Assembly: GCF_024055725.1 (NCBI RefSeq)
Contig: NZ_JAMXMX010000025.1
Span: 1-64,000 of the forward strand
Source: Actinoallomurus spadix
GTDB taxonomy: Bacteria; Actinomycetota; Actinomycetes; Streptosporangiales; Streptosporangiaceae
Length of the DNA: 64,000 nt
Direction of reading: 5' to 3'
Positions 1-64,000 of this stretch are shown piece after piece. How positions within the stretch are numbered: the stretch's first letter is position 1; the number at the start of each line of letters is the position of its first letter. The notes under the pieces were generated by a model that saw nothing but the letters and a program-made list of their open reading frames with translations, was not told the DNA's origin and ran no database searches. Position numbers and translations under genes: made by a program.

Positions 1-121
1 TTCTGGTGGGGGGGGCCGGCCCGGTTGCCGGGGGGGGGCCGCCGAGGTACAGCCAGCACTACCCCGGAACTCCCGCCTGCGGTATCGATTCGTGAGGCCG
101 CCCCTACATAACGTGATCGCC

Positions 122-1279
122 ATGAGCGAGCAACGTTTCCGCAAGGGCCGGCGTCTCACCGGCATCGTCACGCTGAGCTGCCTCGGCCTCCTCGGCGGCC
201 TCGTCGCGCCGAGCGGCGCGCTCGCGGCGCGCACCACGCGAAGCGGCGACGCCGTGCAGCAGCACCTGACCCGCCTCGTCCGCGACGACGGCTTCCCCGC
301 GGCGCTGGCCTCCGTACGAGACCGCGACGGGCGCTTCCACGACTACACCGCGGGCGTCGGCGACCTGAAGACCCGGGCCGGAGTGCCGGCCGACGGATAC
401 GTCCGCATCGGCAGCAACACCAAGACCTTCACCGCCGTCGTCGTCCTGCAACTGGCCGGCGAGGGCCGGATCCGCCTCGACGAGCCGATCGAGACGTACC
501 TGCCGAACCTCGTCCGCGGTGACGGCATCGACGGCCGCCACATCACCGTGCGGCAGTTGCTCCAGCACACCAGCGGCCTGCCCAGTTACACCAACATCAT
601 GGCGAAGGGCATCCTGCCCTTCCGGCACCGGTACTTCGAGCCCCGCGAACTGCTCGACCTCGCCCTCGCCCAGAAGTCCGAGTTCGCCCCGGGAACGAAG
701 TGGGCGTACAGCAACACCAACTACGTCGTCGCCGGGCTGCTCGCCGAGAAGGTCACCGGCCGGCCGATCAACGAGGAGATCACCCGGCGGGTGATCGACC
801 GCATCGGGCTGCGCCACACCTACTTCCCCGCCGTCGGCGACCAGACGATCCGCGACCCGCACCTCCACGGGTACCACCACGACGACCCGAAGGCGCCGCT
901 GACCGACGTCACCGAGATGGACCCGTCCATGGGCTGGGCGGCCGGTGAGCTGATCTCCACGCCGAGCGACGTCGACCGTTTCTTCACGGCCCTCCTCGCC
1001 GGCCGGCTGCTCGCCCCGGCACAGCTGAAGGAGATGCGCACGACCGTCCCCGCGCCCGACTTCGGTACCGGGGTGCGGTACGGCCTCGGCCTGACGAGCA
1101 CCCCGCTGAGCTGCGGCGGTCTCGTCTGGGGCCACGGGGGTGACATCGACGGGTTCGCGACGGTCAACGGCGCGACCGAGGACGGCCGCGCCGCGACCAT
1201 CGCGGTCACCGAACTGCCCGCCGGCGCCTCCCAGCAGAGCCACCTCGACGCGGCCCTCGACACGGCCCTCTGCCACTGA
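122..1279 (+). CDS. Secreted serine hydrolase (beta-lactamase/DD-peptidase family)
   Basis: This 385-residue protein belongs to the class C beta-lactamase / D-alanyl-D-alanine carboxypeptidase fold and should act outside the membrane on a peptide or ester substrate. The start at 122 puts a basic stretch and a hydrophobic signal segment ending near ALAA at the N-terminus; an in-frame ATG at 92 would add ten residues that do not look like a leader. The family motifs are all visible: SxxK as SNTK in RIGSNTKTF, the YxN motif as YSN in WAYSNTNY, and the HxG motif as HGG in WGHGGDIDG. A strong hairpin follows the stop, so it looks monocistronic. The substrate cannot be told from the sequence. Confidence 0.88.
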   Translation: MSEQRFRKGRRLTGIVTLSCLGLLGGLVAPSGALAARTTRSGDAVQQHLTRLVRDDGFPAALASVRDRDGRFHDYTAGVGDLKTRAGVPADGYVRIGSNTKTFTAVVVLQLAGEGRIRLDEPIETYLPNLVRGDGIDGRHITVRQLLQHTSGLPSYTNIMAKGILPFRHRYFEPRELLDLALAQKSEFAPGTKWAYSNTNYVVAGLLAEKVTGRPINEEITRRVIDRIGLRHTYFPAVGDQTIRDPHLHGYHHDDPKAPLTDVTEMDPSMGWAAGELISTPSDVDRFFTALLAGRLLAPAQLKEMRTTVPAPDFGTGVRYGLGLTSTPLSCGGLVWGHGGDIDGFATVNGATEDGRAATIAVTELPAGASQQSHLDAALDTALCH

Positions 1280-1295
1280 CCGCTCCGGCACCTCG

Positions 1296-1349
1296 CGGTG
1301 TCGTACGCCGGCCGGCGGTCAGGGGCCCGCCGGCCGACGTACGACACCG
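1296..1349. terminator. Strong hairpin terminator after the serine hydrolase
   Basis: Arms 1296-1318 and 1327-1349 pair at 22 of 23 positions around an 8-nt loop. The hairpin starts 17 bp after the stop of the serine hydrolase and ends before the ribosome site of the next gene. There is no U-run, as is usual in high-GC actinomycetes. Confidence 0.75.
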
Positions 1350-1421
1350 TGGGCGATCACCCGGTCCCGGGGATCGCGTGACAGGGTCTGCGGAAGATCA
1401 CAAAAGAAGGGCACGGCGCTC

Positions 1422-2225
1422 ATGACGTTCACCGGTTCGGTCCAGTACTCGATGGATCTGATCGGCATCTTCGCCTTCGCGCTGTCCGGCGCGTTCCTCG
1501 CAGTGCGCAAGGACTTCGACGTGTTCGGGACGATCATCCTCGCCGAGGTGGCGGGCCTGGGCGGCGGACTGTTCCGGGACCTCGTCCTCGGGGTCAAGCC
1601 CGTCGCGTTCACCGACCCCGGCTACTACTCGGCGCCCGTCATCGCGGCGCTGATCGTGTTCTTCAGCTCCCGGATCCACCGGCACGCGCGGCTGTCCGAC
1701 GTCTTCGACACCTGCGACATGGCGGCCCTCGCCCTGTTCGGCGTCACCGGCACGGTCAAGTCCCTCGGCCACGGCTTCGGCACCGTCCCCGCCGTCACGC
1801 TCGGCCTCGCCAGCGCCGTGGGCGGCGGCGTGCTCAGCAGCGTGCTGGCGATCCAGGTTCCCGCGCTGTTCCAGTGGACGCGCGACCTTTATCTCCTGCC
1901 CGCCCTGACGGGCGCGGTACTGGTGGCCGTGTTCCGGCTCGCCGGAGTTCTGAACGGCGGGACCGCCATGGCCGCCGCCGTCTGCGCCATCGGCCTGCGG
2001 CTGATCTCCATGTACTTCGGCTGGCACACCCCGCGCGCGTACGTCTGGCGCAATCCGTTCGCCGGGATGCGCCAGCAGGTCGTGCCCGCCGGCCGCACGT
2101 CCCTCGGCGGCCTCGTCGGCGGCCCGGGCGGCACCGGCGGCCCGCCGTACGGGTCACCGTACGGGTCGCCGGACGCGGAGCACACGGTCATGACCTTCCG
2201 GCTGGACGACCGGGATTCGCGGTGA
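1422..2225 (+). CDS. TRIC-type cation channel / UPF0126 membrane protein
   Basis: A 267-residue polytopic membrane protein of the prokaryotic TRIC (UPF0126, YicG-like) family. It begins with an amphipathic/TM segment (MDLIGIFAFALSGAFLA) followed by the glycine-rich GLGGGLFRDLVLG turn. The same pattern recurs in the second half (GLASAVGGGVLSSVLAIQ), giving the two-repeat, roughly seven-helix layout of the family. The ATG at 1422 has an AAGAAGG ribosome site; the open frame runs further upstream, but that part would be hydrophilic and Arg/Pro-rich, so I reject it. The last 50 residues are a Gly/Pro-rich cytoplasmic tail. Family members are reported to conduct K+; the cell role here is unknown. 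Confidence 0.85.
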   Translation: MTFTGSVQYSMDLIGIFAFALSGAFLAVRKDFDVFGTIILAEVAGLGGGLFRDLVLGVKPVAFTDPGYYSAPVIAALIVFFSSRIHRHARLSDVFDTCDMAALALFGVTGTVKSLGHGFGTVPAVTLGLASAVGGGVLSSVLAIQVPALFQWTRDLYLLPALTGAVLVAVFRLAGVLNGGTAMAAAVCAIGLRLISMYFGWHTPRAYVWRNPFAGMRQQVVPAGRTSLGGLVGGPGGTGGPPYGSPYGSPDAEHTVMTFRLDDRDSR

Positions 2226-2286
2226 CGACGGTCATCTTTATTTCGGTCATCCGCGCCGAAAAGGAACGCCAAGAGTGGCGTTATTC

Positions 2287-2310
2287 ACACACTCAGTAAT
2301 AAACGTGTGT
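2287..2310. terminator. Weak hairpin between convergent genes
   Basis: ACACAC (2287-2292) can pair with GTGTGT (2305-2310) across a 12-nt AT-rich loop. It lies in the 113-bp AT-richer gap between the converging TRIC and P450 genes. It could end either transcript, but the stem is short. Confidence 0.3.
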
Positions 2311-2338
2311 TGCATCAATCACATGGGTGGCCGATGGT

Positions 2339-3592
2339 TCATGTCAGCGCCGCCCCATCCGCTTCGGGCGCCGAATGCCGGTGCGGAGACGAGTCCCAGG
2401 CGACCGGCAGGCGGTCCACGCCGTACACCGCCGAGCGCTCGCGGGTCGGCACCTCGTCCGCGGCGACGGCCAGGCGCAGGTCCGGGAAACGGCCGAACAG
2501 CGCGGTCAGCGCGATGCGCAGCTCGGCCCGGGCGAGGTGCTGGCCGAGGCACTGGTGGACCCCGTGCCCGAAGGCGAGGTGCCCGACGGAGGAGCGGCCC
2601 AGGTCGAGGGCGTCCGGGTCGGCGAACCGCGCCGGGTCCCGGTTCGCGACCGGCAGCGCGAGCACGACCGTCTCACCGGCCGCGATGACCTGGCCGTCGA
2701 TCTCGACGTCGGCGAGCGCGGTCCGCCGCACGTCGAACTGCAGGATCGACAGGTAGCGCAGCAGCTCCTCGACCGCGCGCCCGGCGCCGTCGGCGTCCGC
2801 GCTCAGGCGCGCACGCTCGGCCGGGTTCGTGAGCAGCACGAACGTCCCCAGGGCGAGCATGCTCGACGTCGGCAGGTGCCCGGTGGCCAGCAGCACCATG
2901 CCGAGATTGGTGAGCTCCTCGTCGGTCAGGTCACCGGTGGCGACGGCGTGCGCGAGCAGGCCGTCCTCGGCCCCCATGACCGTGCCGGCGCGCAGCCGCC
3001 CGATGAGGCCGCGTACGGTCCCGGTGATCGACATGACGGCCTCGACCGCGCGTTCGGGAGTGGAGTCCAGGTCGTTCATCACCGCGGTGGCCGCCTGGAT
3101 CGCGTGCCGGTCCTCCGCGGGCACGCCCAGGAGTTCGCAGATGACCAGGGCCGGGACCGGTACGGCGAACGCCGTGACGAGGTCGGCGGGCGAGCCGCCG
3201 TCCGCCATCGCGTCGAGGGCCTGTCCGGTGTACCGGCGGATCGCCGGCGTGAGCTCCGCGACGCGCCGGGGCCCGAAGTGGGCGCTGAGCAGGCGGCGGT
3301 ACCGGGTGTGCTCGGGCGGGTCCATGTGCGGGAAGATGCCCGGTTCCGCCGGTGTCGGCCGCTCGTGCGCGCGTTCGCGGCCGACGGGCTGGTGGAGCAG
3401 CTCGCGCCGGGTGCTGAAGCGCGGGTCGGCGAGGATCGCTCGGGTGACGGAGTACCCGGTGGCCACCCAGCCGAGGTGCCCGTCCGGGTAGGCCAGGCGG
3501 CTGAGCGGGGGACGTCGCCGCAGCTCGACGGGTGGGTCGAAGGGGGTGGGCCGATCGGTCTCCAGCGGACTGGCCGCCCGGTCATCGATCAT
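2339..3592 (-). CDS. Cytochrome P450 with an atypical I-helix
   Basis: A 417-residue soluble bacterial class I P450 that should hydroxylate or otherwise oxidise a small molecule using ferredoxin-delivered electrons. The heme loop is FGHGVHQCLG with the thiolate Cys at about residue 348. The K-helix ExxR is EELLR, and the C-helix motif is MDPPEHTRYRRLL. The I-helix reads LLATGHLPTSSM: the acid-alcohol pair normally seen (AGxET or AGxDT) is replaced by L-P before the Thr. The gene is transcribed away from the FAD monooxygenase at 3843 across a 250-bp shared promoter region, so it is probably a tailoring enzyme of the adjacent biosynthetic run. No ferredoxin gene is adjacent. Confidence 0.9.
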   Translation of the reverse strand: MIDDRAASPLETDRPTPFDPPVELRRRPPLSRLAYPDGHLGWVATGYSVTRAILADPRFSTRRELLHQPVGRERAHERPTPAEPGIFPHMDPPEHTRYRRLLSAHFGPRRVAELTPAIRRYTGQALDAMADGGSPADLVTAFAVPVPALVICELLGVPAEDRHAIQAATAVMNDLDSTPERAVEAVMSITGTVRGLIGRLRAGTVMGAEDGLLAHAVATGDLTDEELTNLGMVLLATGHLPTSSMLALGTFVLLTNPAERARLSADADGAGRAVEELLRYLSILQFDVRRTALADVEIDGQVIAAGETVVLALPVANRDPARFADPDALDLGRSSVGHLAFGHGVHQCLGQHLARAELRIALTALFGRFPDLRLAVAADEVPTRERSAVYGVDRLPVAWDSSPHRHSAPEADGAALT

Positions 3593-3666
3593 CCGACCAC
3601 CTCCCGCCGGCCCCGGGCACGACCGCCCAGGGCGTGATCATCAGCGCGGCTGATTATGCATGACAA

Positions 3667-3700
3667 GTCGGAAAAAACACACCACTAGTCATTTCCGGAC
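3667..3700. promoter_or_regulatory. Inverted repeat in the divergent P450/FAD-monooxygenase promoter region
   Basis: GTCGGAAA (3667-3674) and TTTCCGGAC (3692-3700) form an imperfect inverted repeat across 17 bp, in the 250-bp gap between the divergent P450 and FAD monooxygenase genes. This AT-richer gap holds no supported gene and must carry both promoters. The repeat is a candidate operator; no regulator can be assigned. Confidence 0.35.
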
Positions 3701-3842
3701 CGCCCGATTAGCATCGGCGCTGACCGAACGGACACATCTTCTGACACGCAGGGCGAACGGGCCGTCGCGAATGTCGCCGGTCCGTGATCGGCGACCCGGC
3801 GTTCCCTCCATAGGCTCACTGTCCTCCCTTATAGAGGTTTTA

Positions 3843-5372
3843 ATGGCAGTTCGGCATGCTCAGGTGGCGGTTGTCGGCGGTGGACCGGTGGGGCTCATGC
3901 TCGCCTGCGAGGTGGCCCTCCACGACGTACCCGTGGTCGTCCTCGAACGACTGCCCGCGATCGAATGGCGCCCGAAGGCCGAGGGCATCACCGGCCGGGC
4001 CGTCGACATCATGGACCGTCGCGGCCTCATGCTCGGGGTCACCGAGACCCCCACCACGCCGCCGACGCCCGAGCAGCAGGCCCGCGTCGCCGCCGGTGAG
4101 CGGCGGCCCGACAGCCTGCTGCCCAAGGAGTTCCCCGGCGCGCGGCACTTCGCCAGCATGTTCCTGCTCCGCCCCGAGTCACCGGACCTGCTCGTGCCCC
4201 AGCAACTACTGGAGGAGGACCTGGCCCGGCGCGCCACGGAGCTGGGCGTCGACGTGCGCCGCGGCCACACGGTCACCGGGTACGCCCAGGATGACGACGG
4301 CGTACGCATCGACGTCGAGGGCCCCGACGGGCCGTACACGCTGGAGGCCGAGTGGCTGGCCGGCTGCGACGGCGGCCGGAGCACGATCCGGAAGCTGTCC
4401 GGCATCGCGTTCCCCGGCACGGACGGGATCACGACCGGGTACCGCGCCTTCGCCGAGATCGACGACCCCGACTTCCACCTGCCCGGGTGGTTCCGCAAGG
4501 ACGCCGGGCTCCTGGTGTACGAGGAGGGGCCGGCCCGGTTCATCACGCTCGAGTTCGACGGGCCACCGGTGAACCGGGACGCGCCGATCACGATCGAGGA
4601 GTTCCAGGGCGCGCTGCGGCGGCTGAGCGGCACCAAGGTGACGGTCACCTCGATCTCGAAGATCACCCGGTTCACCGACAACGCGCGGCAGGCGGAGACC
4701 TACCGCAGCGGGCGGGTCCTGCTCGTCGGCGACGCCGCGCACGTCCATTCGCATTGGAGCGGTCCAGGACTGCGGCTCGGGCTCGGCGACGCCGTCAACG
4801 TCGGCTGGAAGCTCGCCGCGGTCGCCCGCGGCCGGTGCGACGAGAGCCTGCTCGACACCTACACCTCCGAGCGGCACCCGATCGGCGCGCAGACCCTGGA
4901 GATCCAGCGCGCCTCGATCGCGCTGATGCGGCCCGGCCCGCACGTCGACGCGCTGCGCCGGCTGCTCCGCGAACTCCTCCTCCGCGACGAGGCGAACCGG
5001 CAGCTCACCGCGCTCGTCGACGACCTGCACATCTCCTACGCCATGGGAGACTCCGCGCCCGCCACCCCGCTGGTCGGCCGGTACAGCCCCGATCTGCACC
5101 TGCGGCGCGCCGACGGCACCGTACGTGTCGCGGAACTGCAGCGGAACGGCCGGGCGCTGCTGCTCGACCTGCGCTCCGACCCGGAACTGCGCGCCCTCGC
5201 CGCGCCCTGGTCCGACCGGGTCGACGTGGTGACCGCCGAGTGCGACGACGCACCGGCCGACGCCCTGCTCATCCGGCCGGACGGCTTCGTCGCCTGGAGC
5301 ACGCCCGCCGACCCGGCCTCGCTGCCGGACGCCCTCGCCCGCTGGTTCGGCGCGCCCGCCGCGACCGCCTGA
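3843..5372 (+). CDS. FAD-dependent aromatic monooxygenase (PHBH fold)
   Basis: A 509-residue flavin hydroxylase of the p-hydroxybenzoate-hydroxylase type common in aromatic polyketide clusters. The N-terminal Rossmann motif is VGGGPVGLMLACEVA, followed by VVVLER; the second FAD motif starts GDAAHVHSHW and ends GDAVNVGWKLAA. The usual P-x-G-G-Q-G core of that second motif is altered to SGPGLRLGLGDAV, so the pyrophosphate loop is atypical. The C-terminal thioredoxin-like domain of larger family members is present (about residues 400-509). I chose the ATG at 3843 because AGAGG lies 5 bp upstream and the flavin fold starts at once; upstream in-frame sequence is low in protein character. It opens the rightward biosynthetic run and probably hydroxylates the PKS-derived aromatic unit. 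Confidence 0.85.
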   Translation: MAVRHAQVAVVGGGPVGLMLACEVALHDVPVVVLERLPAIEWRPKAEGITGRAVDIMDRRGLMLGVTETPTTPPTPEQQARVAAGERRPDSLLPKEFPGARHFASMFLLRPESPDLLVPQQLLEEDLARRATELGVDVRRGHTVTGYAQDDDGVRIDVEGPDGPYTLEAEWLAGCDGGRSTIRKLSGIAFPGTDGITTGYRAFAEIDDPDFHLPGWFRKDAGLLVYEEGPARFITLEFDGPPVNRDAPITIEEFQGALRRLSGTKVTVTSISKITRFTDNARQAETYRSGRVLLVGDAAHVHSHWSGPGLRLGLGDAVNVGWKLAAVARGRCDESLLDTYTSERHPIGAQTLEIQRASIALMRPGPHVDALRRLLRELLLRDEANRQLTALVDDLHISYAMGDSAPATPLVGRYSPDLHLRRADGTVRVAELQRNGRALLLDLRSDPELRALAAPWSDRVDVVTAECDDAPADALLIRPDGFVAWSTPADPASLPDALARWFGAPAATA

Positions 5373-5433
5373 GACGCCCCCGCGAATCCCTGAGAGAGAC
5401 CAACCCAGCCGCTGCACGCCATCGGAGGCCGGA

Positions 5434-6279
5434 GTGAGTGACCCCAGCCTGACCACCTTGACCACGCTCCCCGCGTCGAGCCCGGTCGACGCCGCGATCG
5501 AGGTGGTCGACCGCGACGGAGCGGTGATCATCGAGGACTTCCTCGACGCCGGCACGCTCCGCGGGCTGTGGGCCGACCTCGGCCCGGACCTCGAACGCCA
5601 GGCGGACGGCGACGGACGCCTCGTCAGCGAGAAGACCCGCATCCTCCCCGGCCTGGTCCGCCGGTCCGCGCACTCGATGACCATCATGCGGCAGCCGCAC
5701 TTCCTCGGCCTCGCCCGGCACTTCCTGCAGCGCCCGGTGAAGGCGTGGCTCGGCGAGCAGCGCGTGGAGTTCGTCCCGACGATCCAGCTCGGCATCTCCC
5801 GGGCGATCCAGACCTGGCCCGGCGTGCCGATCCAGGCCCTGCACCGGGACGACACCGCCCACCTGCGCACCCACCCGGGCCCGGAGAGCCGGGTCCAGGT
5901 CATGGTGGCCGCGAGCGAGTTCAGCGCGCGCACGGGCGCGACCCGGGTGATCCCCGGCAGCCACCGGTGGGACGACGAACGCGCGCCCCGCGACGAGGAG
6001 GCGGTGCCCGCCGCGATGCGGACCGGCTCCGCGCTGCTGTGGCTCGGCAGCACCTACCACGGCGCCGGCGTCAACACCTCCGACGGGCCCCGCACCGGCC
6101 TGTCGTACGCCTACGACCTCGGCAACCTCCGCCAGGAGGAGAACCAGTACCTGTCCGTGCCGCTGGACGTCGTCCGCGGCTACCCCGAGGACATCCAGCG
6201 GCTCCTCGGCTACGAGGCGTGCCCGCCGATGTGCGGGCTCCACGAGCTGAGCGACCCGATGCTCCTGCTCCGGCGCTGA
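5434..6279 (+). CDS. Phytanoyl-CoA dioxygenase (PhyH) family Fe(II)/2-oxoglutarate oxygenase
   Basis: A 281-residue non-heme iron oxygenase of the PhyH family. The metal site is visible as HRD (ALHRDDTAHL) with the distal His in STYHGAGVN, and the 2-oxoglutarate-binding Arg follows in GPRTGLSYAY. It starts at GTG 5434, with GGAGG 5 bp upstream, 61 bp after the FAD monooxygenase, and is followed 12 bp later by the first KSIII-like gene, so it belongs to the same transcript. Relatives hydroxylate or desaturate unactivated carbons and, in secondary metabolism, sometimes form ring ethers. Here it could act on the polyketide or the sugar part. Confidence 0.85.
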   Translation: MSDPSLTTLTTLPASSPVDAAIEVVDRDGAVIIEDFLDAGTLRGLWADLGPDLERQADGDGRLVSEKTRILPGLVRRSAHSMTIMRQPHFLGLARHFLQRPVKAWLGEQRVEFVPTIQLGISRAIQTWPGVPIQALHRDDTAHLRTHPGPESRVQVMVAASEFSARTGATRVIPGSHRWDDERAPRDEEAVPAAMRTGSALLWLGSTYHGAGVNTSDGPRTGLSYAYDLGNLRQEENQYLSVPLDVVRGYPEDIQRLLGYEACPPMCGLHELSDPMLLLRR

Positions 6280-6291
6280 GAGGAGGGACGG

Positions 6292-7329
6292 ATGCGCACT
6301 CCGCACATGTACCTGCGCAGCATCGGCGTCCACCTGCCCCCGGTGGTCACCATCGAGACGGCCGTCGCCGAGGGCCGCTACCCGGCCGACGAGGTGGAGT
6401 ACTTCCGGCTCGGCGGCGCGGCGGTGGCCGGCGACGTGCCCGCCCCGGAGCTGGCGCTGCGCGCCGCCCGGCAGGCGTTCGACCGCTCCGGCGGGCTGTC
6501 CCCGCGCGACCTGGACCTCATGCTGTACTCCGACGTCTGGCACCAGGGACCGGAGGGCTGGGAGCCGCAGTACTACCTGCAGCAGCACCTGGTCGGCGGC
6601 GACGTCCTCGCCGTCGAGATGCGGCACGGCTGCTGCGGGATGTTCAGCGCGCTGCAGCTCACCGCCGGGTACCTGCGGCCCGACGGCGGCACCGCGCTGC
6701 TCGTCGGCGCCGACAACCACGGCACCCCGCTCGTCGACCGGTGGCGGATGATCGAGGGCGCCGTGATGGGCGACGGCGGATGCGCGCTGCTGGTCACGAC
6801 CGAGGGCGGGTTCGCCGAGCTGCGATCGGTCAACGTGGTCGTGCTGCCGGAGGCCGAGGCCGTCAACGACGGTGGCGTCCCGATGTTCCCGCCGGACGCG
6901 ACCGTGGCGCGGCCCCTGGACTTCGCCGCGCGCAACCGGGAGTTCCGCAAGCGGCTGATCAACGGCAACGGCGCCGACGTCATGCTCGCCATCCAGAAGA
7001 CCCTCCTCGAACTGGTCGACCGGACCCTCCAGGAGGCGGACGTCACCCTCGACGACGTCGCGCGCGTGGCCTTCCCGCACGGCCGCTGGGACGACCTGGA
7101 GCACCGGGGCGTCAACTGGCTCGGCCTGACGATGGCCGACACCACCTGGGACTACGGGGCGCAGATCGGGCACCTCGGGGTCGGCGACCAGTTCGTGGCC
7201 CTCGACCACCTCCTGGCGACCGGCGCGCTGGCCGCCGGCGACCACGTGCTGCTCGTCGGGCTCGGCGCCGGGACCACCATGGCCTGCGCCGTGCTGCGGA
7301 TCCTCGACATCCCGCCGGAGTACCGGTGA
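6292..7329 (+). CDS. KSIII-like acyltransferase (Cys-His-Asp type), copy 1
   Basis: A 345-residue thiolase-fold protein related to FabH-type ketosynthase III. The nucleophile is Cys114 in RHGCCGMFSA. The FabH Asn loop is replaced by GHLGVGDQ, placing His294 and Asp299 five apart; this is the arrangement described for the DpsC and CerJ group of KSIII-like acyltransferases rather than for condensing enzymes. In clusters with iterative type I PKSs, such enzymes carry the finished aryl acid from the ACP to an alcohol, amine or second carrier. It lies directly upstream of a paralogue and the PKS. By inference it moves the orsellinate-type acyl group; a starter or extender role cannot be excluded. 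Confidence 0.85.
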   Translation: MRTPHMYLRSIGVHLPPVVTIETAVAEGRYPADEVEYFRLGGAAVAGDVPAPELALRAARQAFDRSGGLSPRDLDLMLYSDVWHQGPEGWEPQYYLQQHLVGGDVLAVEMRHGCCGMFSALQLTAGYLRPDGGTALLVGADNHGTPLVDRWRMIEGAVMGDGGCALLVTTEGGFAELRSVNVVVLPEAEAVNDGGVPMFPPDATVARPLDFAARNREFRKRLINGNGADVMLAIQKTLLELVDRTLQEADVTLDDVARVAFPHGRWDDLEHRGVNWLGLTMADTTWDYGAQIGHLGVGDQFVALDHLLATGALAAGDHVLLVGLGAGTTMACAVLRILDIPPEYR

Positions 7330-7383
7330 GCGGAGCCTTCCGGGGATCGGAACCGGCCGGAGATCGGACGACGGGGAGGCGGC

Positions 7384-8445
7384 ATGGAGACGGCGGACAT
7401 GTACATCAGCGGGGTCGGGTCGTACGTCCCCGCCCGGGTGAGCGTCGAGGACGCCGTGGCGGCGGGCCGGTACACCACCGAGGAGGTCGGGCTGCACGGG
7501 CTCGCCTCGGTCGCCGTCGCCGGTGACGTCCCGGCGCCGGAGATGGCGCTGCGCGCGGCGCGCGCCGCGGTGGCCCGCAGCGGGCGGTCCCCCGCCGAAC
7601 TGGACCTGCTCCTGTACACCTCGACGTGGCACCAGGGCCCCGAGGGCTGGCCGCCGCAGTCGTACGTGCAGCGGCATCTCGTCGGCGACGGGGTCCTGTC
7701 CACCCAGCTGAAGCAGGGCTGCAACGGCATGCTCACCGCCCTGGAGCTGGCCGCGTGCCACCTGCGGGCCGTGCCGGGGCGCCGGGCCGCGCTGCTGGTC
7801 ACCGCCGACAACTACGGCACCCCGCTGGTCGACCGGTGGCGGATGCTGCCGGGGGCCGTCGCCGGCGACGCGGGCAGCGCGGTGGTGCTCGACACCGAGC
7901 CGGGGTTCGCGCGGCTGGCGTCGGTGTGCACGCTGTCGGTGTCGCAGGCCGAGGAGATGCACCGCTGCGCCGAGCCGCTGTTCCCGCCCGGCATCCTCGA
8001 GGGCCGCACGGTCGACTTCGCCGCGCACAACGACGAGTTCCGCCGGCGCGCCGTCACCGAGGGCGACGGCACGAAGGTGCTGGTGACCCTCGACGAGCGG
8101 ATGGCCGAGGCGATCGACCAGGCACTGGCGGAGGCCGGGATCAAACCGGGAGACGTGACGCGGGTGGCGTGCATGAACACCTCCCGCGAGATCGCCGACC
8201 AGATCTGCGAGATGCGGCTGGGCGTTCCGGCGTCCCGGTCGGCCTGGGAGTTCGGCCGGACCATCGGCCACTGCGGGGCGAGCGACCAGGTCCTCGCGCT
8301 GGAGCACCTGGTCCGCACCGGCGGCCTGGGCCCCGGCGACCACCTGCTGATGTTCGGCTTCGGACCCGGCGTGACGATCTCCGCCGCGGTCGTGGAGGTA
8401 CTCGAGTCGCCCGTCTGGGCGCGAGCACGGGGAGGGGATGCGTGA
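7384..8445 (+). CDS. KSIII-like acyltransferase (Cys-His-Asp type), copy 2
   Basis: A 353-residue paralogue of the preceding gene, with the same opening (GVGSYVPARV versus SIGVHLPPVV) and the same WHQGPEGW motif. The nucleophile is Cys113 (KQGCNGMLTA), with His296 and Asp301 in GHCGASDQ. The FabH-type PHQAN segment is CMNTSREI here, so the second active-site His of condensing ketosynthases is missing, whereas copy 1 has FPHGRW at that place. This suggests the two copies differ in acceptor or donor. GGAG at 8431-8434 precedes the next start, and the stop overlaps the PKS start as TGATG, indicating translational coupling. Confidence 0.85.
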   Translation: METADMYISGVGSYVPARVSVEDAVAAGRYTTEEVGLHGLASVAVAGDVPAPEMALRAARAAVARSGRSPAELDLLLYTSTWHQGPEGWPPQSYVQRHLVGDGVLSTQLKQGCNGMLTALELAACHLRAVPGRRAALLVTADNYGTPLVDRWRMLPGAVAGDAGSAVVLDTEPGFARLASVCTLSVSQAEEMHRCAEPLFPPGILEGRTVDFAAHNDEFRRRAVTEGDGTKVLVTLDERMAEAIDQALAEAGIKPGDVTRVACMNTSREIADQICEMRLGVPASRSAWEFGRTIGHCGASDQVLALEHLVRTGGLGPGDHLLMFGFGPGVTISAAVVEVLESPVWARARGGDA

Positions 8446-11400
8446 TGGGCCGACCGGCCGAGGCCATCGCGGTGATCGGGATCGGCTGCCGCCTGCCGGG
8501 CGGCGCCGGCTCGCCAGACGCCTACTGGGACCTGCTACGCGAGGGACGGGACGCCAGCGGGCCCGCGCCCGCGGACCGCTGGCGGGACTACGCCGACCGC
8601 GGCCCGTCGTACGCCGCGGCGGTACGCCGTATGGTCCCGCGCGGCAGCTTCCTCGACGACGTCGCGGGTTTCGACGCGGAGTTCTTCGGGCTGACGCCGC
8701 GGGAGGCGGAGCTGATGGACCCGCAGCAGCGCCTCACGATGGAGACCGCCTGGGAGGCCCTCGAACACGCCGGGGTGTCGCCGGACGCGCTCGCCGGCAC
8801 GGACGCGGGCGTGTACGTCGGCGTCTGCACCGGCGACTACGGGAACCGGCTGCTGGAGGACCTGCCCGACATCGAGGCGTGGACCGGGATCGGCGCGGCC
8901 ACCTGCGCGGTCGCCAACCGCGTGTCGTACTCCCTCGACCTGCGCGGCCCGAGCCTGGCCGTGGACACCGCGTGCTCGGCGTCGCTGGTCGCGGTGCACC
9001 TGGCCGTGCAGGCGCTGCGGGCCGGGGAGACGGACGTGGCGCTGGCCGGCGGGGTGAACCTCATCCTGTCCCCCGGCCAGACGCTCACCCTGGACGCGGC
9101 GGGCACGCTGGCGCCGGACGGGCGCAGCAAGTCCTTCGACGCCTCGGCCGACGGGTACGGGCGGGGCGAGGGCGCGGCCGTGGTCGTGCTCAAGCGCCTC
9201 TCCGACGCCGTACGGGACGGCGACCGGATCCTCGCGACCATCCGCGGCAGCGCGGTGAACCAGGACGGCCGCACCGTGGGCATCATGGCGCCGTGCGGCC
9301 AGGCGCAGGAGCACGTTATGCGCCGCGCGCTGCGGCAGGCGGGCATCGAGCCGGACACGGTCGGGTACGTCGAGGCGCACGGCACCGGAACGGCGGTCGG
9401 CGATCCGCTGGAGGCCGCCGCGCTGGGCGCCGTGTACGGGACCGGCCGGCCCTCGGACCGGCCATGCCTGATCGGCTCGGCCAAGTCGAACATCGGCCAC
9501 CTGGAGGGCGCCGCCGGCGTCGCCGGGCTGGTCAAGGCCATCCTCGCCCTGCACTACGGCGAGCTCCCGCCGAGCCGGCTCGACGCGCCGACCCCGGCCG
9601 TCGACTGGGCGGGCGCCGGGCTGCGGGTCGCGGAGGCGCCGACGCCGTGGCCCGACGCCGGGCACCCGCGCCGGGCCGCCGTCTCCGCCTTCGGCTACGG
9701 CGGGACCGTCGCCCACGTGGTCCTCGAGGAGGCGCCGCCGGCCCGGCCCGCCGAGGAGGGAACGGCGGGCCGGCTGTTCCCCGTCTCCGCCGCGTCGCGG
9801 GCGGCGCTGCGGCAGGCCGCCGGGAACCTCGCCGGCACCGCCGGTGACCTGCGCGCGGCCGACGTCGGGCACACGCTCGCACTGCGCCGGGCGCACCTGG
9901 CCGAACGCGCGGTCGTCGCGGCCGGCGACCCGGCCGCACTCACCACCGGGCTGCGCGCCCTCGCCGCCGGCACCCCGCACGCCTCGGTGACCACCGGGCG
10001 GGTCCTCACCGACCCCGGCCCCGGGCCCGTGTTCGTGTTCTCCGGGCACGGCTCGCAGTGGGCCGGGATGGGCCGGGAGCTGCTGGCGGCCGAGCCGGCC
10101 TTCGCGGCGGTGATCGACGAGCTGGAGCCGGTGTTCGCGGACGAGATCGGGTTCTCGCCCCGTGAGGTGCTGACCGGCGGCGAGCTCACCGAGGTCGACC
10201 GGATCCAGACCATGATCTTCGCGATGCAGCTCGGCCTGGCCGAGCTGTGGCGCGCGTACGGCGTGCGCCCGCACGCGGTGATCGGGCACTCGGTCGGGGA
10301 GATCGCCGCCGCCGTGACGGCCGGGGCGCTGAGCCGCCTGGACGGCGCCCGGCTGATCTGCCGCCGGTCCCGGCTGCTGCGGCGGGTCGCCGGACGCGGC
10401 GCGATGGCCATGGTGCAACTGCCGTTCGCCGACGCGGCCGCGCGGCTGGCCGGCCGTACGGACGTGGTCGCCGCGATCGCGTCCTCGCCCGGCTCGACGG
10501 TCGTCTCCGGCGACCCGGACGCCGTCGCCGAGGTCCTGTCCGGCTGGCTCGAGGAGGGCGTTCCGGCGCGCCGCGTCGCCTCGGACGTGGCGTTCCACGG
10601 GCCGCAGATGGACCCGCTGCTGGCCGAGCTGACCGCCGCCGCGGCAGACCTCGCGCCCCGCACCCCCGGCCTGCGGGTGTACTCGACGGCGCTGGACGAC
10701 CCGCGCGGGGAGCCTGGTTTCGACGGCGCGTACTGGGCGGCCAACCTGCGCCGGCCGGTGCGCCTGGCCGACGCGGTCACCGCCGCGGCGGCCGACGGGT
10801 ACCGCGCCTTCATCGAGGTCTCCCCGCACCCCGTCGTCACCCACTCGGTGCTGGAGACACTGAGCGTGACCGGCCACGAGGACGTCTTCGTCGGCGCGAC
10901 GCTGCGCCGGAACCGGCCCGCACGGGACACCCTCCTGGCGGGCGTGGCCGCCGCGCACTGCGCCGGCCTGGACGTCGACTGGCGGCGGCTACAGCCGTCC
11001 GGCGGACCCGTCGCGCTGCCGACGTACCCGTGGCAGCACCGCAGGCACTGGCGCGCGCCCTCGGCCCCCGACGCCGGCGGGCGCGGCCACGACCCGGACA
11101 CGCACACGCTGCTCGGCGACGGCGTCGAACTCGCGGGCACCGACGTCCGGCTCTGGCGTACCGCCCTGGACGACCAGACCCGGCCTTACCCCGGCAGCCA
11201 CGCCATCGAGGGCGTCGAGATCGTGCCCGCCGCCGTGCTGGCGGTGACCTTCCTCGCCGCCTCGGGCGGCCGGGCGCTCGACGCGGTGACGATGTCGGCG
11301 CCGCTCCTGACCGCCGACCGCCGCGAGGTCCAGGTCGTACGGCAGGGGGCGCGGCTGCGGCTGGCCGCCCGCACGGCCGGCGACCCGGACGCCGCCTGGC

Positions 11401-12194
11401 AACTGATCGCCACCGCGGAGGTGCCCACGGCCGTGGCCGACCCGGGAGACGGGCCGGAGCCGCCCGCGCTGCCGCTCACACCGGCGGACCCCGGCTCGGT
11501 CACGCGGCGGCTCGCCGCCGTCGGCGTGCCCGGCACCGGCTTCGACTGGACGGTCGAGGAACTCCTGTCCGGCCACGGCGCGCTGCGCGCCCGCGTACGG
11601 TGCGGGCCCTCGGCCACCTGGGCGCCCGTCCTGGACGCGGTCATGTCGGTCGCGCCGAGCGCGTTCCCCGGCGATCCGCTGCTGCGGATGGTCACGCACG
11701 TCGACCGGCTCGCCGTGGCCGGTGAGCCACCGGACACGGTGCACATCGACGTCTGGCTCGACCCCGACCGCGCCGACATCGTCCAGGTCCGGGTGACCGA
11801 TCCCGCCGGCGTGGTCGTCGCCCGGCTCGACGGGCTGCGGTACCCGGTGATCGACGCGCCCGCCGCCCGGGAGAACGGCGCCGGTGGCGCGGGCCCCACC
11901 GAGTCGTTCGCCGAGCTCGGGCCGGAGGAGCTGCGCGCCTTCCTGCTCCGGGAGGTCGGCGCGCAGATCGCCACGGAGATGCGCCTGGATCCCGCCGACC
12001 TGTCGCCGCACCGCCCGCTGGTCGAGCAGGGCCTGGACTCGGTGCTGACCGTGGTCGTACGCCGCCGGCTGGAGAAGCGGTTCCGCTGCTCGCTGCCGAC
12101 CACGCTCCTGTGGCGGCAGCCGACCATCGTCGCGGTCTCCGATTACATCGCCGGGCTGGTGTCCGCGCCGAACGGGAGCGCCGATGCGGGCTGA
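8445..12194 (+). CDS. Iterative type I polyketide synthase, KS-AT-DH-ACP (orsellinate-synthase-like)
   Basis: A 1249-residue single-module PKS. KS occupies about residues 6-430 with Cys177 in DTACSASL, His312 in EAHGTGT and His352 in KSNIGH. AT follows (about 525-830) with Ser616 in GHSVGE and VAFH at the selectivity position, consistent with malonyl-CoA. The DH-like domain (about 885-1150) keeps HxxxGxxxxP from His919 and an Asp in VLDAVMS. ACP is last, with the carrier Ser1199 in GLDSV. There is no KR, ER or thioesterase. KS-AT-DH-ACP without KR is the layout known for bacterial orsellinic acid synthases (AviM and CalO5 types), which condense one acetyl and three malonyl units; KR-containing relatives make 6-methylsalicylate. 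Lack of a TE fits release by the KSIII-like neighbours. An in-frame GTG directly precedes the ATG. Confidence 0.92.
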   Translation: MGRPAEAIAVIGIGCRLPGGAGSPDAYWDLLREGRDASGPAPADRWRDYADRGPSYAAAVRRMVPRGSFLDDVAGFDAEFFGLTPREAELMDPQQRLTMETAWEALEHAGVSPDALAGTDAGVYVGVCTGDYGNRLLEDLPDIEAWTGIGAATCAVANRVSYSLDLRGPSLAVDTACSASLVAVHLAVQALRAGETDVALAGGVNLILSPGQTLTLDAAGTLAPDGRSKSFDASADGYGRGEGAAVVVLKRLSDAVRDGDRILATIRGSAVNQDGRTVGIMAPCGQAQEHVMRRALRQAGIEPDTVGYVEAHGTGTAVGDPLEAAALGAVYGTGRPSDRPCLIGSAKSNIGHLEGAAGVAGLVKAILALHYGELPPSRLDAPTPAVDWAGAGLRVAEAPTPWPDAGHPRRAAVSAFGYGGTVAHVVLEEAPPARPAEEGTAGRLFPVSAASRAALRQAAGNLAGTAGDLRAADVGHTLALRRAHLAERAVVAAGDPAALTTGLRALAAGTPHASVTTGRVLTDPGPGPVFVFSGHGSQWAGMGRELLAAEPAFAAVIDELEPVFADEIGFSPREVLTGGELTEVDRIQTMIFAMQLGLAELWRAYGVRPHAVIGHSVGEIAAAVTAGALSRLDGARLICRRSRLLRRVAGRGAMAMVQLPFADAAARLAGRTDVVAAIASSPGSTVVSGDPDAVAEVLSGWLEEGVPARRVASDVAFHGPQMDPLLAELTAAAADLAPRTPGLRVYSTALDDPRGEPGFDGAYWAANLRRPVRLADAVTAAAADGYRAFIEVSPHPVVTHSVLETLSVTGHEDVFVGATLRRNRPARDTLLAGVAAAHCAGLDVDWRRLQPSGGPVALPTYPWQHRRHWRAPSAPDAGGRGHDPDTHTLLGDGVELAGTDVRLWRTALDDQTRPYPGSHAIEGVEIVPAAVLAVTFLAASGGRALDAVTMSAPLLTADRREVQVVRQGARLRLAARTAGDPDAAWQLIATAEVPTAVADPGDGPEPPALPLTPADPGSVTRRLAAVGVPGTGFDWTVEELLSGHGALRARVRCGPSATWAPVLDAVMSVAPSAFPGDPLLRMVTHVDRLAVAGEPPDTVHIDVWLDPDRADIVQVRVTDPAGVVVARLDGLRYPVIDAPAARENGAGGAGPTESFAELGPEELRAFLLREVGAQIATEMRLDPADLSPHRPLVEQGLDSVLTVVVRRRLEKRFRCSLPTTLLWRQPTIVAVSDYIAGLVSAPNGSADAG

Positions 12195-13047
12195 GCGCAC
12201 GGTCGCGGGCCCCGCCGTCGATCTCGCCCGGCGGGCCGACGCGGACCGGATCGCGCGGCTCGCGACCCGCTGCCGGCTCGTCCTGCTGGAGATGATCCAC
12301 CGGGCGGGGTCCGGGCACGCCGGCTCGTCGCTGTCCTGCGCGGACATCGTCAGTGTGCTGAGGTTCGACCAGCTGGACCGGCCTCCCGGCGGGCCCGGTG
12401 ACGTGTTCGTCCTGTCCAAGGGGCACGCGGCGCCGGCCTGGTACGCCGCGCTGGTCGTCGGTGGGGACCTGCCCGCCGGGGAGGTCGGCACCCTGCGGGC
12501 TTTGGACAGCCGGTTGCAGGGACACCCGGACCGTACGCGGCTGGGGCTGGTCGACGTCAGCACCGGCGCGCTCGGCCAGGGCCTGTCGGTGGCCGTCGGC
12601 CGGGCCCTCGCCCGGCGGCTGCACGGCCGCGACTCCACGGTGTACTGCCTGCTCGGCGACGGCGAATGCCAGGAGGGCCAGGTGTGGGAGGCGTTCCTGT
12701 ACGCCGGCGCGCGCCGAGTGCCCGGCCTGGTGGCGATCATCGACCACAACGGCAGCCAGAGCGACGGCGCGGTCGCCGACATCCTGCCGCTGTACCCGCT
12801 GCCGGAGAAGCTGCGGGCGTTCGGCTGGCACGTCGCGGAGGTGGACGGCCACGACCACGGCGAGCTGCGCGACGCACTGCGGCGGCGCGACCGCGACGCG
12901 CCCACGGTGATCATCGCGCACACCCGCAAGGGGCGCCTCGGCCCCGACCGCGTCCTGCTCGACGGCAGCCACAGCGACCTGCCCTCGGCGGCGGAGTACG
13001 CGGCCGCGGTCGACTACCTGGAGACCCTTCTGGAGACCGGACCATGA
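12184..13047 (+). CDS. Transketolase, N-terminal (TPP pyrophosphate-binding) subunit
   Basis: A 287-residue protein covering only the N-terminal half of a transketolase. It has the TPP-domain landmarks GSGHAGSSLS, SKGHAAPAWYA, the GDGE(CQEGQ) diphosphate/Mg2+ motif and the paired Asn in IDHNGSQSDG. It overlaps the PKS stop by 11 bp and its own stop overlaps the next start as ATGA, so the two halves should be made together. Split transketolases transfer a two-carbon ketol unit between sugar phosphates; finding both halves inside a polyketide cluster suggests a dedicated supply or branching step for the sugar part rather than central metabolism. Confidence 0.9.
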   Translation: MRAERTVAGPAVDLARRADADRIARLATRCRLVLLEMIHRAGSGHAGSSLSCADIVSVLRFDQLDRPPGGPGDVFVLSKGHAAPAWYAALVVGGDLPAGEVGTLRALDSRLQGHPDRTRLGLVDVSTGALGQGLSVAVGRALARRLHGRDSTVYCLLGDGECQEGQVWEAFLYAGARRVPGLVAIIDHNGSQSDGAVADILPLYPLPEKLRAFGWHVAEVDGHDHGELRDALRRRDRDAPTVIIAHTRKGRLGPDRVLLDGSHSDLPSAAEYAAAVDYLETLLETGP

Positions 13048-14042
13048 CCGAGCGGAGCGAGGGAGTCGAGAGCACGGCGGTCACGGGTCGTCCCTGCGGC
13101 GACGGAGGAGCCCCGAAGTCGACGCGGGACTGGTTCGGCGCCGCGCTGGTGGAGATCGCCCGCGAGTACGACCACGTCGTCGTGGTGAACTGTGACCTCG
13201 CCAAGGCCACCCGGACGCTGCCGTTCAAGGAGGAGTTCCCCGACCGGTTCTTCGAGTGCGGCATCGCGGAGGCCAACGCCATCGGCGTGGCCGCCGGGCT
13301 GGCGCAGGAGGGGTTCCGGCCGTTCGTCGCGAGCTTCGGGCACTTCCTGACCGGGAAGTTTCTGGAGATCTTCCAGACGGTCGGGCTCAACGACGCGGGC
13401 GTGGTCCTCGTCGGCACCCACGCCGGGCTGGCGATCGGTCGGGACGGCCCGACCCAGATGGGGCTGCGGGACCTGGCGCTGATGCGGACCCTGCCGAACG
13501 TCGGGGTGTTCCAGCCCGCCGACGGCGCCGAGACCTGGCAGATGATGGCGCACCTGGCGACCGACCGGCGACCCGCGTACCTGCGGCTGTGCCGGCAGCC
13601 GCTGCCGGAGGCGCACGCCGACGGGTATCGGTTCCGGTTCGGCGTCCCGCCCGTGCTCCGGGCGGGCGCGGACGTCGCCGTGTTCGCGATGGGCGGCACC
13701 GTGCCGGTCGCGGTCGAGGCGGCCGACCGGCTCGCCGCGGACGGGCTCGCGCCGACCGTGGTGAACGTGTCGTCGCTGCCCGTGGACCGCGCGGCGGTGG
13801 AGCGCCTCGCCGGCGGGCACCGGCAGGTACTGGTCGTCGAGGACCACTACGCCGTGGGCGGTCTCGCCGACGAGCTGGCCCGGATCGTGCTCGGTCTCCC
13901 TGATCGGCCTCGCTTCGACGTGCTCGCCGTACCCGACTACGGGCAGGCGGGGCCGCCCGAGGACCTGTACCGGCGGTACCGGCTCGACGCGGAGGGGATC
14001 GCGGCGCACATCGCCGCGCTCCTCCAGGAAGCCCCGGCGTGA
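13044..14042 (+). CDS. Transketolase, C-terminal (pyrimidine-binding and C) subunit
   Basis: A 332-residue partner of the preceding gene. It contains the pyrimidine-binding domain with the TPP-activating Glu in CGIAEANAIGVAAG and the transketolase C-terminal domain from about residue 200 (VAVFAMGG, VVEDHYAVGGL). The first 30 residues are a poorly conserved hydrophilic extension; the ATG at 13044 is fixed by the ATGA overlap with the N-subunit. Its stop overlaps the GT20 start as another 4-bp junction. By comparison, avilamycin clusters use a pair of TPP-enzyme subunits to attach a two-carbon branch to a sugar, so a similar branching role is one possibility; plain pentose/heptose interconversion is the other. 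Confidence 0.9.
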   Translation: MTERSEGVESTAVTGRPCGDGGAPKSTRDWFGAALVEIAREYDHVVVVNCDLAKATRTLPFKEEFPDRFFECGIAEANAIGVAAGLAQEGFRPFVASFGHFLTGKFLEIFQTVGLNDAGVVLVGTHAGLAIGRDGPTQMGLRDLALMRTLPNVGVFQPADGAETWQMMAHLATDRRPAYLRLCRQPLPEAHADGYRFRFGVPPVLRAGADVAVFAMGGTVPVAVEAADRLAADGLAPTVVNVSSLPVDRAAVERLAGGHRQVLVVEDHYAVGGLADELARIVLGLPDRPRFDVLAVPDYGQAGPPEDLYRRYRLDAEGIAAHIAALLQEAPA

Positions 14043-15481
14043 CACCGCCCGAGACAGCCGCCGACCCGAGGATGGCGACCGGAGTGAGACTGATCGTCTG
14101 CAGCAACAGCGCGCCGCGGTGGCAGGACGGCGCCGGCCTGCTGCCCCGCTCCCCCGGCGGCCTGGTCCCGCTGCTGGCCACCCTGCTGGGCGAGCACGGC
14201 GGCGACTGGGTGTGCACGATGCCCGCCGACGGCCCGCCCGGCGCGGAGCCCGTCGAGGTGACGCGGCTGCCCGGCGACGTCACCCTGCACCGGCTGCGCC
14301 TGCCCCCGGCGGTCGTGGAGCAGCACTACGAGAAGGTCGGCGTACGGGTGCTGCTGTGGCTGTTCCACTACCTGCTCGACACCCCGCGGCAGCCCGGCGA
14401 GGGGCTCGCGGAGGCGTGGGCCGGGTACGAGGCCGTCAACCGGGCGTACGCCGACCGGGTGGCGACGCTGCTGACGGGCTCGGCGGAGGAGTTCGTCCTC
14501 GTCAACGACCATCACCTGTTCCTCGTCCCAGAGCTGCTCGGGCGGCGCGCGGACCGCCGGGGCCGGGTGGCGTTCTTCCAGGGCCTGCCGTGGTGCGAGC
14601 CGGAGTACTTCGGCGTGCTGCCCGCGTACATCCGCGACCGCATCCTCACCGGCCTGCTCGGCGCGGATGTGGTCGGCTTCCACTGCACCCGGTGGGCGCG
14701 TGCCTTCCTGGCCTGCTGCGCGCGCTACCTGCCCGGCTGCGCGGTCGACGACGGCGGCGCGACGTACGGCGGGCACCGGACCCGCGTGACCGTCGCGCCG
14801 TTCCCGCTGGACGTCGCGACGGTCGAGCGGCTGCGCGCGGAGCCGGCCACCGCGGAGTGGCGGACGCGCCTGGATCGGGAGGCCGGCGGCCGGCGCGTGC
14901 TCGTCCGCGCCGACCGCATCGACCTGTGGAAGAACCTGCCGCGCGGCTTCGCCGCGTACCGGAGCCTGCTCGACCGCGACCCCGGTCTGGCCGGGGAGTG
15001 GTGGTTCTGCGCGGTGGCGACCCCGCCGGGCCGTCCCACCGAGCGCACCCGGGCGCTCCAGCGCGAGTGCGAGGACCTGGTCGCCGACCTGAACGAGCGG
15101 TTCGGCCGGCCCGGCCGGCCGGCCGTCTCGCTGATCTATCCGGACCTGGCCACGACGCGCAACTGCGTGGTGGCCGCCCTGTCGGGGGCCGACCTGACGC
15201 TCGTCAACCCGACCTTCGACGGGATGAACCTGGTCGCCAAGGAGGCCTTGTACCTCGGCGAACGCGGGCCGCTGCTGCTGTCCGTCAACGCGGGCGCCTA
15301 CGAGGGGCTCGCCGGGCACGTCACTCCGGTGCAGCCGTTCGACGTCGAGGCCACCGCCTCGGCGCTGCGGGACGCGATGACCCGCCGTACGGCCCCGGAG
15401 GAGCGGGCGGCGGCACGGCGGCTGCTGCGCGACCAGGACGCGACCGACTGGCTGAACCGAATGATGGGAGCGGAACGTTGA
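14039..15481 (+). CDS. Trehalose-6-phosphate-synthase-like glycosyltransferase (GT20)
   Basis: A 480-residue GT-B protein of the OtsA family. The donor-site landmarks are kept: RADRIDLWKNLPRGFAAY corresponds to the Arg/Lys pair that grips the nucleotide diphosphate, and NPTFDGMNLVAKEA matches the DGMNLVAKE loop. The acceptor side differs: the family HDYHL is NDHHL, and the segment usually written HIPFP reads FQGLPW, losing the His. Thus a retaining nucleotide-sugar-dependent transfer (or pseudoglycosidic coupling, as by VldE in validamycin) is likely, with a different acceptor from glucose-6-phosphate. It starts at GTG 14039 (overlapping the preceding stop), with later in-frame ATG 14072. No trehalose-phosphate phosphatase gene is present nearby. 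Confidence 0.85.
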   Translation: MTPPETAADPRMATGVRLIVCSNSAPRWQDGAGLLPRSPGGLVPLLATLLGEHGGDWVCTMPADGPPGAEPVEVTRLPGDVTLHRLRLPPAVVEQHYEKVGVRVLLWLFHYLLDTPRQPGEGLAEAWAGYEAVNRAYADRVATLLTGSAEEFVLVNDHHLFLVPELLGRRADRRGRVAFFQGLPWCEPEYFGVLPAYIRDRILTGLLGADVVGFHCTRWARAFLACCARYLPGCAVDDGGATYGGHRTRVTVAPFPLDVATVERLRAEPATAEWRTRLDREAGGRRVLVRADRIDLWKNLPRGFAAYRSLLDRDPGLAGEWWFCAVATPPGRPTERTRALQRECEDLVADLNERFGRPGRPAVSLIYPDLATTRNCVVAALSGADLTLVNPTFDGMNLVAKEALYLGERGPLLLSVNAGAYEGLAGHVTPVQPFDVEATASALRDAMTRRTAPEERAAARRLLRDQDATDWLNRMMGAER

Positions 15482-16284
15482 GGACGACCGAGGTCACCAC
15501 GCGGTACGGACGCGTCAGCCGGCTGGCCGACCAGGCCGCCGCAGGGGCGTACCTGTTCGCGGAGCACACGATCGAGCCCGGGCAGGCCACCCCCTTCCGT
15601 ACCCATGCCCGCGACCACCGGACGTTCGTCGTCATCCAGGGGCGGGTCAGGCTGGAGACCGCCCGCGACGACGGCGGAACCGAGTCGTCGGTGTACGACC
15701 GCCTGAGCGGCTGGCACGCCCTCCCCGGCTGCGTCTACCGGATCGTGGGCGCCGGCGCCGGGCCGGCGGTCGTCATCGAGGCCGGGTCCGTGCTGGGCGA
15801 GACCCGGGAGGCGACCGGGCCCGACGTCCCGGACGCGGTGGCCTGCCGCTGCCCGGACATCTCCGACTACACGGTGCACAAACCCTGGGGCAGCGAGGTC
15901 TGGTACACCCAGAACCTGCCCGACCTCCCGTACGCCCTGAAACGCATCCGGATGACCGAGGGACACCAGTCGTCGCTGCAGTCCCACCGGCAGAAGCTGG
16001 AGACCAACTACGTCATCGAGGGAGAGGCGACCGTGCTGAGCGGAGCCATGGCCCCGGAGGATCTGACCGCGGTGATCGACGTGGCGAGCCTGACCACCAC
16101 CGTCCACCGTCCCCGCTCCGGCTGGACCAACCCGCCGGGCGAACTCCACCGGGTGATCGCGCGGACCGACTACACCTCCATCGAGATCTCCACCCCCGAA
16201 CTCGACGACGTCATCCGCTGGCAGGACGACGCCGGGCGCGGGCACGGCCGGATCGACTCCGAGCACGTGGGCGGCCGGTCATGA
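15478..16284 (+). CDS. Double-cupin protein, phosphomannose-isomerase type C-terminal domain
   Basis: A 268-residue protein with two cupin barrels. The first (about 10-100) includes THARDHRTFVVIQG. The second (about 125-225) has KPWGSEVWY, then SLQSHRQKLETNYVIEGEA, which is the metal-binding signature of type II phosphomannose isomerase C-terminal domains. I place the start at TTG 15478: GGGAG lies 7 bp upstream and the TTGA overlap matches the coupled style of this operon; no ATG or GTG fits as well. It precedes the SIS isomerase with an ATGA overlap. A sugar-phosphate isomerase or epimerase role is likely, but the exact substrate is not evident. Confidence 0.75.
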   Translation: MRTTEVTTRYGRVSRLADQAAAGAYLFAEHTIEPGQATPFRTHARDHRTFVVIQGRVRLETARDDGGTESSVYDRLSGWHALPGCVYRIVGAGAGPAVVIEAGSVLGETREATGPDVPDAVACRCPDISDYTVHKPWGSEVWYTQNLPDLPYALKRIRMTEGHQSSLQSHRQKLETNYVIEGEATVLSGAMAPEDLTAVIDVASLTTTVHRPRSGWTNPPGELHRVIARTDYTSIEISTPELDDVIRWQDDAGRGHGRIDSEHVGGRS

Positions 16285-16922
16285 GCCTCGCCGAGACGAT
16301 CGGGCTGTACCTCAGCGAGAAGCGCCGGATCCTGGACGCCTTCCCCGTCTCGGTGCTGGAGCGCGCCGCCGAGATGCTGTTCGCGACCTACGACCAGGGC
16401 GGCATCGTGTACGCCATGGCCAACGGCGGGAACGCCGGCACCCTCGACCACTTCTACTGCGATTTCAAGCACCATCCGTTCGTGACGGAGGACAAGACCC
16501 GGCCGCTGCCGGCCGGGGTCCGCCGCCTGTCCTTCGTCAACCTGTGCGGGTCGGCCGCCGAGCTCACCGGACTCGTCAACGACATCGGCTTCGAGGACAT
16601 GTTCGCCGCGGCCCTGGCCCCCGTCGTCACCCCGAAGGACCTGGTGATGGCCTACTCCGGCAGCGGCAACTCCGCCAACGTGACGAAGGCCCTCGACGTG
16701 GCCGTCGCCGCGGGCGCCAGGACGTTCGCCATGACGAAGGGCGACGGCGGCCGGTGCCGGGACCTGGCCGAGGTATGCCTGGTCGTGCCCGGTACGTCCC
16801 GGTTCCCCGGTCAGGTCGGCAAGAACGACAACAACTTCCACTTCGAGGACCTCATGCTGTCGGTCAACCACATCCTCGTCGGTCTCCTGAAGGAACGCGT
16901 CGCCGCCCACGCCGCCTCGTAG
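16281..16922 (+). CDS. SIS-domain phosphosugar isomerase, GmhA-related
   Basis: A 213-residue single-SIS protein resembling sedoheptulose-7-phosphate isomerase (GmhA). The phosphate-binding loops are visible as ANGGNAGTLDHF and YSGSGNSANVTKAL, and the C-terminal helix is FEDLMLSVNHILVGLL. Compared with E. coli GmhA as I remember it, the catalytic Glu (FAEEL) becomes Asp (YCDF) and the catalytic His in the last helix is Met, so the chemistry or substrate may differ. It is the last gene of the rightward run. With a transketolase pair upstream, a heptose or other C7/C6 ketose-aldose conversion is a reasonable guess. A nested inverted repeat starts 19 bp after its stop. Confidence 0.82.
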   Translation: MSLAETIGLYLSEKRRILDAFPVSVLERAAEMLFATYDQGGIVYAMANGGNAGTLDHFYCDFKHHPFVTEDKTRPLPAGVRRLSFVNLCGSAAELTGLVNDIGFEDMFAAALAPVVTPKDLVMAYSGSGNSANVTKALDVAVAAGARTFAMTKGDGGRCRDLAEVCLVVPGTSRFPGQVGKNDNNFHFEDLMLSVNHILVGLLKERVAAHAAS

Positions 16923-16940
16923 GCCTGCGAGCCTCCGTTC

Positions 16941-16987
16941 GGCCAGTGGCAGGATGCTTGCGACAGTCGCCATCCAGGCCACTGGCC
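16941..16987. promoter_or_regulatory. Nested inverted repeat / operator copy A upstream of the GlxA regulator
   Basis: Perfect 10-bp arms 16941-16950 (GGCCAGTGGC) and 16978-16987 enclose a second dyad, GCGAC-A-GTCGC at 16960-16970. From 16948 the sequence also matches the operator-like repeats found upstream of gap (GGC--GAT--TTGCG, then CAGGCCACT). It lies 21 bp before the regulator start, so autoregulation is likely. It may also act as the terminator of the biosynthetic operon. Confidence 0.6.
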
Positions 16988-17007
16988 GAGCGCCGCAGGA
17001 GGACCCG

Positions 17008-17955
17008 ATGAGCCGGAGGAGCCACCACGTCGCCGTGCTCGTGCTCGACGGCGCGAAGCCGCTCGACGTCGGCATCCCGGCCCAGGTGTTCTCCAACCGG
17101 CCGGGCATGCCGTACGAGGTGCGGGTGTGCGGAGCGGCACCCGGCCTGGTGACCGGCGGCGACGGCCTCTCGTACCACGTGGCCGAGGGCCTGGCGGCCC
17201 TGGAGCACGCCGACACCATCTTCATCCCCGGCTATCGCGAGCCGGCGACCACGGAACCTCCCGCGGCGATCGTCGGCGCGCTTTTGGCCGCCCACGAGCG
17301 CGGCACCCGGCTCGCGGCCATCTCCACCGGGGCGTTCGCGCTCGCGGCGACGGGCCTGCTGAACGGGAAACGGGCGACGACCCACTGGCACTACACGCGG
17401 GCCCTCGCCGAACGGCACCCGCTCGTACGGGTGGACGAGAACGTCCTGTTCGTCGACGAGGGCGACGTCCTTACGTCGGCGGGCGCGGCGTCCGGCATCG
17501 ACCTGTGCCTGCACCTGGTCCGGCGCGATCACGGCGTCGGCCTGTCCAACCAGGTCGCGCGGCGGCTGGTGGCCGCGCCGTACCGCAGCGGCGGGCAGGC
17601 GCAGTACGTGCCGCGCAGCGTCCCAGAGCCGCTCGGCGACGTGTTCGCGAGCACGCGCGAGTGGGCCCTCGCGCACCTCGCCGAGCCGCTGACCCTGGAG
17701 GCGCTCGCCCGCAACGCGCGGGTGTCGACGCGCACCTTCTCGCGGCGGTTCGTGGAGGACACCGGTTACACGCCGATGCAGTGGGTGCTGCGGGCCCGCG
17801 TGGACCTGGCCCGTGAGCTGCTCGAACGCACCGACCTGGGCGTGGAGGAGATCGCCGACCGCGTCGGGCTCGGCACCGGGGCGAACCTGCGCCTGCACTT
17901 CCAGCGCATCCTCGGCACGTCCCCGACGGAGTACCGCCACACCTTCTCGGCCTGA
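17008..17955 (+). CDS. GlxA-family transcriptional regulator (DJ-1/PfpI + AraC HTH)
   Basis: A 315-residue regulator. Residues about 1-165 form the DJ-1/PfpI-like domain (VAVLVLDGAKPLDVGIPAQVF, then the degenerate nucleophile elbow in ISTGAFALAATG). Residues about 215-312 are a two-HTH AraC domain (LTLEALARNARVSTRTFSRRF and LGVEEIADRVGLGTGANLRLHF). AGGAGG 5 bp upstream fixes the ATG at 17008. An AraC-type regulator beside gap has been reported in Streptomyces (GapR), and here the promoter of this gene and that of gap share a long repeated sequence. It probably controls gap and itself; control of the upstream cluster is not shown. Confidence 0.88.
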   Translation: MSRRSHHVAVLVLDGAKPLDVGIPAQVFSNRPGMPYEVRVCGAAPGLVTGGDGLSYHVAEGLAALEHADTIFIPGYREPATTEPPAAIVGALLAAHERGTRLAAISTGAFALAATGLLNGKRATTHWHYTRALAERHPLVRVDENVLFVDEGDVLTSAGAASGIDLCLHLVRRDHGVGLSNQVARRLVAAPYRSGGQAQYVPRSVPEPLGDVFASTREWALAHLAEPLTLEALARNARVSTRTFSRRFVEDTGYTPMQWVLRARVDLARELLERTDLGVEEIADRVGLGTGANLRLHFQRILGTSPTEYRHTFSA

Positions 17956-17988
17956 GCCGTCCGCGGAAGCCCTGGTCGGAGGAGGGTT

Positions 17989-18056
17989 GGCGAGATCCTT
18001 GCGAAAGATGGCGAAACGTTTGGCGAGATTTTTGCGCACGGTGGCGTTCAGGCCAC
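17989..18056. promoter_or_regulatory. Two direct operator-like repeats (copies B and C) upstream of gap
   Basis: GGCGAGATCCTTGCG starts at 17989 and GGCGAGATTTTTGCG at 18022, a 33-bp period (about three helical turns), each followed by a TGGCG element. Copy C continues into TTCAGGCCACT, also present after copy A (16948) in front of the GlxA-family regulator. The period and sharing between two adjacent promoters fit a regulator-binding array. Confidence 0.65.
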
Positions 18057-18108
18057 TTTCGGGGTGGCGATCCGGCGTCGACGATGGGGCGGACGAAAGG
18101 AGCCTCCA

Positions 18109-19107
18109 ATGACTCGCATCGCCGTCAACGGATTCGGCCGGATCGGCCGCAACACCCTCCGCGCCCTGCTGGAGCGCGACAGCGACCTCGAAGTGGTCGC
18201 CGTCAACGACCTCACCGCGCCCGAGACCCTCGCGCACCTGCTCAAGTACGACAGCGCGTTCGGCCGCCTCGCGCGTTCCGTCGAGGTCGACGGCACCGAC
18301 CTGGTGGTCGACGGCCGCCGCATCACGGTCCTTGCCGAACGCGAGCCCGCCAAGCTGCCGTGGGCCGAGCTCGGCGTCGACATCGTGCTGGAGTCCACCG
18401 GCCGCTTCACCAAGGACGGTGCCGCCCGCGCGCACCTCGACGCCGGCGCCAGGCGCGTGCTGGTCAGCGCCCCCGCCGACGACGCCGACGTCACGCTCGC
18501 CTACGGCGTGAACACCGACACCTACGTCCCCGGCGAACACGTGATCGTCTCGAACGCCTCCTGCACCACCAACGCGCTGGCCCCGCTGGCCTCCGTACTG
18601 GACGACCTGGCCGGCATCGAGCACGGCTTCATGACCACCGTGCACGCCTACACCCAGGAACAGAACCTCCAGGACGGCCCGCACCGCGACCTCCGCCGCG
18701 CCCGCGCCGCCGGTGTCAACATCGCGCCCACCACCACCGGGGCCGCCAAGGCCATCGGCAAGGTCCTGCCTAACCTCGACGGTAGGCTGTCCGGCGACTC
18801 GATCCGCGTGCCGGTCCCGGTCGGCTCGCTCGTGGAGCTGAACACCACGGTGTCCCGCGAGGTCACCCGCGACGAGGTGCTCGCCGCCTACCGCGCCGCC
18901 GCCGACGGCCCGCTCAACGGCATCCTCGAGTACGAGGCCGACCCGGTCGTCTCCAGCGACATCGTCGGCCGCCCCGCGTCGTCGATCTTCGACGCCGCCC
19001 TCACCCGCGTCGACGGCCGGCACGTCAAGGTGGTGGCCTGGTACGACAACGAGTGGGGCTTCTCGAACCGCGTCGTCGACACCCTCGAACTCCTCGCCCG
19101 CAACTGA
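18109..19107 (+). CDS. gap: Glyceraldehyde-3-phosphate dehydrogenase, type I
   Basis: A 332-residue NAD-dependent GAPDH that converts glyceraldehyde-3-phosphate to 1,3-bisphosphoglycerate in glycolysis. It begins with the Rossmann motif MTRIAVNGFGRIGRN; the catalytic Cys lies in SNASCTTNALAP and the His in TTVHAYT. The C-terminus has the WYDNEWGFSNR signature. AAAGGAG upstream supports the ATG at 18109. The segment after the His (GPHRDLRRARAAGVNIAP) is normal for the family. Two operator-like repeats precede it and a GC-rich hairpin follows. It is separated from pgk and tpi, so it may be a second gap copy; the window cannot decide this. Confidence 0.96.
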   Translation: MTRIAVNGFGRIGRNTLRALLERDSDLEVVAVNDLTAPETLAHLLKYDSAFGRLARSVEVDGTDLVVDGRRITVLAEREPAKLPWAELGVDIVLESTGRFTKDGAARAHLDAGARRVLVSAPADDADVTLAYGVNTDTYVPGEHVIVSNASCTTNALAPLASVLDDLAGIEHGFMTTVHAYTQEQNLQDGPHRDLRRARAAGVNIAPTTTGAAKAIGKVLPNLDGRLSGDSIRVPVPVGSLVELNTTVSREVTRDEVLAAYRAAADGPLNGILEYEADPVVSSDIVGRPASSIFDAALTRVDGRHVKVVAWYDNEWGFSNRVVDTLELLARN

Positions 19108-19126
19108 CCACCGGGTACGGCCGACC

Positions 19127-19157
19127 GTCGGGGGCCGGCCCACGACCAGCCCCCGAC
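19127..19157. terminator. Hairpin terminator after gap
   Basis: GTCGGGGGC (19127-19135) pairs perfectly with GCCCCCGAC (19149-19157) across a 13-nt loop, 19 bp after the gap stop codon. Confidence 0.55.
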
Positions 19158-19163
19158 CCGCAC

Positions 19164-19748
19164 TCGTGCGTCTGCCCTGACGCCAAAGTCGCCGCCTACT
19201 ACGCCGAACCCATCACCACCGTGCTGCCCGGTTACCGGTTTCAGGCCGTGGTGCTGGGCCCGGATCAGGTCCCGCCCATCACGGATCGGGAAGAGGCGGC
19301 GGCGCACCCGGAGCTGGCCGCGCTGGCGGTGATGATGCACGGCCTGCGCAAGCCGGTGGTGCAGGCGTTCGTTACGGCGGTCTCGGCCCCCGGGACGCCT
19401 GGTTACGCTCCGCATTACTATGAATACGCATACATGATGGCTGCGTCGGCGATCAAACGGATCATGGAGGAAGTCGTGTCCGAAACCTGGCCCGTCTACA
19501 GCCCCTTCGCCCGCGAACACTTCGGCCGAGGCAAAGCCGAAGGCAAAGCGGAAGGCAAAGCCGAGGGCAAAGCGGAAGGCAAGGCCGAGGGGGAGGCCGA
19601 TGCGCTCCTGACGATCCTGGAGGCCCGGGGCATCGAGGTGCCACAGACAGCCCGCGCCCGCATCACCACCTGCACCGACGTCGAAGAACTCAAAACATGG
19701 CTCAAACGCGCCGCGGTGGCGCGCTCCACCGACGAGGTCTTCGACTGA
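19164..19748 (+). pseudogene. 5'-truncated Rpn/transposase-like nuclease fragment
   Basis: About 195 codons are readable, from CVCPDAKVAAYYAEPI to the C-terminal VEELKTWLKRAAVARSTDEVFD. This matches, from memory, the C-terminal two thirds of a widespread actinobacterial protein of about 300 residues related to Rpn/PD-(D/E)XK putative transposases, whose N-terminal half carries the nuclease core. Here that half is gone: the frame runs into the gap terminator and no start with a ribosome site exists. The run of five 12-bp repeats encoding GKAE is typical of this family. Treated as a remnant, though an internal ATG could still give a short product. Confidence 0.6.
19530..19589 (+). repeat. Five 12-bp tandem repeats encoding Gly-Lys-Ala-Glu
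   Basis: GGCAAAGCCGAA and close variants repeat five times in frame inside the nuclease-like fragment. The repeat number in this family varies between relatives, probably by slippage; it is not a CRISPR array. Confidence 0.85.
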
Positions 19749-19885
19749 CGGTCAGGACCGTGCCGATGGCGTCGGCGGCTCGTCGGCATGGATTCGGCCG
19801 GTCACGTTCGGTGATGATCCGGTACGGCAGCGGTAAGGAAAAGCTGCCGTGAGCGGGGGGTGTCCGACTGGATAGACCACCCATA

Positions 19886-19918
19886 CGATCCGTATCGGAT
19901 CGATCACGCAAAGTGATC
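19886..19918. promoter_or_regulatory. Two adjacent 17-bp dyads upstream of the encapsulin operon
   Basis: CGATCC-gtatc-GGATCG (19886-19902) is followed directly by GATCAC-gcaaa-GTGATC (19902-19918). Both have 6-bp arms and 5-bp spacers, and they share one base. They end 61 bp before the encapsulin start, in the 231-bp gap that otherwise holds no gene. They are candidate operators for the 2-MIB operon. Confidence 0.5.
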
Positions 19919-19979
19919 ATCCATGCGAGGTCAGTTCTCCGTCTCAGCGCACTCGCGCGCGGAAAAGGGAGGTCTCGGT

Positions 19980-21407
19980 TTGACGTCATCCTCGTGGCAG
20001 GAGCCGGTGTCCACCGACGAGACCGCGGAAGAGGAGTATCAGCGGAGCCTCAGCACCGCGGCGGCGCGGAACCTTACGACGACGACCAAGACCCCGCCGC
20101 AGATGCAGGCGATCAGCTCGCGCTGGCTGCTGCGGGTGCTGCCCTGGGTGGAGGTCTCCGGCGGTCACTACCGGGTCAACCGCCGGCTGACCTACAAGGT
20201 GGGTGGCGGCCGGGTCGCCGTCACCGGCACCGAGAACCGCGCCCAGATCCTCCCGCCCAGCCTGCGGGAGATTCCGCTGCTGGCGGGGTTCTCCGACGAG
20301 GAGGTGCTGGCGGAGCTGGCCGGCCGGTTCATGCTGCGGGAGGCGGCGGCCGGCGAGACCCTCGTCGAGCGCGGCCGGCCCGGCGACCGGCTGTTCGTGG
20401 TCGCGCACGGCAAGGTGGACCGGCTCAGCGCGGGACCGTTCGACACGCCGGCGGCCCACGCCCCGGTGGGCGACGGCGGCTACCTCTTCCCCGGCGCGCT
20501 GACCGATCCGGATTTCACGTGGGACCACACGGTCGTCGCGATGACGACGTGCTCGCTGCTGGTGCTCTCCCGGCAGGACTTCCAGGCCATGCTCGACCGG
20601 TCCGAGGCGCTCGCCGCGCACGTCGAGCGGTATCGGGCGGCGCTGCGGGCGCCGCAGAACCGCAAGGGCGAGGCGGAGATCGCGCTGCTCTCCGGGCACG
20701 CGGGCGAGCAGGACGTTCCGACGACGTACGCCGACTATGAGCTCGCGCCGCGCGAGTACGAGCTGGGCGTCGCCCAGACCGTGCTCAAGGTGCACACCCG
20801 GGTCACCGACCTGTTCAACGAGCCGATGAACCAGTTGGAGCAGCAGCTCCGGCTGACCATCGAGGCGCTGCGGGAGCGGCAGGAACACGAGATGGTGAAC
20901 AACCGGGACTTCGGGCTGCTGCACAACGTCGACTACTCCCAGCGGCTGCAGACCCGGTCCGGTCCCCCGACCCCCGACGACCTGGACGAGCTGCTGTCGC
21001 GGCGCCGCAGCACCCGCCTGTTCCTCGCTCACCCGAAGGCGATCGCGGCGTTCCTGCGCGAATGCACCCGGCGCGGTATCTACCCGGACCCCGTCGAGTG
21101 GGAGGGCGGCCGGATGCCGGGCTGGCGGGGCATTCCGATCTTCCCGTGCAACAAGATCCCGGTCGTCGACGAGCACACCTCCTCGATCCTGGCGATGCGC
21201 ACCGGAGAGGACGACCAGGGCGTGGTGGGCCTGCGCCAGACGGGCATCCCGGACGAGTACGAGCCGGGGCTGAACGTCCGCTTCATGGGCATCGACGAGA
21301 AGGCCATCACGTCGTACCTCGTCAGCACCTACTTCTCGGCGGCGGTGCTGGTCCCGGACGCGCTCGGCGTGCTGGAGAACGTCGAGGTCGCGGCTCCGGG
21401 CTCGTGA
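19980..21407 (+). CDS. Family 2B encapsulin shell protein with cyclic-nucleotide-binding domain
   Basis: A 475-residue shell protein of the family 2B encapsulin type (EshA-like). The HK97-fold N-arm and E-loop come first (about 1-95). A CNB domain of about 125 residues is inserted next ([20 protein letters not shown] to [19 protein letters not shown]). The P- and A-domain part of the HK97 fold completes the protein, with [20 protein letters not shown] near the end. I start it at TTG 19980 because AGGGAGG lies 7 bp upstream; an ATG at 19923 lacks a ribosome site. It forms an operon with a terpene synthase, the known cargo type for this shell. The CNB domain suggests ligand-controlled assembly or porosity, by inference. 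Confidence 0.85.
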
Positions 21408-21460
21408 GCCGGGCCCGCACCACCGCCGGCCCGTACGTCCGAGATCTCCCGGGAGCGCAC

Positions 21461-22717
21461 GTGTCACACGACCTGCCGATCCGCCCGACCGGGCTGGGCA
21501 CATCCGCGGCCCACCTGGCGGGGGCGCTTCGGTCCGCGGCCCGCGAGGGGCCACCACTCCTCGCGGACCCGCCGAGCATGGCGGCGCCGGTCACGGCTCC
21601 GCCCGCCCATCCGCCCGTACCGGTCCCCGCTCCGCCCGACGACCTGTCCGTGCCGGTCCCGGCTTCGTCCGCCGATCGACCGGTGCCGGAGCGGGCCGTG
21701 GTCTCCTGCCCGGGCGGGGACGTCCCGGGCGTCGTGCCGGGGTACGCCGAACGGCAGTGGGGGGACGGGTCGTACCCGCCGCTGTACTGCCCGGAGACGG
21801 TCCGCGTCGACGAGGATCTCGGCGACCGGGTGAACGACGCCCTGGTCGCCTGGGCGGAGGAGACCGGCATCTACGCCGGTCGTCTGGAGGCGTTCCGCAG
21901 CACGGGGTTCGGCCGGCTCGCCATGCTCACGCATCCCGACACCGACGACCCCGACCGGCTGCTCCTCGCCGCGCAGCTGAACGCCGCGTGGTGGGCGTGC
22001 GACGACTACTACGCCGACGAGAGCGAGCTGGGGGCCACTCCGATCGAGCTGCCGCCGCGGCTGGCTCTGGTCATGTCGGCCATGGACCCACCGCCGTCCG
22101 CGGGCGAGTTCACCGGCCCGCTGGAAGAGGCGGTGCGGGCCGATCCGGTGCTGGTGGCGCTGGCGTCGGCCACCGCGCACCTCAGGCGCCACGCCACCCC
22201 GGAGCAGGTCATGCGGGTCTGCAACACGACCTTCCAGATGTACGTGAGCTGGACGGCGTACGCCGCCTGGCGCTTCGGCGGCGGGCTGCCACCCGCCTGG
22301 CGTTACCTCGCCGCCCGGCAGCACGACAGTTTCTACACGTCGATGACGTTGATCGACGTGGTCGGCGGTTACCGCCTCCCCGGTGAGCTGTTCTACGCCC
22401 CGGAGGTGCACCGTGCCGTGATGCAGGCGGGCACGGCGTCCGTCATCGTCAACGACCTGCACTCGGTCGCCCGGGAGGCGGCGGACGACCAGACGGACAA
22501 CCTCGTCCTGCTGGTCGCCGCCGAGCGCGACTGCTCCCTCCGCGAGGCGATCGAGACCTGCGTCCGCCTGCACAACGCGTTCGTCCGGGACTTCCGGTCC
22601 GCGCAGGAGCGGCTCGCCGCCGTGCCGTCGGCGGAGCTGCAACGGTTCCTGCGCGGCGTGCAGGCCTGGATGGGCGGCGGCGCCGAATGGCACGGCACGA
22701 GTAGCCGCTACCGCTGA
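21461..22717 (+). CDS. 2-Methylisoborneol synthase (terpene cyclase)
   Basis: A 418-residue class I terpene cyclase that converts 2-methyl-GPP to the odorant 2-methylisoborneol. The first 95 or so residues are Pro/Ala-rich and disordered, beginning with an RPTGLGTSAAHLAG stretch that is a plausible encapsulin-loading motif. The catalytic domain carries the acidic metal motif DDYYAD at residue 181 and the NSE motif NDLHSVARE at residue 331. I chose GTG 21461 (GGGAG 5 bp upstream); a GTG at 21404 overlapping the shell stop would add 19 residues without a good ribosome site. Its position between shell and methyltransferase genes is the standard 2-MIB operon order. Confidence 0.9.
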   Translation: MSHDLPIRPTGLGTSAAHLAGALRSAAREGPPLLADPPSMAAPVTAPPAHPPVPVPAPPDDLSVPVPASSADRPVPERAVVSCPGGDVPGVVPGYAERQWGDGSYPPLYCPETVRVDEDLGDRVNDALVAWAEETGIYAGRLEAFRSTGFGRLAMLTHPDTDDPDRLLLAAQLNAAWWACDDYYADESELGATPIELPPRLALVMSAMDPPPSAGEFTGPLEEAVRADPVLVALASATAHLRRHATPEQVMRVCNTTFQMYVSWTAYAAWRFGGGLPPAWRYLAARQHDSFYTSMTLIDVVGGYRLPGELFYAPEVHRAVMQAGTASVIVNDLHSVAREAADDQTDNLVLLVAAERDCSLREAIETCVRLHNAFVRDFRSAQERLAAVPSAELQRFLRGVQAWMGGGAEWHGTSSRYR

Positions 22718-22728
22718 TCCGGCCGTGG

Positions 22729-22796
22729 GATCCGGCGATCACCTCGCCGGATCACGCGGGCACCACCGTGGTCGGCGTGCCGTTGGCGCGCCGACC
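22729..22796. promoter_or_regulatory. Two tandem hairpins between cyclase and methyltransferase genes
   Basis: Hairpin 1 pairs GATCCGGCGA (22729-22738) perfectly with 22744-22753 over a 5-nt loop. Hairpin 2 pairs GGTCGGCG (22770-22777) with CGCCGACC (22789-22796). They fill most of the 117-bp gap and could terminate, attenuate or protect the operon mRNA. A small dyad, GATTC-ac-GAATC, at 22809-22820 precedes the methyltransferase ribosome site. Confidence 0.5.
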
Positions 22797-22834
22797 CGGC
22801 AACCCCCCGATTCACGAATCATGAGGAGGCCGGC

Positions 22835-23704
22835 ATGACGTCCGTCCACGACTCCGCCCTCGACGACTCCGTGGTCGTCGCCAGCCCGTACCAGCGGGCC
22901 GTCGCCGACTACTGGAACGCCGAACGCAACCCGGTCAACCTCCGCCTGGGTGAGGTGGACGGCATCTACCACCACCACTACGGCATCGGCGACGTGGACT
23001 GGTCGGTGCTGCAGAGCCCGGCGGAGGTCCGCGAGGCCCGGATCGTCGAGGAGCTGCACCGGCTGGAGTCCGCGCAGGCCGACTTCCTCCTCGACCACCT
23101 CGGCTCCGTCGGCCCGGAGGACCGGGTGCTGGACGCCGGGTGCGGGCGGGGTGGGTCCAGCCTCGTGGCCGCGGCGCGGTTCGGGTGCCGGGTCGACGGC
23201 ATCTCGATCTCCCAGGCGCAGGTCGACTTCGCGAACGAGCAGGCGAAGCGGCGTGGCGTGGACGCTTCGGTGCGGTTCCACCTGCGCAACATGCTCGACA
23301 CCGGCTTCCCGACCGGCGCGTTCCAGGCGATCTGGAACAACGAGTCCACGATGTACGTCGAACTCGGTCCCCTGTTCGCCGAGCACTCACGGCTGCTCCG
23401 CCGCGGCGGCCGGTACGTCTGCATCACCGGCTGCTACAACGACGCGTACGGGCTGCCATCCCGTGCCGTCAGCCAGATCAACGCGCACTACATCTGCGAC
23501 ATCCACCCACGCAGCACCTACTTCCGGGAGCTGGCCGCGAACCGCCTGGTTCCGGTCAGCGTGGTCGACCTCACCGCCGCGACCATCCCGTACTGGCGGC
23601 TGCGCGCCCGGTCCGGTCTGGCCACCGGCATCGAGAACGCCTTCCTCGACGCCTACACCGGCGGCAGTTTCCAGTACCTGCTGATCGCCGCCGATCGGAT
23701 CTGA
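22835..23704 (+). CDS. Geranyl diphosphate 2-C-methyltransferase
   Basis: A 289-residue SAM-dependent methyltransferase that makes 2-methyl-GPP, the substrate of the adjacent cyclase. The SAM motif I is VLDAGCGRGGSSLVAA; family-typical segments are YQRAVADYWN near the N-terminus, LGEVDGIYHHHYGIG, and NNESTMYVELGPLFAEHSRLL. GAGGAGG precedes the ATG. It follows the cyclase after two hairpins, so its level may differ from that of the shell and cyclase. It converges on the hydrolase gene with only 13 bp between. Confidence 0.92.
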   Translation: MTSVHDSALDDSVVVASPYQRAVADYWNAERNPVNLRLGEVDGIYHHHYGIGDVDWSVLQSPAEVREARIVEELHRLESAQADFLLDHLGSVGPEDRVLDAGCGRGGSSLVAAARFGCRVDGISISQAQVDFANEQAKRRGVDASVRFHLRNMLDTGFPTGAFQAIWNNESTMYVELGPLFAEHSRLLRRGGRYVCITGCYNDAYGLPSRAVSQINAHYICDIHPRSTYFRELAANRLVPVSVVDLTAATIPYWRLRARSGLATGIENAFLDAYTGGSFQYLLIAADRI

Positions 23705-23717
23705 GGCGCCGCCTCGA

Positions 23718-24596
23718 TCATCGGGCGAGGAGGTCACGGAGGGCCTTGGTGATGTCCGCCGGGGCCTCCTCGGCCATGAAGTGGCCGCAGGTCACCGTCC
23801 CATGGTGCAGGTCGGCCGCCCAGGCGCGCCAGACGGCGGCGGCGTCGTAGCCGAGGGCGGCGCCCCAGTCCTGCTGCAGGACGGTCACCGGCATCGTCAG
23901 GCGCCGGCCGGCGGCGCGGTCGGCCTCGTCGTGCTCGACGTCGATGCCGGCGGAGGCACGGTAGTCCGCCACGATGGAGGGCACGGCGTCGCGGCAGGCC
24001 GCCAGGTACTCCGCGCGGACCTCGGCGGGGATCGCCTCCGGGTCGTTCGCCCAGAGGTCGAGGAAGTGGCCGAAGAACGCGTCGGGGCTGCCCGCGATCA
24101 GCTTTTCGGGCAGGCCGGGCGGCTGCGCCATGAGGTACAGGTGGAACCCGACGGCGGCGGTGACGCCGTGCATCACGTCCCACATGTCCAGGGTCGGCAG
24201 CACGTCCAGGCAGGCCAGGTGGGTCACCGCGTCGGGGTGGTCGAGGCCGGCGCGGAAGGCGACCAGGGCACCGCGGTCGTGCCCGGCCAGTGCGAACCGC
24301 TCGTGCCCCAGCGCGCGGGCCAGGGCCACGGTGTCGGCGGCCATCGTGCGCTTGGAGTAGACGTCGGCGCCGGTCTCGGCGGGCTTGTCGCTGGCGCCGT
24401 AGCCGCGCAGGTCGGGGCAGATGACGGTGTGGTCGGCGGCGAGGTCGGCGGCGACGTGCCGCCACATCAGGTGGGTCTGGGGGAAGCCGTGCAGGAGCAC
24501 GATGGCGGGTCCCGATCCGCCGACGGCCGTGTGCAGGGACACGCCGTCCGCGACGGGCACGCGCTGGTGGTCGAATCCGGGAATGGCGGGCGCCAT
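23718..24596 (-). CDS. Alpha/beta hydrolase, haloacetate-dehalogenase/epoxide-hydrolase type
   Basis: A 292-residue cytosolic alpha/beta hydrolase. The oxyanion segment is LLHGFPQTHLMW, followed by DLRGYGASDKP. The nucleophile elbow GHDRGALVA has Asp rather than Ser, so hydrolysis should go through an ester on Asp as in haloalkane or fluoroacetate dehalogenases and epoxide hydrolases; the C-terminal His is in TCGHFMAEE. I start it at ATG 24596 because GAGGAG precedes it closely; an in-frame ATG at 24623 would add nine residues. The substrate is unknown. It is not obviously part of the 2-MIB operon, which it faces. Confidence 0.85.
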   Translation of the reverse strand: MAPAIPGFDHQRVPVADGVSLHTAVGGSGPAIVLLHGFPQTHLMWRHVAADLAADHTVICPDLRGYGASDKPAETGADVYSKRTMAADTVALARALGHERFALAGHDRGALVAFRAGLDHPDAVTHLACLDVLPTLDMWDVMHGVTAAVGFHLYLMAQPPGLPEKLIAGSPDAFFGHFLDLWANDPEAIPAEVRAEYLAACRDAVPSIVADYRASAGIDVEHDEADRAAGRRLTMPVTVLQQDWGAALGYDAAAVWRAWAADLHHGTVTCGHFMAEEAPADITKALRDLLAR

Positions 24597-24640
24597 GGTC
24601 TTCTCCTCGTAGGTTGAGAACACGGTCAGCCTGCCGGGTC

Positions 24641-24654
24641 CGGATGAGCATCCG
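24641..24654. promoter_or_regulatory. Short dyad upstream of the alpha/beta hydrolase
   Basis: CGGATG-ag-CATCCG forms a compact inverted repeat 45 bp upstream of the hydrolase start on the minus strand, a plausible operator position. Confidence 0.3.
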
Positions 24655-25131
24655 ATGAGTGCGCCACCGAGGGCGAATCAGGCGGGCATGCCGCCGGGGG
24701 CGGGCCAGGTCGGCGCACGGGGCTTGAGCAGCGACCGACGACGCCGCAGGGGCGACGTTCGTCCGCGACGCCCTACAAGCGTACGCGCGGACCCGGATGT
24801 AGCTCGTGTGGTCGCAGAACGGCCAGCTCCGCGAGACCGTCGGCGACCATCCCAGCGTTCAGAGGCACAGCTCGCGATTCTCGAAACTCACCACAGGCAC
24901 GCCCCCGCCCGGCTCGTCCGGGACCGGGGGCGTCGCCCGTGTTCCGAGGCTGCGTAACTGCGCATCTGCCGGGCTGCGGAGTGCGCAGCCTCCCCGCCCG
25001 TCGTCGGCCTCGGCGGCTACCGGGTTGAGCGAGCAGGGCGCGGCGTGCGGGGGCCAGCCCAGACGCTGCCCGCGGGCACTTGCGACCGCCAGGCCCTTCA
25101 AGGTGGGCCACAAAAATCGATCAAGGTGTAG
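24655..25131. other. Non-coding stretch, no gene supported
   Basis: Several open frames cross this 477-bp stretch, but none has a ribosome site, a recognisable motif or balanced composition. No tRNA cloverleaf was seen. The sequence may be decayed coding DNA, since the genes to its right are stumps. Confidence 0.5.
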
Positions 25132-25191
25132 GCGGAGCGGCCCTGCCGGACATCTCTGGGCGACACCGACCCGAGAGAAAGGAGCCGGCGT

Positions 25192-25920
25192 GCCGGATCC
25201 AGACGGGGGATCCGTCTTCAGGCCCGGAGCGCCCTCGCGGACTTCACGGCCGCGGACGAGCACGCGGCGGCCGCCGACCGCCTGGCCGAGCGCCACGAGC
25301 GGCCGCTGGTCGAGGTGTTCACCCGGTGGTACGCCGCGCTACGGCTGGCCGAGACCGGTTCGGCGACCGGAGCCGCAACCGACGCCGGGACCGGGTCCGA
25401 GGCCGCGTCCGGGGCCGCGACCGGAGCCGGAACCGCGTCCGTGACCGGAGCCGGGACCGGGTCCGAGGCGGAGTCGGAGGCGGAGGCGGCGTACCGGGAT
25501 GCGGCGACCCGCCTGCCGGGCTCGGGCATGCCGGGGCTGGCGGACGGGTTGTTGCCGCTGGCGTTGCTGTGCCTGCGGGTGCGGTACGGACTGCCGCCCC
25601 GGCCCGGCGACCCGGCCGGCTTCGGGCCGTACGAGCCGTGGGCCCGGCCCCTGGTGCTGCTCGCGGAGGGGCGCCGGGAGGCGGCCGCCGCCGCGCTGCG
25701 CGAGGTCCCGGACCCGCCACGCGACCTGCTGCTGGAGGCCCTGTGGTGCCTGACGGCCCGCGCGGCCCTGGCCCTGGGCGACCGGCCGGTGATGGAGCGG
25801 GCGTACGCGGCGCTGCGTCCCGCGGAGGCGGAGCTGGCCGGGGCGGGCAGTGGCCTGCTCACGGTCGGCCCGGTCGCCCGCCACCTGGACGACCTCGCCG
25901 TCGCCCTCCGCCGACCCTGA
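25192..25920 (+). pseudogene. 3' remnant of an AfsR/SARP-type regulator
   Basis: The frame reads ALADFTAADEHAAAADRLAE, then a Thr/Gly/Ala/Glu-rich insert, and ends LRPAEAELAGAGSGLLTVGPVARHLDDLAVALRRP. The ends resemble the C-terminal region of large actinomycete BTAD/ATPase regulators. Frame continuity upstream is broken by a TAG at 25129, and the only good ribosome site (GAAAGGAG) serves a GTG at 25190 in a different frame. The DNA-binding and ATPase parts are missing. A 202-residue product from ATG 25315 or GTG 25312 is possible but unsupported. The identification rests on my recall of family C-termini. Confidence 0.5.
25361..25488 (+). repeat. Low-complexity GC repeat (Ala/Thr/Gly/Glu coding)
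   Basis: Imperfect repeats of units such as ACCGGAGCCGGGACCGG and TCCGAGGC fill this stretch inside the SARP remnant. Expansion by slippage is likely; the insert is absent from the regulator ends I recall. Confidence 0.6.
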
Positions 25921-25941
25921 TCGCGCGCCGCGTGCGATGGC

Positions 25942-26064
25942 TCAGGCCTCGGCCAGCGGTTCCGTCGCGGATGCGCCGGTCGCCGCCTCCTGGCCGGCGC
26001 TCTCGCGCCGGGCGGGGATGCGCTTGCCGAGGGTGATGAAGAACAGGGTCACCGCGGTCAGGAC
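25942..26064 (-). pseudogene. C-terminal stump of a membrane (MFS-like) transporter
   Basis: Forty codons read VLTAVTLFFITLGKRIPARR, then a hydrophilic tail ending TEPLAEA before the stop. A last TM helix with a basic, Ala/Glu-rich tail is how many drug-efflux transporters end. There is no start and the frame runs back into the 3' end of the cupin gene, so only the tail remains. Confidence 0.45.
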
Positions 26065-26552
26065 CTGGCGGCGTCCCACACCGGGCTGGACAGGAAATAG
26101 GTGTCGTAGATCTCCTGGACCTCCAGGAGACTTTCGGGCGGCACCTTCCCATAGGCGATGCGCTCCAGGTGGCGGAAGTATTCGAAACGTTCGACGCCGG
26201 GCGTGATGACGATGAGGATGTCGGCGTTCTCGCCGGGCGCGGCGGCGAAGGCGTGCGGGGCACCGGGCGGAACGACCACCAGGTCGCCGCGTTCGGCGGT
26301 CACGACCTGGTCTCCGGAGAGCAGTTGCGCGGTGCCGTCCAGGAGGTAGAACAGCTCGGCCGACCTGCCGTGGTGGTGCGGCTTGGCGCCGTCCGCGCCC
26401 TGTTCGAGGGTGACCCGCTGGGTCGACAGCGCGCCGCCGGTCGAGCTGCTGTCGGCCAGCAGCCGGATGGTGGTGGGAGCCCGGCCGATCACCTCGGCCT
26501 CGGCGGATCGGACGATGACGGCGTCGTTGAAGTCCGGTGTGATCAGGGACAT
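26058..26552 (-). CDS. Cupin-domain protein
   Basis: A 164-residue single-cupin protein. The metal-binding motif is GAKPHHHGRSAELFYLLDG, with the second half in GDLVVVPPGAPHAF. It lies 36 bp downstream of the DUF4267 gene and probably shares its promoter and TetR-type operators. The last residues, IYDTYFLSSPVWDAARS, abut the stump of a transporter gene, so the C-terminus may have been altered by the same rearrangement. Members of this type bind metal and either isomerise or oxidise small molecules or act as sensors; no substrate is evident. Confidence 0.8.
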   Translation of the reverse strand: MSLITPDFNDAVIVRSAEAEVIGRAPTTIRLLADSSSTGGALSTQRVTLEQGADGAKPHHHGRSAELFYLLDGTAQLLSGDQVVTAERGDLVVVPPGAPHAFAAAPGENADILIVITPGVERFEYFRHLERIAYGKVPPESLLEVQEIYDTYFLSSPVWDAARS

Positions 26553-26588
26553 GGGAGCGGCTCTTTCTACGGGTGGGATTCGGGGATG

Positions 26589-26960
26589 TCAGACGGCGAA
26601 CAGGAGGGCGGCGCTGATCAGGACGATCACGGCGGTGGCGAAGTGGACGCCGAACGCGACCGCCTTGGTGCCGCCGTGGCGCAGGACGATGAGCGTGTCG
26701 CCCAGCGGTGCGATCGCGACGGCCAGCATGTACCAGCCGACGGCGTGCGCGCCGGCGAACGCGAGCAGGACCGCGCCGAGGACGCCGTAGGTGAAGTCGC
26801 GCAGGCCCTTGATGGTCAGGTAGGCGGCGTCGCCGTTCTCCTTGGCCGGCACGCCGTACCCGGCGGCGGCGGGGCGGGGCGCCAGCAGGAATCGCAGCCC
26901 GATGAACGAGATGAGGACGATGAGGGCGATCGCGAGTCCGTAGGCGATGGGCGTGAGCAT
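26589..26960 (-). CDS. DUF4267 small membrane protein
   Basis: A roughly 123-residue protein with about four TM helices (LAIALIVLISFIGLRFLLAP; GVLGAVLLAFAGAHAVGWYM; MLAVAIAPLGDTLIVL; FATAVIVLISAALLFA) and the family segment GLRDFTYGVLG. Start choice: the ATG at 26966 has GGAG directly against it, whereas the ATG at 26960 has GGAG at 6 bp, so I prefer 26960. It heads an operon with the cupin gene and is preceded by two TetR-type operators. The family has no known activity. Confidence 0.8.
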   Translation of the reverse strand: MLTPIAYGLAIALIVLISFIGLRFLLAPRPAAAGYGVPAKENGDAAYLTIKGLRDFTYGVLGAVLLAFAGAHAVGWYMLAVAIAPLGDTLIVLRHGGTKAVAFGVHFATAVIVLISAALLFAV

Positions 26961-26976
26961 GAGCATCTCCGATTTG

Positions 26977-27039
26977 CTAGCAGCGCTAGGAACGAGACCG
27001 ACACTAGCAGATCGGCGATAGAACAGCTAGCGCTGCTAG
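26977..27039. promoter_or_regulatory. Pair of TetR-type operators upstream of the DUF4267-cupin operon
   Basis: CTAGC-agc-GCTAG (26977-26989) and its exact reverse complement CTAGC-gct-GCTAG (27027-27039) flank a half-site CTAGCAG (27004-27010). The first lies 17 bp upstream of the DUF4267 start. Such 13-bp dyads are typical TetR-family sites. No TetR gene lies in the window nearby. Confidence 0.65.
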
Positions 27040-27224
27040 AAATATTGGAAGGCCGAGAGAAGCGCCTCACCGACCTCACCGCCTCGCGTCGCCGACGACG
27101 GTGGTGGTGGTGGTGCTCGCCGGGGTGTGTCCATCGAATGTCATCCTCCGGCAACGACCGTCCTGATAAGTTCTTTCGCCCGATGTGCTCGAAAACGTAC
27201 AAAAAGGACTGGACGCGGGAGAAC

Positions 27225-27887
27225 ATGAAGACTCGTACGATCGTGGTCGGCGCGCTGTGCACCGGCCTCGCCCTGGCCGGATGCTCCGGAGGATCCGACG
27301 ACAAGAAGTCCGGTGACGGCGCGACATCGGCGCCGAAGTCCGGCACGAGCAGCTCCGCCGCTGCCGCTCCGCCCGAGCTGCCGGCCGGTTACCGCCGGAT
27401 CGGCGGTTCGGAGAACGGCCTCACCATCGGCGTGCCGAAGAGCTGGAAGGCACTCGACTTCGACCAGCTGACCAAGGCCAAGGCGGAGCTGGGGAAGAAC
27501 GGTTTCCCCGCAGCGACCGTCGACCAGGTCGTCAAGACCATGAAGCAGAACAACGCCTTCATGGCGTACGACCCGGGGACCGCGCGGACCGAGCACTTCG
27601 GCAACAACGTCAACGGCTTCTGCCAGCCCGGTGCCGCCCCCAACGCCGACCAGGTCAAGGCACAGCTGGGTCAGATCGGCGCACGCAACGTCGCGATCGA
27701 GAACACCACCGCCGGCGGCCGATCGGCGGTGAAGGTGACGTACGAGCAGGCGGGCACCGCGACGCTGGAGACCACGCAGTACGTCGTCCCCGCCGACGGC
27801 GGCCGGACCTGTTACGCGACGCTGACCAAGAAGAAGGGCACCGACGCGCCGTTCGACGCCATGGCCCCGACGATCCAGGTCCTCTGA
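27225..27887 (+). CDS. Secreted lipoprotein, unknown function
   Basis: A 220-residue exported lipoprotein. A basic start (MKTRTIVV) and hydrophobic stretch lead into the lipobox LALAGC, after which a Ser/Gly/Lys-rich linker of about 40 residues spaces a folded domain from the membrane. The domain contains RIGGSENGLTIGVPKSWKALD, reminiscent of PsbP/LpqN-type lipoproteins that judge 'G(L/F)xIxVPxxW' as a landmark, and two Cys residues that may pair. CGGGAG lies just upstream of the ATG. The upstream 160 bp contain a GTG/GGT run and no other gene. No partner gene is evident. Confidence 0.8.
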   Translation: MKTRTIVVGALCTGLALAGCSGGSDDKKSGDGATSAPKSGTSSSAAAAPPELPAGYRRIGGSENGLTIGVPKSWKALDFDQLTKAKAELGKNGFPAATVDQVVKTMKQNNAFMAYDPGTARTEHFGNNVNGFCQPGAAPNADQVKAQLGQIGARNVAIENTTAGGRSAVKVTYEQAGTATLETTQYVVPADGGRTCYATLTKKKGTDAPFDAMAPTIQVL

Positions 27888-27900
27888 CCGAGGAGGTCCG

Positions 27901-27987
27901 TCAGGACCCGCCGTCCTCGGCGAACTCCGCGAGGACGGCGACGGCCTGCTCGAAGGCGACGACGGTGACGCCGTCCGACGGGCGCTC
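27901..27987 (-). pseudogene. Stump of a CaiB/BaiF CoA-transferase N-terminus
   Basis: Directly after the MaoC stop, the minus strand reads ERPSDGVTVVAFEQAVAV, which closely matches the N-terminal PLDGVTVVALEQAVAAP of family III CoA-transferases, a common partner of MaoC genes. After that the frame changes to an unrelated AEFAEDGGS end. An internal deletion explains this best. Confidence 0.45.
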
Positions 27988-27988
27988 G

Positions 27989-28501
27989 CTACTCCCGCAC
28001 CGGCGGGAGGGAGTCCTCGGGCGGGCGCGGTACCGGCGGGTGCGGGGCGTGGTCGCGCTTGTACACCAGCAGCGTGCGTGTGAACGAGCACACGATGACG
28101 CCGTTCTGGTTGAAACCCTCGGTGGCCACGGTGACGACGCCGACGTTCGGCCGGGAGCGGGACTCGCGGAGCGCGATGACCTTCGACCGCGAGTACAGCG
28201 TGTCGCCCTCGAAGACGGGGGCCGGCAGCCGTACGTCGTCCCAGCCGAGGTTCGCCATGACGTTCTGCGAGACGTCGGTGACGGACTGGCCGGTGACGAG
28301 GGCGAGGGTGAAGGTCGAGTCGACCAGCGGGCGCCCGAACTCCGTCCGCGCGGCATAGTGGTGGTCCACATGCACCATCGCGGTGTTCTGCGTCAGCAGC
28401 GTGAACCACATGTTGTCGGTCGTCGTGACCGTCCTGCCGAGCGGGTGGTAATAGATGTCCCCGAGCGTGAAGTCCTCGTAGTACCGGCCACGCCACGTCA
28501 T
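27989..28501 (-). CDS. MaoC-family (R)-hydratase/dehydratase
   Basis: A 170-residue hotdog-fold protein of the MaoC family, which hydrates or dehydrates acyl-CoA esters. The hydratase landmarks are NTAMVHVDHHYAARTEFGRPLVDS and DTLYSRSKVIALRESRSRPNVG. I start it at ATG 28501 (MTWRGRYYEDFTLGD); the frame continues upstream but with Arg/Pro-rich sequence. The form resembles mesaconyl-CoA hydratase-type proteins usually encoded with a CaiB/BaiF CoA-transferase and a CoA lyase; only a stump of the transferase remains downstream, so the pathway is broken here. Confidence 0.85.
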   Translation of the reverse strand: MTWRGRYYEDFTLGDIYYHPLGRTVTTTDNMWFTLLTQNTAMVHVDHHYAARTEFGRPLVDSTFTLALVTGQSVTDVSQNVMANLGWDDVRLPAPVFEGDTLYSRSKVIALRESRSRPNVGVVTVATEGFNQNGVIVCSFTRTLLVYKRDHAPHPPVPRPPEDSLPPVRE

Positions 28502-28581
28502 GGGCTCAAGTCTAGGTGGCGGGCGAAGGCGGAGATCGTACGATAAGCGAGGCACATGTCCTTGATCGGAAGCGGGCGCAG

Positions 28582-29415
28582 ATGGTCGATTTCTCGCGGG
28601 GCCTCCCTCCGGCGTTCCTCAGCAGCGCCAACGCGTCGTTCACGCAGCTGCTGGCCGAGGTCGCACCCGAGGCGCTGCCCCCGGGCCGCGTCCGGGAGTC
28701 GGTGGCCGGGCTGAACCTCCCGCACGGGACCACGATCCTGTCGCTCACCTTCGAGGGCGGCGTGCTGATGGCCGGCGACCGCCGCGCCACGATGGGCAAC
28801 CTCATCGCGCAGCGCGACCTCGAGAAGATCAATTACGCCGACGAGTACTCCGCGGTCGCGTTCGCCGGGACGGTCGGGACCGCGATCGAGATGGTGCGGC
28901 TGTTCCAGTTCGAGCTGGCGCACTACGAGAAGATCGAGGGCCGGCGGCTGTCGCTCGACGGCAAGGCCCGCCGGCTGGCCACCCTCGTGCAGGGCAACCT
29001 CGGCGCGGCCATGCAGGGGCTCGTCGTCGTTCCCCTCTTCGCGGGCTACGACCTCGACCGGGGAGTCGGCCGGATCTACTCGTTCGACGTCACCGGCGGC
29101 CCGTACGAGATGAAGGACTTCCACGCCGACGGGTCCGGCTCGCCGTACGCGCGGGGTGCGCTGAAGAAGCTGTACCGGCGCGGCATGTCCCAGGAGGACG
29201 CGGTCGTCGCGGCCGTCCAGGCGCTGTACGACGCGGCGGACGACGACTCGGCCACCGGCGGCCCGGACCTGACCCGGCGGATCTACCCGAGCGTCGCGGT
29301 CGTGACCGAGGACGGCTACCGGCGGCTGCCCGAGGACGAGGTCCGCTCGGTCGCCGAGGCGGTCGTCGCCGCCCGCCACGACTCCCCCGGCGGCCCCACC
29401 GCGTCCCTGCGCTGA
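28582..29415 (+). CDS. prcB: 20S proteasome beta subunit (orphan copy)
   Basis: A 277-residue pro-subunit. A propeptide of 49 residues (with [16 protein letters not shown]) ends at HG, and cleavage would free the catalytic Thr50 in [13 protein letters not shown]. Asp (AGDRRAT) and Lys (RDLEKINY) of the active site are in place, so it should be catalytic. I prefer ATG 28582 over GTG 28516, which would leave only 14 bp to the divergent MaoC start. Actinobacterial prcB is normally followed by prcA and sits near pup, dop and pafA; none of these is here, and a convergent P450 follows. It may be a second beta subunit making an alternative 20S core. Confidence 0.85.
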
Positions 29416-29446
29416 GCCGCCGGTCCCTCGGCGGAAGATGCGGTCG

Positions 29447-30652
29447 TCACCAGGCGACGGGCAGTTCGTACAGGCCGATGAACGCCGCGTCCCAGGCGAT
29501 GCGCAGCTCGTCGAGCCCGACCGCGAGGCGCAGCGTCGGGATTCGGGTCAGCAGGGTGCCGTAGACGATCTCCAGCTCGGCGCGGGCGAGGTTGTGGCCG
29601 ACGCACTGGTGCACGCCGTGGCCGAAGGCGAGGTGGTGCTGCGCGGACCGGCGGATGTCGAACGCGTCGGGATCCTCGAACACCCGCTCGTCGCGGTTGG
29701 CGGACGCGGCCAGCACCGTCAGGCGGTCCCCGGCGCCGATCCGCGTCCCGCCGACCTCGATGTCGTCCACCGCCACACGTTCGAAGACGACCCAGTCCTG
29801 GACCGTGTGGAACCGCAGCAGTTCCTCGGTCGCCCCCGGCAGCAGGCCCGGATCGTCGCGCAGCGCCGCGAGCTGCTCGGGGTGCTCCAGCAACGTCACC
29901 ACACCCAGCGCGATCATGTTCGCCGGTGAGTCGTAGCTCGCGAGCAGCAGGAGAAACGTCATGTTGGTCAGCGCTTCGGCGGTCAGCTCCCCGGTGGGCA
30001 GATGCCGGGCGGCCAGCCGCCCGATGAGACCGTCCGGGGATTCCCGTTCAACGCGGCCGATGAAGTCGCGCAGGTAGTCGCGGAGGTCACGGGACGCCTC
30101 GGGCGCCCGCGGGTCGCGGATCAGCAGGCTGAGCATCCGGAGCCGGGAATCGACGAACTCGCGGTCGGCCGCCGGAATGCCGAGCAGCTCGCAGGTGACA
30201 CGCGGCGGGACCTTGCGTGCGAACGACTCGACGAGATCGGTGGGCGGACCGGCCGCCAGCAGCTCGTCGATCGCCGCATCGACGATCCGCTGGATGAGGG
30301 GTCGCATGGCGGCGACCGAGCGCATGCCGAGCTCCGGGAGCAGCACGCGCCGGTACCGGGTGTGCTCCGGCGGGTCCATGCCGACGAGGAAGCCCTCGTC
30401 GGTCCGGTCGTCGTCGGGGCCGCTCGGCCGCCCGAGCAGTCCGGGGTTCGAGCTGACTCGCGGATGGCTGAGCATCTGCCGCGCCTCGGCGAGGCGGGTG
30501 ACCGCCCAGACCGGCGCGCCGTTGGGCAGAGCCGCGCGGACGACCGGCGCGGTGTCGCGCATCCGCTGGTACTCGGCCGGCGGGGCGAACGGGCAGGTCC
30601 GCACCATCGGCAAGGTCGGCGGCGTGGGTTCGTCGTGCTGGGACGTGCTCAT
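29447..30652 (-). CDS. Cytochrome P450
   Basis: A 401-residue class I bacterial P450. The heme loop is FGHGVHQCVG with Cys at about 350, ExxR is EELLR, and the C-helix has MDPPEHTRYRRVLLPE. The I-helix reads LLLLASYDSPANM, so the usual A-G-x-D-T is A-S-Y-D-S: the acid is kept and Ser replaces Thr. GGGGAG precedes the ATG. It is divergent from a hypothetical/XRE operon and convergent with prcB, and has no ferredoxin neighbour. Function unknown; it need not belong to the cluster at 3-17 kb. Confidence 0.9.
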   Translation of the reverse strand: MSTSQHDEPTPPTLPMVRTCPFAPPAEYQRMRDTAPVVRAALPNGAPVWAVTRLAEARQMLSHPRVSSNPGLLGRPSGPDDDRTDEGFLVGMDPPEHTRYRRVLLPELGMRSVAAMRPLIQRIVDAAIDELLAAGPPTDLVESFARKVPPRVTCELLGIPAADREFVDSRLRMLSLLIRDPRAPEASRDLRDYLRDFIGRVERESPDGLIGRLAARHLPTGELTAEALTNMTFLLLLASYDSPANMIALGVVTLLEHPEQLAALRDDPGLLPGATEELLRFHTVQDWVVFERVAVDDIEVGGTRIGAGDRLTVLAASANRDERVFEDPDAFDIRRSAQHHLAFGHGVHQCVGHNLARAELEIVYGTLLTRIPTLRLAVGLDELRIAWDAAFIGLYELPVAW

Positions 30653-30778
30653 CGTGATCTCCCCTCAACGCCCGCCTCAGCATGCAACCGTGATGTGGAT
30701 CATGTCCAGGGGCCGTGGCGACGCGCCGGGGACTTCATTTTCGCGCGTGGGCCGCTGGGAACATCTATAGTCCAACGC

Positions 30779-31498
30779 ATGTCGGAGGATCGGGAAGCCT
30801 GGGGCACCCTGCTCGAAGCCGGATTCCTGCACGCGCTGCGCGAGGCGCACACCGAGGCGACCCTCGCCGTGTTCGGCGCGATGAGCCGGGCGGCCGGGTT
30901 CAAGGAGCGGTCGTTCGGCACCGGCGCCTTCGACGTACTGGAGACCCAGCTGGACCGGGTGTTCCACCTGGGCGAGTTCGCCCCCGACCCCGCCGAGGGC
31001 GACGACGACCCGCTCACGGCGATGGTGAGCCGAGAGAACCTGAACGGCTCGCCGGGCTGGCGGTACGGCCGCTACCGGATCCTGCTCAAACGGCACCGTT
31101 TCGGCGCGGTACGGGCGATCCGCTGGGACCGGGACAGTTACACCAAGCAGGCGGTCGCGCGGCAGGAGTTCCCCGACGATCCGCAGCTCACCCTGGACTT
31201 CGCCCTCGGTCCCGTACGCGACACGGACGACGTCGTGACCCTCGTCCTCGCGCACAGCGCGACCGAGGAGCCGCTGGAGATGGAGCTGTTCCTCGGCCGT
31301 CCCCGGCTGAACGCCGACGGCGGCCCGGCCTGGCACTGGCTCCGGCAGCTGACCGATGACACGCTCGGCGCCGACCGACGGCGTAGGCTCGTGCCTTCCA
31401 CACTGCCCCTGTGGGCCGACGACGAGGCCGATGTTCCACTGCGGCTCCACGGTCGGCGTGCGGGCGGCGGAGAGACGAGTATCGAAACGGCCCAGTGA
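30779..31498 (+). CDS. Conserved-looking protein of unknown function, coupled to XRE-ImmA
   Basis: A 239-residue soluble protein that I do not recognise. It starts with an acidic helical region (EDREAWGTLLEAGFLHALRE), has no signal peptide or TM segment, and contains a Trp/Arg-rich core (SPGWRYGRYRILLKRHRFG). The ATG at 30779 is the first sensible start, although the frame stays open upstream. Its stop overlaps the GTG of the next gene (GTGA), so it is translated with an XRE/ImmA-IrrE protein. That coupling suggests a toxin, a target of the peptidase, or a sensor. No catalytic motif is visible. Confidence 0.65.
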   Translation: MSEDREAWGTLLEAGFLHALREAHTEATLAVFGAMSRAAGFKERSFGTGAFDVLETQLDRVFHLGEFAPDPAEGDDDPLTAMVSRENLNGSPGWRYGRYRILLKRHRFGAVRAIRWDRDSYTKQAVARQEFPDDPQLTLDFALGPVRDTDDVVTLVLAHSATEEPLEMELFLGRPRLNADGGPAWHWLRQLTDDTLGADRRRRLVPSTLPLWADDEADVPLRLHGRRAGGGETSIETAQ

Positions 31499-32601
31499 AC
31501 GACCACACCAACGAGCACGCCGCGCGGCGGCTCGCCGAGGCTCGGCTGCTGTTCGACGCCGACCGGCTGACGCTCGCGCGGCGCCTGCGCGGCATGCGCA
31601 AGAACCAGCTGGCCCAGGCCGTCGGCACCACGCCGACCGCCATCGGCCAGTACGAGGCCGGCGTGCACCGGCCGTCGGAGAAGACGCTGTCACGGCTGGC
31701 GTTCGCGCTCGGCGTGCCGGTCGAGTTCTTCCGCGCCGGACGCGGCCCCGTCTCCCTCGACACCGCGCACTTCCGGTCGCTGCGGTCCACGACGCAGATC
31801 GAACGCGACCAGGCCCTCGCCCACGGCCGGATCGCCGCGGACATCGTCACCGCCCTGGAAGAGCTGGTCGAGCTGCCGCGTGCGGAGCTGCCCGAGCGGC
31901 CCGTGTCGCCGGAGGAGATCGCCGGGTCCGGTCCGGTCGAGGCCGCCCGGCTGGCCCGGAAGGCCATGGCCGGGGACGCCGGTCCCATCCCGCATCTCGT
32001 ACGGCTGCTGGAGAAGCACGGCGTCATCGTGCTGATCCTGCCGCCGTCGACCGAGCGCGTCGACGCGTTCAGCATCGGCGCCCACCCGCGTCCGATGGTG
32101 CTGTTCAACCCGGCCAAGGGCGACTACTGGCGCAACCGCTTCGACGGTGCGCACGAGCTCGGCCACCTCGTCATGCACGCGGACGCCGAACCCGGCAGCA
32201 AGATCATCGAAGATCAGGCGCACCGGTTCGCGGCCGAGTTCCTGATGCCGGAGGCGGCCATCGCCGACGAGCTGCCCCACACCGCCGACTGGGCCCGCCT
32301 CGCCGAGCTGAAGGCGGCGTGGGGGGTCAGTATGGCGGCCCTGCTCTACCGCGCGCGCAGCCTCGGCATCATGAAGGAGAGCACGTACCGGAGCGCGATG
32401 AGCGTGATGAGCGCCCGCGGCTGGCGGCGCAACGAGCCCGGCCCGGCCCGGCCCCTCGAGACCCCGACGATGCTCACGCGGGCGGTCGAGCTGGTCGCCG
32501 GCTCCGGTACCGGCCGCGACGAGCTGGCCGACCGGGCCGGCGTCACCCGCGCCGACCTCGACCTGCTGGTCCCGAGCCGCCGCGTGCCCGCGGTCGGCTG
32601 A
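31495..32601 (+). CDS. XRE-type HTH + ImmA/IrrE metallopeptidase regulator
   Basis: A 368-residue protein. The HTH lies at about residues 20-78 (RLRGMRKNQLAQAVGTTPTA, IGQYEAGVHRPSEKTLSRLA). The ImmA/IrrE zinc peptidase follows, with HELGH in FDGAHELGHLVMHA and a downstream Glu in AAEFLMPE. The C-terminal 60 residues include a second helical stretch (RDELADRAGVTRADLDLL). ImmA cleaves phage repressors and IrrE governs DNA-damage response; fused to its own HTH, this protein could bind DNA and cleave a partner. GTG 31495 overlaps the previous stop, so the pair forms one expression unit. Confidence 0.88.
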   Translation: MNDHTNEHAARRLAEARLLFDADRLTLARRLRGMRKNQLAQAVGTTPTAIGQYEAGVHRPSEKTLSRLAFALGVPVEFFRAGRGPVSLDTAHFRSLRSTTQIERDQALAHGRIAADIVTALEELVELPRAELPERPVSPEEIAGSGPVEAARLARKAMAGDAGPIPHLVRLLEKHGVIVLILPPSTERVDAFSIGAHPRPMVLFNPAKGDYWRNRFDGAHELGHLVMHADAEPGSKIIEDQAHRFAAEFLMPEAAIADELPHTADWARLAELKAAWGVSMAALLYRARSLGIMKESTYRSAMSVMSARGWRRNEPGPARPLETPTMLTRAVELVAGSGTGRDELADRAGVTRADLDLLVPSRRVPAVG

Positions 32602-32620
32602 CCCCCCACCAGGAGGCACG

Positions 32621-33070
32621 GTGTTCCGGCCGCTGATCCCCCTCGCCGTACTCGCCTGCGCCGGTGGCCTGGCGGCCTGCGAGTCCCAGGACGAGCCGAA
32701 GCCCCAGAGCGCGCCCTCGTCCGTCCCGGCCGCCTCCACCCCGGCGGTCTCCGCCGCACCGGGCACGTCGTCGGCCGCACCGGCGAGCACGCCGCCGGCG
32801 CCCTGCGCGTCGGCGGCGGACTTCCTCAAGGCCCGGGCCGCCGAGGGTTCGATGGAGTTCCGGGTCTCCGGCCGCGTCATCTGCGACCACGGCTGGGCGG
32901 CCGCGTACCTGAAGCAGCCCGCCGGGCTCACCGACCCGGCCTGGACCGTGCTCCGGAACACCGGCGGTCGCTGGCACCTGGTCACCTACGGCACCGACGG
33001 CCTCTGCGGCGCCCCGGGCATGAAGGCGGCACCGGCCAAGATCAAGAAGGCCCTCGGCCCGTACTGCTGA
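32621..33070 (+). CDS. Small secreted lipoprotein
   Basis: A 149-residue exported protein starting at GTG 32621 with AGGAGG upstream. The signal peptide ends at the lipobox LAAC; a Ser/Pro/Ala linker runs to about residue 60, and the compact domain carries four Cys (PCASAADF, VICDHGWAA, GLCGAPG and the terminal YC). It begins 20 bp after the XRE-ImmA gene and could be cotranscribed with it. Function unknown. Confidence 0.75.
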   Translation: MFRPLIPLAVLACAGGLAACESQDEPKPQSAPSSVPAASTPAVSAAPGTSSAAPASTPPAPCASAADFLKARAAEGSMEFRVSGRVICDHGWAAAYLKQPAGLTDPAWTVLRNTGGRWHLVTYGTDGLCGAPGMKAAPAKIKKALGPYC

Positions 33071-33134
33071 CGCGACGCCGGCCCGGTGCTTCGCGCTCTC
33101 ACCGTGCGACCGGAATCGGGCGCGTACTACCGAC

Positions 33135-33848
33135 TCAGCCGCAGACCGCACGGTAATAGGCGAGCCGTTCCTGGAGCACGTATCCGGCCAGGCCGTTCTT
33201 CACGACGACGCCGTAGTAGCGGTACGGCCGGGCGGGGTTCCCCGGCGTCTCGTCCCGCGTGAACAGGTCGCCGGGCCACACGGTTCCGACGACGGCGCCG
33301 TGCGCGTCGACGACGTTGCCCCGGTGCACGACCCGGTACTGCGGGCGCTGCCGGCAGGCGCCCTGCCGCGCCACCGGGTGCGCGTCCGGCGGCCGGTCGT
33401 CCCCGGTGCCGGTCACGATGACCGCCGCGGCCACCGCGCCGGCGACCAGCGCCACGAGCACGACCACCGTGAGCAACCGGCCACGTCGGCGCCGGACGGG
33501 CCCCGCCGGTGCCTCCGCCTCCGGAGATCCTCGGTCGCCGGAGCGTCGCTCCCCAGGAGTCGTCGAGCGGGAGGCCAGTGCGGCCTCGCGCAGGTCCCGC
33601 AGGCGCTTCCGCTCCTCAGGGGGCAGGGCGGCGAGGTCGCAGAACCGGTCGAGCACGTCCGCCGGCATCGGGGTCTGGGCGTTGAGGTACCGGGACAGGG
33701 AGGAGTCCGAGACGTTGAGGTCCCGCCCGAGCCGGGCGAGCGTCGACCCGACGCGCTCGTACAGCACGCGAAGCTGCTCGGTGAACAGCCGGACCGGTTC
33801 GGCCAGGTCCGGGGGCAGCGGCTGAAGAGGCTTGCGGCGCTCCGCCAC
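33135..33848 (-). CDS. Membrane-anchored HTH protein with extracytoplasmic SH3-like domain
   Basis: A 237-residue protein. The cytoplasmic N-terminus contains an XRE-like HTH (STLARLGRDLNVSDSSLSRY, LNAQTPMP) and a basic linker. One TM helix (LLTVVVLVALVAGAVAAAVI) is followed by an outer domain of about 75 residues bounded by Cys residues (ACRQRPQY and RAVCG). GTG 33848 is chosen because AGGAG lies 5 bp upstream; the longer frame would read through the promoter region. The outer domain resembles the Cys-flanked SH3-like repeat of the secreted protein encoded divergently (YRVVHRGNVVDAHGAVVGTV versus LYVRDHQQRVIGRLYHGDRF). It could sense the wall or that protein. Confidence 0.7.
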   Translation of the reverse strand: MAERRKPLQPLPPDLAEPVRLFTEQLRVLYERVGSTLARLGRDLNVSDSSLSRYLNAQTPMPADVLDRFCDLAALPPEERKRLRDLREAALASRSTTPGERRSGDRGSPEAEAPAGPVRRRRGRLLTVVVLVALVAGAVAAAVIVTGTGDDRPPDAHPVARQGACRQRPQYRVVHRGNVVDAHGAVVGTVWPGDLFTRDETPGNPARPYRYYGVVVKNGLAGYVLQERLAYYRAVCG

Positions 33849-34065
33849 GTCGTCTCCTGTCCCGTCTCGATCCCGTCCTCGACGAACGGCCTGGTCAACT
33901 GGGCGTGGGATATCCCGCCCGTCCCGTCTTCGGCCGATCTGTGGCGACCCTGCCCGTCCGGACCGCAGGATCGATCTTGCCCGCTGCGACCGGAGCAGTC
34001 GGGTGGAAACCCGAAGACCCGCCGTCCGCTTGCGGACAGCGCACCCCCTTGGAGGAACACCGGGA

Positions 34066-34992
34066 ATGGCTTCGAAGAACACCTCGCGCCGTGGCGCCGT
34101 CATCGCGGCGGCCTCCCTGGCGAGCGCGGCACTGCTCATCGGCGGCGCCGGCGGCGCGGAGGCGGCGCAGGCCCCGACCAATCCGGCGAAGCTCAAGAAG
34201 AGCTGCACCCTGTGGTTCAACTACACGCCGCATCAGGCGATGGACAAGGCACCGGGCCACTCCGTACCGGTGCAGGCGGGCAAGGGGCGGACCGTCAACT
34301 ACCGGTACAACTGGGACTCCCACTACGCGGTCGTCTCCACCTGGGGCTCGTCCGGCGTCTGGGGCTTCATCAACCGCTCCTGTCTGGGCAGGCCCAAGCA
34401 CGCGGTCGGCGGGCGGCTCACCGAGCACCTGTCCTCCAGCGCCGAGAAGCACACCCGGTACATGTGCGGCCAGCAGACCCTTTACGTCCGGGACCACCAG
34501 CAGCGGGTCATCGGCCGGCTGTACCACGGTGACCGGTTCGTCCAGTACGGCAAGACCCGGAAGATGAAGAAGGACAACGGCCGGATCTCGGTCGGGTATG
34601 CCTACGGGCGGGTCCACAAGCCCGGGCGCGTGTACACGAAGTACCTGTCCACGAAGCCGTGCCCGTCCGCCGCCGCGGCACCCGCCGCCGCGGCAGCGGC
34701 CCCCGCCCCGGCTCCCGCGGCCCGGGTCGCCGCCGGGTCGGCCGTGCCCGCGTCCCGCGCGGTCGCGGCCGACTGCCACTACAAGGTGACCTGGCCGGTC
34801 GCCGGCGTGTACGAGCAGCCGACCAACGCCTCGACGCTGCTGAAGGACAAGCGCGCCGGCGACATCGTCGGCGGGTACTGCGACTGGACGTACGACAACA
34901 CCACCGAGGGCCACACCTACCTCGCGGTGGCCACCGACAGCGCGGCGGACGGCATCGGCTGGATGCGCCGCGACGCCCTCGTGAAACTCTGA
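34066..34992 (+). CDS. Secreted protein with SH3-like repeats
   Basis: A 308-residue exported protein. A Sec signal peptide (about 1-33, ending near AEAA) is followed by three Cys-containing modules of SH3b type. One begins at about 120 with MCGQQTLYVRDHQQRV and ends LSTKPCP, and another begins at about 235 with CHYKVTWPVAGVYEQP. An Ala/Pro linker (about 205-230) separates them. No catalytic motif is visible; wall binding is the likely role. GGAGG lies 10 bp before the ATG. The 217-bp gap to the divergent HTH membrane protein holds both promoters. Confidence 0.75.
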   Translation: MASKNTSRRGAVIAAASLASAALLIGGAGGAEAAQAPTNPAKLKKSCTLWFNYTPHQAMDKAPGHSVPVQAGKGRTVNYRYNWDSHYAVVSTWGSSGVWGFINRSCLGRPKHAVGGRLTEHLSSSAEKHTRYMCGQQTLYVRDHQQRVIGRLYHGDRFVQYGKTRKMKKDNGRISVGYAYGRVHKPGRVYTKYLSTKPCPSAAAAPAAAAAAPAPAPAARVAAGSAVPASRAVAADCHYKVTWPVAGVYEQPTNASTLLKDKRAGDIVGGYCDWTYDNTTEGHTYLAVATDSAADGIGWMRRDALVKL

Positions 34993-35162
34993 CCCGCGAC
35001 ACGAACGCCGGCGCCGCCGGGTACGGGACGACGGTCCCGGACCCGGCGGCTCGCGCGGACGGGCGAGTGGCCGGTGGTGTCCTTCGCAGCCGGGAGGTGG
35101 ATCGTCGCCGTCGCCGCATCCTCGTCCGCACCGGCGTGCCCGGTCGCGTTGGGCGTTGTCTC

Positions 35163-35222
35163 CTCTGGGCCCAGAGCGTCCCGCACACAGGAGTCGTTCA
35201 GCCCCGATTCTCCTGCGTGCGG
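35163..35222. terminator. Palindrome and hairpin in a convergent intergenic region
   Basis: CTCTGGGCCCAGAG (35163-35176) is a perfect 14-bp palindrome, followed by an imperfect hairpin with arms near 35182-35196 (CGCACACAGGAGTCG) and 35204-35220 (ending CCTGCGTGCG). They lie between the secreted protein gene and the minus-strand ATPase unit, and could end transcripts from both sides. The rest of the gap from 34993 to 35197 shows no gene. Confidence 0.5.
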
Positions 35223-35389
35223 AGCCTTCGGCGTCTTCTGCGGTCCCTCACCATGGTGGCCACGGCGTCAGCCGACACCCCCAGGGAGAAGGCGAGGACG
35301 AGACTCGGCAGACTAGCGAGATGCATCGTTTCGGACACCCTTTCCAGCTCTCATGCCCACGAGACGCCCTTCATGATTCGGTCGGTCAT
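35198..35389 (-). pseudogene. Small ORF interrupted by one in-frame TGA
   Basis: A strong AAGGAG with 8-bp spacing leads to ATG 35389, reading MTDRIMKGVSWA before a TGA at 35353-35351. The same frame then stays open for 50 codons to a TGA at 35200-35198. It contains a hydrophobic segment (LASLPSLVLAFSLGVSA) and an Arg-rich tail (RDRRRRRRLRTQENRG), with GTG 35338 and ATG 35326 as possible restart sites. It reads as one small membrane protein of about 63 residues broken by a nonsense change, or as a short leader plus a reinitiated peptide. It lies 28 bp downstream of the ATPase gene. I do not recognise the family. Confidence 0.35.
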
Positions 35390-35416
35390 CGCTTCATCTC
35401 CTTTCCGGTAGGTGCC

Positions 35417-35842
35417 TTATTCCGGCAGGATGACCCAGACGCACTTGCCGGATGCCGCCAGGCGGGAGCCCCAGATCTCGCAGAGAGCCGCGATGATGTA
35501 CATCCCGCGTCCGGACTCCTTCTCGAAGTCGACTGGGGCGATCCGAGGACGGTCAGGAGAGTCGTCCCACATCTCCAGCCGTATCCGGCCACCGTTCCAG
35601 TCGATGGCCGCGACGAGCTCTTTCGAGTCGGTGTGCAGAAGAGCGTTGTTGAACAGCTCTCCGATGATCACGGTGGCGTCTTCGATCTGATCGGTGCGGC
35701 CCCAGGCCCTCAGCCGGGATTCCACGAAGTCTCGGGCCGTCCCCGCGGCCGCCTTGACGGGAGGAAGGTGTCGTTCGTGGCGGTACCGAACATACTGAGG
35801 GTGTTGAGACGTCCCGTATTTAGCTAGTTCGCTCCGATCCAT
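35417..35842 (-). CDS. HATPase_c_2 anti-sigma-like ATP-binding protein
   Basis: A 141-residue protein with the GHKL ATPase fold of RsbW/SpoIIAB-like serine kinases. The N-box is in DATVIIGELFNNALLHTDSK and the ATP-lid Gly motif in SGRGMYIIAALCEIWG; a typical actinobacterial form lacking other domains. ATG 35842 has AGGAGG 5 bp upstream, favouring it over GTG 35845. It is divergent from a DUF5753 HTH/DUF397 pair; this triad occurs many times in filamentous actinomycete genomes and includes the WhiJ-type developmental loci. It probably binds a sigma or anti-sigma-antagonist partner. Confidence 0.85.
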   Translation of the reverse strand: MDRSELAKYGTSQHPQYVRYRHERHLPPVKAAAGTARDFVESRLRAWGRTDQIEDATVIIGELFNNALLHTDSKELVAAIDWNGGRIRLEMWDDSPDRPRIAPVDFEKESGRGMYIIAALCEIWGSRLAASGKCVWVILPE

Positions 35843-35962
35843 CACTGCCTCCTTGCGTGTACGTGACAGCGTGGCGCGTCGGAGTTACGCTCGGGAACGA
35901 TTCAACTCTTCTTTCGAAGTGAACAGTTACCGCACCGTCACCAGGCGTGATAGGCAAAGAAA

Positions 35963-36775
35963 GTGAACAGAGGGAGCGACCTAGATCCAAAAGAGTCTCT
36001 GGCCCATCTCATGGCCTACTACCTCCGGATATACCGCGAGGCGGCCGGCCTGACCCAGCTGGAGCTGGCCGGGAAGCTGCATGTCGGGGACAGCCACCTG
36101 GGCAACCTCGAACGAGGCCGCAGGCGGATCACGATCACACAGGCCAAGGAAGCCGACAAAATCTTCAACCTGCCCGGCTGGTTCGAAAACCTTCATTACC
36201 ACGCCCAGCGACAACACCGAGACTGGCTGGAACAGTACGCAGCGCTAGAGGTCGAGGCATCGGAGATCCGATCATGGCAGCCGCTATGGCTGCCTGGTCT
36301 GCTACAGACCGAGGCGTACGCCAGAGCCACCATGGAAGGTAGCCATGTCGATGATGTCGAAGGCAAGATCGCCACCCGACTGAAAAGGCAGGCCATCCTC
36401 GAAAGAGAAGATCCACCACATATCTGGTTCTTAATAGACGAGAAGACGATCGCTCAGGGCGTAGGAGGCCCTGAGGTCATGGCGGAGCAGATCGAACATC
36501 TCCTGGCGTTGACGGAGCAGCCCTCCATCACGCTCCAGCTCATCCCCTCCCGAGCCGGGGTACACCCTGGGCTGGACGGAGGCTTCAATGTTCTGACGAC
36601 CGACGAGGGCGACGTGGGGTTCGTAGAAGCCCCATTGGGCGGCAGGCTTATACAGGACGACCAAGACGTCCGGAGGCTCGCGAGGCGATGGGATCACATA
36701 AGGTCCCTGGCGCTACCAGTGACAGAAACCCGAGCAAAACTTCTCGAAATCCTGGAAGGATTGTACGAAGGATGA
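35963..36775 (+). CDS. XRE HTH regulator with DUF5753 domain (WhiJ-like)
   Basis: A 270-residue DNA-binding protein. The HTH occupies about residues 20-75 (YREAAGLTQLELAGKLHVGD, SHLGNLERGRRRI), and the DUF5753 domain follows (YAALEVEASEIRSWQPLWLP, GLLQTEAYARA ... RAGVHPGLDGGFNVL). GTG 35963 starts it. Codon 157 is TTA (36431-36433), rare in this DNA, so translation may depend on the bldA tRNA. Base composition is visibly more AT-rich than its neighbours. Its stop overlaps the DUF397 start by ATGA. WhiJ-type proteins repress development until relieved by partner proteins. Confidence 0.88.
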   Translation: MNRGSDLDPKESLAHLMAYYLRIYREAAGLTQLELAGKLHVGDSHLGNLERGRRRITITQAKEADKIFNLPGWFENLHYHAQRQHRDWLEQYAALEVEASEIRSWQPLWLPGLLQTEAYARATMEGSHVDDVEGKIATRLKRQAILEREDPPHIWFLIDEKTIAQGVGGPEVMAEQIEHLLALTEQPSITLQLIPSRAGVHPGLDGGFNVLTTDEGDVGFVEAPLGGRLIQDDQDVRRLARRWDHIRSLALPVTETRAKLLEILEGLYEG

Positions 36776-36873
36776 AGCTTGTCAAAGTCGTGAAGAACTT
36801 CCGGAAATCGGCGTACAGCCAGCCCGACGGCGAATGCGTCGAGGTCGCGGAAGTCGTTGCGGCGAGGCAGTAG
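36772..36873 (+). CDS. Truncated DUF397 protein
   Basis: A 33-residue peptide matching the front half of DUF397 (NFRKSAYSQPDGECVEVAEV, compare the usual W-RKSSYS-x-CVEVA). Full-length family members run on for about 30 more residues (VRDSKDPxGPxLxF); here the frame stops after VVAARQ. It is coupled to the DUF5753 gene by an ATGA overlap. DUF397 proteins act with their neighbouring HTH protein; whether the short form still does is unclear. Confidence 0.65.
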   Translation: MKLVKVVKNFRKSAYSQPDGECVEVAEVVAARQ

Positions 36874-36949
36874 CCGGTCTGAGCTTCTTCAGAGGCCCTC
36901 TCCCTCCCCCACCTGATGGACGGGGGAAGCCATATCCGTGACGAACTCC

Positions 36950-36988
36950 GACGCGCCGGGGCGGACCGATGGTCCGCGCCGGCGCGTC
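36950..36988. terminator. Strong bidirectional hairpin terminator
   Basis: Arms 36950-36967 and 36971-36988 pair at 17 of 18 positions with a 3-nt loop (GAT). It lies between the DUF397 gene and the oppositely oriented ABC permease, so it can stop both transcripts. Confidence 0.8.
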
Positions 36989-37006
36989 GGCGGGTGGTGT
37001 TCGCGG

Positions 37007-39496
37007 TTAGGCGCGGGAGCCGATGAGGTCGGCGGGGCGGGTGGCCAGTGCGAGACGGGCCGGCAGGACCGTCGCGAGCACCGCGAGGGCGGCGGCGCCC
37101 CCGATGACGGCCAGGTACGGGACCGGCGGGACGTACGGCGCGGCGGACCCGATCATCCCGGTGGCGAGGGCCGTCAGCGTGATGAGGGTGACGGCCGTGC
37201 CGAGGACGACGGCGGTCGCCACGACCGCGAGGGTCTCCCAGCGGAGCATCCGCATGACCTGCCGGCGGGTGGTGCCGACGAGGCGGAGCAGGGCGAGTTC
37301 GCGGGCGCGGTCGGCGGTGGCCATGGCGAGGGTGTTCACGACCGCGATGGCGGTGAAGGCGATGATCAGGCCCATGGCGACGTAGTTGACCTCGGCGCCG
37401 GCGGCGGCGCGGTCCTTCGACAGGGTGGCCTGGTCGAGGACGGTGACGGCCGGGTAGTGCCGGACGGCCGACCGAAGGGCGTCCGCCCCGGCGGGGCCGG
37501 CGACCAGCACCGTGTCGGCGCGAGGGTCGTCGACGTGCGCGGCGAGCAGGTCATGGGCGACGGTGAGGTCGCCGAAGCCGAGGCCGCGGCCGTACACCGC
37601 GATGACCCGGGGGGCGAACGGGGTGCCGTCGCCGAGCGTCATGCGGATCGTGTCGCCGACGTGGACGCCGAGCCGGTCGGCGGCGGTGCCGCTGACGGCG
37701 ATCGTGCCCGCGTCGAGGCCGTTCAGCGAGCCGGAGCGTACGTCGAGGTTCATGGTGCGGGAGAGCCCGGCGGGGGTGACGCCCTGGACGCCGTAGTTCG
37801 CCAGCCCGACGCGGACGGTGCTGTGCAGGACCTCGGTGACCGTGGTGACGCCGTCGGTGTGCCGGAGCGCGGCGGCGGCCGCGGCGGGCACCTTGGGGCC
37901 GAGGACGTGGTCGGCGACGGTGCCGGCGTCGGCCTGGGCGGTGGCGGCGTGCCCCATGGTCGTCTGCGCGAACAGTATCGTGCCGGTCAGGCCGACCATC
38001 AGCGTCAGCGGGGCGATGACCGAGCCGACGATTCGGGAGCGGGTGCGCAGGTTCGCGGCGGCGAGGTGGCCGCCGACCGGCGAGAGCCGGAGCAGCGTGC
38101 CCCACAGGGCGGCGGCCGTACGGGCGACGATCGGGGCGAGCAGGGCGACGGCGACGGTCCAGACGATCGCGGTGAGCATGGTGACCGGGCTGGAGGCCGC
38201 CTCGGTGTTCAGCGACGACAGCACCAGGGTCAGCACCACGCCGCCGGCGAGGCACGCGAGCCCGGCGAGGATCCGGGCCGCTCCGGTGCGCGGCCCGCTC
38301 AGCGCGGCCTCGCCGAGGGCCTCCACGGGCCGGATCCGGGCGGACCGGCGGGCGGACAGGCGCGCCGCCGCCCAGGCGGCCACGACGGCGGCGAGCACCG
38401 CGGCGAACAGCGGGAACGGGCTGATGACCAGGTTCAGGGTGGGCGGCAGGGCGCCGAGGGCGCGGAACCGGTCGCGCAGCCACAGGCCCAGGAGCGGCCC
38501 GACCGCCGCGCCGAGGGCGCCGGCGCCGACGCTGACGATCAGTGCCTCCCGGCCGATCATCCGGCGGATCTGGCGCGGGGTGGCGGCCACGGCGCGCAGG
38601 AGCGCGATCTCCCGCTGCCGCTGCTGGATGGACAGGGCGAACGTGCCGGCGACGACGAGGATCGCGACGAGCAGCGCCGTCCCGCCGAGCGCGCCGCCCA
38701 TGCTGATCAGCTTGATCCGTGCCTTCTCCGCGTCCCAGAACTCGGTGCGGCCGCGGTCGCCGCCGGTGTGCACGGTCGCGGTCGTGCCGCGGACGGCGGC
38801 GGTGACGCTCTTCGCGACCGTGGACGTCCCGGACTCGCCGGCCGCGGGGAACACGCCGATCGCGCTGACCGCGCCCGGCCGCCCGGCGAGCCGCCGCGCC
38901 TCACCGGTCGAGAAGAAGACCGCGGCCTGGTGCGGGAGCGCCTCGCGGGTCACGCCGACGACCCGGTACGCGCCGGTCGCGATCGGCGAGGAGACTGGCA
39001 GGCGCGAGCCCACGCGCAGGTGCGCCGTACGCGCGGTGGCGGCGTCGACGACCACCTCGCCCGCAGCCGACGGCGCGCGGCCCGCCGCGAAGGTGAACGG
39101 GGTCAGGGCCGCCGACTCCCAGCCGTGCCCCCAGGAGCTCCCCGGCGTGGCGCCCGGCACCTCGGCCGGGAAGGTGACCTCGGTGACGACCGAGCGGACG
39201 CCCGGCACCCCGCGCAGGCGGTCCGCCGTCGCGACCGGCAGCCAGGCGCGTTCGGCGAGCGCCTTCGCCTTGTGCTTGACCTTGTGCTTTTTGATCTTGT
39301 CCTGGTGGACGTACTGGTCGCCGGTGACGAGGACGGGCGCGCCGGCGTACCGCTCCGGGGCGATGGTGCCGCGCAGGCCCGTGTCCAGGAGGATGCCGCA
39401 GGCGCACACGAGGGCCGCGGCGCAGAACAGCGCGAGGAACGCCCCGGCGAACCCGGCCTTGCGGTGCCGCAGGGTGCTGAGGACCAGTCCGATCAT
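37007..39496 (-). CDS. FtsX-like ABC transporter permease
   Basis: An 829-residue MacB/FtsX-type permease with two copies of the FtsX unit. An N-terminal TM helix (AGAFLALFCAAALVCACGIL) and large outer domain precede three TM helices (about 255-385). A second outer domain and the C-terminal three helices follow (YVAMGLIIAFTAIAVVNTLA; LAVVATAVVLGTAVTLITL; VPYLAVIGGAAALAVLATVL). I start it at ATG 39496, which overlaps the ATPase stop as ATGA and has GGGAG at good spacing; GTG 39505 is less well placed. With the ATPase it should form an exporter or lipid/peptide extrusion complex; substrate unknown. Confidence 0.88.
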   Translation of the reverse strand: MIGLVLSTLRHRKAGFAGAFLALFCAAALVCACGILLDTGLRGTIAPERYAGAPVLVTGDQYVHQDKIKKHKVKHKAKALAERAWLPVATADRLRGVPGVRSVVTEVTFPAEVPGATPGSSWGHGWESAALTPFTFAAGRAPSAAGEVVVDAATARTAHLRVGSRLPVSSPIATGAYRVVGVTREALPHQAAVFFSTGEARRLAGRPGAVSAIGVFPAAGESGTSTVAKSVTAAVRGTTATVHTGGDRGRTEFWDAEKARIKLISMGGALGGTALLVAILVVAGTFALSIQQRQREIALLRAVAATPRQIRRMIGREALIVSVGAGALGAAVGPLLGLWLRDRFRALGALPPTLNLVISPFPLFAAVLAAVVAAWAAARLSARRSARIRPVEALGEAALSGPRTGAARILAGLACLAGGVVLTLVLSSLNTEAASSPVTMLTAIVWTVAVALLAPIVARTAAALWGTLLRLSPVGGHLAAANLRTRSRIVGSVIAPLTLMVGLTGTILFAQTTMGHAATAQADAGTVADHVLGPKVPAAAAAALRHTDGVTTVTEVLHSTVRVGLANYGVQGVTPAGLSRTMNLDVRSGSLNGLDAGTIAVSGTAADRLGVHVGDTIRMTLGDGTPFAPRVIAVYGRGLGFGDLTVAHDLLAAHVDDPRADTVLVAGPAGADALRSAVRHYPAVTVLDQATLSKDRAAAGAEVNYVAMGLIIAFTAIAVVNTLAMATADRARELALLRLVGTTRRQVMRMLRWETLAVVATAVVLGTAVTLITLTALATGMIGSAAPYVPPVPYLAVIGGAAALAVLATVLPARLALATRPADLIGSRA

Positions 39497-40233
39497 CGGT
39501 TCCACGCTCCCAGGCGGGTCATGCGGGCGGCGACCTTCTCGCTCGTCGGGGCGTCCATCGCGTCGGCGATGCGGCCGTCGGCGAGGAACAGCACCGTGTC
39601 GGCGTACGACGCGGCGACCGGGTCGTGGGTGACCATGACGACGGTCTGGCCCATCCCGTCGACCGTCTCGCGCAGCAGGGAGAGCACTTCCCGCGCGGTC
39701 ATGGTGTCGAGCGCGCCGGTCGGCTCGTCGCCGAAGACGACCTCGGGCCGGGTCACGAGGGCGCGGGCGATCGCGACCCGCTGCTGCTGGCCACCGGACA
39801 GCTGGGCGGGCCGGTGACCGATCCGCTCGGCCAGGCCGACACGCTCCACGATCTCCCTCAGCCGGGCACGGTCCACGCGGGTACGGGAGAGACGCAGCGG
39901 CAGGGTGATGTTCTGCTCGACCGTCAGCGACGGCACGAGGTTGAACGCCTGGAACACGAACCCGACCCGCCGGCGCCGCAGCTCCGTCAGCCGGGTCTCG
40001 TTCAGCCTCGACAGTTCGGTGTCACCGAGCCGCACGCTGCCGGACGTTGGGGTGTCCAGCCCGGCGGCGCAGTGCAGGAACGTGCTCTTGCCCGAGCCTG
40101 AGGGCCCCATCACGGCCGTGAACCGGCCGCGCGGGAGGCCGATCGTCACCTCGCGCAGTGCCGCGACCGCGCTCCTGCCCTTGCCGTACACCTTGCTCAC
40201 GGCGTCCATCGCCACGACGTCATCCATGCCCAT
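39493..40233 (-). CDS. ABC transporter ATPase (MacB/LolD type)
   Basis: A 246-residue ATPase. Walker A is GPSGSGKST, the Q-loop is in VFQAFNLVPSLTVEQN, the signature is LSGGQQQR, Walker B is VVFGDEPTGALD, and the switch His is in VTHDP. It partners the FtsX-like permease with a 4-bp overlap. The start is either ATG 40233 or ATG 40227; neither has a good ribosome site, so a leaderless mRNA is possible. The upstream gap separates it from a divergent Ser/Thr kinase gene. Confidence 0.92.
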   Translation of the reverse strand: MGMDDVVAMDAVSKVYGKGRSAVAALREVTIGLPRGRFTAVMGPSGSGKSTFLHCAAGLDTPTSGSVRLGDTELSRLNETRLTELRRRRVGFVFQAFNLVPSLTVEQNITLPLRLSRTRVDRARLREIVERVGLAERIGHRPAQLSGGQQQRVAIARALVTRPEVVFGDEPTGALDTMTAREVLSLLRETVDGMGQTVVMVTHDPVAASYADTVLFLADGRIADAMDAPTSEKVAARMTRLGAWNR

Positions 40234-40409
40234 AAGTGTGCTGAGCTGCGGTTTCCCGGACCAGAGACGTGCTCACGAGTCGACCATGACCTCGTCATGC
40301 CTCCGGCCGTGACGACCTCCTGGTACGGCCCGCCTCGCCGGCTGCGGTGCTCGCCCCGAGGTAACGGCGGCATCTCGATCGGCCCGATCCCGCGCGGTTC
40401 CGGTAGTGA

Positions 40410-42242
40410 GTGGAACAGCATCATTCTGTGGACGAATGGTCACTTCCCGGGTACGTCGCCCTCCGCGAGCTGGGACGCGGCGGCTTCGGCCGTGTCGTTC
40501 TCGCCCGGCATCAGGCTTCGGGCACGCAGGTCGCCGTCAAGTACCTCACCGTTCCGGATGAAGGCTTCCGCGCGGAGTTCCGGGAAGAGGCGCGGCTGCT
40601 GCGCGATCTCGATGACCCGCACGTGGTGCGCCTCTTCGAGTACGTCGAGCAGCCGCAGGGCGCGGCCATCGTCATGGAGGCGATCGACGGGGTACCGCTC
40701 CGGGCGCTGCTCGACGAGCGGGGCCCGCTGGAGCCGGAGGCCGCGCTGGCGGTGCTGAAGGGATCCCTGCTCGGCCTGGGAGCCGCGCATCGCGTGGGTG
40801 TCGTCCACCGCGACTACAAGCCCGCCAACGTCATGGTGGAGGCCGACGGCCGGAGCAAGCTGATCGACTTCGGCATCGCGGTGCGCTCCGGCGCGGCGGG
40901 CCAGATCATCGGCACCCCGGCGTACATGGCCCCGGAGCAGTGGGCCGGAGCACCCGCCTCGCCCTCCACCGACGTGTACGCCGCCACGTGCGTGTTCTTC
41001 GAATGCGTGATGGGCCGCACGCCGTACTCCGGCGATACGGCCGCGGCCTACCGCGCTCAGCACACGAGCGGCGAGATCCCCGCCGATCAGGCACCGCCGC
41101 CGATCCAGGCGCTGCTCCACCGTGGCCTGGCCAAACTCCCGGACGACCGGCCGCCGGGCGCGCTGGAGTTCGCCGAAGAGCTGGAGTCGGCGGCGGTGGC
41201 CGAGTACGGGCCGCAGTGGGAGTCCAACGGCTGGCGGCGGCTGGCCGAGGCGGCGGCCGGTCTCGCCGCGCTGTTCCCGTTCGCGGCTCTGGTGGCGGGT
41301 ACGGCCCCCGGTGCGGCCGGCCACGTGGGCGGGGCCGCCGCGGGTAAGGCCGGTGGCGCCGCGGCGGGCAAGGCCGGCGGGGCCGCGGCGGGCAAGGCCG
41401 GCGGGGCCGCGGCGGGCAAGGCCGGTGCGCTCACCAAGATCCTTGGTTCCAACGCCGGAGTGAAACTGGGCGCCATCGCCACCGGTGTCGTCGTGGCGGG
41501 CTCGGCGACGACCGCCGCCATCGTCCTGAGCCGGCACAAGCCGAAGAAACCGGAACCCGTCGCCGCGCGGATCGAGCTGGCCTCCTACCGCCGGTCCATC
41601 GCCGGCCTCGACCTGCGAGAGGCACGCTACGCCCACGTGAGCGGCGTCCGGGACGCCACCGTGCAGCGCAGGATCGATCAGGCGCTGTTCGCCCCACTCG
41701 ACTGGGGCATCGTCCTCATGCAGAAACAGGACGCGGACGCGAACCCGCCGTGCACGAAACCGACGATCCTCCGCTCACAGCCAAAGGTCGGGATCAACGG
41801 GCCGCGGCTGGCATCGGTCCAGTACGCACTGCCGGCGACGTACTGTTCCCCCCTCGACTACCGACTCCCCCGGATCACCGTCAACGTCGACCTGCGCACC
41901 GGGAAGGCGCTGACCGCCGACGACGTGTTCCGGCCCGAGACGCTCCGCCCGGACGGCCTCGCGACGCTACTGAACCGGGTGTCGCCGCATGTGACCGACC
42001 CCGACCTGCACACCGTGTGCGTCCGCCCGCCGCTGCGTCACGACGACTTCTTCCCGACCTCGGCGCTCCTGCCGGGGACGCGGCCCCAGCCGCCGCGCGT
42101 CTCCGCGTTCTTCACGGCCGGTGGGATGGTCGTCAGCTGGTCGCACGCGGGCAGCGAATGCCCTTACTACGCGCTCACCTTGCCGTACTCCGAGGTGCGG
42201 GACCTGCTCAACCCGCAGATCGCCGCGGAGCTGCCCCGGTGA
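40410..42242 (+). CDS. Membrane Ser/Thr protein kinase
   Basis: A 610-residue PknB-type kinase. The kinase domain (about 15-270) has GRGGFG, Lys44 in VAVKYL, HRDYKPANV, DFG and APEQ. A Pro/Ala/Gly/Lys juxtamembrane stretch with four exact GGAAAGKA repeats leads to a TM helix (GAIATGVVVAGSATTAAIVL, about 355-375). The extracellular domain of about 235 residues (IELASYRRSIAGLDLREARY to the end) has three or more Cys and resembles DUF3298/RsiV-like folds (LTADDVFRP, LNRVSPHV). No PASTA repeats. GTG 40410 is taken as start; GTG 40428 is an alternative. Confidence 0.9.
   Translation: MEQHHSVDEWSLPGYVALRELGRGGFGRVVLARHQASGTQVAVKYLTVPDEGFRAEFREEARLLRDLDDPHVVRLFEYVEQPQGAAIVMEAIDGVPLRALLDERGPLEPEAALAVLKGSLLGLGAAHRVGVVHRDYKPANVMVEADGRSKLIDFGIAVRSGAAGQIIGTPAYMAPEQWAGAPASPSTDVYAATCVFFECVMGRTPYSGDTAAAYRAQHTSGEIPADQAPPPIQALLHRGLAKLPDDRPPGALEFAEELESAAVAEYGPQWESNGWRRLAEAAAGLAALFPFAALVAGTAPGAAGHVGGAAAGKAGGAAAGKAGGAAAGKAGGAAAGKAGALTKILGSNAGVKLGAIATGVVVAGSATTAAIVLSRHKPKKPEPVAARIELASYRRSIAGLDLREARYAHVSGVRDATVQRRIDQALFAPLDWGIVLMQKQDADANPPCTKPTILRSQPKVGINGPRLASVQYALPATYCSPLDYRLPRITVNVDLRTGKALTADDVFRPETLRPDGLATLLNRVSPHVTDPDLHTVCVRPPLRHDDFFPTSALLPGTRPQPPRVSAFFTAGGMVVSWSHAGSECPYYALTLPYSEVRDLLNPQIAAELPR
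41328..41423 (+). repeat. Four 24-bp tandem repeats in the kinase gene
   Basis: Four in-frame near-identical 24-bp units encode GGAAAGKA between the kinase domain and TM helix. Probably a flexible, positively charged linker and a site of length variation. Confidence 0.9.
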
Positions 42243-42360
42243 CCGGACGACGTCACCTCGTCCTCGCGCCGGGCGGCGTCCCGGGCGGTCCTGCCGGGGC
42301 TTCACGCTCATCGTGGGTCACGGCACGGTGGGGCGCCGCCGGCCCTGGTACACATGACCT

Positions 42361-42966
42361 GTGATCAAGGTTCTGCTGGCCGACGACCATGCCGTGGTGC
42401 GCGGGGCCCTGGCCGCGCTGCTGTCGCTGGAGCCGGACCTGGAGGTGGTCGCCGAGGTCGACGCGGGTGACCAGGTGCTGCCCGCCGTGCTGCGCCACCG
42501 GCCGGACGTCGCGGTCCTCGACGTCGACATGCCCGGCGCCGACGGGCTGAGCGCCGCCGCCGCCGTGCACGAGCAGGTGCCGGAGTGCCGGACGCTGATG
42601 CTCACGGGGCACGGCAAGCCCGGGCACCTGCGCCGGGCCCTCGCCGCGCACGCCGGCGGGTTCCTGCTGAAGACCGCGCCGCCCGATGAACTGGTCGCGG
42701 GCATCCGGGCGGTCGCCGCCGGGCGGCGCGTTCTGGACCCGAACCTGGCGCTGACCGCGTGGGACCTCGCCGACGACCCGCTCACCCCGCGTGAGACGGA
42801 CGTGCTGCGGCTGGCCGCCGAGGGCGCCGACGCGACCGAGATCGCCGCGCGGCTGCACCTGTCGGCCGGGACCGTGCGCAACTACCTGACCGCCGTCGTC
42901 GACAAGCTGAACGCGCGCAACCGCACCGACGCCGTCCGGATCGCCCGGGAGGCGGGCTGGATCTGA
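42361..42966 (+). CDS. LuxR-family (NarL-type) response regulator, copy 1
   Basis: A 201-residue regulator. The receiver (1-120) keeps the acidic pair (LLADDH), phospho-acceptor Asp in VAVLDVDMPGADG, and Lys in LLKTAPP. The LuxR HTH is at about 140-200 (LTPRETDVLRLAAEGADATE, IAARLHLSAGTVRNYL). It converges with the histidine kinase gene 56 bp away, its evident partner. It is a close paralogue of the regulator at 46316, sharing length and most of the sequence. Confidence 0.92.
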   Translation: MIKVLLADDHAVVRGALAALLSLEPDLEVVAEVDAGDQVLPAVLRHRPDVAVLDVDMPGADGLSAAAAVHEQVPECRTLMLTGHGKPGHLRRALAAHAGGFLLKTAPPDELVAGIRAVAAGRRVLDPNLALTAWDLADDPLTPRETDVLRLAAEGADATEIAARLHLSAGTVRNYLTAVVDKLNARNRTDAVRIAREAGWI

Positions 42967-43022
42967 CCGTGGCCGTGGCGTCCACGGACGCGGCGGCACG
43001 CCTGCGCGAGAATCCTTGAGGC

Positions 43023-45218
43023 TCAGGGCTCGGCCGGGGCGTCCGCGTCCGCGCGCAGCCGGGCCTGGACCCGGAAGCCGCCGTCGCCGTCGGCGCGTGC
43101 GGTCAGGGTGCCGCCGACGGCGGCCAGCCGGGTCGTGAGGTTGCCGATGCCCGCCCCGGGCGGGGTGCGCCGGGCCCGCGGGTCGAGCCCGTCGTTGTCG
43201 ACCGTGAGGGTCACGGCGCCCGCCTCGCTCGTGGTGACGATGGCGCAGTGGCGGGCGGCGCTGTGCCGCAGGATGTTGGTCACGGCCTCCCGCAGCACCG
43301 TGCTGAGCACCGTCGCCGACGGGCCGGGCAGCGGGCCGTGGCCGAGGTCGACACGGGTCTCGACGCCCGCGGCGGTCAGCACGGAACGCGCGGACTCGGC
43401 CTCGATCTCCAGCGACATCTCCGGCTCGCCGGCGCCCGAGGCCGCGCGCAGGTCCACCTGGGCCCGCTCGGCCATCGCGACGACCTCGGTGAGCTCCGCC
43501 CGGGCCCGGTCCGGGTCGGCCGCGGCGAGCCTGCGGGCCAGCTCGCACTTGAGGAGCATCGCGGCGAGGCTGTGACCGAGCAGGTCGTGCAGGTCGCGGG
43601 CGGCGCGGAGGCGCTCCTGGACGGTCGCCGCCCGGGCCAGCTCCGCCCCGGCCGCCCGCAGGTCGCGTACGAGGCGGGCGAGGCGCACCAGGGCGTACAC
43701 CACGAGGCCGGTGACCAGCACGCTCACCGTGTAGTTGACGATCCGCGCCGGGCCCTGCGACAGCGCGGCCGCCATCGCCCCGGTGGCCGCCATCGCCGCC
43801 GCCACGAGCGGCACGCCGAGCCGGATCGGCAGGGCCACCAGGAAGGTGCCCGCGAGGAAGCCGGCGGTGCCGAGCCACGCGGTGCCGAACCACAGCACCG
43901 GCACGAAGCTGAGGAGCGTCTGCGCGGCCAGGAGCGCGTACGGACGCCGGGGCGGGGCTTCGGCGGTCCAGCGCAGCTGCAGGACCGCGAGGAGGGCCAT
44001 GCCGGCCACGGCGGCGGGCAGGGTCGCGCCCCAGGGGACGTGCAGGAGTCCCTTGACGCAGAAGCCCGCCACCACCACCGCGAGGAGCGTCACGGACAGG
44101 GCGTACGCGGTGGGGTCGGGCACGGTCACGGGGCGCGGAGTGGCCGCGATCGCCGCCTCCACGGTGAACCGGCCGTCGGCGTCGAGGCCCATGGTGAGCG
44201 TGCCGCCGGCCGCCTCGACCCGCCCGGCGGCCGCGGCCAGGCCCTCCTCGCCGCGCGCCGCGGTGGGAGCGCCGTCGTTGCTCACGCGGAGCCGGACCGT
44301 CCCGTCCTGCTGGGAGGTCTCGATGACGCACCTGGTCGCCGTGCCCTGGCGTACGACCTCGGTGACGGCCTCGCGCAGCACGGTGGCGAGCAGCGCGCCC
44401 GCCGAGCCGAGCGGCTCGTCGTGGCCGGTGCGGACCTCCGCCTCGATCCCGGCCGCGGACAGCAGCGCCCGCGCCGCCGTGGCCTCGGGCGCGAGAGACA
44501 TGGCGCGGAAGCCGGCCGCCGCCGCCCGCGTGTCGGCCAGCGACCGGCGGGCCACGCGGAGGACGTCGCCGATCTCGGCGGGATCGCCGAGGGCCCGGCG
44601 GCTGCCGGCGGTGATCGCGTCCAGGCCGCGCCCGATGCCGGTGTTCAGCTCGGTGGCGATGCGGAGGCGTTCCCGTGCGACGGCCGCCATCGTCAGCGCC
44701 GGCCGGGCCGCGGCCAGGTCGGCGACCCGGTCGGCCAGCCGTACGAGGCCGTACACGACGAGCGTGCCGAGGACCGGGGTGATCGCGGCGTCGGCCGCGG
44801 CGGCCGCGTCCGGGAACCGCAGGACCGCGACGACCACCCCGCCGGCGAGCACCGCGATCGCGGGCAGCGTGTACGAGGCGAGCAGCAGCGGCGCCGCGGC
44901 GAACGCGAGGACCCCCACGGACGTGCCGAACCCGAGCACGTCGGCGCACGCCAGGATGGACTGCGCCGCGACGAGCGGCACGCCACGGAACCTCGCCGCG
45001 CGGGGCAGCACCCAGATGAGCAGGGACGCGTACAGGAGCACGGTGACGGCCACCACACCGGCGACGCGCGGCACGCCACCCGTACGGAACGGGGCGGCGA
45101 GGACGTACACCCCGGCGAACGCCGCGAGGACGACCACGACGATCAGCCGGGCCAGACGCGGGCCGATCGCCGGCCCGGCGTGCGGATGCTGCGAACTCAC
45201 GAGAGGAGTGGTCTCCAA
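43023..45218 (-). CDS. Tandem-duplicated histidine kinase with a degenerate first half, copy 1
   Basis: A 731-residue membrane kinase of the NarL-partner (HisKA_3) type built from two similar halves. Each half has about five TM helices, a dimerisation helix and an ATPase domain. The second half is intact: phospho-His in RDLHDLLGHSL and N-box in REAVTNILRHS. In the first half the same helix reads ATELNTGIGRGL (His lost) and the N-box reads REAVTEVVRQG (Asn lost), so it cannot autophosphorylate. The first half may sense or regulate. It converges on the response regulator at 42361. Confidence 0.85.
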   Translation of the reverse strand: METTPLVSSQHPHAGPAIGPRLARLIVVVVLAAFAGVYVLAAPFRTGGVPRVAGVVAVTVLLYASLLIWVLPRAARFRGVPLVAAQSILACADVLGFGTSVGVLAFAAAPLLLASYTLPAIAVLAGGVVVAVLRFPDAAAAADAAITPVLGTLVVYGLVRLADRVADLAAARPALTMAAVARERLRIATELNTGIGRGLDAITAGSRRALGDPAEIGDVLRVARRSLADTRAAAAGFRAMSLAPEATAARALLSAAGIEAEVRTGHDEPLGSAGALLATVLREAVTEVVRQGTATRCVIETSQQDGTVRLRVSNDGAPTAARGEEGLAAAAGRVEAAGGTLTMGLDADGRFTVEAAIAATPRPVTVPDPTAYALSVTLLAVVVAGFCVKGLLHVPWGATLPAAVAGMALLAVLQLRWTAEAPPRRPYALLAAQTLLSFVPVLWFGTAWLGTAGFLAGTFLVALPIRLGVPLVAAAMAATGAMAAALSQGPARIVNYTVSVLVTGLVVYALVRLARLVRDLRAAGAELARAATVQERLRAARDLHDLLGHSLAAMLLKCELARRLAAADPDRARAELTEVVAMAERAQVDLRAASGAGEPEMSLEIEAESARSVLTAAGVETRVDLGHGPLPGPSATVLSTVLREAVTNILRHSAARHCAIVTTSEAGAVTLTVDNDGLDPRARRTPPGAGIGNLTTRLAAVGGTLTARADGDGGFRVQARLRADADAPAEP

Positions 45219-45249
45219 CCTTCACGGGCCACGCGGGTCCCCCGGCGGC

Positions 45250-46137
45250 TCAGCGCGGGCCGGTGTCTCCGGCGAGCCACGTCATCGGGTCCCGGCCGGC
45301 GACGACCGTGCTCGTGAGCGTACCGACCTCCGCGATCGTGATCGTGATCTCGTCGCCGCCCGCGAGGGTGAACGGCAGCTCCGGGACGAGGCAGGTGCCG
45401 GTGGCGAGGACGGCGCCGTCCGGGAACACGTCCGCGCGGAACAGGTACCCGACCAGGTCGTCGAGCCTGCGGTGCAGCTGCTCCGTGCTCGCCCGCCCCG
45501 TCCACGCGACGCCGCCGTCGCGCCGGATCGTGAGCTCGATGCCCAGGGCGTACGGGTCGGGCACCTCCCAGGCGGGCCGTACGCCGGGACCGGCCGCGCA
45601 GCCGCCCAGGTAGATCTTGGCCTGCGGCAGGTACAGCGGGTTCTCGCCCTCGATGGTGCGGGAGCTCATGTCGTTCACGACGGTGTAGCCGACGATCTCC
45701 GCGTGCCGGTTCAGCACCAGGCCGAGTTCGGGTTCGGGCACGTCGATCCCGGAGTCCGTGCGGATCGCGACGGTCTCGCCGTCGCCGGTCACCCGCCAGG
45801 CCGCGGACTTGAAGAACAACTCGGGGCGTTCGGCGTCGTACACCTGGTCGTACACGTCGGCGGACCGCTCGCTCTCGGTCATCCGCGCCTCGCGGGAACG
45901 CCGGTAGGTGACGCCGGCCGCCCAGACCTCCATCCGCCCGTCCGCCGGCGGCAGCGTCCGTACGCCCGCGGCGTCGTGCCGGGGGCCGTCCGCCGCGAGG
46001 CAGCGGTCCCGCAGCTCCGCCAGGGGGAGCCGGAGCAGCTCGCCGAGGCTCCCGGCCAGCTCGGTGACGGTCGTGCCGTCGGACACCCCCACCAGCGGAT
46101 GGTTCCCGCCCACCGGTATGAAACGGACAATGTGCAC
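45250..46137 (-). CDS. Fumarylacetoacetate hydrolase family protein
   Basis: A 295-residue enzyme of the FAH superfamily. The metal site is visible as Glu residues in DVPEPELGLVLN and Asp in VVNDMSSRTIEGENPL; the fold core GGCAAGPGV and the C-terminal IAEVGTLTSTVV follow. The N-terminal part (IVRFIPVGGNHPLVGVSDG) resembles the sugar-acid branch (2-keto-3-deoxyarabonate dehydratase type) more than true fumarylacetoacetases; this is a recollection, not a search. GTG 46137 with GAGGG upstream is preferred; the longer frame reads through promoter sequence. It sits between two duplicated two-component modules. Confidence 0.82.
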   Translation of the reverse strand: MHIVRFIPVGGNHPLVGVSDGTTVTELAGSLGELLRLPLAELRDRCLAADGPRHDAAGVRTLPPADGRMEVWAAGVTYRRSREARMTESERSADVYDQVYDAERPELFFKSAAWRVTGDGETVAIRTDSGIDVPEPELGLVLNRHAEIVGYTVVNDMSSRTIEGENPLYLPQAKIYLGGCAAGPGVRPAWEVPDPYALGIELTIRRDGGVAWTGRASTEQLHRRLDDLVGYLFRADVFPDGAVLATGTCLVPELPFTLAGGDEITITIAEVGTLTSTVVAGRDPMTWLAGDTGPR

Positions 46138-46315
46138 GTCATCCCTCGCTTCACGTCGGGTACGCCAGCACCGTAGGCGGAGGCGGGCGGACCGGTCCAG
46201 CCTGTTCCCGCCGGATCCGATGCACCTGATCCCGCACGCCGTGAGACCGGCGTGCCGTCGCCGTACACCGCTCCCTGGCAGGATGTGAGGCGCGGACGCG
46301 AACGGGGAGCAGGGC

Positions 46316-46921
46316 GTGATACGGGTACTTCTGGCCGAGGACATGCACCTCATCCGCGGCGCCCTGATCGCGCTGCTGGCTCTCGAGCCCGACCTCGAGG
46401 TGGTCGCCGAGGTGTCGACCGGCGACGCCGTGCTCCCCGCCGCGCTCGATCACCGGCCGGACGTCGCCGTGCTGGACGTCGACATGCCGGGCATCGACGG
46501 GCTGACTGCGGCCACCGCGCTCGCCGAGCGGCTCCCGGACTGCCGCGCGCTGATCCTGACGGCGCTCGGCCGCCCCGAGACCCTGCGCCGGGCCCTGACG
46601 GCCCAGGTCCGGGGCTTCATGCTGAAGGACTCGCCGCCCACCGAGCTGGCCGACGCGATCCGCCGGGTGGCGGCCGGGGAGCTCGTGATCGACGCGCAGC
46701 TGGCCGCCGCGGCGATCACGGCCCGGCCGAACCCGCTGACGGAGCGGGAGGCCGAGGTGCTGCGGCTGGCCGCGGAGGGGGCGGAGCTCGCGGAGATGGC
46801 CTCCCGGCTCCACCTGACGAAGGGCACCGTCCGCAATTATCTAGCGGCGATCGTCACCAAGCTGGACGCCCGCAACCGCATCGACGCGGTCCGCATCGCC
46901 ACCGAGGCCGGCTGGCTGTAG
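46316..46921 (+). CDS. LuxR-family (NarL-type) response regulator, copy 2
   Basis: A 201-residue paralogue of the regulator at 42361. The receiver has LLAEDMH in place of LLADDH, phospho-Asp in VAVLDVDMPGIDG, and Lys in MLKDSPP; the HTH is LTEREAEVLRLAAEGAELAE, MASRLHLTKGTVRNYL. Its last 81 bp are also the 3' end of the opposite-strand kinase frame. GTG 46316 is taken as start. The pair with the kinase at 46841 repeats the arrangement at 42.4-45.2 kb. Confidence 0.92.
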   Translation: MIRVLLAEDMHLIRGALIALLALEPDLEVVAEVSTGDAVLPAALDHRPDVAVLDVDMPGIDGLTAATALAERLPDCRALILTALGRPETLRRALTAQVRGFMLKDSPPTELADAIRRVAAGELVIDAQLAAAAITARPNPLTEREAEVLRLAAEGAELAEMASRLHLTKGTVRNYLAAIVTKLDARNRIDAVRIATEAGWL

Positions 46922-48619
46922 GACCAGGAGCTCGAACTCCCCGCCCGGGCGCGGCCCGGCCGTGAGCCGGCCGCCCATCGCGGCCACGCGCTCGGTGAGG
47001 TTGCCGACGCCCTGGCCACCCGCCCCCGCCGGAGCACCGGGCACGCCGACGTCGGTGACGCCCGGTCCGCCGGTCCCCGCCGGAGTCCCGGGGACGCCGT
47101 CGTTGGTGACGCGGAGCCGGGTCGTGCCGCCGGCGACGGTGACCTCGATGGAGCAGGTCCGGGCCCGGCTGTGCCGGAGGACATTGGTGACGGCCTCGCG
47201 CAGCACGGTCGCCAGCAGGGCGTCGACCGGTCCGGGGAGGCCGTCGGCGGAGGCGTCGGCGCGCGCCGCGATCCCGGCGGCGGCGAGCACGTCACACGCC
47301 GAGGCGAGCTCCGCGCGGAGGGACATCCGGGGATCGTCGCCCGGGATGGCGCGCAGGTCGCCCAGCGCGCGCCGGGCGATCAGCACGATGCCGGCGAGTT
47401 CGCGTTCGGCCCGAGCGGGGTCCCGCGCGGCCAGCTCGGCCTTGACGATGATGGCGGACAGGCCGTACCCGAGCAGGTCGTGCACGTCCCGGGCGATCCG
47501 CCGCCGCTCGCGCGCCAGGGCCATCGCGGCGAGCGCCAGGCGCGCCTCCCGGATCTCGTGGACGAGCCCGGTGAGCAGCGCCAGCCCGTAGAAGATCAGC
47601 GCGATCGTTCCCGTGTCGACCGTCAGGGACGCCGTCTCGCCCAGAGGGACGGACCGGACGAGCAGGATGACGGGAACGCTCACGACGACGATCCCGGACA
47701 GCGTCCAGGCCAGGCGACCACCGAGGATGATCAGGATCGAGCCCGCGGCGAAGCCGACCATCCGGGGTTCGGGCCCGCCGGGAGCCAGAAGCGGCAGGCA
47801 GGCGAGCACGGTCTGGGCGGAGAGCGTCCAGCCGGCGTACCGGGGCCGTACACCGGGCGGCCGCGGCAGGCAGTGGTAGACGGACAGCCCGATGACGACG
47901 GCGAGGGCGGTCAGGTCGGTGGCGAGGATGAGGGCGGGCGGCGACGCGCTCCCCAGGACGATCGCGCCGACGGCCAGGTACTCCAGGTGCGCGGCGACGA
48001 CGATCGGAAGTGCCAGGCGCGGCGTCAGGTCGGCGGGCGGCGGCTCGACCGGAGCGGCGGGCGTGGCCCGGACGCGCGCCGCACTCTCCCGGGCGATGGT
48101 CAGGATCCGTTCGACCCGTCCCCGTGCGGCGAGCCCGGCGATCTCGGAGAGGGCCGAGCCGAGGGCGGCGTCCAGGTCGCGGGAGAACCTCTCGCGTTCG
48201 CCGGCGACGGACTCGGCGGCCAGTGCGCCGCGGGCGGCGCGGAGTTCGGCGCGCAGGTCGCTGAGCCGGGTGAGGCCGTAGACGGTGACGCCGATCGCCA
48301 GGGCGTTGCCCATGGCGTTGGCGCAGGCGTAGACGTCGCCGAGGTTCAGCAGCCCGGCGGCGGCCACGACGGCGCCGAACAGCGGCCAGCGGATCCGTCC
48401 GGGGACGATCAGCAGGACGGAGGCGGCGAGGAAGCCCGGCGGACCCGCCCAGGGGAACAGCGCGGCCTGCGCGGCGAGACTCCACCGGCCCCGGAACCGT
48501 TTGGTCCCCGGCAGGCAGTGGAGGATCTGCAGGGCGAGCGTCAGGACCGCCGGAACGCTCGGGTGGATCAACCACGGGTCGAGGGCCAGGCCGACCAGGA
48601 CCACGAGGATGATCACCAC
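46841..48619 (-). CDS. Tandem-duplicated histidine kinase with a degenerate first half, copy 2
   Basis: A 592-residue relative of the kinase at 43023. The second half is active-looking (phospho-His in RDVHDLLGYGL; N-box REAVTNVLRHS; Gly motif GVGNLTERV). The first half is shortened: its phospho-helix reads SRDLDAALGSAL with Asp for His, and its ATPase domain is missing. The C-terminal 25 residues (from QPAGLGGDADRV) are encoded opposite the last 81 bp of the response regulator gene, so the ancestral stop was probably lost. The ATPase loop contains a Gly/Pro/Val repeat (GVPGTPAGTGGPG, GVPGAPAGAGGQG). Confidence 0.85.
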   Translation of the reverse strand: MVIILVVLVGLALDPWLIHPSVPAVLTLALQILHCLPGTKRFRGRWSLAAQAALFPWAGPPGFLAASVLLIVPGRIRWPLFGAVVAAAGLLNLGDVYACANAMGNALAIGVTVYGLTRLSDLRAELRAARGALAAESVAGERERFSRDLDAALGSALSEIAGLAARGRVERILTIARESAARVRATPAAPVEPPPADLTPRLALPIVVAAHLEYLAVGAIVLGSASPPALILATDLTALAVVIGLSVYHCLPRPPGVRPRYAGWTLSAQTVLACLPLLAPGGPEPRMVGFAAGSILIILGGRLAWTLSGIVVVSVPVILLVRSVPLGETASLTVDTGTIALIFYGLALLTGLVHEIREARLALAAMALARERRRIARDVHDLLGYGLSAIIVKAELAARDPARAERELAGIVLIARRALGDLRAIPGDDPRMSLRAELASACDVLAAAGIAARADASADGLPGPVDALLATVLREAVTNVLRHSRARTCSIEVTVAGGTTRLRVTNDGVPGTPAGTGGPGVTDVGVPGAPAGAGGQGVGNLTERVAAMGGRLTAGPRPGGEFELLVLQPAGLGGDADRVDAVAGVQLGDDRR

Positions 48620-48719
48620 GCGAAAATCCTAGCCATTTGTCCGGATTATGCGTTCTCCATATCGAGTCGGTGTGACCGGCACTGGTCGCGTGCGCACCCA
48701 CCCCGACATCGTCTTTCCC

Positions 48720-50726
48720 ATGAGAAGAACCGCCTTCGCCATCGCCCGCGCGGGCCTGGCGCTCGCCCTCGCGGCACCCCTGGCCGGTCTGCCGGCCGGT
48801 GCGCGAGCGGACGCGACGCACCCCCGCACCGCCCCGGGCGGCACGCCGTCGACGGGTACGGCGGCACAGGGAACGGCCGCGCGAGGTGCCGCGGCGCGAG
48901 GTGCGGTGCAGCCCACCCCGGCCGACGTCGCATCGACGGTGAACGGAATCGTGCCCGGCATGCTCGCCAAGGACCGGATCCCCGGCGCGGCGGTCGTGGT
49001 GGTGGCCGGAGGGCGACAGGTGTTCACGCAGGGGTACGGCGTCGCCGACGTCAACCGGCGCACCCCCCTCGACGCCCGGAGCACCGGCCTCTTCATCGGA
49101 TCGATGGCCAAGCTGTTCACCGCCACCGCCGCCCTGCAACTGGTCGACCAGGGGAAACTCGACCTGCACACCGACGTCAACCGGTACCTCACCGGTTTCA
49201 GGATCCGTGACACGTACCCCGGCCGGCCCGTCACGCTGGAGAACCTCCTGACCCACACGGCCGGCTTCGACGACGACATCGTCGGCACGGCCGAGGCGGA
49301 CCCGGCCCGCGTCGAACCCCTCGGCCGGAACCTCGCGAAGCGACAGCCCCCGCGGGTACGCCCGCCGGGGACCGTCGTCGCGTACGACAACTACGGGACG
49401 GCCCTGGCGGGATACCTCGTCGAGATCGCGTCCGGGGAGCCCTTCGCGCGCTACGTCGACGAGCACGTGCTGCGGCCGCTGGGCATGACCGCCACGACGT
49501 TCGCCCAGCCGCACCCGGCCGCGATCGACGCCACCCTGGCCCACGGCTACCGGCCGAACGGCTCCGGCCACACCGCCGAGAAGGGGCAGTACGGGTCGTG
49601 GTCGCCGACCGGCGCCGGAGCGGTGTCGCCCCCCGCCGACATGAGCCGGTTCATGCTCGCCCAGCTCGACAACGACCCCCGGCTCGGCCGGGACGTCGCG
49701 AAGCGGATGCAGCAGCGGCACTTCGCGCAGGACCCGCGGATCCCCGGCATGGGCTACCAGTTCGAGGAACGCCCGCGCAACGGCCGGCGGCTGCTGTTCA
49801 AGGACGGTGACGTGCCGGGCTTCCACGACCAGATGGCACTGCTCCCCGACGAGGGGATCGGCATCTACGTCGCCTTCAACGGCGACGGCACGGACACGGT
49901 CGCCGGCTGGGACGGCGTGAGCCTCATCGACCGTCTCGTCGACCGCTACCTCCCCGGCAGGACGGCCGCGGCGCCGGCCGTACGGACCGGTGACGTCGCG
50001 AAGTACGCCGGGACGTACCGGTCGGTCCGCACCAGCCACCACGCGCTGACGAAGATCTCCACCCTCGTCTCGTCGGTGTCCGTCCGGGCCGACGGCCCCG
50101 GGGCCCTGACGACCACCGGGCTGGCCCTCGACCCGGCCGCGGCGACCCGGCACTGGACGCAGGTCGGACCCGGGCTGTTCCAGGAGCGGAACGGCCAGGA
50201 CCTGATCGCCTTCGACCGCAAGGGCATCCTGTCAGCGTCGACGACGCCCGCCGAGGCGTACGAGAAGCTGGAGTGGGCCGACTCCCCCGCGCTGTACCTG
50301 CCGATGTTCGGGGCGGGCGCCCTGGTGCTCCTGCTGTGCTTCCTCGGCATCCCGGTGGCCGCGCTCGTGCGCCGCCTGCGGCACCGCCCCGCCCGCTCCC
50401 GTGCCTCCCGCGCCGCCTGGCTGGCCGCCTGGGGCACCGGCGCGCTCGGCACGGCGTTCCTGGCCGGGTTCGCGTCGCTGATGACCGACTCCAACGCGCT
50501 CCAGGAGAAGATCATGCTGGGCTCGCCGTCCCTCACGGTGCTGCCGGTCGTCCTGGCGGTGGCGTTCATCCCGGCCGCAGCCGTCCTCGCCGGCACGGTG
50601 GCGGCCTGGTGGAAGGGCTGGTGGGGCTGGAGCGGACGGCTCTCGTACACCCTGATCGCCCTGGCCGGGGTCGCGTTCCTGAAGGTGGCGCTGACCTACA
50701 ACCTCGTCGCCCTGCCGTTCGCCTGA
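48720..50726 (+). CDS. Serine hydrolase with C-terminal membrane domain
   Basis: A 668-residue exported beta-lactamase-fold enzyme tethered by about four C-terminal TM helices (LYLPMFGAGALVLLLCFLG, AAWGTGALGTAFLAGFASL, VLPVVLAVAFIPAAAVLAG, LIALAGVAFLKVALTYNLV). The signal peptide covers about 1-32. A low-complexity Thr/Ala/Gly linker follows, then SxxK as SMAK in GSMAKLFTA and YxN as YDN in AYDNYGTAL. A KTG/HxG-like triad is less clear. ATG 48720 gives a good leader (MRRTAFAIARAGLALALA) but lacks a ribosome site; ATG 48648 would add 24 residues. Such anchored enzymes act on peptidoglycan, esters or beta-lactams; substrate not evident. Confidence 0.85.
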   Translation: MRRTAFAIARAGLALALAAPLAGLPAGARADATHPRTAPGGTPSTGTAAQGTAARGAAARGAVQPTPADVASTVNGIVPGMLAKDRIPGAAVVVVAGGRQVFTQGYGVADVNRRTPLDARSTGLFIGSMAKLFTATAALQLVDQGKLDLHTDVNRYLTGFRIRDTYPGRPVTLENLLTHTAGFDDDIVGTAEADPARVEPLGRNLAKRQPPRVRPPGTVVAYDNYGTALAGYLVEIASGEPFARYVDEHVLRPLGMTATTFAQPHPAAIDATLAHGYRPNGSGHTAEKGQYGSWSPTGAGAVSPPADMSRFMLAQLDNDPRLGRDVAKRMQQRHFAQDPRIPGMGYQFEERPRNGRRLLFKDGDVPGFHDQMALLPDEGIGIYVAFNGDGTDTVAGWDGVSLIDRLVDRYLPGRTAAAPAVRTGDVAKYAGTYRSVRTSHHALTKISTLVSSVSVRADGPGALTTTGLALDPAAATRHWTQVGPGLFQERNGQDLIAFDRKGILSASTTPAEAYEKLEWADSPALYLPMFGAGALVLLLCFLGIPVAALVRRLRHRPARSRASRAAWLAAWGTGALGTAFLAGFASLMTDSNALQEKIMLGSPSLTVLPVVLAVAFIPAAAVLAGTVAAWWKGWWGWSGRLSYTLIALAGVAFLKVALTYNLVALPFA

Positions 50727-50732
50727 CGGCCG

Positions 50733-51509
50733 TCACGCGTCCCGCAGCCGGAACAGCAGGCCGCCGGTCAGCAGCGCGCCGGCGGCCCATCCGGCGAGGA
50801 CGCCGAGTCCCGCCCACGGGCCCAGGGGCAGGGCCGCCAGGTGCCTCGTCGACTGGATCGCGAGCCCGGCGTTCATCGGCGAGATCCGCCAGAGGAACCT
50901 GCCCCAGCCCGGGTCGCTGATCAGGTAGGGCAGCACCGACAGGACGTACAGCAGGCCGAACACGAGACCGACGGCCGTCGCCGAGTCGCGCACGGTGGTG
51001 GCGACGCCGAGGGCGAACAGGCCGATCAGCACGAGGTACAGGACGGAACCCGCCGCCGCCCGGAACGTCGGCCCGTCGGCGAGGGACAGGAGCGGATACC
51101 CGCGCGCGGGGATGAAGCCGTTCCGCGGCAGGACGAGCCGCCCGGCGAGCACGCATCCGAGCACGGCGACCGTCCCCGCGGCCGAGGTGAGGGCGGTGAG
51201 GATCGTCGCCTTGGCGGCCAGCACCGCGGTGCGGCGCGGCATCGCCACGAGGGTCGTGTGGATCATCCCGGTCCCGTACTCCGCGCCGACCGACAGCACG
51301 GCCAGGATGACGATGATCGCCTGGCCCGCCTGGATCCCGGACAGGCCGACCTTGGGGGCGTCGTACCGGCACCCCGCCGACGGGCAGGAGACGAGCGCCG
51401 TGGCGGCGGCGCTCACGGCCACGGTCAGCGCGACGGCGGCGACCGGCAACCAGGCGGTGCCCGGCGCGGTGCGCACCTTGGTCCATTCCGCGCGGAGTTC
51501 TCGCCTCAT
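50733..51509 (-). CDS. ABC-2 type permease (second subunit)
   Basis: A 258-residue six-TM permease. It begins with RRELRAEWTKVRTAPGTAWL, a start typical of bacitracin/antibiotic-type ABC-2 permeases in actinomycetes, and shows SVGAEYGTGMIHTTLVAMPRR, the amphipathic coupling segment. The ATG at 51509 overlaps the stop of the larger permease by ATGA. It probably pairs with the 513-residue permease and the ATPase as a heterodimeric exporter. It ends 6 bp from the convergent serine hydrolase stop. Confidence 0.88.
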   Translation of the reverse strand: MRRELRAEWTKVRTAPGTAWLPVAAVALTVAVSAAATALVSCPSAGCRYDAPKVGLSGIQAGQAIIVILAVLSVGAEYGTGMIHTTLVAMPRRTAVLAAKATILTALTSAAGTVAVLGCVLAGRLVLPRNGFIPARGYPLLSLADGPTFRAAAGSVLYLVLIGLFALGVATTVRDSATAVGLVFGLLYVLSVLPYLISDPGWGRFLWRISPMNAGLAIQSTRHLAALPLGPWAGLGVLAGWAAGALLTGGLLFRLRDA

Positions 51510-53047
51510 GCGTCCCTCCGGCGCAGGGCGAGGACGGCCAGGGCGAGGGCCAGCGCGGCGTATCCACAGGAGACGGCGAAGCCGGCCCACGGCGACAACG
51601 GGTAGTAGCCGGCCTGAGGAGAGAAGAAGGCGGTCACCTGCGGGTACGCCGGAATGCTCTGCTGGATCGCGAACCCGGCGGCCGGGGTGACCCGCAGCAG
51701 CCACCGTGACGCCTCGACCGGCAGGACCGAGGTGGTGGCGAGGACGCGGGGCAGGACGACCAGCGCGATCGCACCGGTGATCGCCACGGTTCCGCGCCGG
51801 ACCACGGTGCCGAGCGCGAGGGCGAGGACGGCGGTGACGGCGAGCAGCGCGGCGGTGCCCGCCACGACCCGCAGTTCGGTGAGCGGGCCGACCGGCAGGA
51901 TGTCGTTACCGTTGGCGCGCAGAACGTGCGCGCCGAGCGGGACCGTGACGCCGGCGGCGATCAGCCCGGCGGCGAACGTCACCGCGGCGATCACGACGGC
52001 CTTCGCCGTCAGCGTCCGGCCGCGCCGGGGACCGGCGAGCAGGGTGGTGCGGATCAGTCCCCGCCGGTACTCCGCGGTCACGAACACCACCGCGACGACG
52101 ACTACGACGATCAGTCCGGCGAGCAGCCCGGAGAGCGTCTTCTCGATGGTCTGGCCGTCGGTGCGGGGCGCGATGTCGCCGACCCCGGTCACGGTGAAGG
52201 TGCCGCCGGTCCGGACGACTCCGCCGGGGTGGTGGATCGCCCCGTCGGGCTCCTTCGCCGCCCCGATGTCGTCGTGGCGCCACGCGCCGCCGCTCATCTC
52301 GCCCTGAAGGCTTACGTGGTCGAACACCGCGGTGGCCTGGGCGAAGCGTGACGCCGCGATCGCCCCGCCGAGGTCGGCCTGCGTGACCGTCAGGTCGCCG
52401 GGGCAGGCGGCGAACAGCCCGATCCGTACGGTGGCCGGCAGGCCCTGCGGGCGGGCCGTGCCGACCTTCGCCCACCGCCTGCCGTCGGCCGACTCGTAGC
52501 CGGTCAGTTCGCCACCCGAGCGGACGAGCCGCAGCCAGCGCGGGGCCGTCTCCGAAACACCGCTCCGGCCGCCGGCCGTGTCGTGGACGAAGTCGTGCTG
52601 CAGCCGCACTCCGTGGCGGCCGGTGACCATCAGCGCCGCGTACGCCGCGCCCTGCCGGGTGCCGTCCTTGACGATCACGCCGGCCTTCGCCCACGGCTCG
52701 ACCCTCGGGACCTCCCGCCGGACGCCGGGGGTGACGTCCGGCAGCCGGATCCGGCCGGTCAGGGAGGTCACCCGGACGGTGATGGAGCCGTCCCCGTTCA
52801 GCGCCCGGTGCACGAAGAAGAACTTGTCGTCGACCGCCTGGCCGTCCGGGCCGATCGGCACGGCGGGGCACACGTCGTCCGGGCCGCCGCACGAGGAGTG
52901 GCTGCCCGACGCGGCGAACAGCCCGAGGCCCACGGTCACGAGCACCGCGGCCACCATGCCGAGCACCCAGCCCCGGACCGTACGGAACTTGGTCCACTCC
53001 GCGCGGGAGAGCCGCGCGAAGCTCCGGGCGCCGTACGCGAAGGTCAT
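51506..53047 (-). CDS. ABC-2 type permease with a large outer DUF1349-like domain
   Basis: A 513-residue permease. After the first TM helix (VLGMVAAVLVTVGLGLFAA), about 250 residues of extracytoplasmic sequence form a concanavalin-like domain of DUF1349 type (AKAGVIVKDGT; RWLRLVRSGGELTGYESADG; RRWAKVGTARPQGLPATVRI). TM helices 2-6 follow, starting LLAGLIVVVVVAVVFVTAEY with the coupling segment EYRRGLIRTTLLAGPRRG. GGGAGG supports ATG 53047, which overlaps the ATPase stop by ATGA. The outer domain may bind a glycan or drug outside the cell. Confidence 0.88.
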   Translation of the reverse strand: MTFAYGARSFARLSRAEWTKFRTVRGWVLGMVAAVLVTVGLGLFAASGSHSSCGGPDDVCPAVPIGPDGQAVDDKFFFVHRALNGDGSITVRVTSLTGRIRLPDVTPGVRREVPRVEPWAKAGVIVKDGTRQGAAYAALMVTGRHGVRLQHDFVHDTAGGRSGVSETAPRWLRLVRSGGELTGYESADGRRWAKVGTARPQGLPATVRIGLFAACPGDLTVTQADLGGAIAASRFAQATAVFDHVSLQGEMSGGAWRHDDIGAAKEPDGAIHHPGGVVRTGGTFTVTGVGDIAPRTDGQTIEKTLSGLLAGLIVVVVVAVVFVTAEYRRGLIRTTLLAGPRRGRTLTAKAVVIAAVTFAAGLIAAGVTVPLGAHVLRANGNDILPVGPLTELRVVAGTAALLAVTAVLALALGTVVRRGTVAITGAIALVVLPRVLATTSVLPVEASRWLLRVTPAAGFAIQQSIPAYPQVTAFFSPQAGYYPLSPWAGFAVSCGYAALALALAVLALRRRDA

Positions 53048-53982
53048 CGGACCGCCTCCCGGCCCGTGGCGGCGTGAAACTCGACCGCGTCGCGCGTGAG
53101 CTCCAGGTACGCCTCCTCGAGCGTCACACGCTGGGCCATGACCTCGGAGAACGGCACCGCGTGCGCGGTGAGGACGGCCACGATCCGCTCGCCCGGCAAC
53201 CCTGAGACGGTGAGCTCGTCGCCTTCGGTGACGGTCCCGGCGGCGCCCGCCCGCGCCAGCGCCCGCATCGCCCGCTCCGGCTCCGGGGTGCGTACGGTGA
53301 CGCGGCCGCGCGAGGCGGCGGTGATCAGGTCCGCGACACCGGTGTCCGCGATGACGCGGCCCCGGCCCACCACGATGAGGTGGTCGGCGGCGCCCTGCAA
53401 CTCGCTCATCAGATGGCTGGACACCAGAACGGCGCGGCCCTGGGCGGCCAGCGACCGCAGGAGGTCGCGGATCCAGATGATCCCCTCGGGGTCGAGGCCG
53501 TTGACCGGCTCGTCGAGCATGAACACCGGCGGGTCGCCGAGCAGCGCGGCGGCGATCCCGAGCCGCTGCCGCATGCCGAGCGAGAAGCCACCGGCCTTCC
53601 GCCGGGCAACGGACCGCAGACCCACCTGCTCGATCACCTCGTCGACCCGCCGGGCGCCCAGCCCCTGCGAGTGGGCCAGCCACAGCAGGTGGCCGCGCGC
53701 GGACCGGCCCGGCTGCAGCGCGGCGGCGTCCAGCAGCGCACCGACGTGGCGCAGGGGCTCGCGCAGACTCCGGTACGGCCGGCCGCCGACCAGCGCCGTA
53801 CCCTCGTCCGCCGCGTCCAGCCCCAGGACCACCCGCATGGTGGTCGACTTCCCCGCGCCGTTCGGCCCGACGAAACCGGTGACCCGCCCCGGCCGCACCG
53901 TGAACGACATCCCGTCCAGCGCCACGGCCGGGCCGAAGCGTTTACGCAGGCCGGTCACCTCGATGATGGCTTCCCCGCTCAC
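53044..53982 (-). CDS. ABC exporter ATPase (DrrA/BcrA type)
   Basis: A 312-residue ATPase. Walker A is GPNGAGKST, signature FSLGMRQR, Walker B VFMLDEPVNGLD, switch His in SSHLMSEL. The C-terminal 90 residues are the regulatory extension seen in DrrA/BcrA-type drug exporters. GTG 53982 is the start, with GGAGAGGA upstream. It heads a three-gene coupled operon with two permeases and is divergent from a histidine kinase/response regulator operon across 137 bp, the classic layout of a signal-controlled detoxification or antibiotic export module. Confidence 0.92.
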   Translation of the reverse strand: MSGEAIIEVTGLRKRFGPAVALDGMSFTVRPGRVTGFVGPNGAGKSTTMRVVLGLDAADEGTALVGGRPYRSLREPLRHVGALLDAAALQPGRSARGHLLWLAHSQGLGARRVDEVIEQVGLRSVARRKAGGFSLGMRQRLGIAAALLGDPPVFMLDEPVNGLDPEGIIWIRDLLRSLAAQGRAVLVSSHLMSELQGAADHLIVVGRGRVIADTGVADLITAASRGRVTVRTPEPERAMRALARAGAAGTVTEGDELTVSGLPGERIVAVLTAHAVPFSEVMAQRVTLEEAYLELTRDAVEFHAATGREAVR

Positions 53983-54119
53983 TGTCCCGTCCTCTCCTCG
54001 GTCGGGACAGACCCTGGACCGGGCGCCGTAACGGGGGCCGAACGGCCGCCGTTATTCCGCTGTTAGGCCCGGCCCGGCATGCTGTCACCGGCACGGGAAC
54101 GGACACCGGGGAGGGAACC

Positions 54120-55277
54120 GTGAGGATGGGGATCCGCACCGTACGAGCACGGTTCACCGCCCTCTACGTCACCGTGTTCCTCGGGTCCGGCGCGTTGCTC
54201 CTGGCGATCGCGGGCGGCGTGGTCCTGGGCCCGACGCGGGTCTCCCGCGTGGCGCCCGGCACGGAGCCGGCCCCCTCCGGCCCCACCCCGGCTCGGGCGC
54301 AGATCGCCTGGCTGCGGCGGCAACTGGCCGAGCAGCAGTCGGACCAGACGCGGCGGCTGCTGGCGGGGGCGGCCGTCGCCCTGGCCGTCATGGTGGTCGT
54401 GTCGATCGTGCTGGGGCGCCTCGTCGCGGGCCGGGTGCTGCGCCCGCTGCGGACCATCACCTCGGCGACCCGGCGGATCACCGCCGACAACCTGCACGAG
54501 CGACTGAGCGTCTCCGGCCCGGCCGACGAGGTCAAGGATCTCGCCGACACCATCGACGACCTGCTGGAACGCCTGGAGGGCGCCTTCGCGGCCCAGCGGC
54601 GCTTCGTCGCGGACGCGTCCCACGAACTACGCACCCCGCTGACGACGATGCGGGCCTCCCTGGACGTCGCGATGGCCAAGCCGGAGCCCGCGCCACCGCA
54701 GACCGTCGCCCTCGCCGACCGGCTCCGCACCGGACTCGACGAGATCGACCGGCTCCTCGAGGGGCTCCTCGCGCTCGCCCGGGCCCAGCACGGCGAGCTT
54801 CCCGACCGCGCGACGCTGTCGCTCGCCGGTCTCGTGTCCGAAACGGTGGCCGCCCGGACCGCCGACATCGCCGCCAGGGATCTGACCGTCCAAGAGGCCC
54901 TCGGCGAGGACGTGCCCGTACGGGGCAGCCGGGCCCTGCTGGGCCGCATGGTCGAGAACCTCATCGACAACGCGATCCGGCACAACCACGAGCACGGCTG
55001 GATCCGGGTCGCCGCCGCGGACGACGGCGAGACCGCGCACCTGGTCGTCGAGACGGGCGGCGATCCCCTCGACCCCCGTCAGGTCGCGGAGCTGGCCCGG
55101 CCGTTCCGGCGGCTCGGCGCCGACCGGACCCGTACGGGCGACGGCACCGGGCTCGGCCTGTCGATCGTCGCGGCCGTCGCCACGGCCCACGGCGGCGCGC
55201 TGGACCTGCGCGCCCGCCCCGAGGGCGGCCTGCGCGCCGCCGTCTCGCTGCCGCTCGCCACCGCGGTGCCGGCATGA
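54120..55277 (+). CDS. Sensor histidine kinase (HisKA, HAMP)
   Basis: A 385-residue kinase. Two TM helices (LYVTVFLGSGALLLAIAGGV and LLAGAAVALAVMVVVSIVL) bracket a short outer segment of about 50 residues. HAMP follows (LRPLRTITSATRRITADNLH), then the phospho-His in ADASHELRTPLTTM, N-box ENLIDNAIRHN and G-box GDGTGLGLSIV. The small outer loop suggests sensing in or at the membrane, possibly through the divergent exporter. GTG 54120 is the start; the stop overlaps the regulator gene by ATGA. Confidence 0.92.
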   Translation: MRMGIRTVRARFTALYVTVFLGSGALLLAIAGGVVLGPTRVSRVAPGTEPAPSGPTPARAQIAWLRRQLAEQQSDQTRRLLAGAAVALAVMVVVSIVLGRLVAGRVLRPLRTITSATRRITADNLHERLSVSGPADEVKDLADTIDDLLERLEGAFAAQRRFVADASHELRTPLTTMRASLDVAMAKPEPAPPQTVALADRLRTGLDEIDRLLEGLLALARAQHGELPDRATLSLAGLVSETVAARTADIAARDLTVQEALGEDVPVRGSRALLGRMVENLIDNAIRHNHEHGWIRVAAADDGETAHLVVETGGDPLDPRQVAELARPFRRLGADRTRTGDGTGLGLSIVAAVATAHGGALDLRARPEGGLRAAVSLPLATAVPA

Positions 55278-55957
55278 GGGTCCTGGTGGTCGAGGACGCG
55301 CGGTCCCTCGCCGAGGTCCTGGTCGAGGGGCTGCGCGACCAGGGCATGGCCGTCGACGCCGCGCACGACGGGCTGGAGGCCGCCGCCAGGCTCGACCGCA
55401 ACGTCTACGACGTCGTCGTCCTCGACCGTGACCTGCCCGGCGTCCACGGTGACACGCTCTGCCAGATGATCACGGAACACGACGACCGTCCCCTGGTGCT
55501 CATGCTCACCGCGGCCGGGACGCCCGGCGACCGCGTCAGCGGGCTGAGCCTGGGAGCCGACGACTACCTCGCCAAGCCGTTCCACTTCCCCGAACTGGTC
55601 CTGCGCGTGCGCGCCCTCGCGCGCCGCCGGCCCTCGGCACGGGCCCGTACGCTGCGCGCGGCCGGGATCGAACTGGACCCCGTGCGACGCGTCGTCACCC
55701 GCGACGGCCGCCACCTCGACCTGTCCGTCAAGGAGTTCGGCGTCCTGGAGGCGCTCCTGCGCGCGGCGCCCGCGTTCCTCAGCGCCGAGGACCTGCTCGA
55801 CCAGGTGTGGGACGAGCACGCCGATCCCTTCACCAACACCGTCGCGGTGACGATCGGCCGGCTGCGCCGCAAGCTGGGCGACCCGCCGGTCATCGCGACG
55901 ACGCCGGGCGTGGGATACCGCGTCGTCGGCGAGGCACCGACCACCCGGCCCGGCTGA
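55274..55957 (+). CDS. OmpR-family response regulator
   Basis: A 227-residue regulator. The receiver has VVEDARSLAEV, phospho-Asp in YDVVVLDRDLPGVHG, and Lys in DDYLAKPFHF. The winged-helix domain starts at about 130 (RAAGIELDPVRRVVTRDGRH) and ends VGYRVVGEA. It is coupled to its kinase by a 4-bp overlap and most likely controls the divergent ABC exporter operon. Confidence 0.93.
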   Translation: MRVLVVEDARSLAEVLVEGLRDQGMAVDAAHDGLEAAARLDRNVYDVVVLDRDLPGVHGDTLCQMITEHDDRPLVLMLTAAGTPGDRVSGLSLGADDYLAKPFHFPELVLRVRALARRRPSARARTLRAAGIELDPVRRVVTRDGRHLDLSVKEFGVLEALLRAAPAFLSAEDLLDQVWDEHADPFTNTVAVTIGRLRRKLGDPPVIATTPGVGYRVVGEAPTTRPG

Positions 55958-56103
55958 CCAGGGCCGGAGAGACACGGGTCACACTCGGTGGGTGTCACGG
56001 CATCGCCAGAGCGTGTGTCTTGGGGGTGAGACAGAGACAGCGGCGGCCAGGAGCCGGACCCGGACCCGGACCGCCGCCACCGCGGAAAGAACGGGATGTC
56101 GTC

Positions 56104-56955
56104 ATGAGCAAGGTCTGGTTCGTCACCGGCTCGTCGCGCGGCTTGGGCCGCCACTTCGTCGAGGCCGCCCTGGCCCGCGGCGACCAGGTGGCCGCGACCG
56201 CCCGGAACGCCGGCACTCTCGATGACCTGGTCGCCGCCTACGGCGACGCGGTGCTTCCGCTCGAGCTGGATGTGACCGACAGGGCCGCCGCCTTCGAGAG
56301 TGTGCGGCGGGCCAAGGAACACTTCGGCCGTCTCGACGTCATCGTCAACAACGCCGGATACGCCCAGGTCGGCGCGGTCGAAGAGCTGACGGAGCAGGAA
56401 CTTCGCGAGCAGCTGGAGACCAACCTGTTCGGGGCGGTGTGGGTCGTTCAGGCCGCGCTCCCCTACCTGCGCGCGCAGGGCTCAGGGCACATCATCCAGT
56501 TGTCCTCGGCCGCCGGCCTCATCGCGATGCCGCTCGGTGGCGCGTACCACGCCTCCAAGTGGGCGCTGGAGGGTCTGAACGAGGCCCTCGCCGGCGAGGT
56601 CGCCGACTTCGGCATCAAGGTGACCGTGATCGAGCCCGGCGGGTTCGCCACCAGGTCCGGCAAGAACCCCGATCCCCTCGCCAACGGCCACATGGCCGAG
56701 CCCGACCCGGCCTACGACGGTCTTCGCCGGCGCCTCGCCGCGGTCGCGGGCAGGCAGCCCGCCGGCGACCCGGCCGCCGCGGCCCGGACCCTCCTCACGA
56801 TCGTCGACTCCGACGACCCGCCCCTGCGCGTGCTGTTCGGGCAGGGCTTCTACCCGATGATCCAGCAGGCCTACGCCGAGCGGCTCAAGACCTGGGCGGA
56901 CGGGCAGGACCTCGCGGCCCAGGCTCACGGCGAGCTCGAGCACGCGGACCGGTGA
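56104..56955 (+). CDS. Short-chain dehydrogenase/reductase
   Basis: A 283-residue classical SDR. The NAD(P) motif is TGSSRGLG with Arg following, suggesting NADPH; NNAG is present, and the active site is Ser in QLSSAAG with Tyr/Lys in YHASKWALEG. The C-terminal part (VIEPGGFATRSG to MIQQAYAERLKTW) matches the oxidoreductase/retinol-dehydrogenase-like group often found in actinomycetes. It stands alone with a strong hairpin after it. Substrate unknown. Confidence 0.9.
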   Translation: MSKVWFVTGSSRGLGRHFVEAALARGDQVAATARNAGTLDDLVAAYGDAVLPLELDVTDRAAAFESVRRAKEHFGRLDVIVNNAGYAQVGAVEELTEQELREQLETNLFGAVWVVQAALPYLRAQGSGHIIQLSSAAGLIAMPLGGAYHASKWALEGLNEALAGEVADFGIKVTVIEPGGFATRSGKNPDPLANGHMAEPDPAYDGLRRRLAAVAGRQPAGDPAAAARTLLTIVDSDDPPLRVLFGQGFYPMIQQAYAERLKTWADGQDLAAQAHGELEHADR

Positions 56956-56963
56956 CCCCGTTC

Positions 56964-56997
56964 CCGGCGAGGGCGCCGACACCGGCGCCCTCGCCGG
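56964..56997. terminator. Perfect 14-bp hairpin terminator
   Basis: Arms 56964-56977 and 56984-56997 are perfectly complementary with a 6-nt loop, starting 8 bp after the SDR stop. It lies between converging genes and may serve both. Confidence 0.85.
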
Positions 56998-57086
56998 CCG
57001 TCTCCCGTCTGATGCCGGGCGGCGTGTGAACGTCCCTTCAGGGCAGCGTCCGAGTGTGGCGGGTTCGGGCTCGACACCCACCGCCG

Positions 57087-58259
57087 TCAGCGGCGGGCGG
57101 CCTCGGCCGGGGCCGGGTAGTCCTTGAGGTCGATGTTCGAGGCGAACCTGTCGGTCATCCACAGCATCGACCTGAGCAGGAGCCGGCGTTTGAACATCTG
57201 GTCGCGCATCGTGATGCGACGCCGGGTCGGCGGGGCGAGGAACGGCCCGGCGTTGCCCTTCCTGGCGACCTTGGCGTAGCCCCGGAGCTCCTCCTCGTAC
57301 CGGCGGAACGCCGTCCGGTGATCGCCGTCGGCCGCCGCCAGCTCCCCGGCCAGGACGTACGCGCCGACGATGGCCAGGCCGGTGCCGAAGCCGCCCAGGG
57401 TGTTGCCGTACGCGGCGTCGCCGAGCAGCACGACCCGTCCCTTGGCGTAGTGGTCGATCTCGACCCTGCTGATCGAGTCGAGGTAGAACTCCGGGGCGCG
57501 GGACACCGCGGCGACGATCTCGGGAACCCGCCACTTCGCGCCGTCGTAGGCGCGGGCGAGGAGACTCTTCTGCCGGCCGGTGTCCCAGCGGTCGTACTCG
57601 AGCTGTTCGGAGGCGAAGACGAAGAACGCCGACGCCTTGTTGCCCCAGAGCGAGACCATGCGGCCCGGCTCGTTGTACATCACGCTCTGCGCCGCGGGGA
57701 CCGCGGCGGAGACGTCGGCGAGGGCGTAGTAGTGGCCGAGGAAGCGCACATAGTCCTCTTCGGGGCCGAAGGCCAGGCGGCGGACGTTGGAGTGGATGCC
57801 GTCCGCGCCGACGACGAGGTCGAAGGTGCGGGGCGCGCCGCGTTCGAAGGTGACGTGGACGCCGGACGCCGTCTCGGTGAGGGAGGTGATCGAGTCGCCG
57901 AAGACGTACTCGCACCGCGCGGCGGTCCGCTCGTACAGGAGGGCGGCCAGGTCGCCGCGGCCGATCTCGATGTCGCCGCCGGTGAACTCGCCGGGCATGA
58001 CGGCCTGCGGCCGGCCCTCCGCGTCGATGAAGGTGGTGTCGTGCGCGCCGGTCTGGAGGCGGCGCACCTCGTCGAGGATGCCCATCCGCGCCAGGACCTT
58101 CAGGTGGGTCTCGCCCTTGAAGTCGACGGCCTGGCCGCCGGGGCGCAGCGCGGGCGCCTTCTCGACGACCGTGACGGTGCAGCCGTAGCGGCTCAGCCAG
58201 TGGGCGAGGGCGGGGCCGGCGATGCTCGCGCCGGAGATGAGGACTGCCGTGTTCTTCAT
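57087..58259 (-). CDS. FAD-dependent monooxygenase (TetX-like)
   Basis: A 390-residue group A flavin monooxygenase. The first Rossmann motif reads ISGASIAGPALAHWLSRYGC (G-A-S-I-A-G variant), then TVVEKAP; the DG motif is VVGADGIHSNVRR and the second FAD motif is LLGDAAYGNTLGGFGTGLAI. This variant is typical of the TetX/PgaE-side group found in drug-modifying and tailoring enzymes. ATG 58259 overlaps the stop of the SARP regulator (ATGA), so the two are translated together and regulator and enzyme probably serve one function. Could be self-resistance or tailoring of a nearby metabolite. Confidence 0.9.
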   Translation of the reverse strand: MKNTAVLISGASIAGPALAHWLSRYGCTVTVVEKAPALRPGGQAVDFKGETHLKVLARMGILDEVRRLQTGAHDTTFIDAEGRPQAVMPGEFTGGDIEIGRGDLAALLYERTAARCEYVFGDSITSLTETASGVHVTFERGAPRTFDLVVGADGIHSNVRRLAFGPEEDYVRFLGHYYALADVSAAVPAAQSVMYNEPGRMVSLWGNKASAFFVFASEQLEYDRWDTGRQKSLLARAYDGAKWRVPEIVAAVSRAPEFYLDSISRVEIDHYAKGRVVLLGDAAYGNTLGGFGTGLAIVGAYVLAGELAAADGDHRTAFRRYEEELRGYAKVARKGNAGPFLAPPTRRRITMRDQMFKRRLLLRSMLWMTDRFASNIDLKDYPAPAEAARR

Positions 58260-61200
58260 GTCCCCGACTCTCGCGGCGGGCGTTGACAGTCCGTCCGCCA
58301 TCCGCTGACAGTCTCGCCGGCGGCTGTCAGCGCCTCCGCGCGGGACATCGCGGCGCCGCGCGCGAACGCCGCGGCGAACGCCTCCGCGCCGACGAGGTCA
58401 CGGGCGCGGGCGGCGACATCGTCGGCGTCCCGGTCGCGGGCGACGGTCGTCCCGCGCAGCGCGACCGCCGCGCCGAGCAGGAGCGCGGCGCGTTCTCCGT
58501 CACCGTCGCCCGCGGCGATCCCGGCCAGACCGGTCACGGCGTCGGCGAGGTCGACGGCGATCGGGGACTCGCGGGCGGCCGCGACGGCGCGCCGGTGCCA
58601 GGTCCGCGCCGCGTCGGCGTCGCCCTCGGCCTCGGCGAGCCGGCCCAGCGCGGTGTACAGCCACGGCTGGGTCGCCTCGACACCGAACCCGGCGTCCCCG
58701 GCCACGCGGCGGGCCTCGTCGAGGCGGCGGCGGGCCTCGGGCAGGTCACCGTGGAACCGCGCGATCTCGGCCAGGCCCAGGTGCACCGATGCGGGCGCGT
58801 CCGTCCGGCCCGCCCGGCGGGACAGGTGCCCGGCGCGGTCCAGGTCGGCGACGGCGGCGGGCAGGTCGCCCTCCCGGGTCAGCGCCTCGGCGCGGTGCAT
58901 GAGGACGTCGACGACCTCCTCGTCGGCGCCCAGCTCGTCGAACAGCGCGATCGCCTCGTCCCAGTGGCCCCGGGCACGGGCCCACTCACCGCGGCGGGCC
59001 GCGCTCACGGCGAGCCAGTCGAGCGCCTGGGCGGTCCCCCACCGCTCACCGAGCGTACGGAAGCGGGTCAGCGCGTCCTCGATCCGGCGTTCGCCCTCGG
59101 CCGGGTCGCCGCCGAGCAGCGTGATCAGGCCGAGACTGAACCCGCCGAGCGCCTGGTTCCAGGGGTCGTCGCCGCCGAGCACGCGTTCGTTCGCACCGTC
59201 CGGTCCTGGTGGTCCCGCCGTCATGCCCCACATGACCGCGGTGAACGGATGCCGCGGCGGCCGGTCCCAGGACCGTACGATCGACCCGGCCCGTTCCCAG
59301 TGCGCCGGATCGATCCGTGGCACGGCCTGCGTGACGCAGGCGACGTACTCCTCCTCGAGTCCCTCGATGGGCGCATCGAGGAGTTCGGCGGCCGCCCTGC
59401 GGATCTCGGTACCCCGCCCGCTCAGCCAGCCGTACGCCCCGAGCGCGGCGACGAGCCGCATCGCCGTCTCCCGGTCCTCGCGCACGGACCAGCGCAGGGC
59501 CGCCATCAGGTTGTCGTGGTCGGCGGAGAGCCGGGCCAGCCACTCCAGCTGGTCCGCGCCGCGCAGGTGGGGGTCGGCGCGCCGGGCCAGGTCGAGGAAG
59601 TGCCGGGCGTGCGCGGCGCGTACGCGCTCGGGCTCACCGGTCTCGGCGAGCCGCTCGGCGCAGAACAGGCCGATCGTCTCGAACATCCGGTAGCGAGCGC
59701 CGTCCGCCTCGACGAACGACTTGTCCACGAGGTCGGGCAGTGCGTCGGCGGCGTCCTCACCGCAGACCGCCTCGACCGCCTCGAACGAGGCGCCGCCGGT
59801 GAACACGGCGAAGCGCCGGGCCGCCGCCCGCTCCTCCGGCGTGAGCAGGTCCCAGCTCCACGCGACGGCGGCGCGCAGCGTCCGGTGCCGGGCCGCCGCC
59901 GTACGGTCGCCGCGCGACAGCAGCCGGAACCGGTCGTGCTCGGCGAGGCGTCGGGCGATCTCCTCGACGGGGAACGTGCGCAGCCGGGCCGCGGCGAGCT
60001 CGATGGCGAGCGGCAGCCCGTCGAGGGCCGCGCAGATCCGGGCGACCGCCCCGGCGTTGTCCGGCGTCAGGACGAAGCCGGGCCGTACGGCCGCCGCCCG
60101 GTGGGCGAACAGCCGCGCGGCCGGGTAGCCGGGCACATCGGCGGGCGCGGTCCCCGGCGGGGGCACGTCCAGGGGAGGCAGCGGCACGAGCGTCTCACCG
60201 GTGATCCCGAGCGGTTCCCGGCTCGTGGCGAGGATCCTCAGTGCGGGGCACTCGCCCAGCGCCCGGCGGGCCAGGGCCGCGGCGGCCGCGATGACGTGCT
60301 CGCAGTTGTCGAGGACGAGCAGGAGCTCCCGGTCCCCGAGCGCCGCGACGAGCCGCCCGACCGGATCGGGTGCCTCGATCGGCTGGAAGCCGGTCTCCCG
60401 CAGCCCCAGTGCGCCGAGGACCGCCCGCGGCACCTGGTCGCCGTCCTCCAGCGGGGACAGGTCCGCGAAGACCGCCTCGTACGGGTCCCGGCCCGCCGCC
60501 TCGATCGCGAGCCGGGTCTTGCCGGCGCCGCCGGGGCTCAGGATCGTGATCAGCCGCGCGTCGCGCAGCTCGCCGATCCGCGCGAGCTCGCGGTCCCGGC
60601 CGACGAAGCTCGTCAGCTGTGCCGTCGGCCGCCGGCGCGGCACCGGGTCCGGCCGCTGCGCGCGCAGGACGGCCAGCTGGATCGCGGCGAGCTCCGGTGA
60701 CGGGTCGGCGCCGAGTTCTTCGGCGAGCAGCCGGCGGGTCTCCTCGAAGACCGCGAGGGCCTCGGCGGGCCGTCCCGCCGCGTGCAGCGCGCGCATCAGC
60801 AGGCAGCGGAGCCGCTCGCGCAGCGGGTGCTCGGCGACCAGCCGCCGCAGCTCGGCGACGGGCGCGCCGTCGGGCAGGGCGAGCTGCGCCTCGAACAGGT
60901 CCTCGGCCGTGGCGAGCCGCAACTCCTCCAGGCGGGCCTTGTCCGCGTCGGCGAAGGGCAGGTCGGCCAGTGCGGGACCGCGCCACAGGCCGAGCGCCCG
61001 GCTGAGGGCCGCGGCGGCGTCCGCATGGGCCCCGGCGCTGAGCAGTCGCCGTCCCTCCCGGGCCACCCGCTCGAAGCGGTGCGCGTCGACGTCGTCGGGG
61101 TCGACCGCGAGCCGGTACCCGGTCCCGCCGAACTGGAGCGTCCCCGGCGGCAGGTGACGCCGCAGCCGGGACACCTGGGCCTGGACGGCGTTCACGGCTC

Positions 61201-61372
61201 CGGCCGGAGGCTCGTCGCCGTACTGCGCGTCGACGAGGCGTTCCACCGCGACCGTGCGCCCCGCGTGCAGCAGCAGCATCACCAGGAGCGCGCGCGGGCG
61301 CGGGCCGCCGACGGGGACGACCTCACCATCGGCCGACCGGACCTCCAGGGAGCCCAGGATCCCGAACCACAT
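58256..61372 (-). CDS. AfsR/SARP-family regulator (BTAD + NB-ARC ATPase + TPR)
   Basis: A 1038-residue regulator. An OmpR-type winged helix (about 1-95: MWFGILGSLEVRSADGEVVP, GGPRPRALLVMLLLHAGRTV) is followed by the BTAD domain (about 100-245). The NB-ARC-type ATPase follows, with the P-loop SPGGAGKTRLAIEA and LLVLDNCEHV. The C-terminal 400 residues are helical repeats (TPR-like) with Arg/Ala-rich composition. SARP proteins activate biosynthetic genes. It is coupled to a FAD monooxygenase; neither an adjacent PKS nor NRPS is present, so the target may be the monooxygenase itself or a remote cluster, including that at 3-17 kb. Confidence 0.93.
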   Translation of the reverse strand: MWFGILGSLEVRSADGEVVPVGGPRPRALLVMLLLHAGRTVAVERLVDAQYGDEPPAGAVNAVQAQVSRLRRHLPPGTLQFGGTGYRLAVDPDDVDAHRFERVAREGRRLLSAGAHADAAAALSRALGLWRGPALADLPFADADKARLEELRLATAEDLFEAQLALPDGAPVAELRRLVAEHPLRERLRCLLMRALHAAGRPAEALAVFEETRRLLAEELGADPSPELAAIQLAVLRAQRPDPVPRRRPTAQLTSFVGRDRELARIGELRDARLITILSPGGAGKTRLAIEAAGRDPYEAVFADLSPLEDGDQVPRAVLGALGLRETGFQPIEAPDPVGRLVAALGDRELLLVLDNCEHVIAAAAALARRALGECPALRILATSREPLGITGETLVPLPPLDVPPPGTAPADVPGYPAARLFAHRAAAVRPGFVLTPDNAGAVARICAALDGLPLAIELAAARLRTFPVEEIARRLAEHDRFRLLSRGDRTAAARHRTLRAAVAWSWDLLTPEERAAARRFAVFTGGASFEAVEAVCGEDAADALPDLVDKSFVEADGARYRMFETIGLFCAERLAETGEPERVRAAHARHFLDLARRADPHLRGADQLEWLARLSADHDNLMAALRWSVREDRETAMRLVAALGAYGWLSGRGTEIRRAAAELLDAPIEGLEEEYVACVTQAVPRIDPAHWERAGSIVRSWDRPPRHPFTAVMWGMTAGPPGPDGANERVLGGDDPWNQALGGFSLGLITLLGGDPAEGERRIEDALTRFRTLGERWGTAQALDWLAVSAARRGEWARARGHWDEAIALFDELGADEEVVDVLMHRAEALTREGDLPAAVADLDRAGHLSRRAGRTDAPASVHLGLAEIARFHGDLPEARRRLDEARRVAGDAGFGVEATQPWLYTALGRLAEAEGDADAARTWHRRAVAAARESPIAVDLADAVTGLAGIAAGDGDGERAALLLGAAVALRGTTVARDRDADDVAARARDLVGAEAFAAAFARGAAMSRAEALTAAGETVSGWRTDCQRPPRESGT

Positions 61373-61593
61373 GCCGTCGATTGTCCCGGTCGGCCGGGAG
61401 CGCGGCGTCCGCCGTGATCGTTACCGCGTTCGCCGGGAGCTCACCGACCAATGACTGATCCACACACCAAACTCACAGATTCGTCGATACCCGGCAAATG
61501 AAAGCGTTCCGCGATTTAGGCTGACGTGAAGCGGGAGGTGCTGGTCAACGATCACGGAGCCGGTCTTTTGGCGCCGCGAGAAACGGAGATGTC

Positions 61594-61632
61594 ATGGCTT
61601 TACTTTTCTGCCGTCACAAAATGGCACAGTAG
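61594..61632 (+). CDS. Possible 12-residue leader peptide with Cys and TTA codons
   Basis: GGAG (61585-61588) sits 5 bp before an ATG that reads MALLFCRHKMAQ and stops at TAG 61630-61632, 6 bp before the GTG of the glutamate-cysteine-ligase-like gene and in the same frame. It carries a TTA leucine codon (rare here) and one Cys. The next gene has no good ribosome site of its own, so it could depend on reinitiation. Its LLFCRHK core recalls the C/R/H-rich leader peptides of actinobacterial sulfur genes. Confidence 0.4.
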   Translation: MALLFCRHKMAQ

Positions 61633-61638
61633 GTCATA

Positions 61639-62754
61639 GTGGATACGCGAACCGTGGGAGTGGAAGAGGAATTCCTCCTCGTCGACCCGAACAGCGGACG
61701 GCCCCGTGCCGCCGCCGACGCCGTGCTCCGGCCCGGGCGGCACGGGCACGCCGGCCTGCCGCATGGCGGCACCGACGGGCTGCTGCAGAGCGAGCTGCAG
61801 AGCGAGCAACTCGAGACGGGCACCCGCCCGTGCTCGTCCATGACCGAACTCGCCGACCAGATCCGCACCCTGCGCCACAGCGCCGCGGCGGCCGCCCAGG
61901 CCCAGGGCGTGGCGCTCGCCGCACTCGGGACCTCCCCGCTGCCGGTGCGGCCGACGATCACGCCCGAGGAGCGTTACGTGCGGATGGCCGGGGAGTACGC
62001 CCTCACCGCCGCCGAGCACCTGATCTGCGGGTGCCACGTCCACGTCGCGGTCGAGTCCCCCGAGGAGGGCGTCGCCGTACTCGACCGCATCCGCCCCTGG
62101 CTCCCGGCCCTGCTGGCGCTCAGCGCGAACTCCCCGTTCTGGCAGGGGAGGGACAGCGGCTACGCCAGCTACCGCCGGCAGGTCATGGGACGCTGGCCGT
62201 CATCCGGCCCGACCGAGCTGTTCGGCACGCCGGCGTCCTACCGCACGACCGTCCAGGAGATGCTGGACACCGGCGCGATCCTCGACGAGGGGATGGTCTA
62301 CTTCGACGCACGGCTGTCCCGCCGGTACCCCACGGTCGAGATCCGGGTCGCCGACGTCTGCCTGCTGATGGACGACACCCTGCTGGTGGCCGCCCTGGTC
62401 GGCGCGCTGGTGGAGACCGCCGCCCGCGCCTGGCGGGCCGGGCGGCCGGCGCCGCCGATGCGCGCGTCCCAGCTGAGGCTCGCCACCTGGCGGGCGTCCC
62501 GGTCCGGTCTCCGGCACGACCTGGTGCACCCGCTCACCGGCCGTCCGGCGCCCGCCGAGACCGTCGTACGGGCACTGGTCGAGCACACCACGCCGGTCCT
62601 GGCGGAGAACGGCGACCTCATCACGGTCGAGGGCCTCCTGCTCGGTGTGCTCAAACGGGGCAACGGCGCCGAGCAGCAGTGGGACGTCCACCAGCGGAGC
62701 GGTGACCTGTCCGAGGTGGTGTCCTACGCCGTCGCCCGGACGCTGGAGTCCTAG
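61639..62754 (+). CDS. Glutamate-cysteine ligase family 2 (YbdK-type carboxylate-amine ligase)
   Basis: A 371-residue GCS2-family ATP-dependent ligase. The ATP/metal core begins at once (RTVGVEEEFLLVDP), followed by ELQSEQLETGT, the His pair of GCHVHVAVES, and the metal-binding TVEIRVADVC. Members ligate glutamate to cysteine or other amines; EgtA relatives make gamma-glutamylcysteine for ergothioneine. GTG 61639 is the only start that keeps the conserved N-terminus; its own ribosome site is poor and it lies just after a 12-codon ORF. It is divergent from the SARP gene across a 266-bp gap that otherwise holds no gene. Confidence 0.88.
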   Translation: MDTRTVGVEEEFLLVDPNSGRPRAAADAVLRPGRHGHAGLPHGGTDGLLQSELQSEQLETGTRPCSSMTELADQIRTLRHSAAAAAQAQGVALAALGTSPLPVRPTITPEERYVRMAGEYALTAAEHLICGCHVHVAVESPEEGVAVLDRIRPWLPALLALSANSPFWQGRDSGYASYRRQVMGRWPSSGPTELFGTPASYRTTVQEMLDTGAILDEGMVYFDARLSRRYPTVEIRVADVCLLMDDTLLVAALVGALVETAARAWRAGRPAPPMRASQLRLATWRASRSGLRHDLVHPLTGRPAPAETVVRALVEHTTPVLAENGDLITVEGLLLGVLKRGNGAEQQWDVHQRSGDLSEVVSYAVARTLES

Positions 62755-62768
62755 CGCCTGGGGGCGGA

Positions 62769-63659
62769 TCAGCGGAGGTGACGGCCGAGGAAGGTGAGCT
62801 GGTCCGGCAGGTGCCGCTGCCAGAACGCGCCGTCGTGGCATCCGCCGCCCATCGCCCCCTCGGGGCGCAGCCGCCTCCGGAGCCGGCGGGCCATCGGCGC
62901 GAACGGGTCGCTGGTGCCGCAGTCGACCCGGACCGGCACGCCCTTCAGCCGGTCCAGGCCGGCGAAGACGTCGTTCCGCGCGAAGTCGGCCGCGTCGTCG
63001 AAGGCCCGGGGGTTCGTCCGGCGGGCGTTGCCGTAGGACGGGAACAGCGCCGGGGAGGAGGCAACGGCGGCGGCCACGCGCGGAGCGCCCGCCGTCTCGG
63101 CCAGCAGGAGGGCGCCGTACCCGCCCATCGACCAGCCGCACACGCCGAACCGGTCCGTCGAGGCCCCCTGACGGCGCAGCCGCGGCAGCAGTTCCTCGGT
63201 GATCATGCCGAGCGGGTCGTCGCCGCTCGCGCGCCGGTGCCAGTACGTGTCGGGGCCGCCGTCCACCGCGACGATCGCGAACGGCGCGACCGCGCGGGTG
63301 CGCACGGCGTCGGTCAGGTAACGGTCGAGGCGGAGGTTCTTGGCGGCGGACGCCGCCGAGCCACCGTTGCCGTGCATTGCGACGACGACCGGAAGGTGCC
63401 AGAGCGACCTGACGCCGGCGGGGAGCACGACGACGGCCGTGACGTCGGTTCCGCGCCGGCGTGAGGCGAAGGTCTGGGTCTGGACGACACCCGGCGTGCG
63501 CGGCGGGGTGGGCAGCGATCCGCAGCGCCCGAGGGCGCGGTCGAACGCCACCTTCCCCGGCAGCACGTCCTCCTCCACGAGGGCGGCGCCGCCCCCTCCC
63601 GTCACGGCGACCGCTCCGAGCCCGGCCCCGCCGAGCAGAAAGGCACGTCTGGACACCAT
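62769..63659 (-). CDS. Tat-exported esterase (antigen 85/esterase D type)
   Basis: A 296-residue secreted alpha/beta hydrolase. A twin-Arg leader (MVSRRAFLLGGAGLGAVAV) is visible. The nucleophile elbow is CGWSMGGYGAL with Ser, the oxyanion turn precedes it in AMHGNGG, and the C-terminal His is in GGCHDGAFWQRH. The layout matches esterase/mycolyltransferase-like enzymes acting on ester substrates outside the cell. Three Cys residues may stabilise it (RCGSLPTPP, VDCGTSD, GGCHDG). It converges with the GCS2 gene, 14 bp between stops. Confidence 0.88.
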   Translation of the reverse strand: MVSRRAFLLGGAGLGAVAVTGGGGAALVEEDVLPGKVAFDRALGRCGSLPTPPRTPGVVQTQTFASRRRGTDVTAVVVLPAGVRSLWHLPVVVAMHGNGGSAASAAKNLRLDRYLTDAVRTRAVAPFAIVAVDGGPDTYWHRRASGDDPLGMITEELLPRLRRQGASTDRFGVCGWSMGGYGALLLAETAGAPRVAAAVASSPALFPSYGNARRTNPRAFDDAADFARNDVFAGLDRLKGVPVRVDCGTSDPFAPMARRLRRRLRPEGAMGGGCHDGAFWQRHLPDQLTFLGRHLR

Positions 63660-63766
63660 GCGAACCGCCTCTCGCCGTCGCGTCAGCAGAAGAGACGTTC
63701 GCGGGTGGTCCGTGGTTCACCCGGAGCGCGGTCCGCTCCAGAGCGTCCCGCCGGATAGGCGGTGCC

Positions 63767-64000
63767 TCAGTCCCGCGGGCGCGGGGTGCCGTCGGGGTTG
63801 GTGTCCGATGCGTGCTCGTCGGTGAGCCCCGCCTCACGGGAGGCCGTGCCGGGCCGGGTCTCGACGCCGGACAGCGGATCGCCCTGCCGGGTGCCCTCCG
63901 CCTCGGTGTCGTATCCCTCCGCGGCGCTCATCGTGCCGGGGACCACGCGCTCCTGTGGCTGAACCTCGTGGCCGGAGTGCGCGCCCACGCCACGGTCGCG
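63767..64000 (-). CDS. Small hydrophilic protein, possibly 5'-partial
   Basis: The frame is open from the right edge of the window to a stop at 63767. A GTG at 63988 gives 73 residues and an ATG further in gives about 54 (MSAAEGYDTEAEGTRQGDPL). The protein is acidic, rich in Gly, Thr, Asp and Glu, has no TM segment and ends NPDGTPRPRD. It looks natively disordered. I do not recognise the family. The full 5' end lies outside the window if GTG 63988 is not the start. Confidence 0.45.
   Translation of the reverse strand, partial: RDRGVGAHSGHEVQPQERVVPGTMSAAEGYDTEAEGTRQGDPLSGVETRPGTASREAGLTDEHASDTNPDGTPRPRD

Follow-up and report, generated by a model that had tools for sequence, protein, structure and literature searches.

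An orsellinate-type polyketide cassette joined to a rare trehalose-type sugar module in Actinoallomurus and Actinomadura

We find that eleven neighboring genes of Actinoallomurus spadix form a cluster that is a merger of two separable mobile sub-clusters, one aromatic and one devoted to a sugar. The genes lie in a stretch of 64,000 nucleotides (contig NZ_JAMXMX010000025.1, positions 1 to 64,000), referred to here as the window. We put at about even chances the reading that they act as one cluster whose product would be an oxidised orsellinate coupled to an unusual trehalose-type sugar.

Gene content and conservation of the cluster

All eleven genes, which occupy positions 2339-16922, were found at their coordinates by Pfam; an NCBIfam scan covered ten of them, with the polyketide synthase (PKS) left out, and gave no match for the PhyH gene. 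A cytochrome P450 gene of the aromatic cassette (2339-3592, minus strand; PF00067) is transcribed divergently from the others, all of which lie on the plus strand. These begin with a group A flavin aromatic hydroxylase (3660-5372; FAD_binding_3 and Rng_hyd_C), whose start is uncertain and lies at about 3660, and a PhyH-type Fe(II)/2-oxoglutarate oxygenase (5434-6279; PF05721). Two ChlB3-like acyltransferases recognized by Pfam, KSIIIa (6292-7329) and KSIIIb (7384-8445), precede an iterative type I PKS of orsellinate-synthase architecture (8445-12194). The sugar genes encode the N-terminal, ThDP-domain subunit of a transketolase (TKN, 12184-13047; PF00456), its C-terminal subunit (TKC, 13044-14042; PF02779/PF02780), a GT20 glycosyltransferase that starts at 14039 (GTG) or 14072 (ATG) and ends at 15481 (PF00982), a double-cupin protein with a mannose-6-phosphate-isomerase-like second half (15478-16284; sub-threshold Pfam matches), and a SIS-domain isomerase that is a divergent relative of GmhA (16281-16922; Pfam and NCBIfam). 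The gaps measure 61 bases between the flavin hydroxylase and PhyH genes, 12 between PhyH and KSIIIa, and 54 between KSIIIa and KSIIIb. Overlaps follow, of 1 base for KSIIIb/PKS, 11 for PKS/TKN, and 4 each for TKN/TKC, GT20/cupin, and cupin/SIS; TKC and GT20 overlap by 4 bases with the GTG start or are separated by 29 bases with the ATG start. The Pfam matches of the eleven conserved genes include no phosphatase, transporter, discrete ACP, or regulator, and no NDP-glucose 4,6-dehydratase or aminotransferase of the kind that a deoxysugar (NDP-4-keto) pathway would bring. Promoter, terminator, and repeat scans gave nothing informative.

In the open reading frame that holds the PKS (7626-12194), Pfam identifies KS domains with a weak Thiolase_N match over the KS, followed by AT, PKS_DH_N, and PP-binding domains, with neither a KR nor a TE among the matches. 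This KS-AT-PT(DH-like)-ACP order, without KR, SAT, or TE, is that of AviM-type bacterial orsellinate synthases, and the catalytic PT residues of AviM are given as H949 and D1104 (PMC9135731). By motif assignment, the corresponding residues of the cluster PKS are His919, within HAIEGVEIVP, and Asp1064, spaced 145 residues apart as compared with 155 in AviM. By this analogy, we infer that the PKS product is an orsellinic-acid-type acid. Both KSIIIa and KSIIIb are closest to ChlB3, whose catalytic triad consists of Cys113, His296, and Asp301 (PMC9573744), and both keep the Cys, His, and Asp in all four clusters described below. The nearest solved chains are 4k5r for the flavin hydroxylase and SwnH1 for the PhyH protein. 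For the latter we also weighed an orthosomycin-type oxygenase role, and none of its 42 solved-chain matches is so named. The initial annotation had described one coupled run that contains an orsellinate-type PKS accompanied by KSIII-like acyltransferases, together with sugar genes of a kind other than deoxysugar genes, and these claims stand.

Four fused loci from two genera were found, and each holds all eleven genes in an unchanged order: the window, two further Actinoallomurus (A. soli and A. iriomotensis), and Actinomadura alba. The overlap between PKS and TKN is 11 bases in every one of them. When each of the eleven genes of the window was compared with its counterparts in the three other genomes, dN/dS fell between 0.07 and 0.40 in all 33 comparisons. 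Given this range and the shared gene order, the gene run is beyond chance, and the retention of the whole set along with the 11-base overlap makes a joint function of the eleven genes likely. The divergently transcribed P450 is 87-90% identical in the three other fused clusters. A close SIS is carried by three of eight genomes of the genus, and samples of the class, the phylum, and the Pseudonocardia family yielded no further carrier. Of the three other fused loci, that of A. soli alone has a counterpart of the adjoining AraC gene (16954) next to the cluster, and this gene probably lies outside it.

The two modules, joined and apart

The P450, flavin hydroxylase, PhyH, KSIIIa, KSIIIb, and PKS genes also form a cassette on their own in another genus, where ten genomes carry it at 72-88% identity, and the 29-60 kb examined around these ten cassettes contain no match to the sugar-module genes. 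All ten sugar-less cassettes carry the P450 (78-84% identical), the flavin hydroxylase (72-86%), and the PhyH gene (83-88%), and the identity of KSIIIa and KSIIIb to their counterparts there is 82-87%. Since no sugar-module match accompanies these cassettes, their acyltransferases need some other acceptor. Trees do not firmly separate the fused from the sugar-less cassettes (support 59 and 55), and a run constrained to a single fused clade gave back the unconstrained topology.

Likewise, the sugar module is found elsewhere. In Pseudonocardia sp. TRM90224 it accompanies an NRPS-PKS and includes the same split transketolase, together with cupin, SIS, and TreT; this locus gave no FMO, PhyH, or KSIII match at E 1e-8. 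A further genome, G172, carries cupin-SIS-TreT with no transketolase match within 40 kb. The cupin and SIS proteins of these two genomes are 56-80% identical to their cluster counterparts. In both, the GT20 is replaced by TreT (PF21269), recognized by Pfam in Pseudonocardia and by 57% identity to the Pseudonocardia copy in G172. GT20 and TreT are different enzyme families that carry out the same kind of reaction, and in all six carriers found the cupin and SIS genes adjoin a trehalose-type glycosyltransferase of one or the other family (GT20, n = 4; TreT, n = 2). Searches of plasmids and phages with the SIS protein returned distant homologues only, among them 82 plasmid records, all below 60% identity; for the cupin, plasmids yielded four roughly half-length matches and phages none. 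The gene surroundings of one SIS match and one cupin match were examined.

The initial annotation had proposed a single new pathway. The coupled run holds, but the cluster is not one indivisible pathway, because the aromatic cassette stands alone in ten genomes and the sugar module has an NRPS-PKS as its partner in Pseudonocardia. A heptose or pseudo-trehalose-like product had also been put forward, and the constant pairing of cupin and SIS with a trehalose-type glycosyltransferase strengthens the trehalose-like idea. Such a product is the natural guess.

Enzymes of the sugar module

The ThDP-binding and pyrimidine/C-terminal subunits of the transketolase are encoded side by side, as expected of a split transketolase, and their nearest solved chains are 6yak, the N-terminal component of a split transketolase, for TKN and 6yaj, the C-terminal chain of the Carboxydothermus split transketolase, for TKC. 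At four positions that contact the sugar phosphate in human transketolase, the aligned cluster subunits keep two Arg and one His, and Ser is replaced by Thr.

The best NCBIfam and PDB matches of the SIS protein are GmhA or phosphoheptose isomerases, with a score of 60 bits against the NCBIfam gmhA cut-off of 209. It shares with GmhA the SIS fold, the phosphate loop SGSGNSANV, and, as placed by eye, His57 and His197 as candidate equivalents of its active-site histidines. In an ungapped reading by eye of a region that the printed alignment gaps, His57, Asp61, Glu189, and His197 are invariant in all six carriers. The active site of E. coli GmhA comprises His61, Glu65, Gln172, and His180; on this reading Asp61 and Glu189 would stand where GmhA has Glu65 and Gln172, and the substrate of the SIS protein may thus differ from that of GmhA. 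We infer that the cupin is a sugar-phosphate isomerase or epimerase. Its Pfam matches, Cupin_2 and MannoseP_isomer (in an overlapping open reading frame), fall just below the curated cut-offs, and the Pseudonocardia orthologue exceeds that for Cupin_2; its structure was predicted with a mean pLDDT of 45 from a 5-row alignment. A related cupin of Sinorhizobium lies beside a tagatose-6-phosphate kinase gene.

The nearest solved chain to the GT20 is 5lqd, an alpha,alpha-trehalose-phosphate synthase from S. venezuelae; VldE is also among the solved chains matched. The GT20 shares 39% identity with one of its paralogues in its own genome. It keeps the Arg, the Lys, and the DGMNLVxKE motif that bind the donor diphosphate, according to the roles described for the NDP-binding residues of OtsA (PMC6879718). 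The acceptor site, in contrast to that of OtsA, is altered in all four fused clusters: SNR has become SNS, PSR has become PPG with an Arg one place later, and the acceptor arginines of OtsA (Arg18 and Arg324 in the M. thermoresistibile enzyme, MtrOtsA; Arg9 in E. coli) are absent. Arg300 is the second acceptor arginine of the E. coli enzyme. On the donor side, the motif HxP[WF] reads FQGLPW in all four clusters, while its histidine is kept by all three same-genome paralogues. We equate this histidine with the donor-contacting His168 of MtrOtsA, which would thus have no counterpart in the GT20. Lacking the donor-side histidine and the two arginines of the acceptor site, the GT20 is probably not a trehalose-6-phosphate maker, and it would fit poorly both a plain phosphosugar acceptor and a plain NDP-glucose donor.

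Proposed pathway, rival readings, and known systems

Each reaction set out here is a prediction, as are the identity of the sugar and its linkage to the aromatic acid. In the aromatic module, the iterative PKS would build an orsellinic-acid-type acid, cyclised by its PT/DH-like domain as the AviM architecture suggests; the flavin hydroxylase, PhyH, and P450 would oxidise this acid, and the ChlB3-like acyltransferases, with their triads present, would take the acyl group off the PKS. In the sugar module, the two-subunit transketolase would yield a ketose phosphate that the GmhA-like SIS and the cupin would convert to an aldose, for which a heptose derived from sedoheptulose-7-phosphate is the leading guess. 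With its acceptor and donor pockets changed, the GT20 may join this aldose and a common NDP-sugar at the anomeric carbon, in the manner of a trehalose synthase. The aromatic acid and the sugar could be coupled by one of the acyltransferases or by the GT20 itself. Several observations weigh against this reading: the ten sugar-less cassettes, the missing phosphatase, transporter, discrete ACP, and regulator, the residue changes in the GT20 and the SIS protein, the G172 locus with no transketolase match, the restriction of a close SIS to three of eight genomes of the genus, and trees that fail to part fused from sugar-less cassettes firmly.

It is rather unlikely that the locus instead holds two independent pathways on one transcript, with a sugar-free orsellinate product and a separate disaccharide or solute. 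Each half does occur without the other, and conservation of the cassette is high whether or not the sugar genes accompany it, as the identities of KSIIIa and KSIIIb attest; against this, the fusion is maintained with an identical 11-base overlap across two genera, and the Pseudonocardia sugar module also lies beside an assembly line, as would a sub-cluster that decorates a product. We regard as quite improbable a Rif15-like role for the transketolase, with the aromatic and not a sugar as its substrate: the flavin hydroxylase would make a quinone, to which the transketolase would attach a C2 unit, and the cupin, SIS, and GT20 would only tailor the outcome. Its precedent is the two-subunit transketolase Rif15a/Rif15b, encoded by overlapping genes, for which transfer of a C2 unit onto a quinone in rifamycin biosynthesis, followed by the action of a P450, is described (PMC6002545). 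The cluster has both a flavin hydroxylase and a P450; however, the Pseudonocardia transketolase pair keeps company with cupin, SIS, and TreT at a locus with no FMO, PhyH, or KSIII match. Three of the four presumed sugar-phosphate contacts of human transketolase are also kept, the fourth being the Ser to Thr change.

There is a slim chance that the product is a known metabolite whose cluster is described in sources beyond the open-licence literature. A predicted and unassigned 6-MSA/dimethylsalicylate/orsellinate cluster has been reported from Nonomuraea, but no title or abstract opening listed in searches of the open-licence literature describes a matching gene set. The GT20 could also be a VldE-type pseudo-glycosyltransferase in a pseudosugar pathway like that of validamycin, but this is highly improbable despite its family membership and the match to VldE. 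Arg12, His182, and Arg326 contact the VldE ligand, and their equivalents, by alignment to paralogues, are missing in the cluster GT20. A validamycin-type cyclitol is further disfavoured because three sugar-module carriers (G016, which is 93% complete, G345, and G172) have one DHQ-synthase match each, a candidate AroB, beyond which no sedoheptulose cyclase was found in them; a true candidate locus of validamycin type lies elsewhere (G000:C50).

Returning to the coupled aromatic-sugar product, we predict that a few soil actinomycetes, having fused a mobile orsellinic-acid-type gene set to rare sugar genes, make an aromatic sugar compound. More tentatively, and with considerable doubt, we propose that TK-(GT)-cupin-SIS could be a transferable cassette that specifies a non-reducing disaccharide, one of whose sugars is other than glucose and most likely a heptose; that the GT20 may have evolved from a trehalose-6-phosphate synthase toward a new donor/acceptor pair; and that Actinoallomurus and Actinomadura might attach an oxidised orsellinate to give trehalose analogues acylated with an aromatic acid, which would be a new class, with the sugar-less cassettes making the matching sugar-free compound. 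If the main reading is right, nature has paired a rare sugar module with quite different scaffolds (orsellinate and NRPS-PKS), and a GT20 with both pockets changed extends trehalose-type chemistry to new sugars. The locus also shows clearly how a cluster can evolve when two sub-clusters fuse, and both the fused and the unfused forms can be compared. The aglycone can be predicted from the ten sugar-less relatives, and a comparison of fused with sugar-less strains could reveal the product by mass.

Among the closest known systems, AviM of avilamycin shares the iterative KS-AT-PT-ACP PKS without a KR match, the ChlB1-ChlB3-ChlB6 set of chlorothricin shares ChlB3-like acyltransferases with a Cys-His-Asp triad, and CalO5 of calicheamicin represents an orsellinate/6-methylsalicylate sub-cluster. 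Unlike these sub-clusters, the eleven genes include no discrete ACP (ChlB2-like), halogenase, O-methyltransferase, or deoxysugar gene, and have instead the flavin hydroxylase, PhyH, and P450 in a cassette of their own. Rif15a/Rif15b, likened here by description, is also a two-subunit transketolase whose genes overlap and which serves secondary metabolism in an actinomycete; the cluster transketolase differs in its neighbors, which are a sugar isomerase, a cupin, and a trehalose-type transferase. The GT20 resembles OtsA in its donor diphosphate-binding residues and differs from the M. thermoresistibile enzyme in that Arg18, Arg324, and the donor-side His168 are replaced in all four clusters. 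Like VldE/ValL of validamycin, it is a GT20 member employed in secondary metabolism, but it lacks the three VldE ligand contacts, and three module carriers have only the one DHQ-synthase match. The TreT loci of Pseudonocardia sp. TRM90224 and G172 have the same cupin and SIS with a trehalose-type transferase adjacent; they differ in having TreT for the GT20, with an NRPS-PKS as the partner in Pseudonocardia and no transketolase match within 40 kb in G172.

The eleven-gene run and its carriers

All of the genes that the initial annotation named in the run at 2339-16922 are present in the window, according to Pfam and, for ten of the eleven, an NCBIfam scan. They form an aromatic cassette (P450, the flavin hydroxylase FMO, PhyH, KSIIIa, KSIIIb and an orsellinate-type PKS) and a sugar module (the split transketolase subunits TKN and TKC, GT20, a double cupin and the GmhA-like isomerase SIS). 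The window makes up the first 64 kb of a contig of 116 kb, within a genome of 8.02 Mb. The P450 gene is divergent on the minus strand and the remaining ten lie on the plus strand; from KSIIIb on, consecutive genes overlap by 1, 11, 4, 4, 4 and 4 bases when GTG is taken as the GT20 start.

We used SIS, the rarest marker of the run, as the search query. Close copies turn up in three of the eight genomes of the genus and in five of 345 across the order (E <= 1e-25); samples of the class, the phylum and the Pseudonocardia family gave 1/394, 1/396 and 1/297 (E <= 1e-30), the single hit each time belonging to the query itself or to the centre genome. When one genome per species was scanned under a pattern limit, SIS appeared at four loci. 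Combined, these searches yield six carrier genomes. The full run, its gene order unchanged, is present in four: the window's genome, A. soli, A. iriomotensis and Actinomadura alba. In all four, PKS and TKN overlap by 11 bases; the other intergenic gaps vary with gene starts, that of TKN/TKC being -4, -4, -4 and +70. When the eleven window genes are compared with those of the other three genomes, dN/dS lies between 0.07 and 0.40 in 33 of 33 comparisons and is highest for the cupin. A. soli has an extra stretch in the PKS and another in TKC. The cluster proteins of A. alba are 80-90% identical to those of the window and a control P-type ATPase is 78% identical; a single control gene cannot establish intergeneric transfer.

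Directly after the cluster, at 16954-17955, lies an AraC-type regulator with a DJ-1/PfpI domain. It is 96% identical in A. soli, and the 40 kb surrounding the fused run in A. iriomotensis and in A. alba yield no match to it. Further on, a Type 2A encapsulin shell protein with a cNMP-binding domain overlaps a terpene synthase (19923-22717) and is followed by a methyltransferase (22835-23704). This locus, 83-94% conserved in A. soli, is presumably of the 2-methylisoborneol encapsulin/terpene type.

The aromatic cassette with and without sugar genes

A different genus in the family carries KSIIIa orthologues that are 82-87% identical, and some KSIIIa match at E <= 1e-70 is found in 70 of 342 genomes, the fused four among them. 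We examined 16 stretches, plus 20 more around most of them, leaving out a lone KSIIIa copy (G189:C501). Ten genomes carry the ordered set P450-FMO-PhyH-KSIIIa-KSIIIb-PKS with no TKN, TKC, GT20, cupin, SIS or TreT-type trehalose synthase at E <= 1e-5 within 29-60 kb per locus. Over the best aligned segment, these sugar-less cassettes are 78-84% (P450), 72-86% (FMO), 83-88% (PhyH), 82-87% (KSIIIa), 82-87% (KSIIIb) and 77-85% (PKS) identical to the window. Their outer flanks are mostly unlike, although they are common to G188 and G147 and partly common to G179 and G155.

An aldo-keto reductase adjoins the P450 in nine of the ten (only a fragment in one), and in five a second P450 and an epimerase/SDR-family gene, both called by Pfam on one copy of each, lie 3' of the PKS. 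In A. iriomotensis and A. alba, both the reductase and this additional P450 likewise border the fused cluster. The window lacks the reductase, its genome offering at best a 64% match, and the 40-kb stretch of A. soli contains no relative of the second P450. A window P450 at 29447-30652 on the minus strand is 74% identical to that second P450 and is possibly a displaced pathway gene.

Other arrangements are more reduced. One genome (G171) has KSIIIa and PKS and lacks the rest of the cassette, and three loci (L081, L082 and L083) have lone KSIIIa paralogues, 81-83% identical, with no PKS in 20 kb; the gene family adjacent to it at L081 and L082 resembles, on reading, a major-facilitator exporter. 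Distant, compact KSIIIa-ACP-KSIIIb-PKS sets that are 58-65% identical occur in G012 and G219, two more members of the family (L084 9032-15236 and, read in reverse, L085 9206-15411, both in cluster orientation). These sets include a discrete ACP, whereas the window cluster has none.

In trees, fused clusters adjoin sugar-less ones with weak support. A rooted three-gene tree groups A. alba with five sugar-less loci (support 59), and an unrooted six-gene tree sets the four fused loci apart from the ten sugar-less (support 55). The shared PKS/TKN overlap would favor a single fusion event.

The sugar module and its enzymes

In Pseudonocardia sp. TRM90224, TKN, TKC, cupin and SIS are 63, 67, 60 and 80% identical to those of the window. 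Next after SIS comes a TreT-type trehalose synthase (PF21269, 6e-36), then NRPS and PKS genes and, by reading alone, MbtH-size, thioesterase-like and exporter-like genes. Another carrier, G172, combines cupin-SIS with a protein that shares 57% identity with the Pseudonocardia TreT, and shows no transketolase match in 40 kb. Thus, a trehalose-type transferase adjoins cupin and SIS in all six carriers, and these transferases belong to two different families. This association is the main ground for suggesting a trehalose-like linkage, with three architectures making a small sample.

SIS is nearest to GmhA. Its putative metal/catalytic positions, His57, Asp61, Glu189 and His197 in a by-eye reading, are invariant in all six carriers, their assignment following GmhA numbering. 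Sequence comparison places no solved structure close to the cupin (best E 0.53). On a Sinorhizobium plasmid (L044 6809-9492), a cupin that shares 40% identity with the window cupin's second half is flanked by a tagatose-6-phosphate kinase and a DegT aminotransferase, a hint that cupins of this kind may act on sugar phosphates. The best solved match of TKN and TKC is a split transketolase. Further transketolase matches exist in the genome, among them a 659-residue open frame that is 35% identical, and therefore the pair is extra.

The genome encodes four GT20 proteins, the cluster copy included. We compared the residues of this copy with those of the three paralogues and with roles given in PMC6879718 and PMC3441724. 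The nucleotide-diphosphate residues are kept. In 4/4 clusters the first acceptor arginine is Ser, the second is Gly with an Arg one place later, and the donor-contacting His is Gly. These changes speak against ordinary trehalose-6-phosphate synthesis, and the acceptor may lack a phosphate or might even be the aromatic. The donor of a Streptomyces enzyme is GDP-glucose (PMC5247666).

Readings of the pathway and comparison with known systems

We tentatively propose, as a somewhat doubtful reading, that TK-(GT)-cupin-SIS is a portable cassette for a non-reducing disaccharide with a non-glucose sugar, that the GT20 has a new donor/acceptor pair, and that oxidized orsellinate is attached. That the two halves are instead independent pathways sharing one transcript seems unlikely, since their joint retention argues against it. 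Transfer of a C2 unit to a quinone by the transketolase, of the type described for Rif15 (PMC6002545), is conceivable by analogy but would fit the Pseudonocardia locus poorly. A validamycin-type cyclitol route is disfavored: the module carriers G016, G345 and G172 give a single DHQ-synthase match each, and a second DHQ synthase lies at a separate locus of the window's genome (G000:C50; L106 8499-15521), together with another GT20, a class III aminotransferase, an alcohol dehydrogenase and an RmlD/epimerase. This locus, cut by the contig end, has counterparts in A. iriomotensis (G002:C16, L107) and A. soli (G004:C4, L108). With L106 called by Pfam and the other two by start sequences, all three of these Actinoallomurus loci are candidates for a validamycin-like aminocyclitol cluster.

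Our literature search found neither the fused gene combination nor a GT20 with these residue changes described. The parts of the cluster are of known kinds, and cluster growth via merging of sub-clusters has been described (PMC4256081). Among solved chains, PhyH is nearest to SwnH1 and FMO to oxygenase 4k5r. The PKS resembles AviM in architecture and, by motif, keeps the PT histidine and aspartate (PMC9135731). Both KSIIIs are nearest to ChlB3 and retain its Cys113/His296/Asp301 (PMC9573744). ChlB3 hands its acyl group to an ACP; the eleven genes of the run include no discrete ACP.
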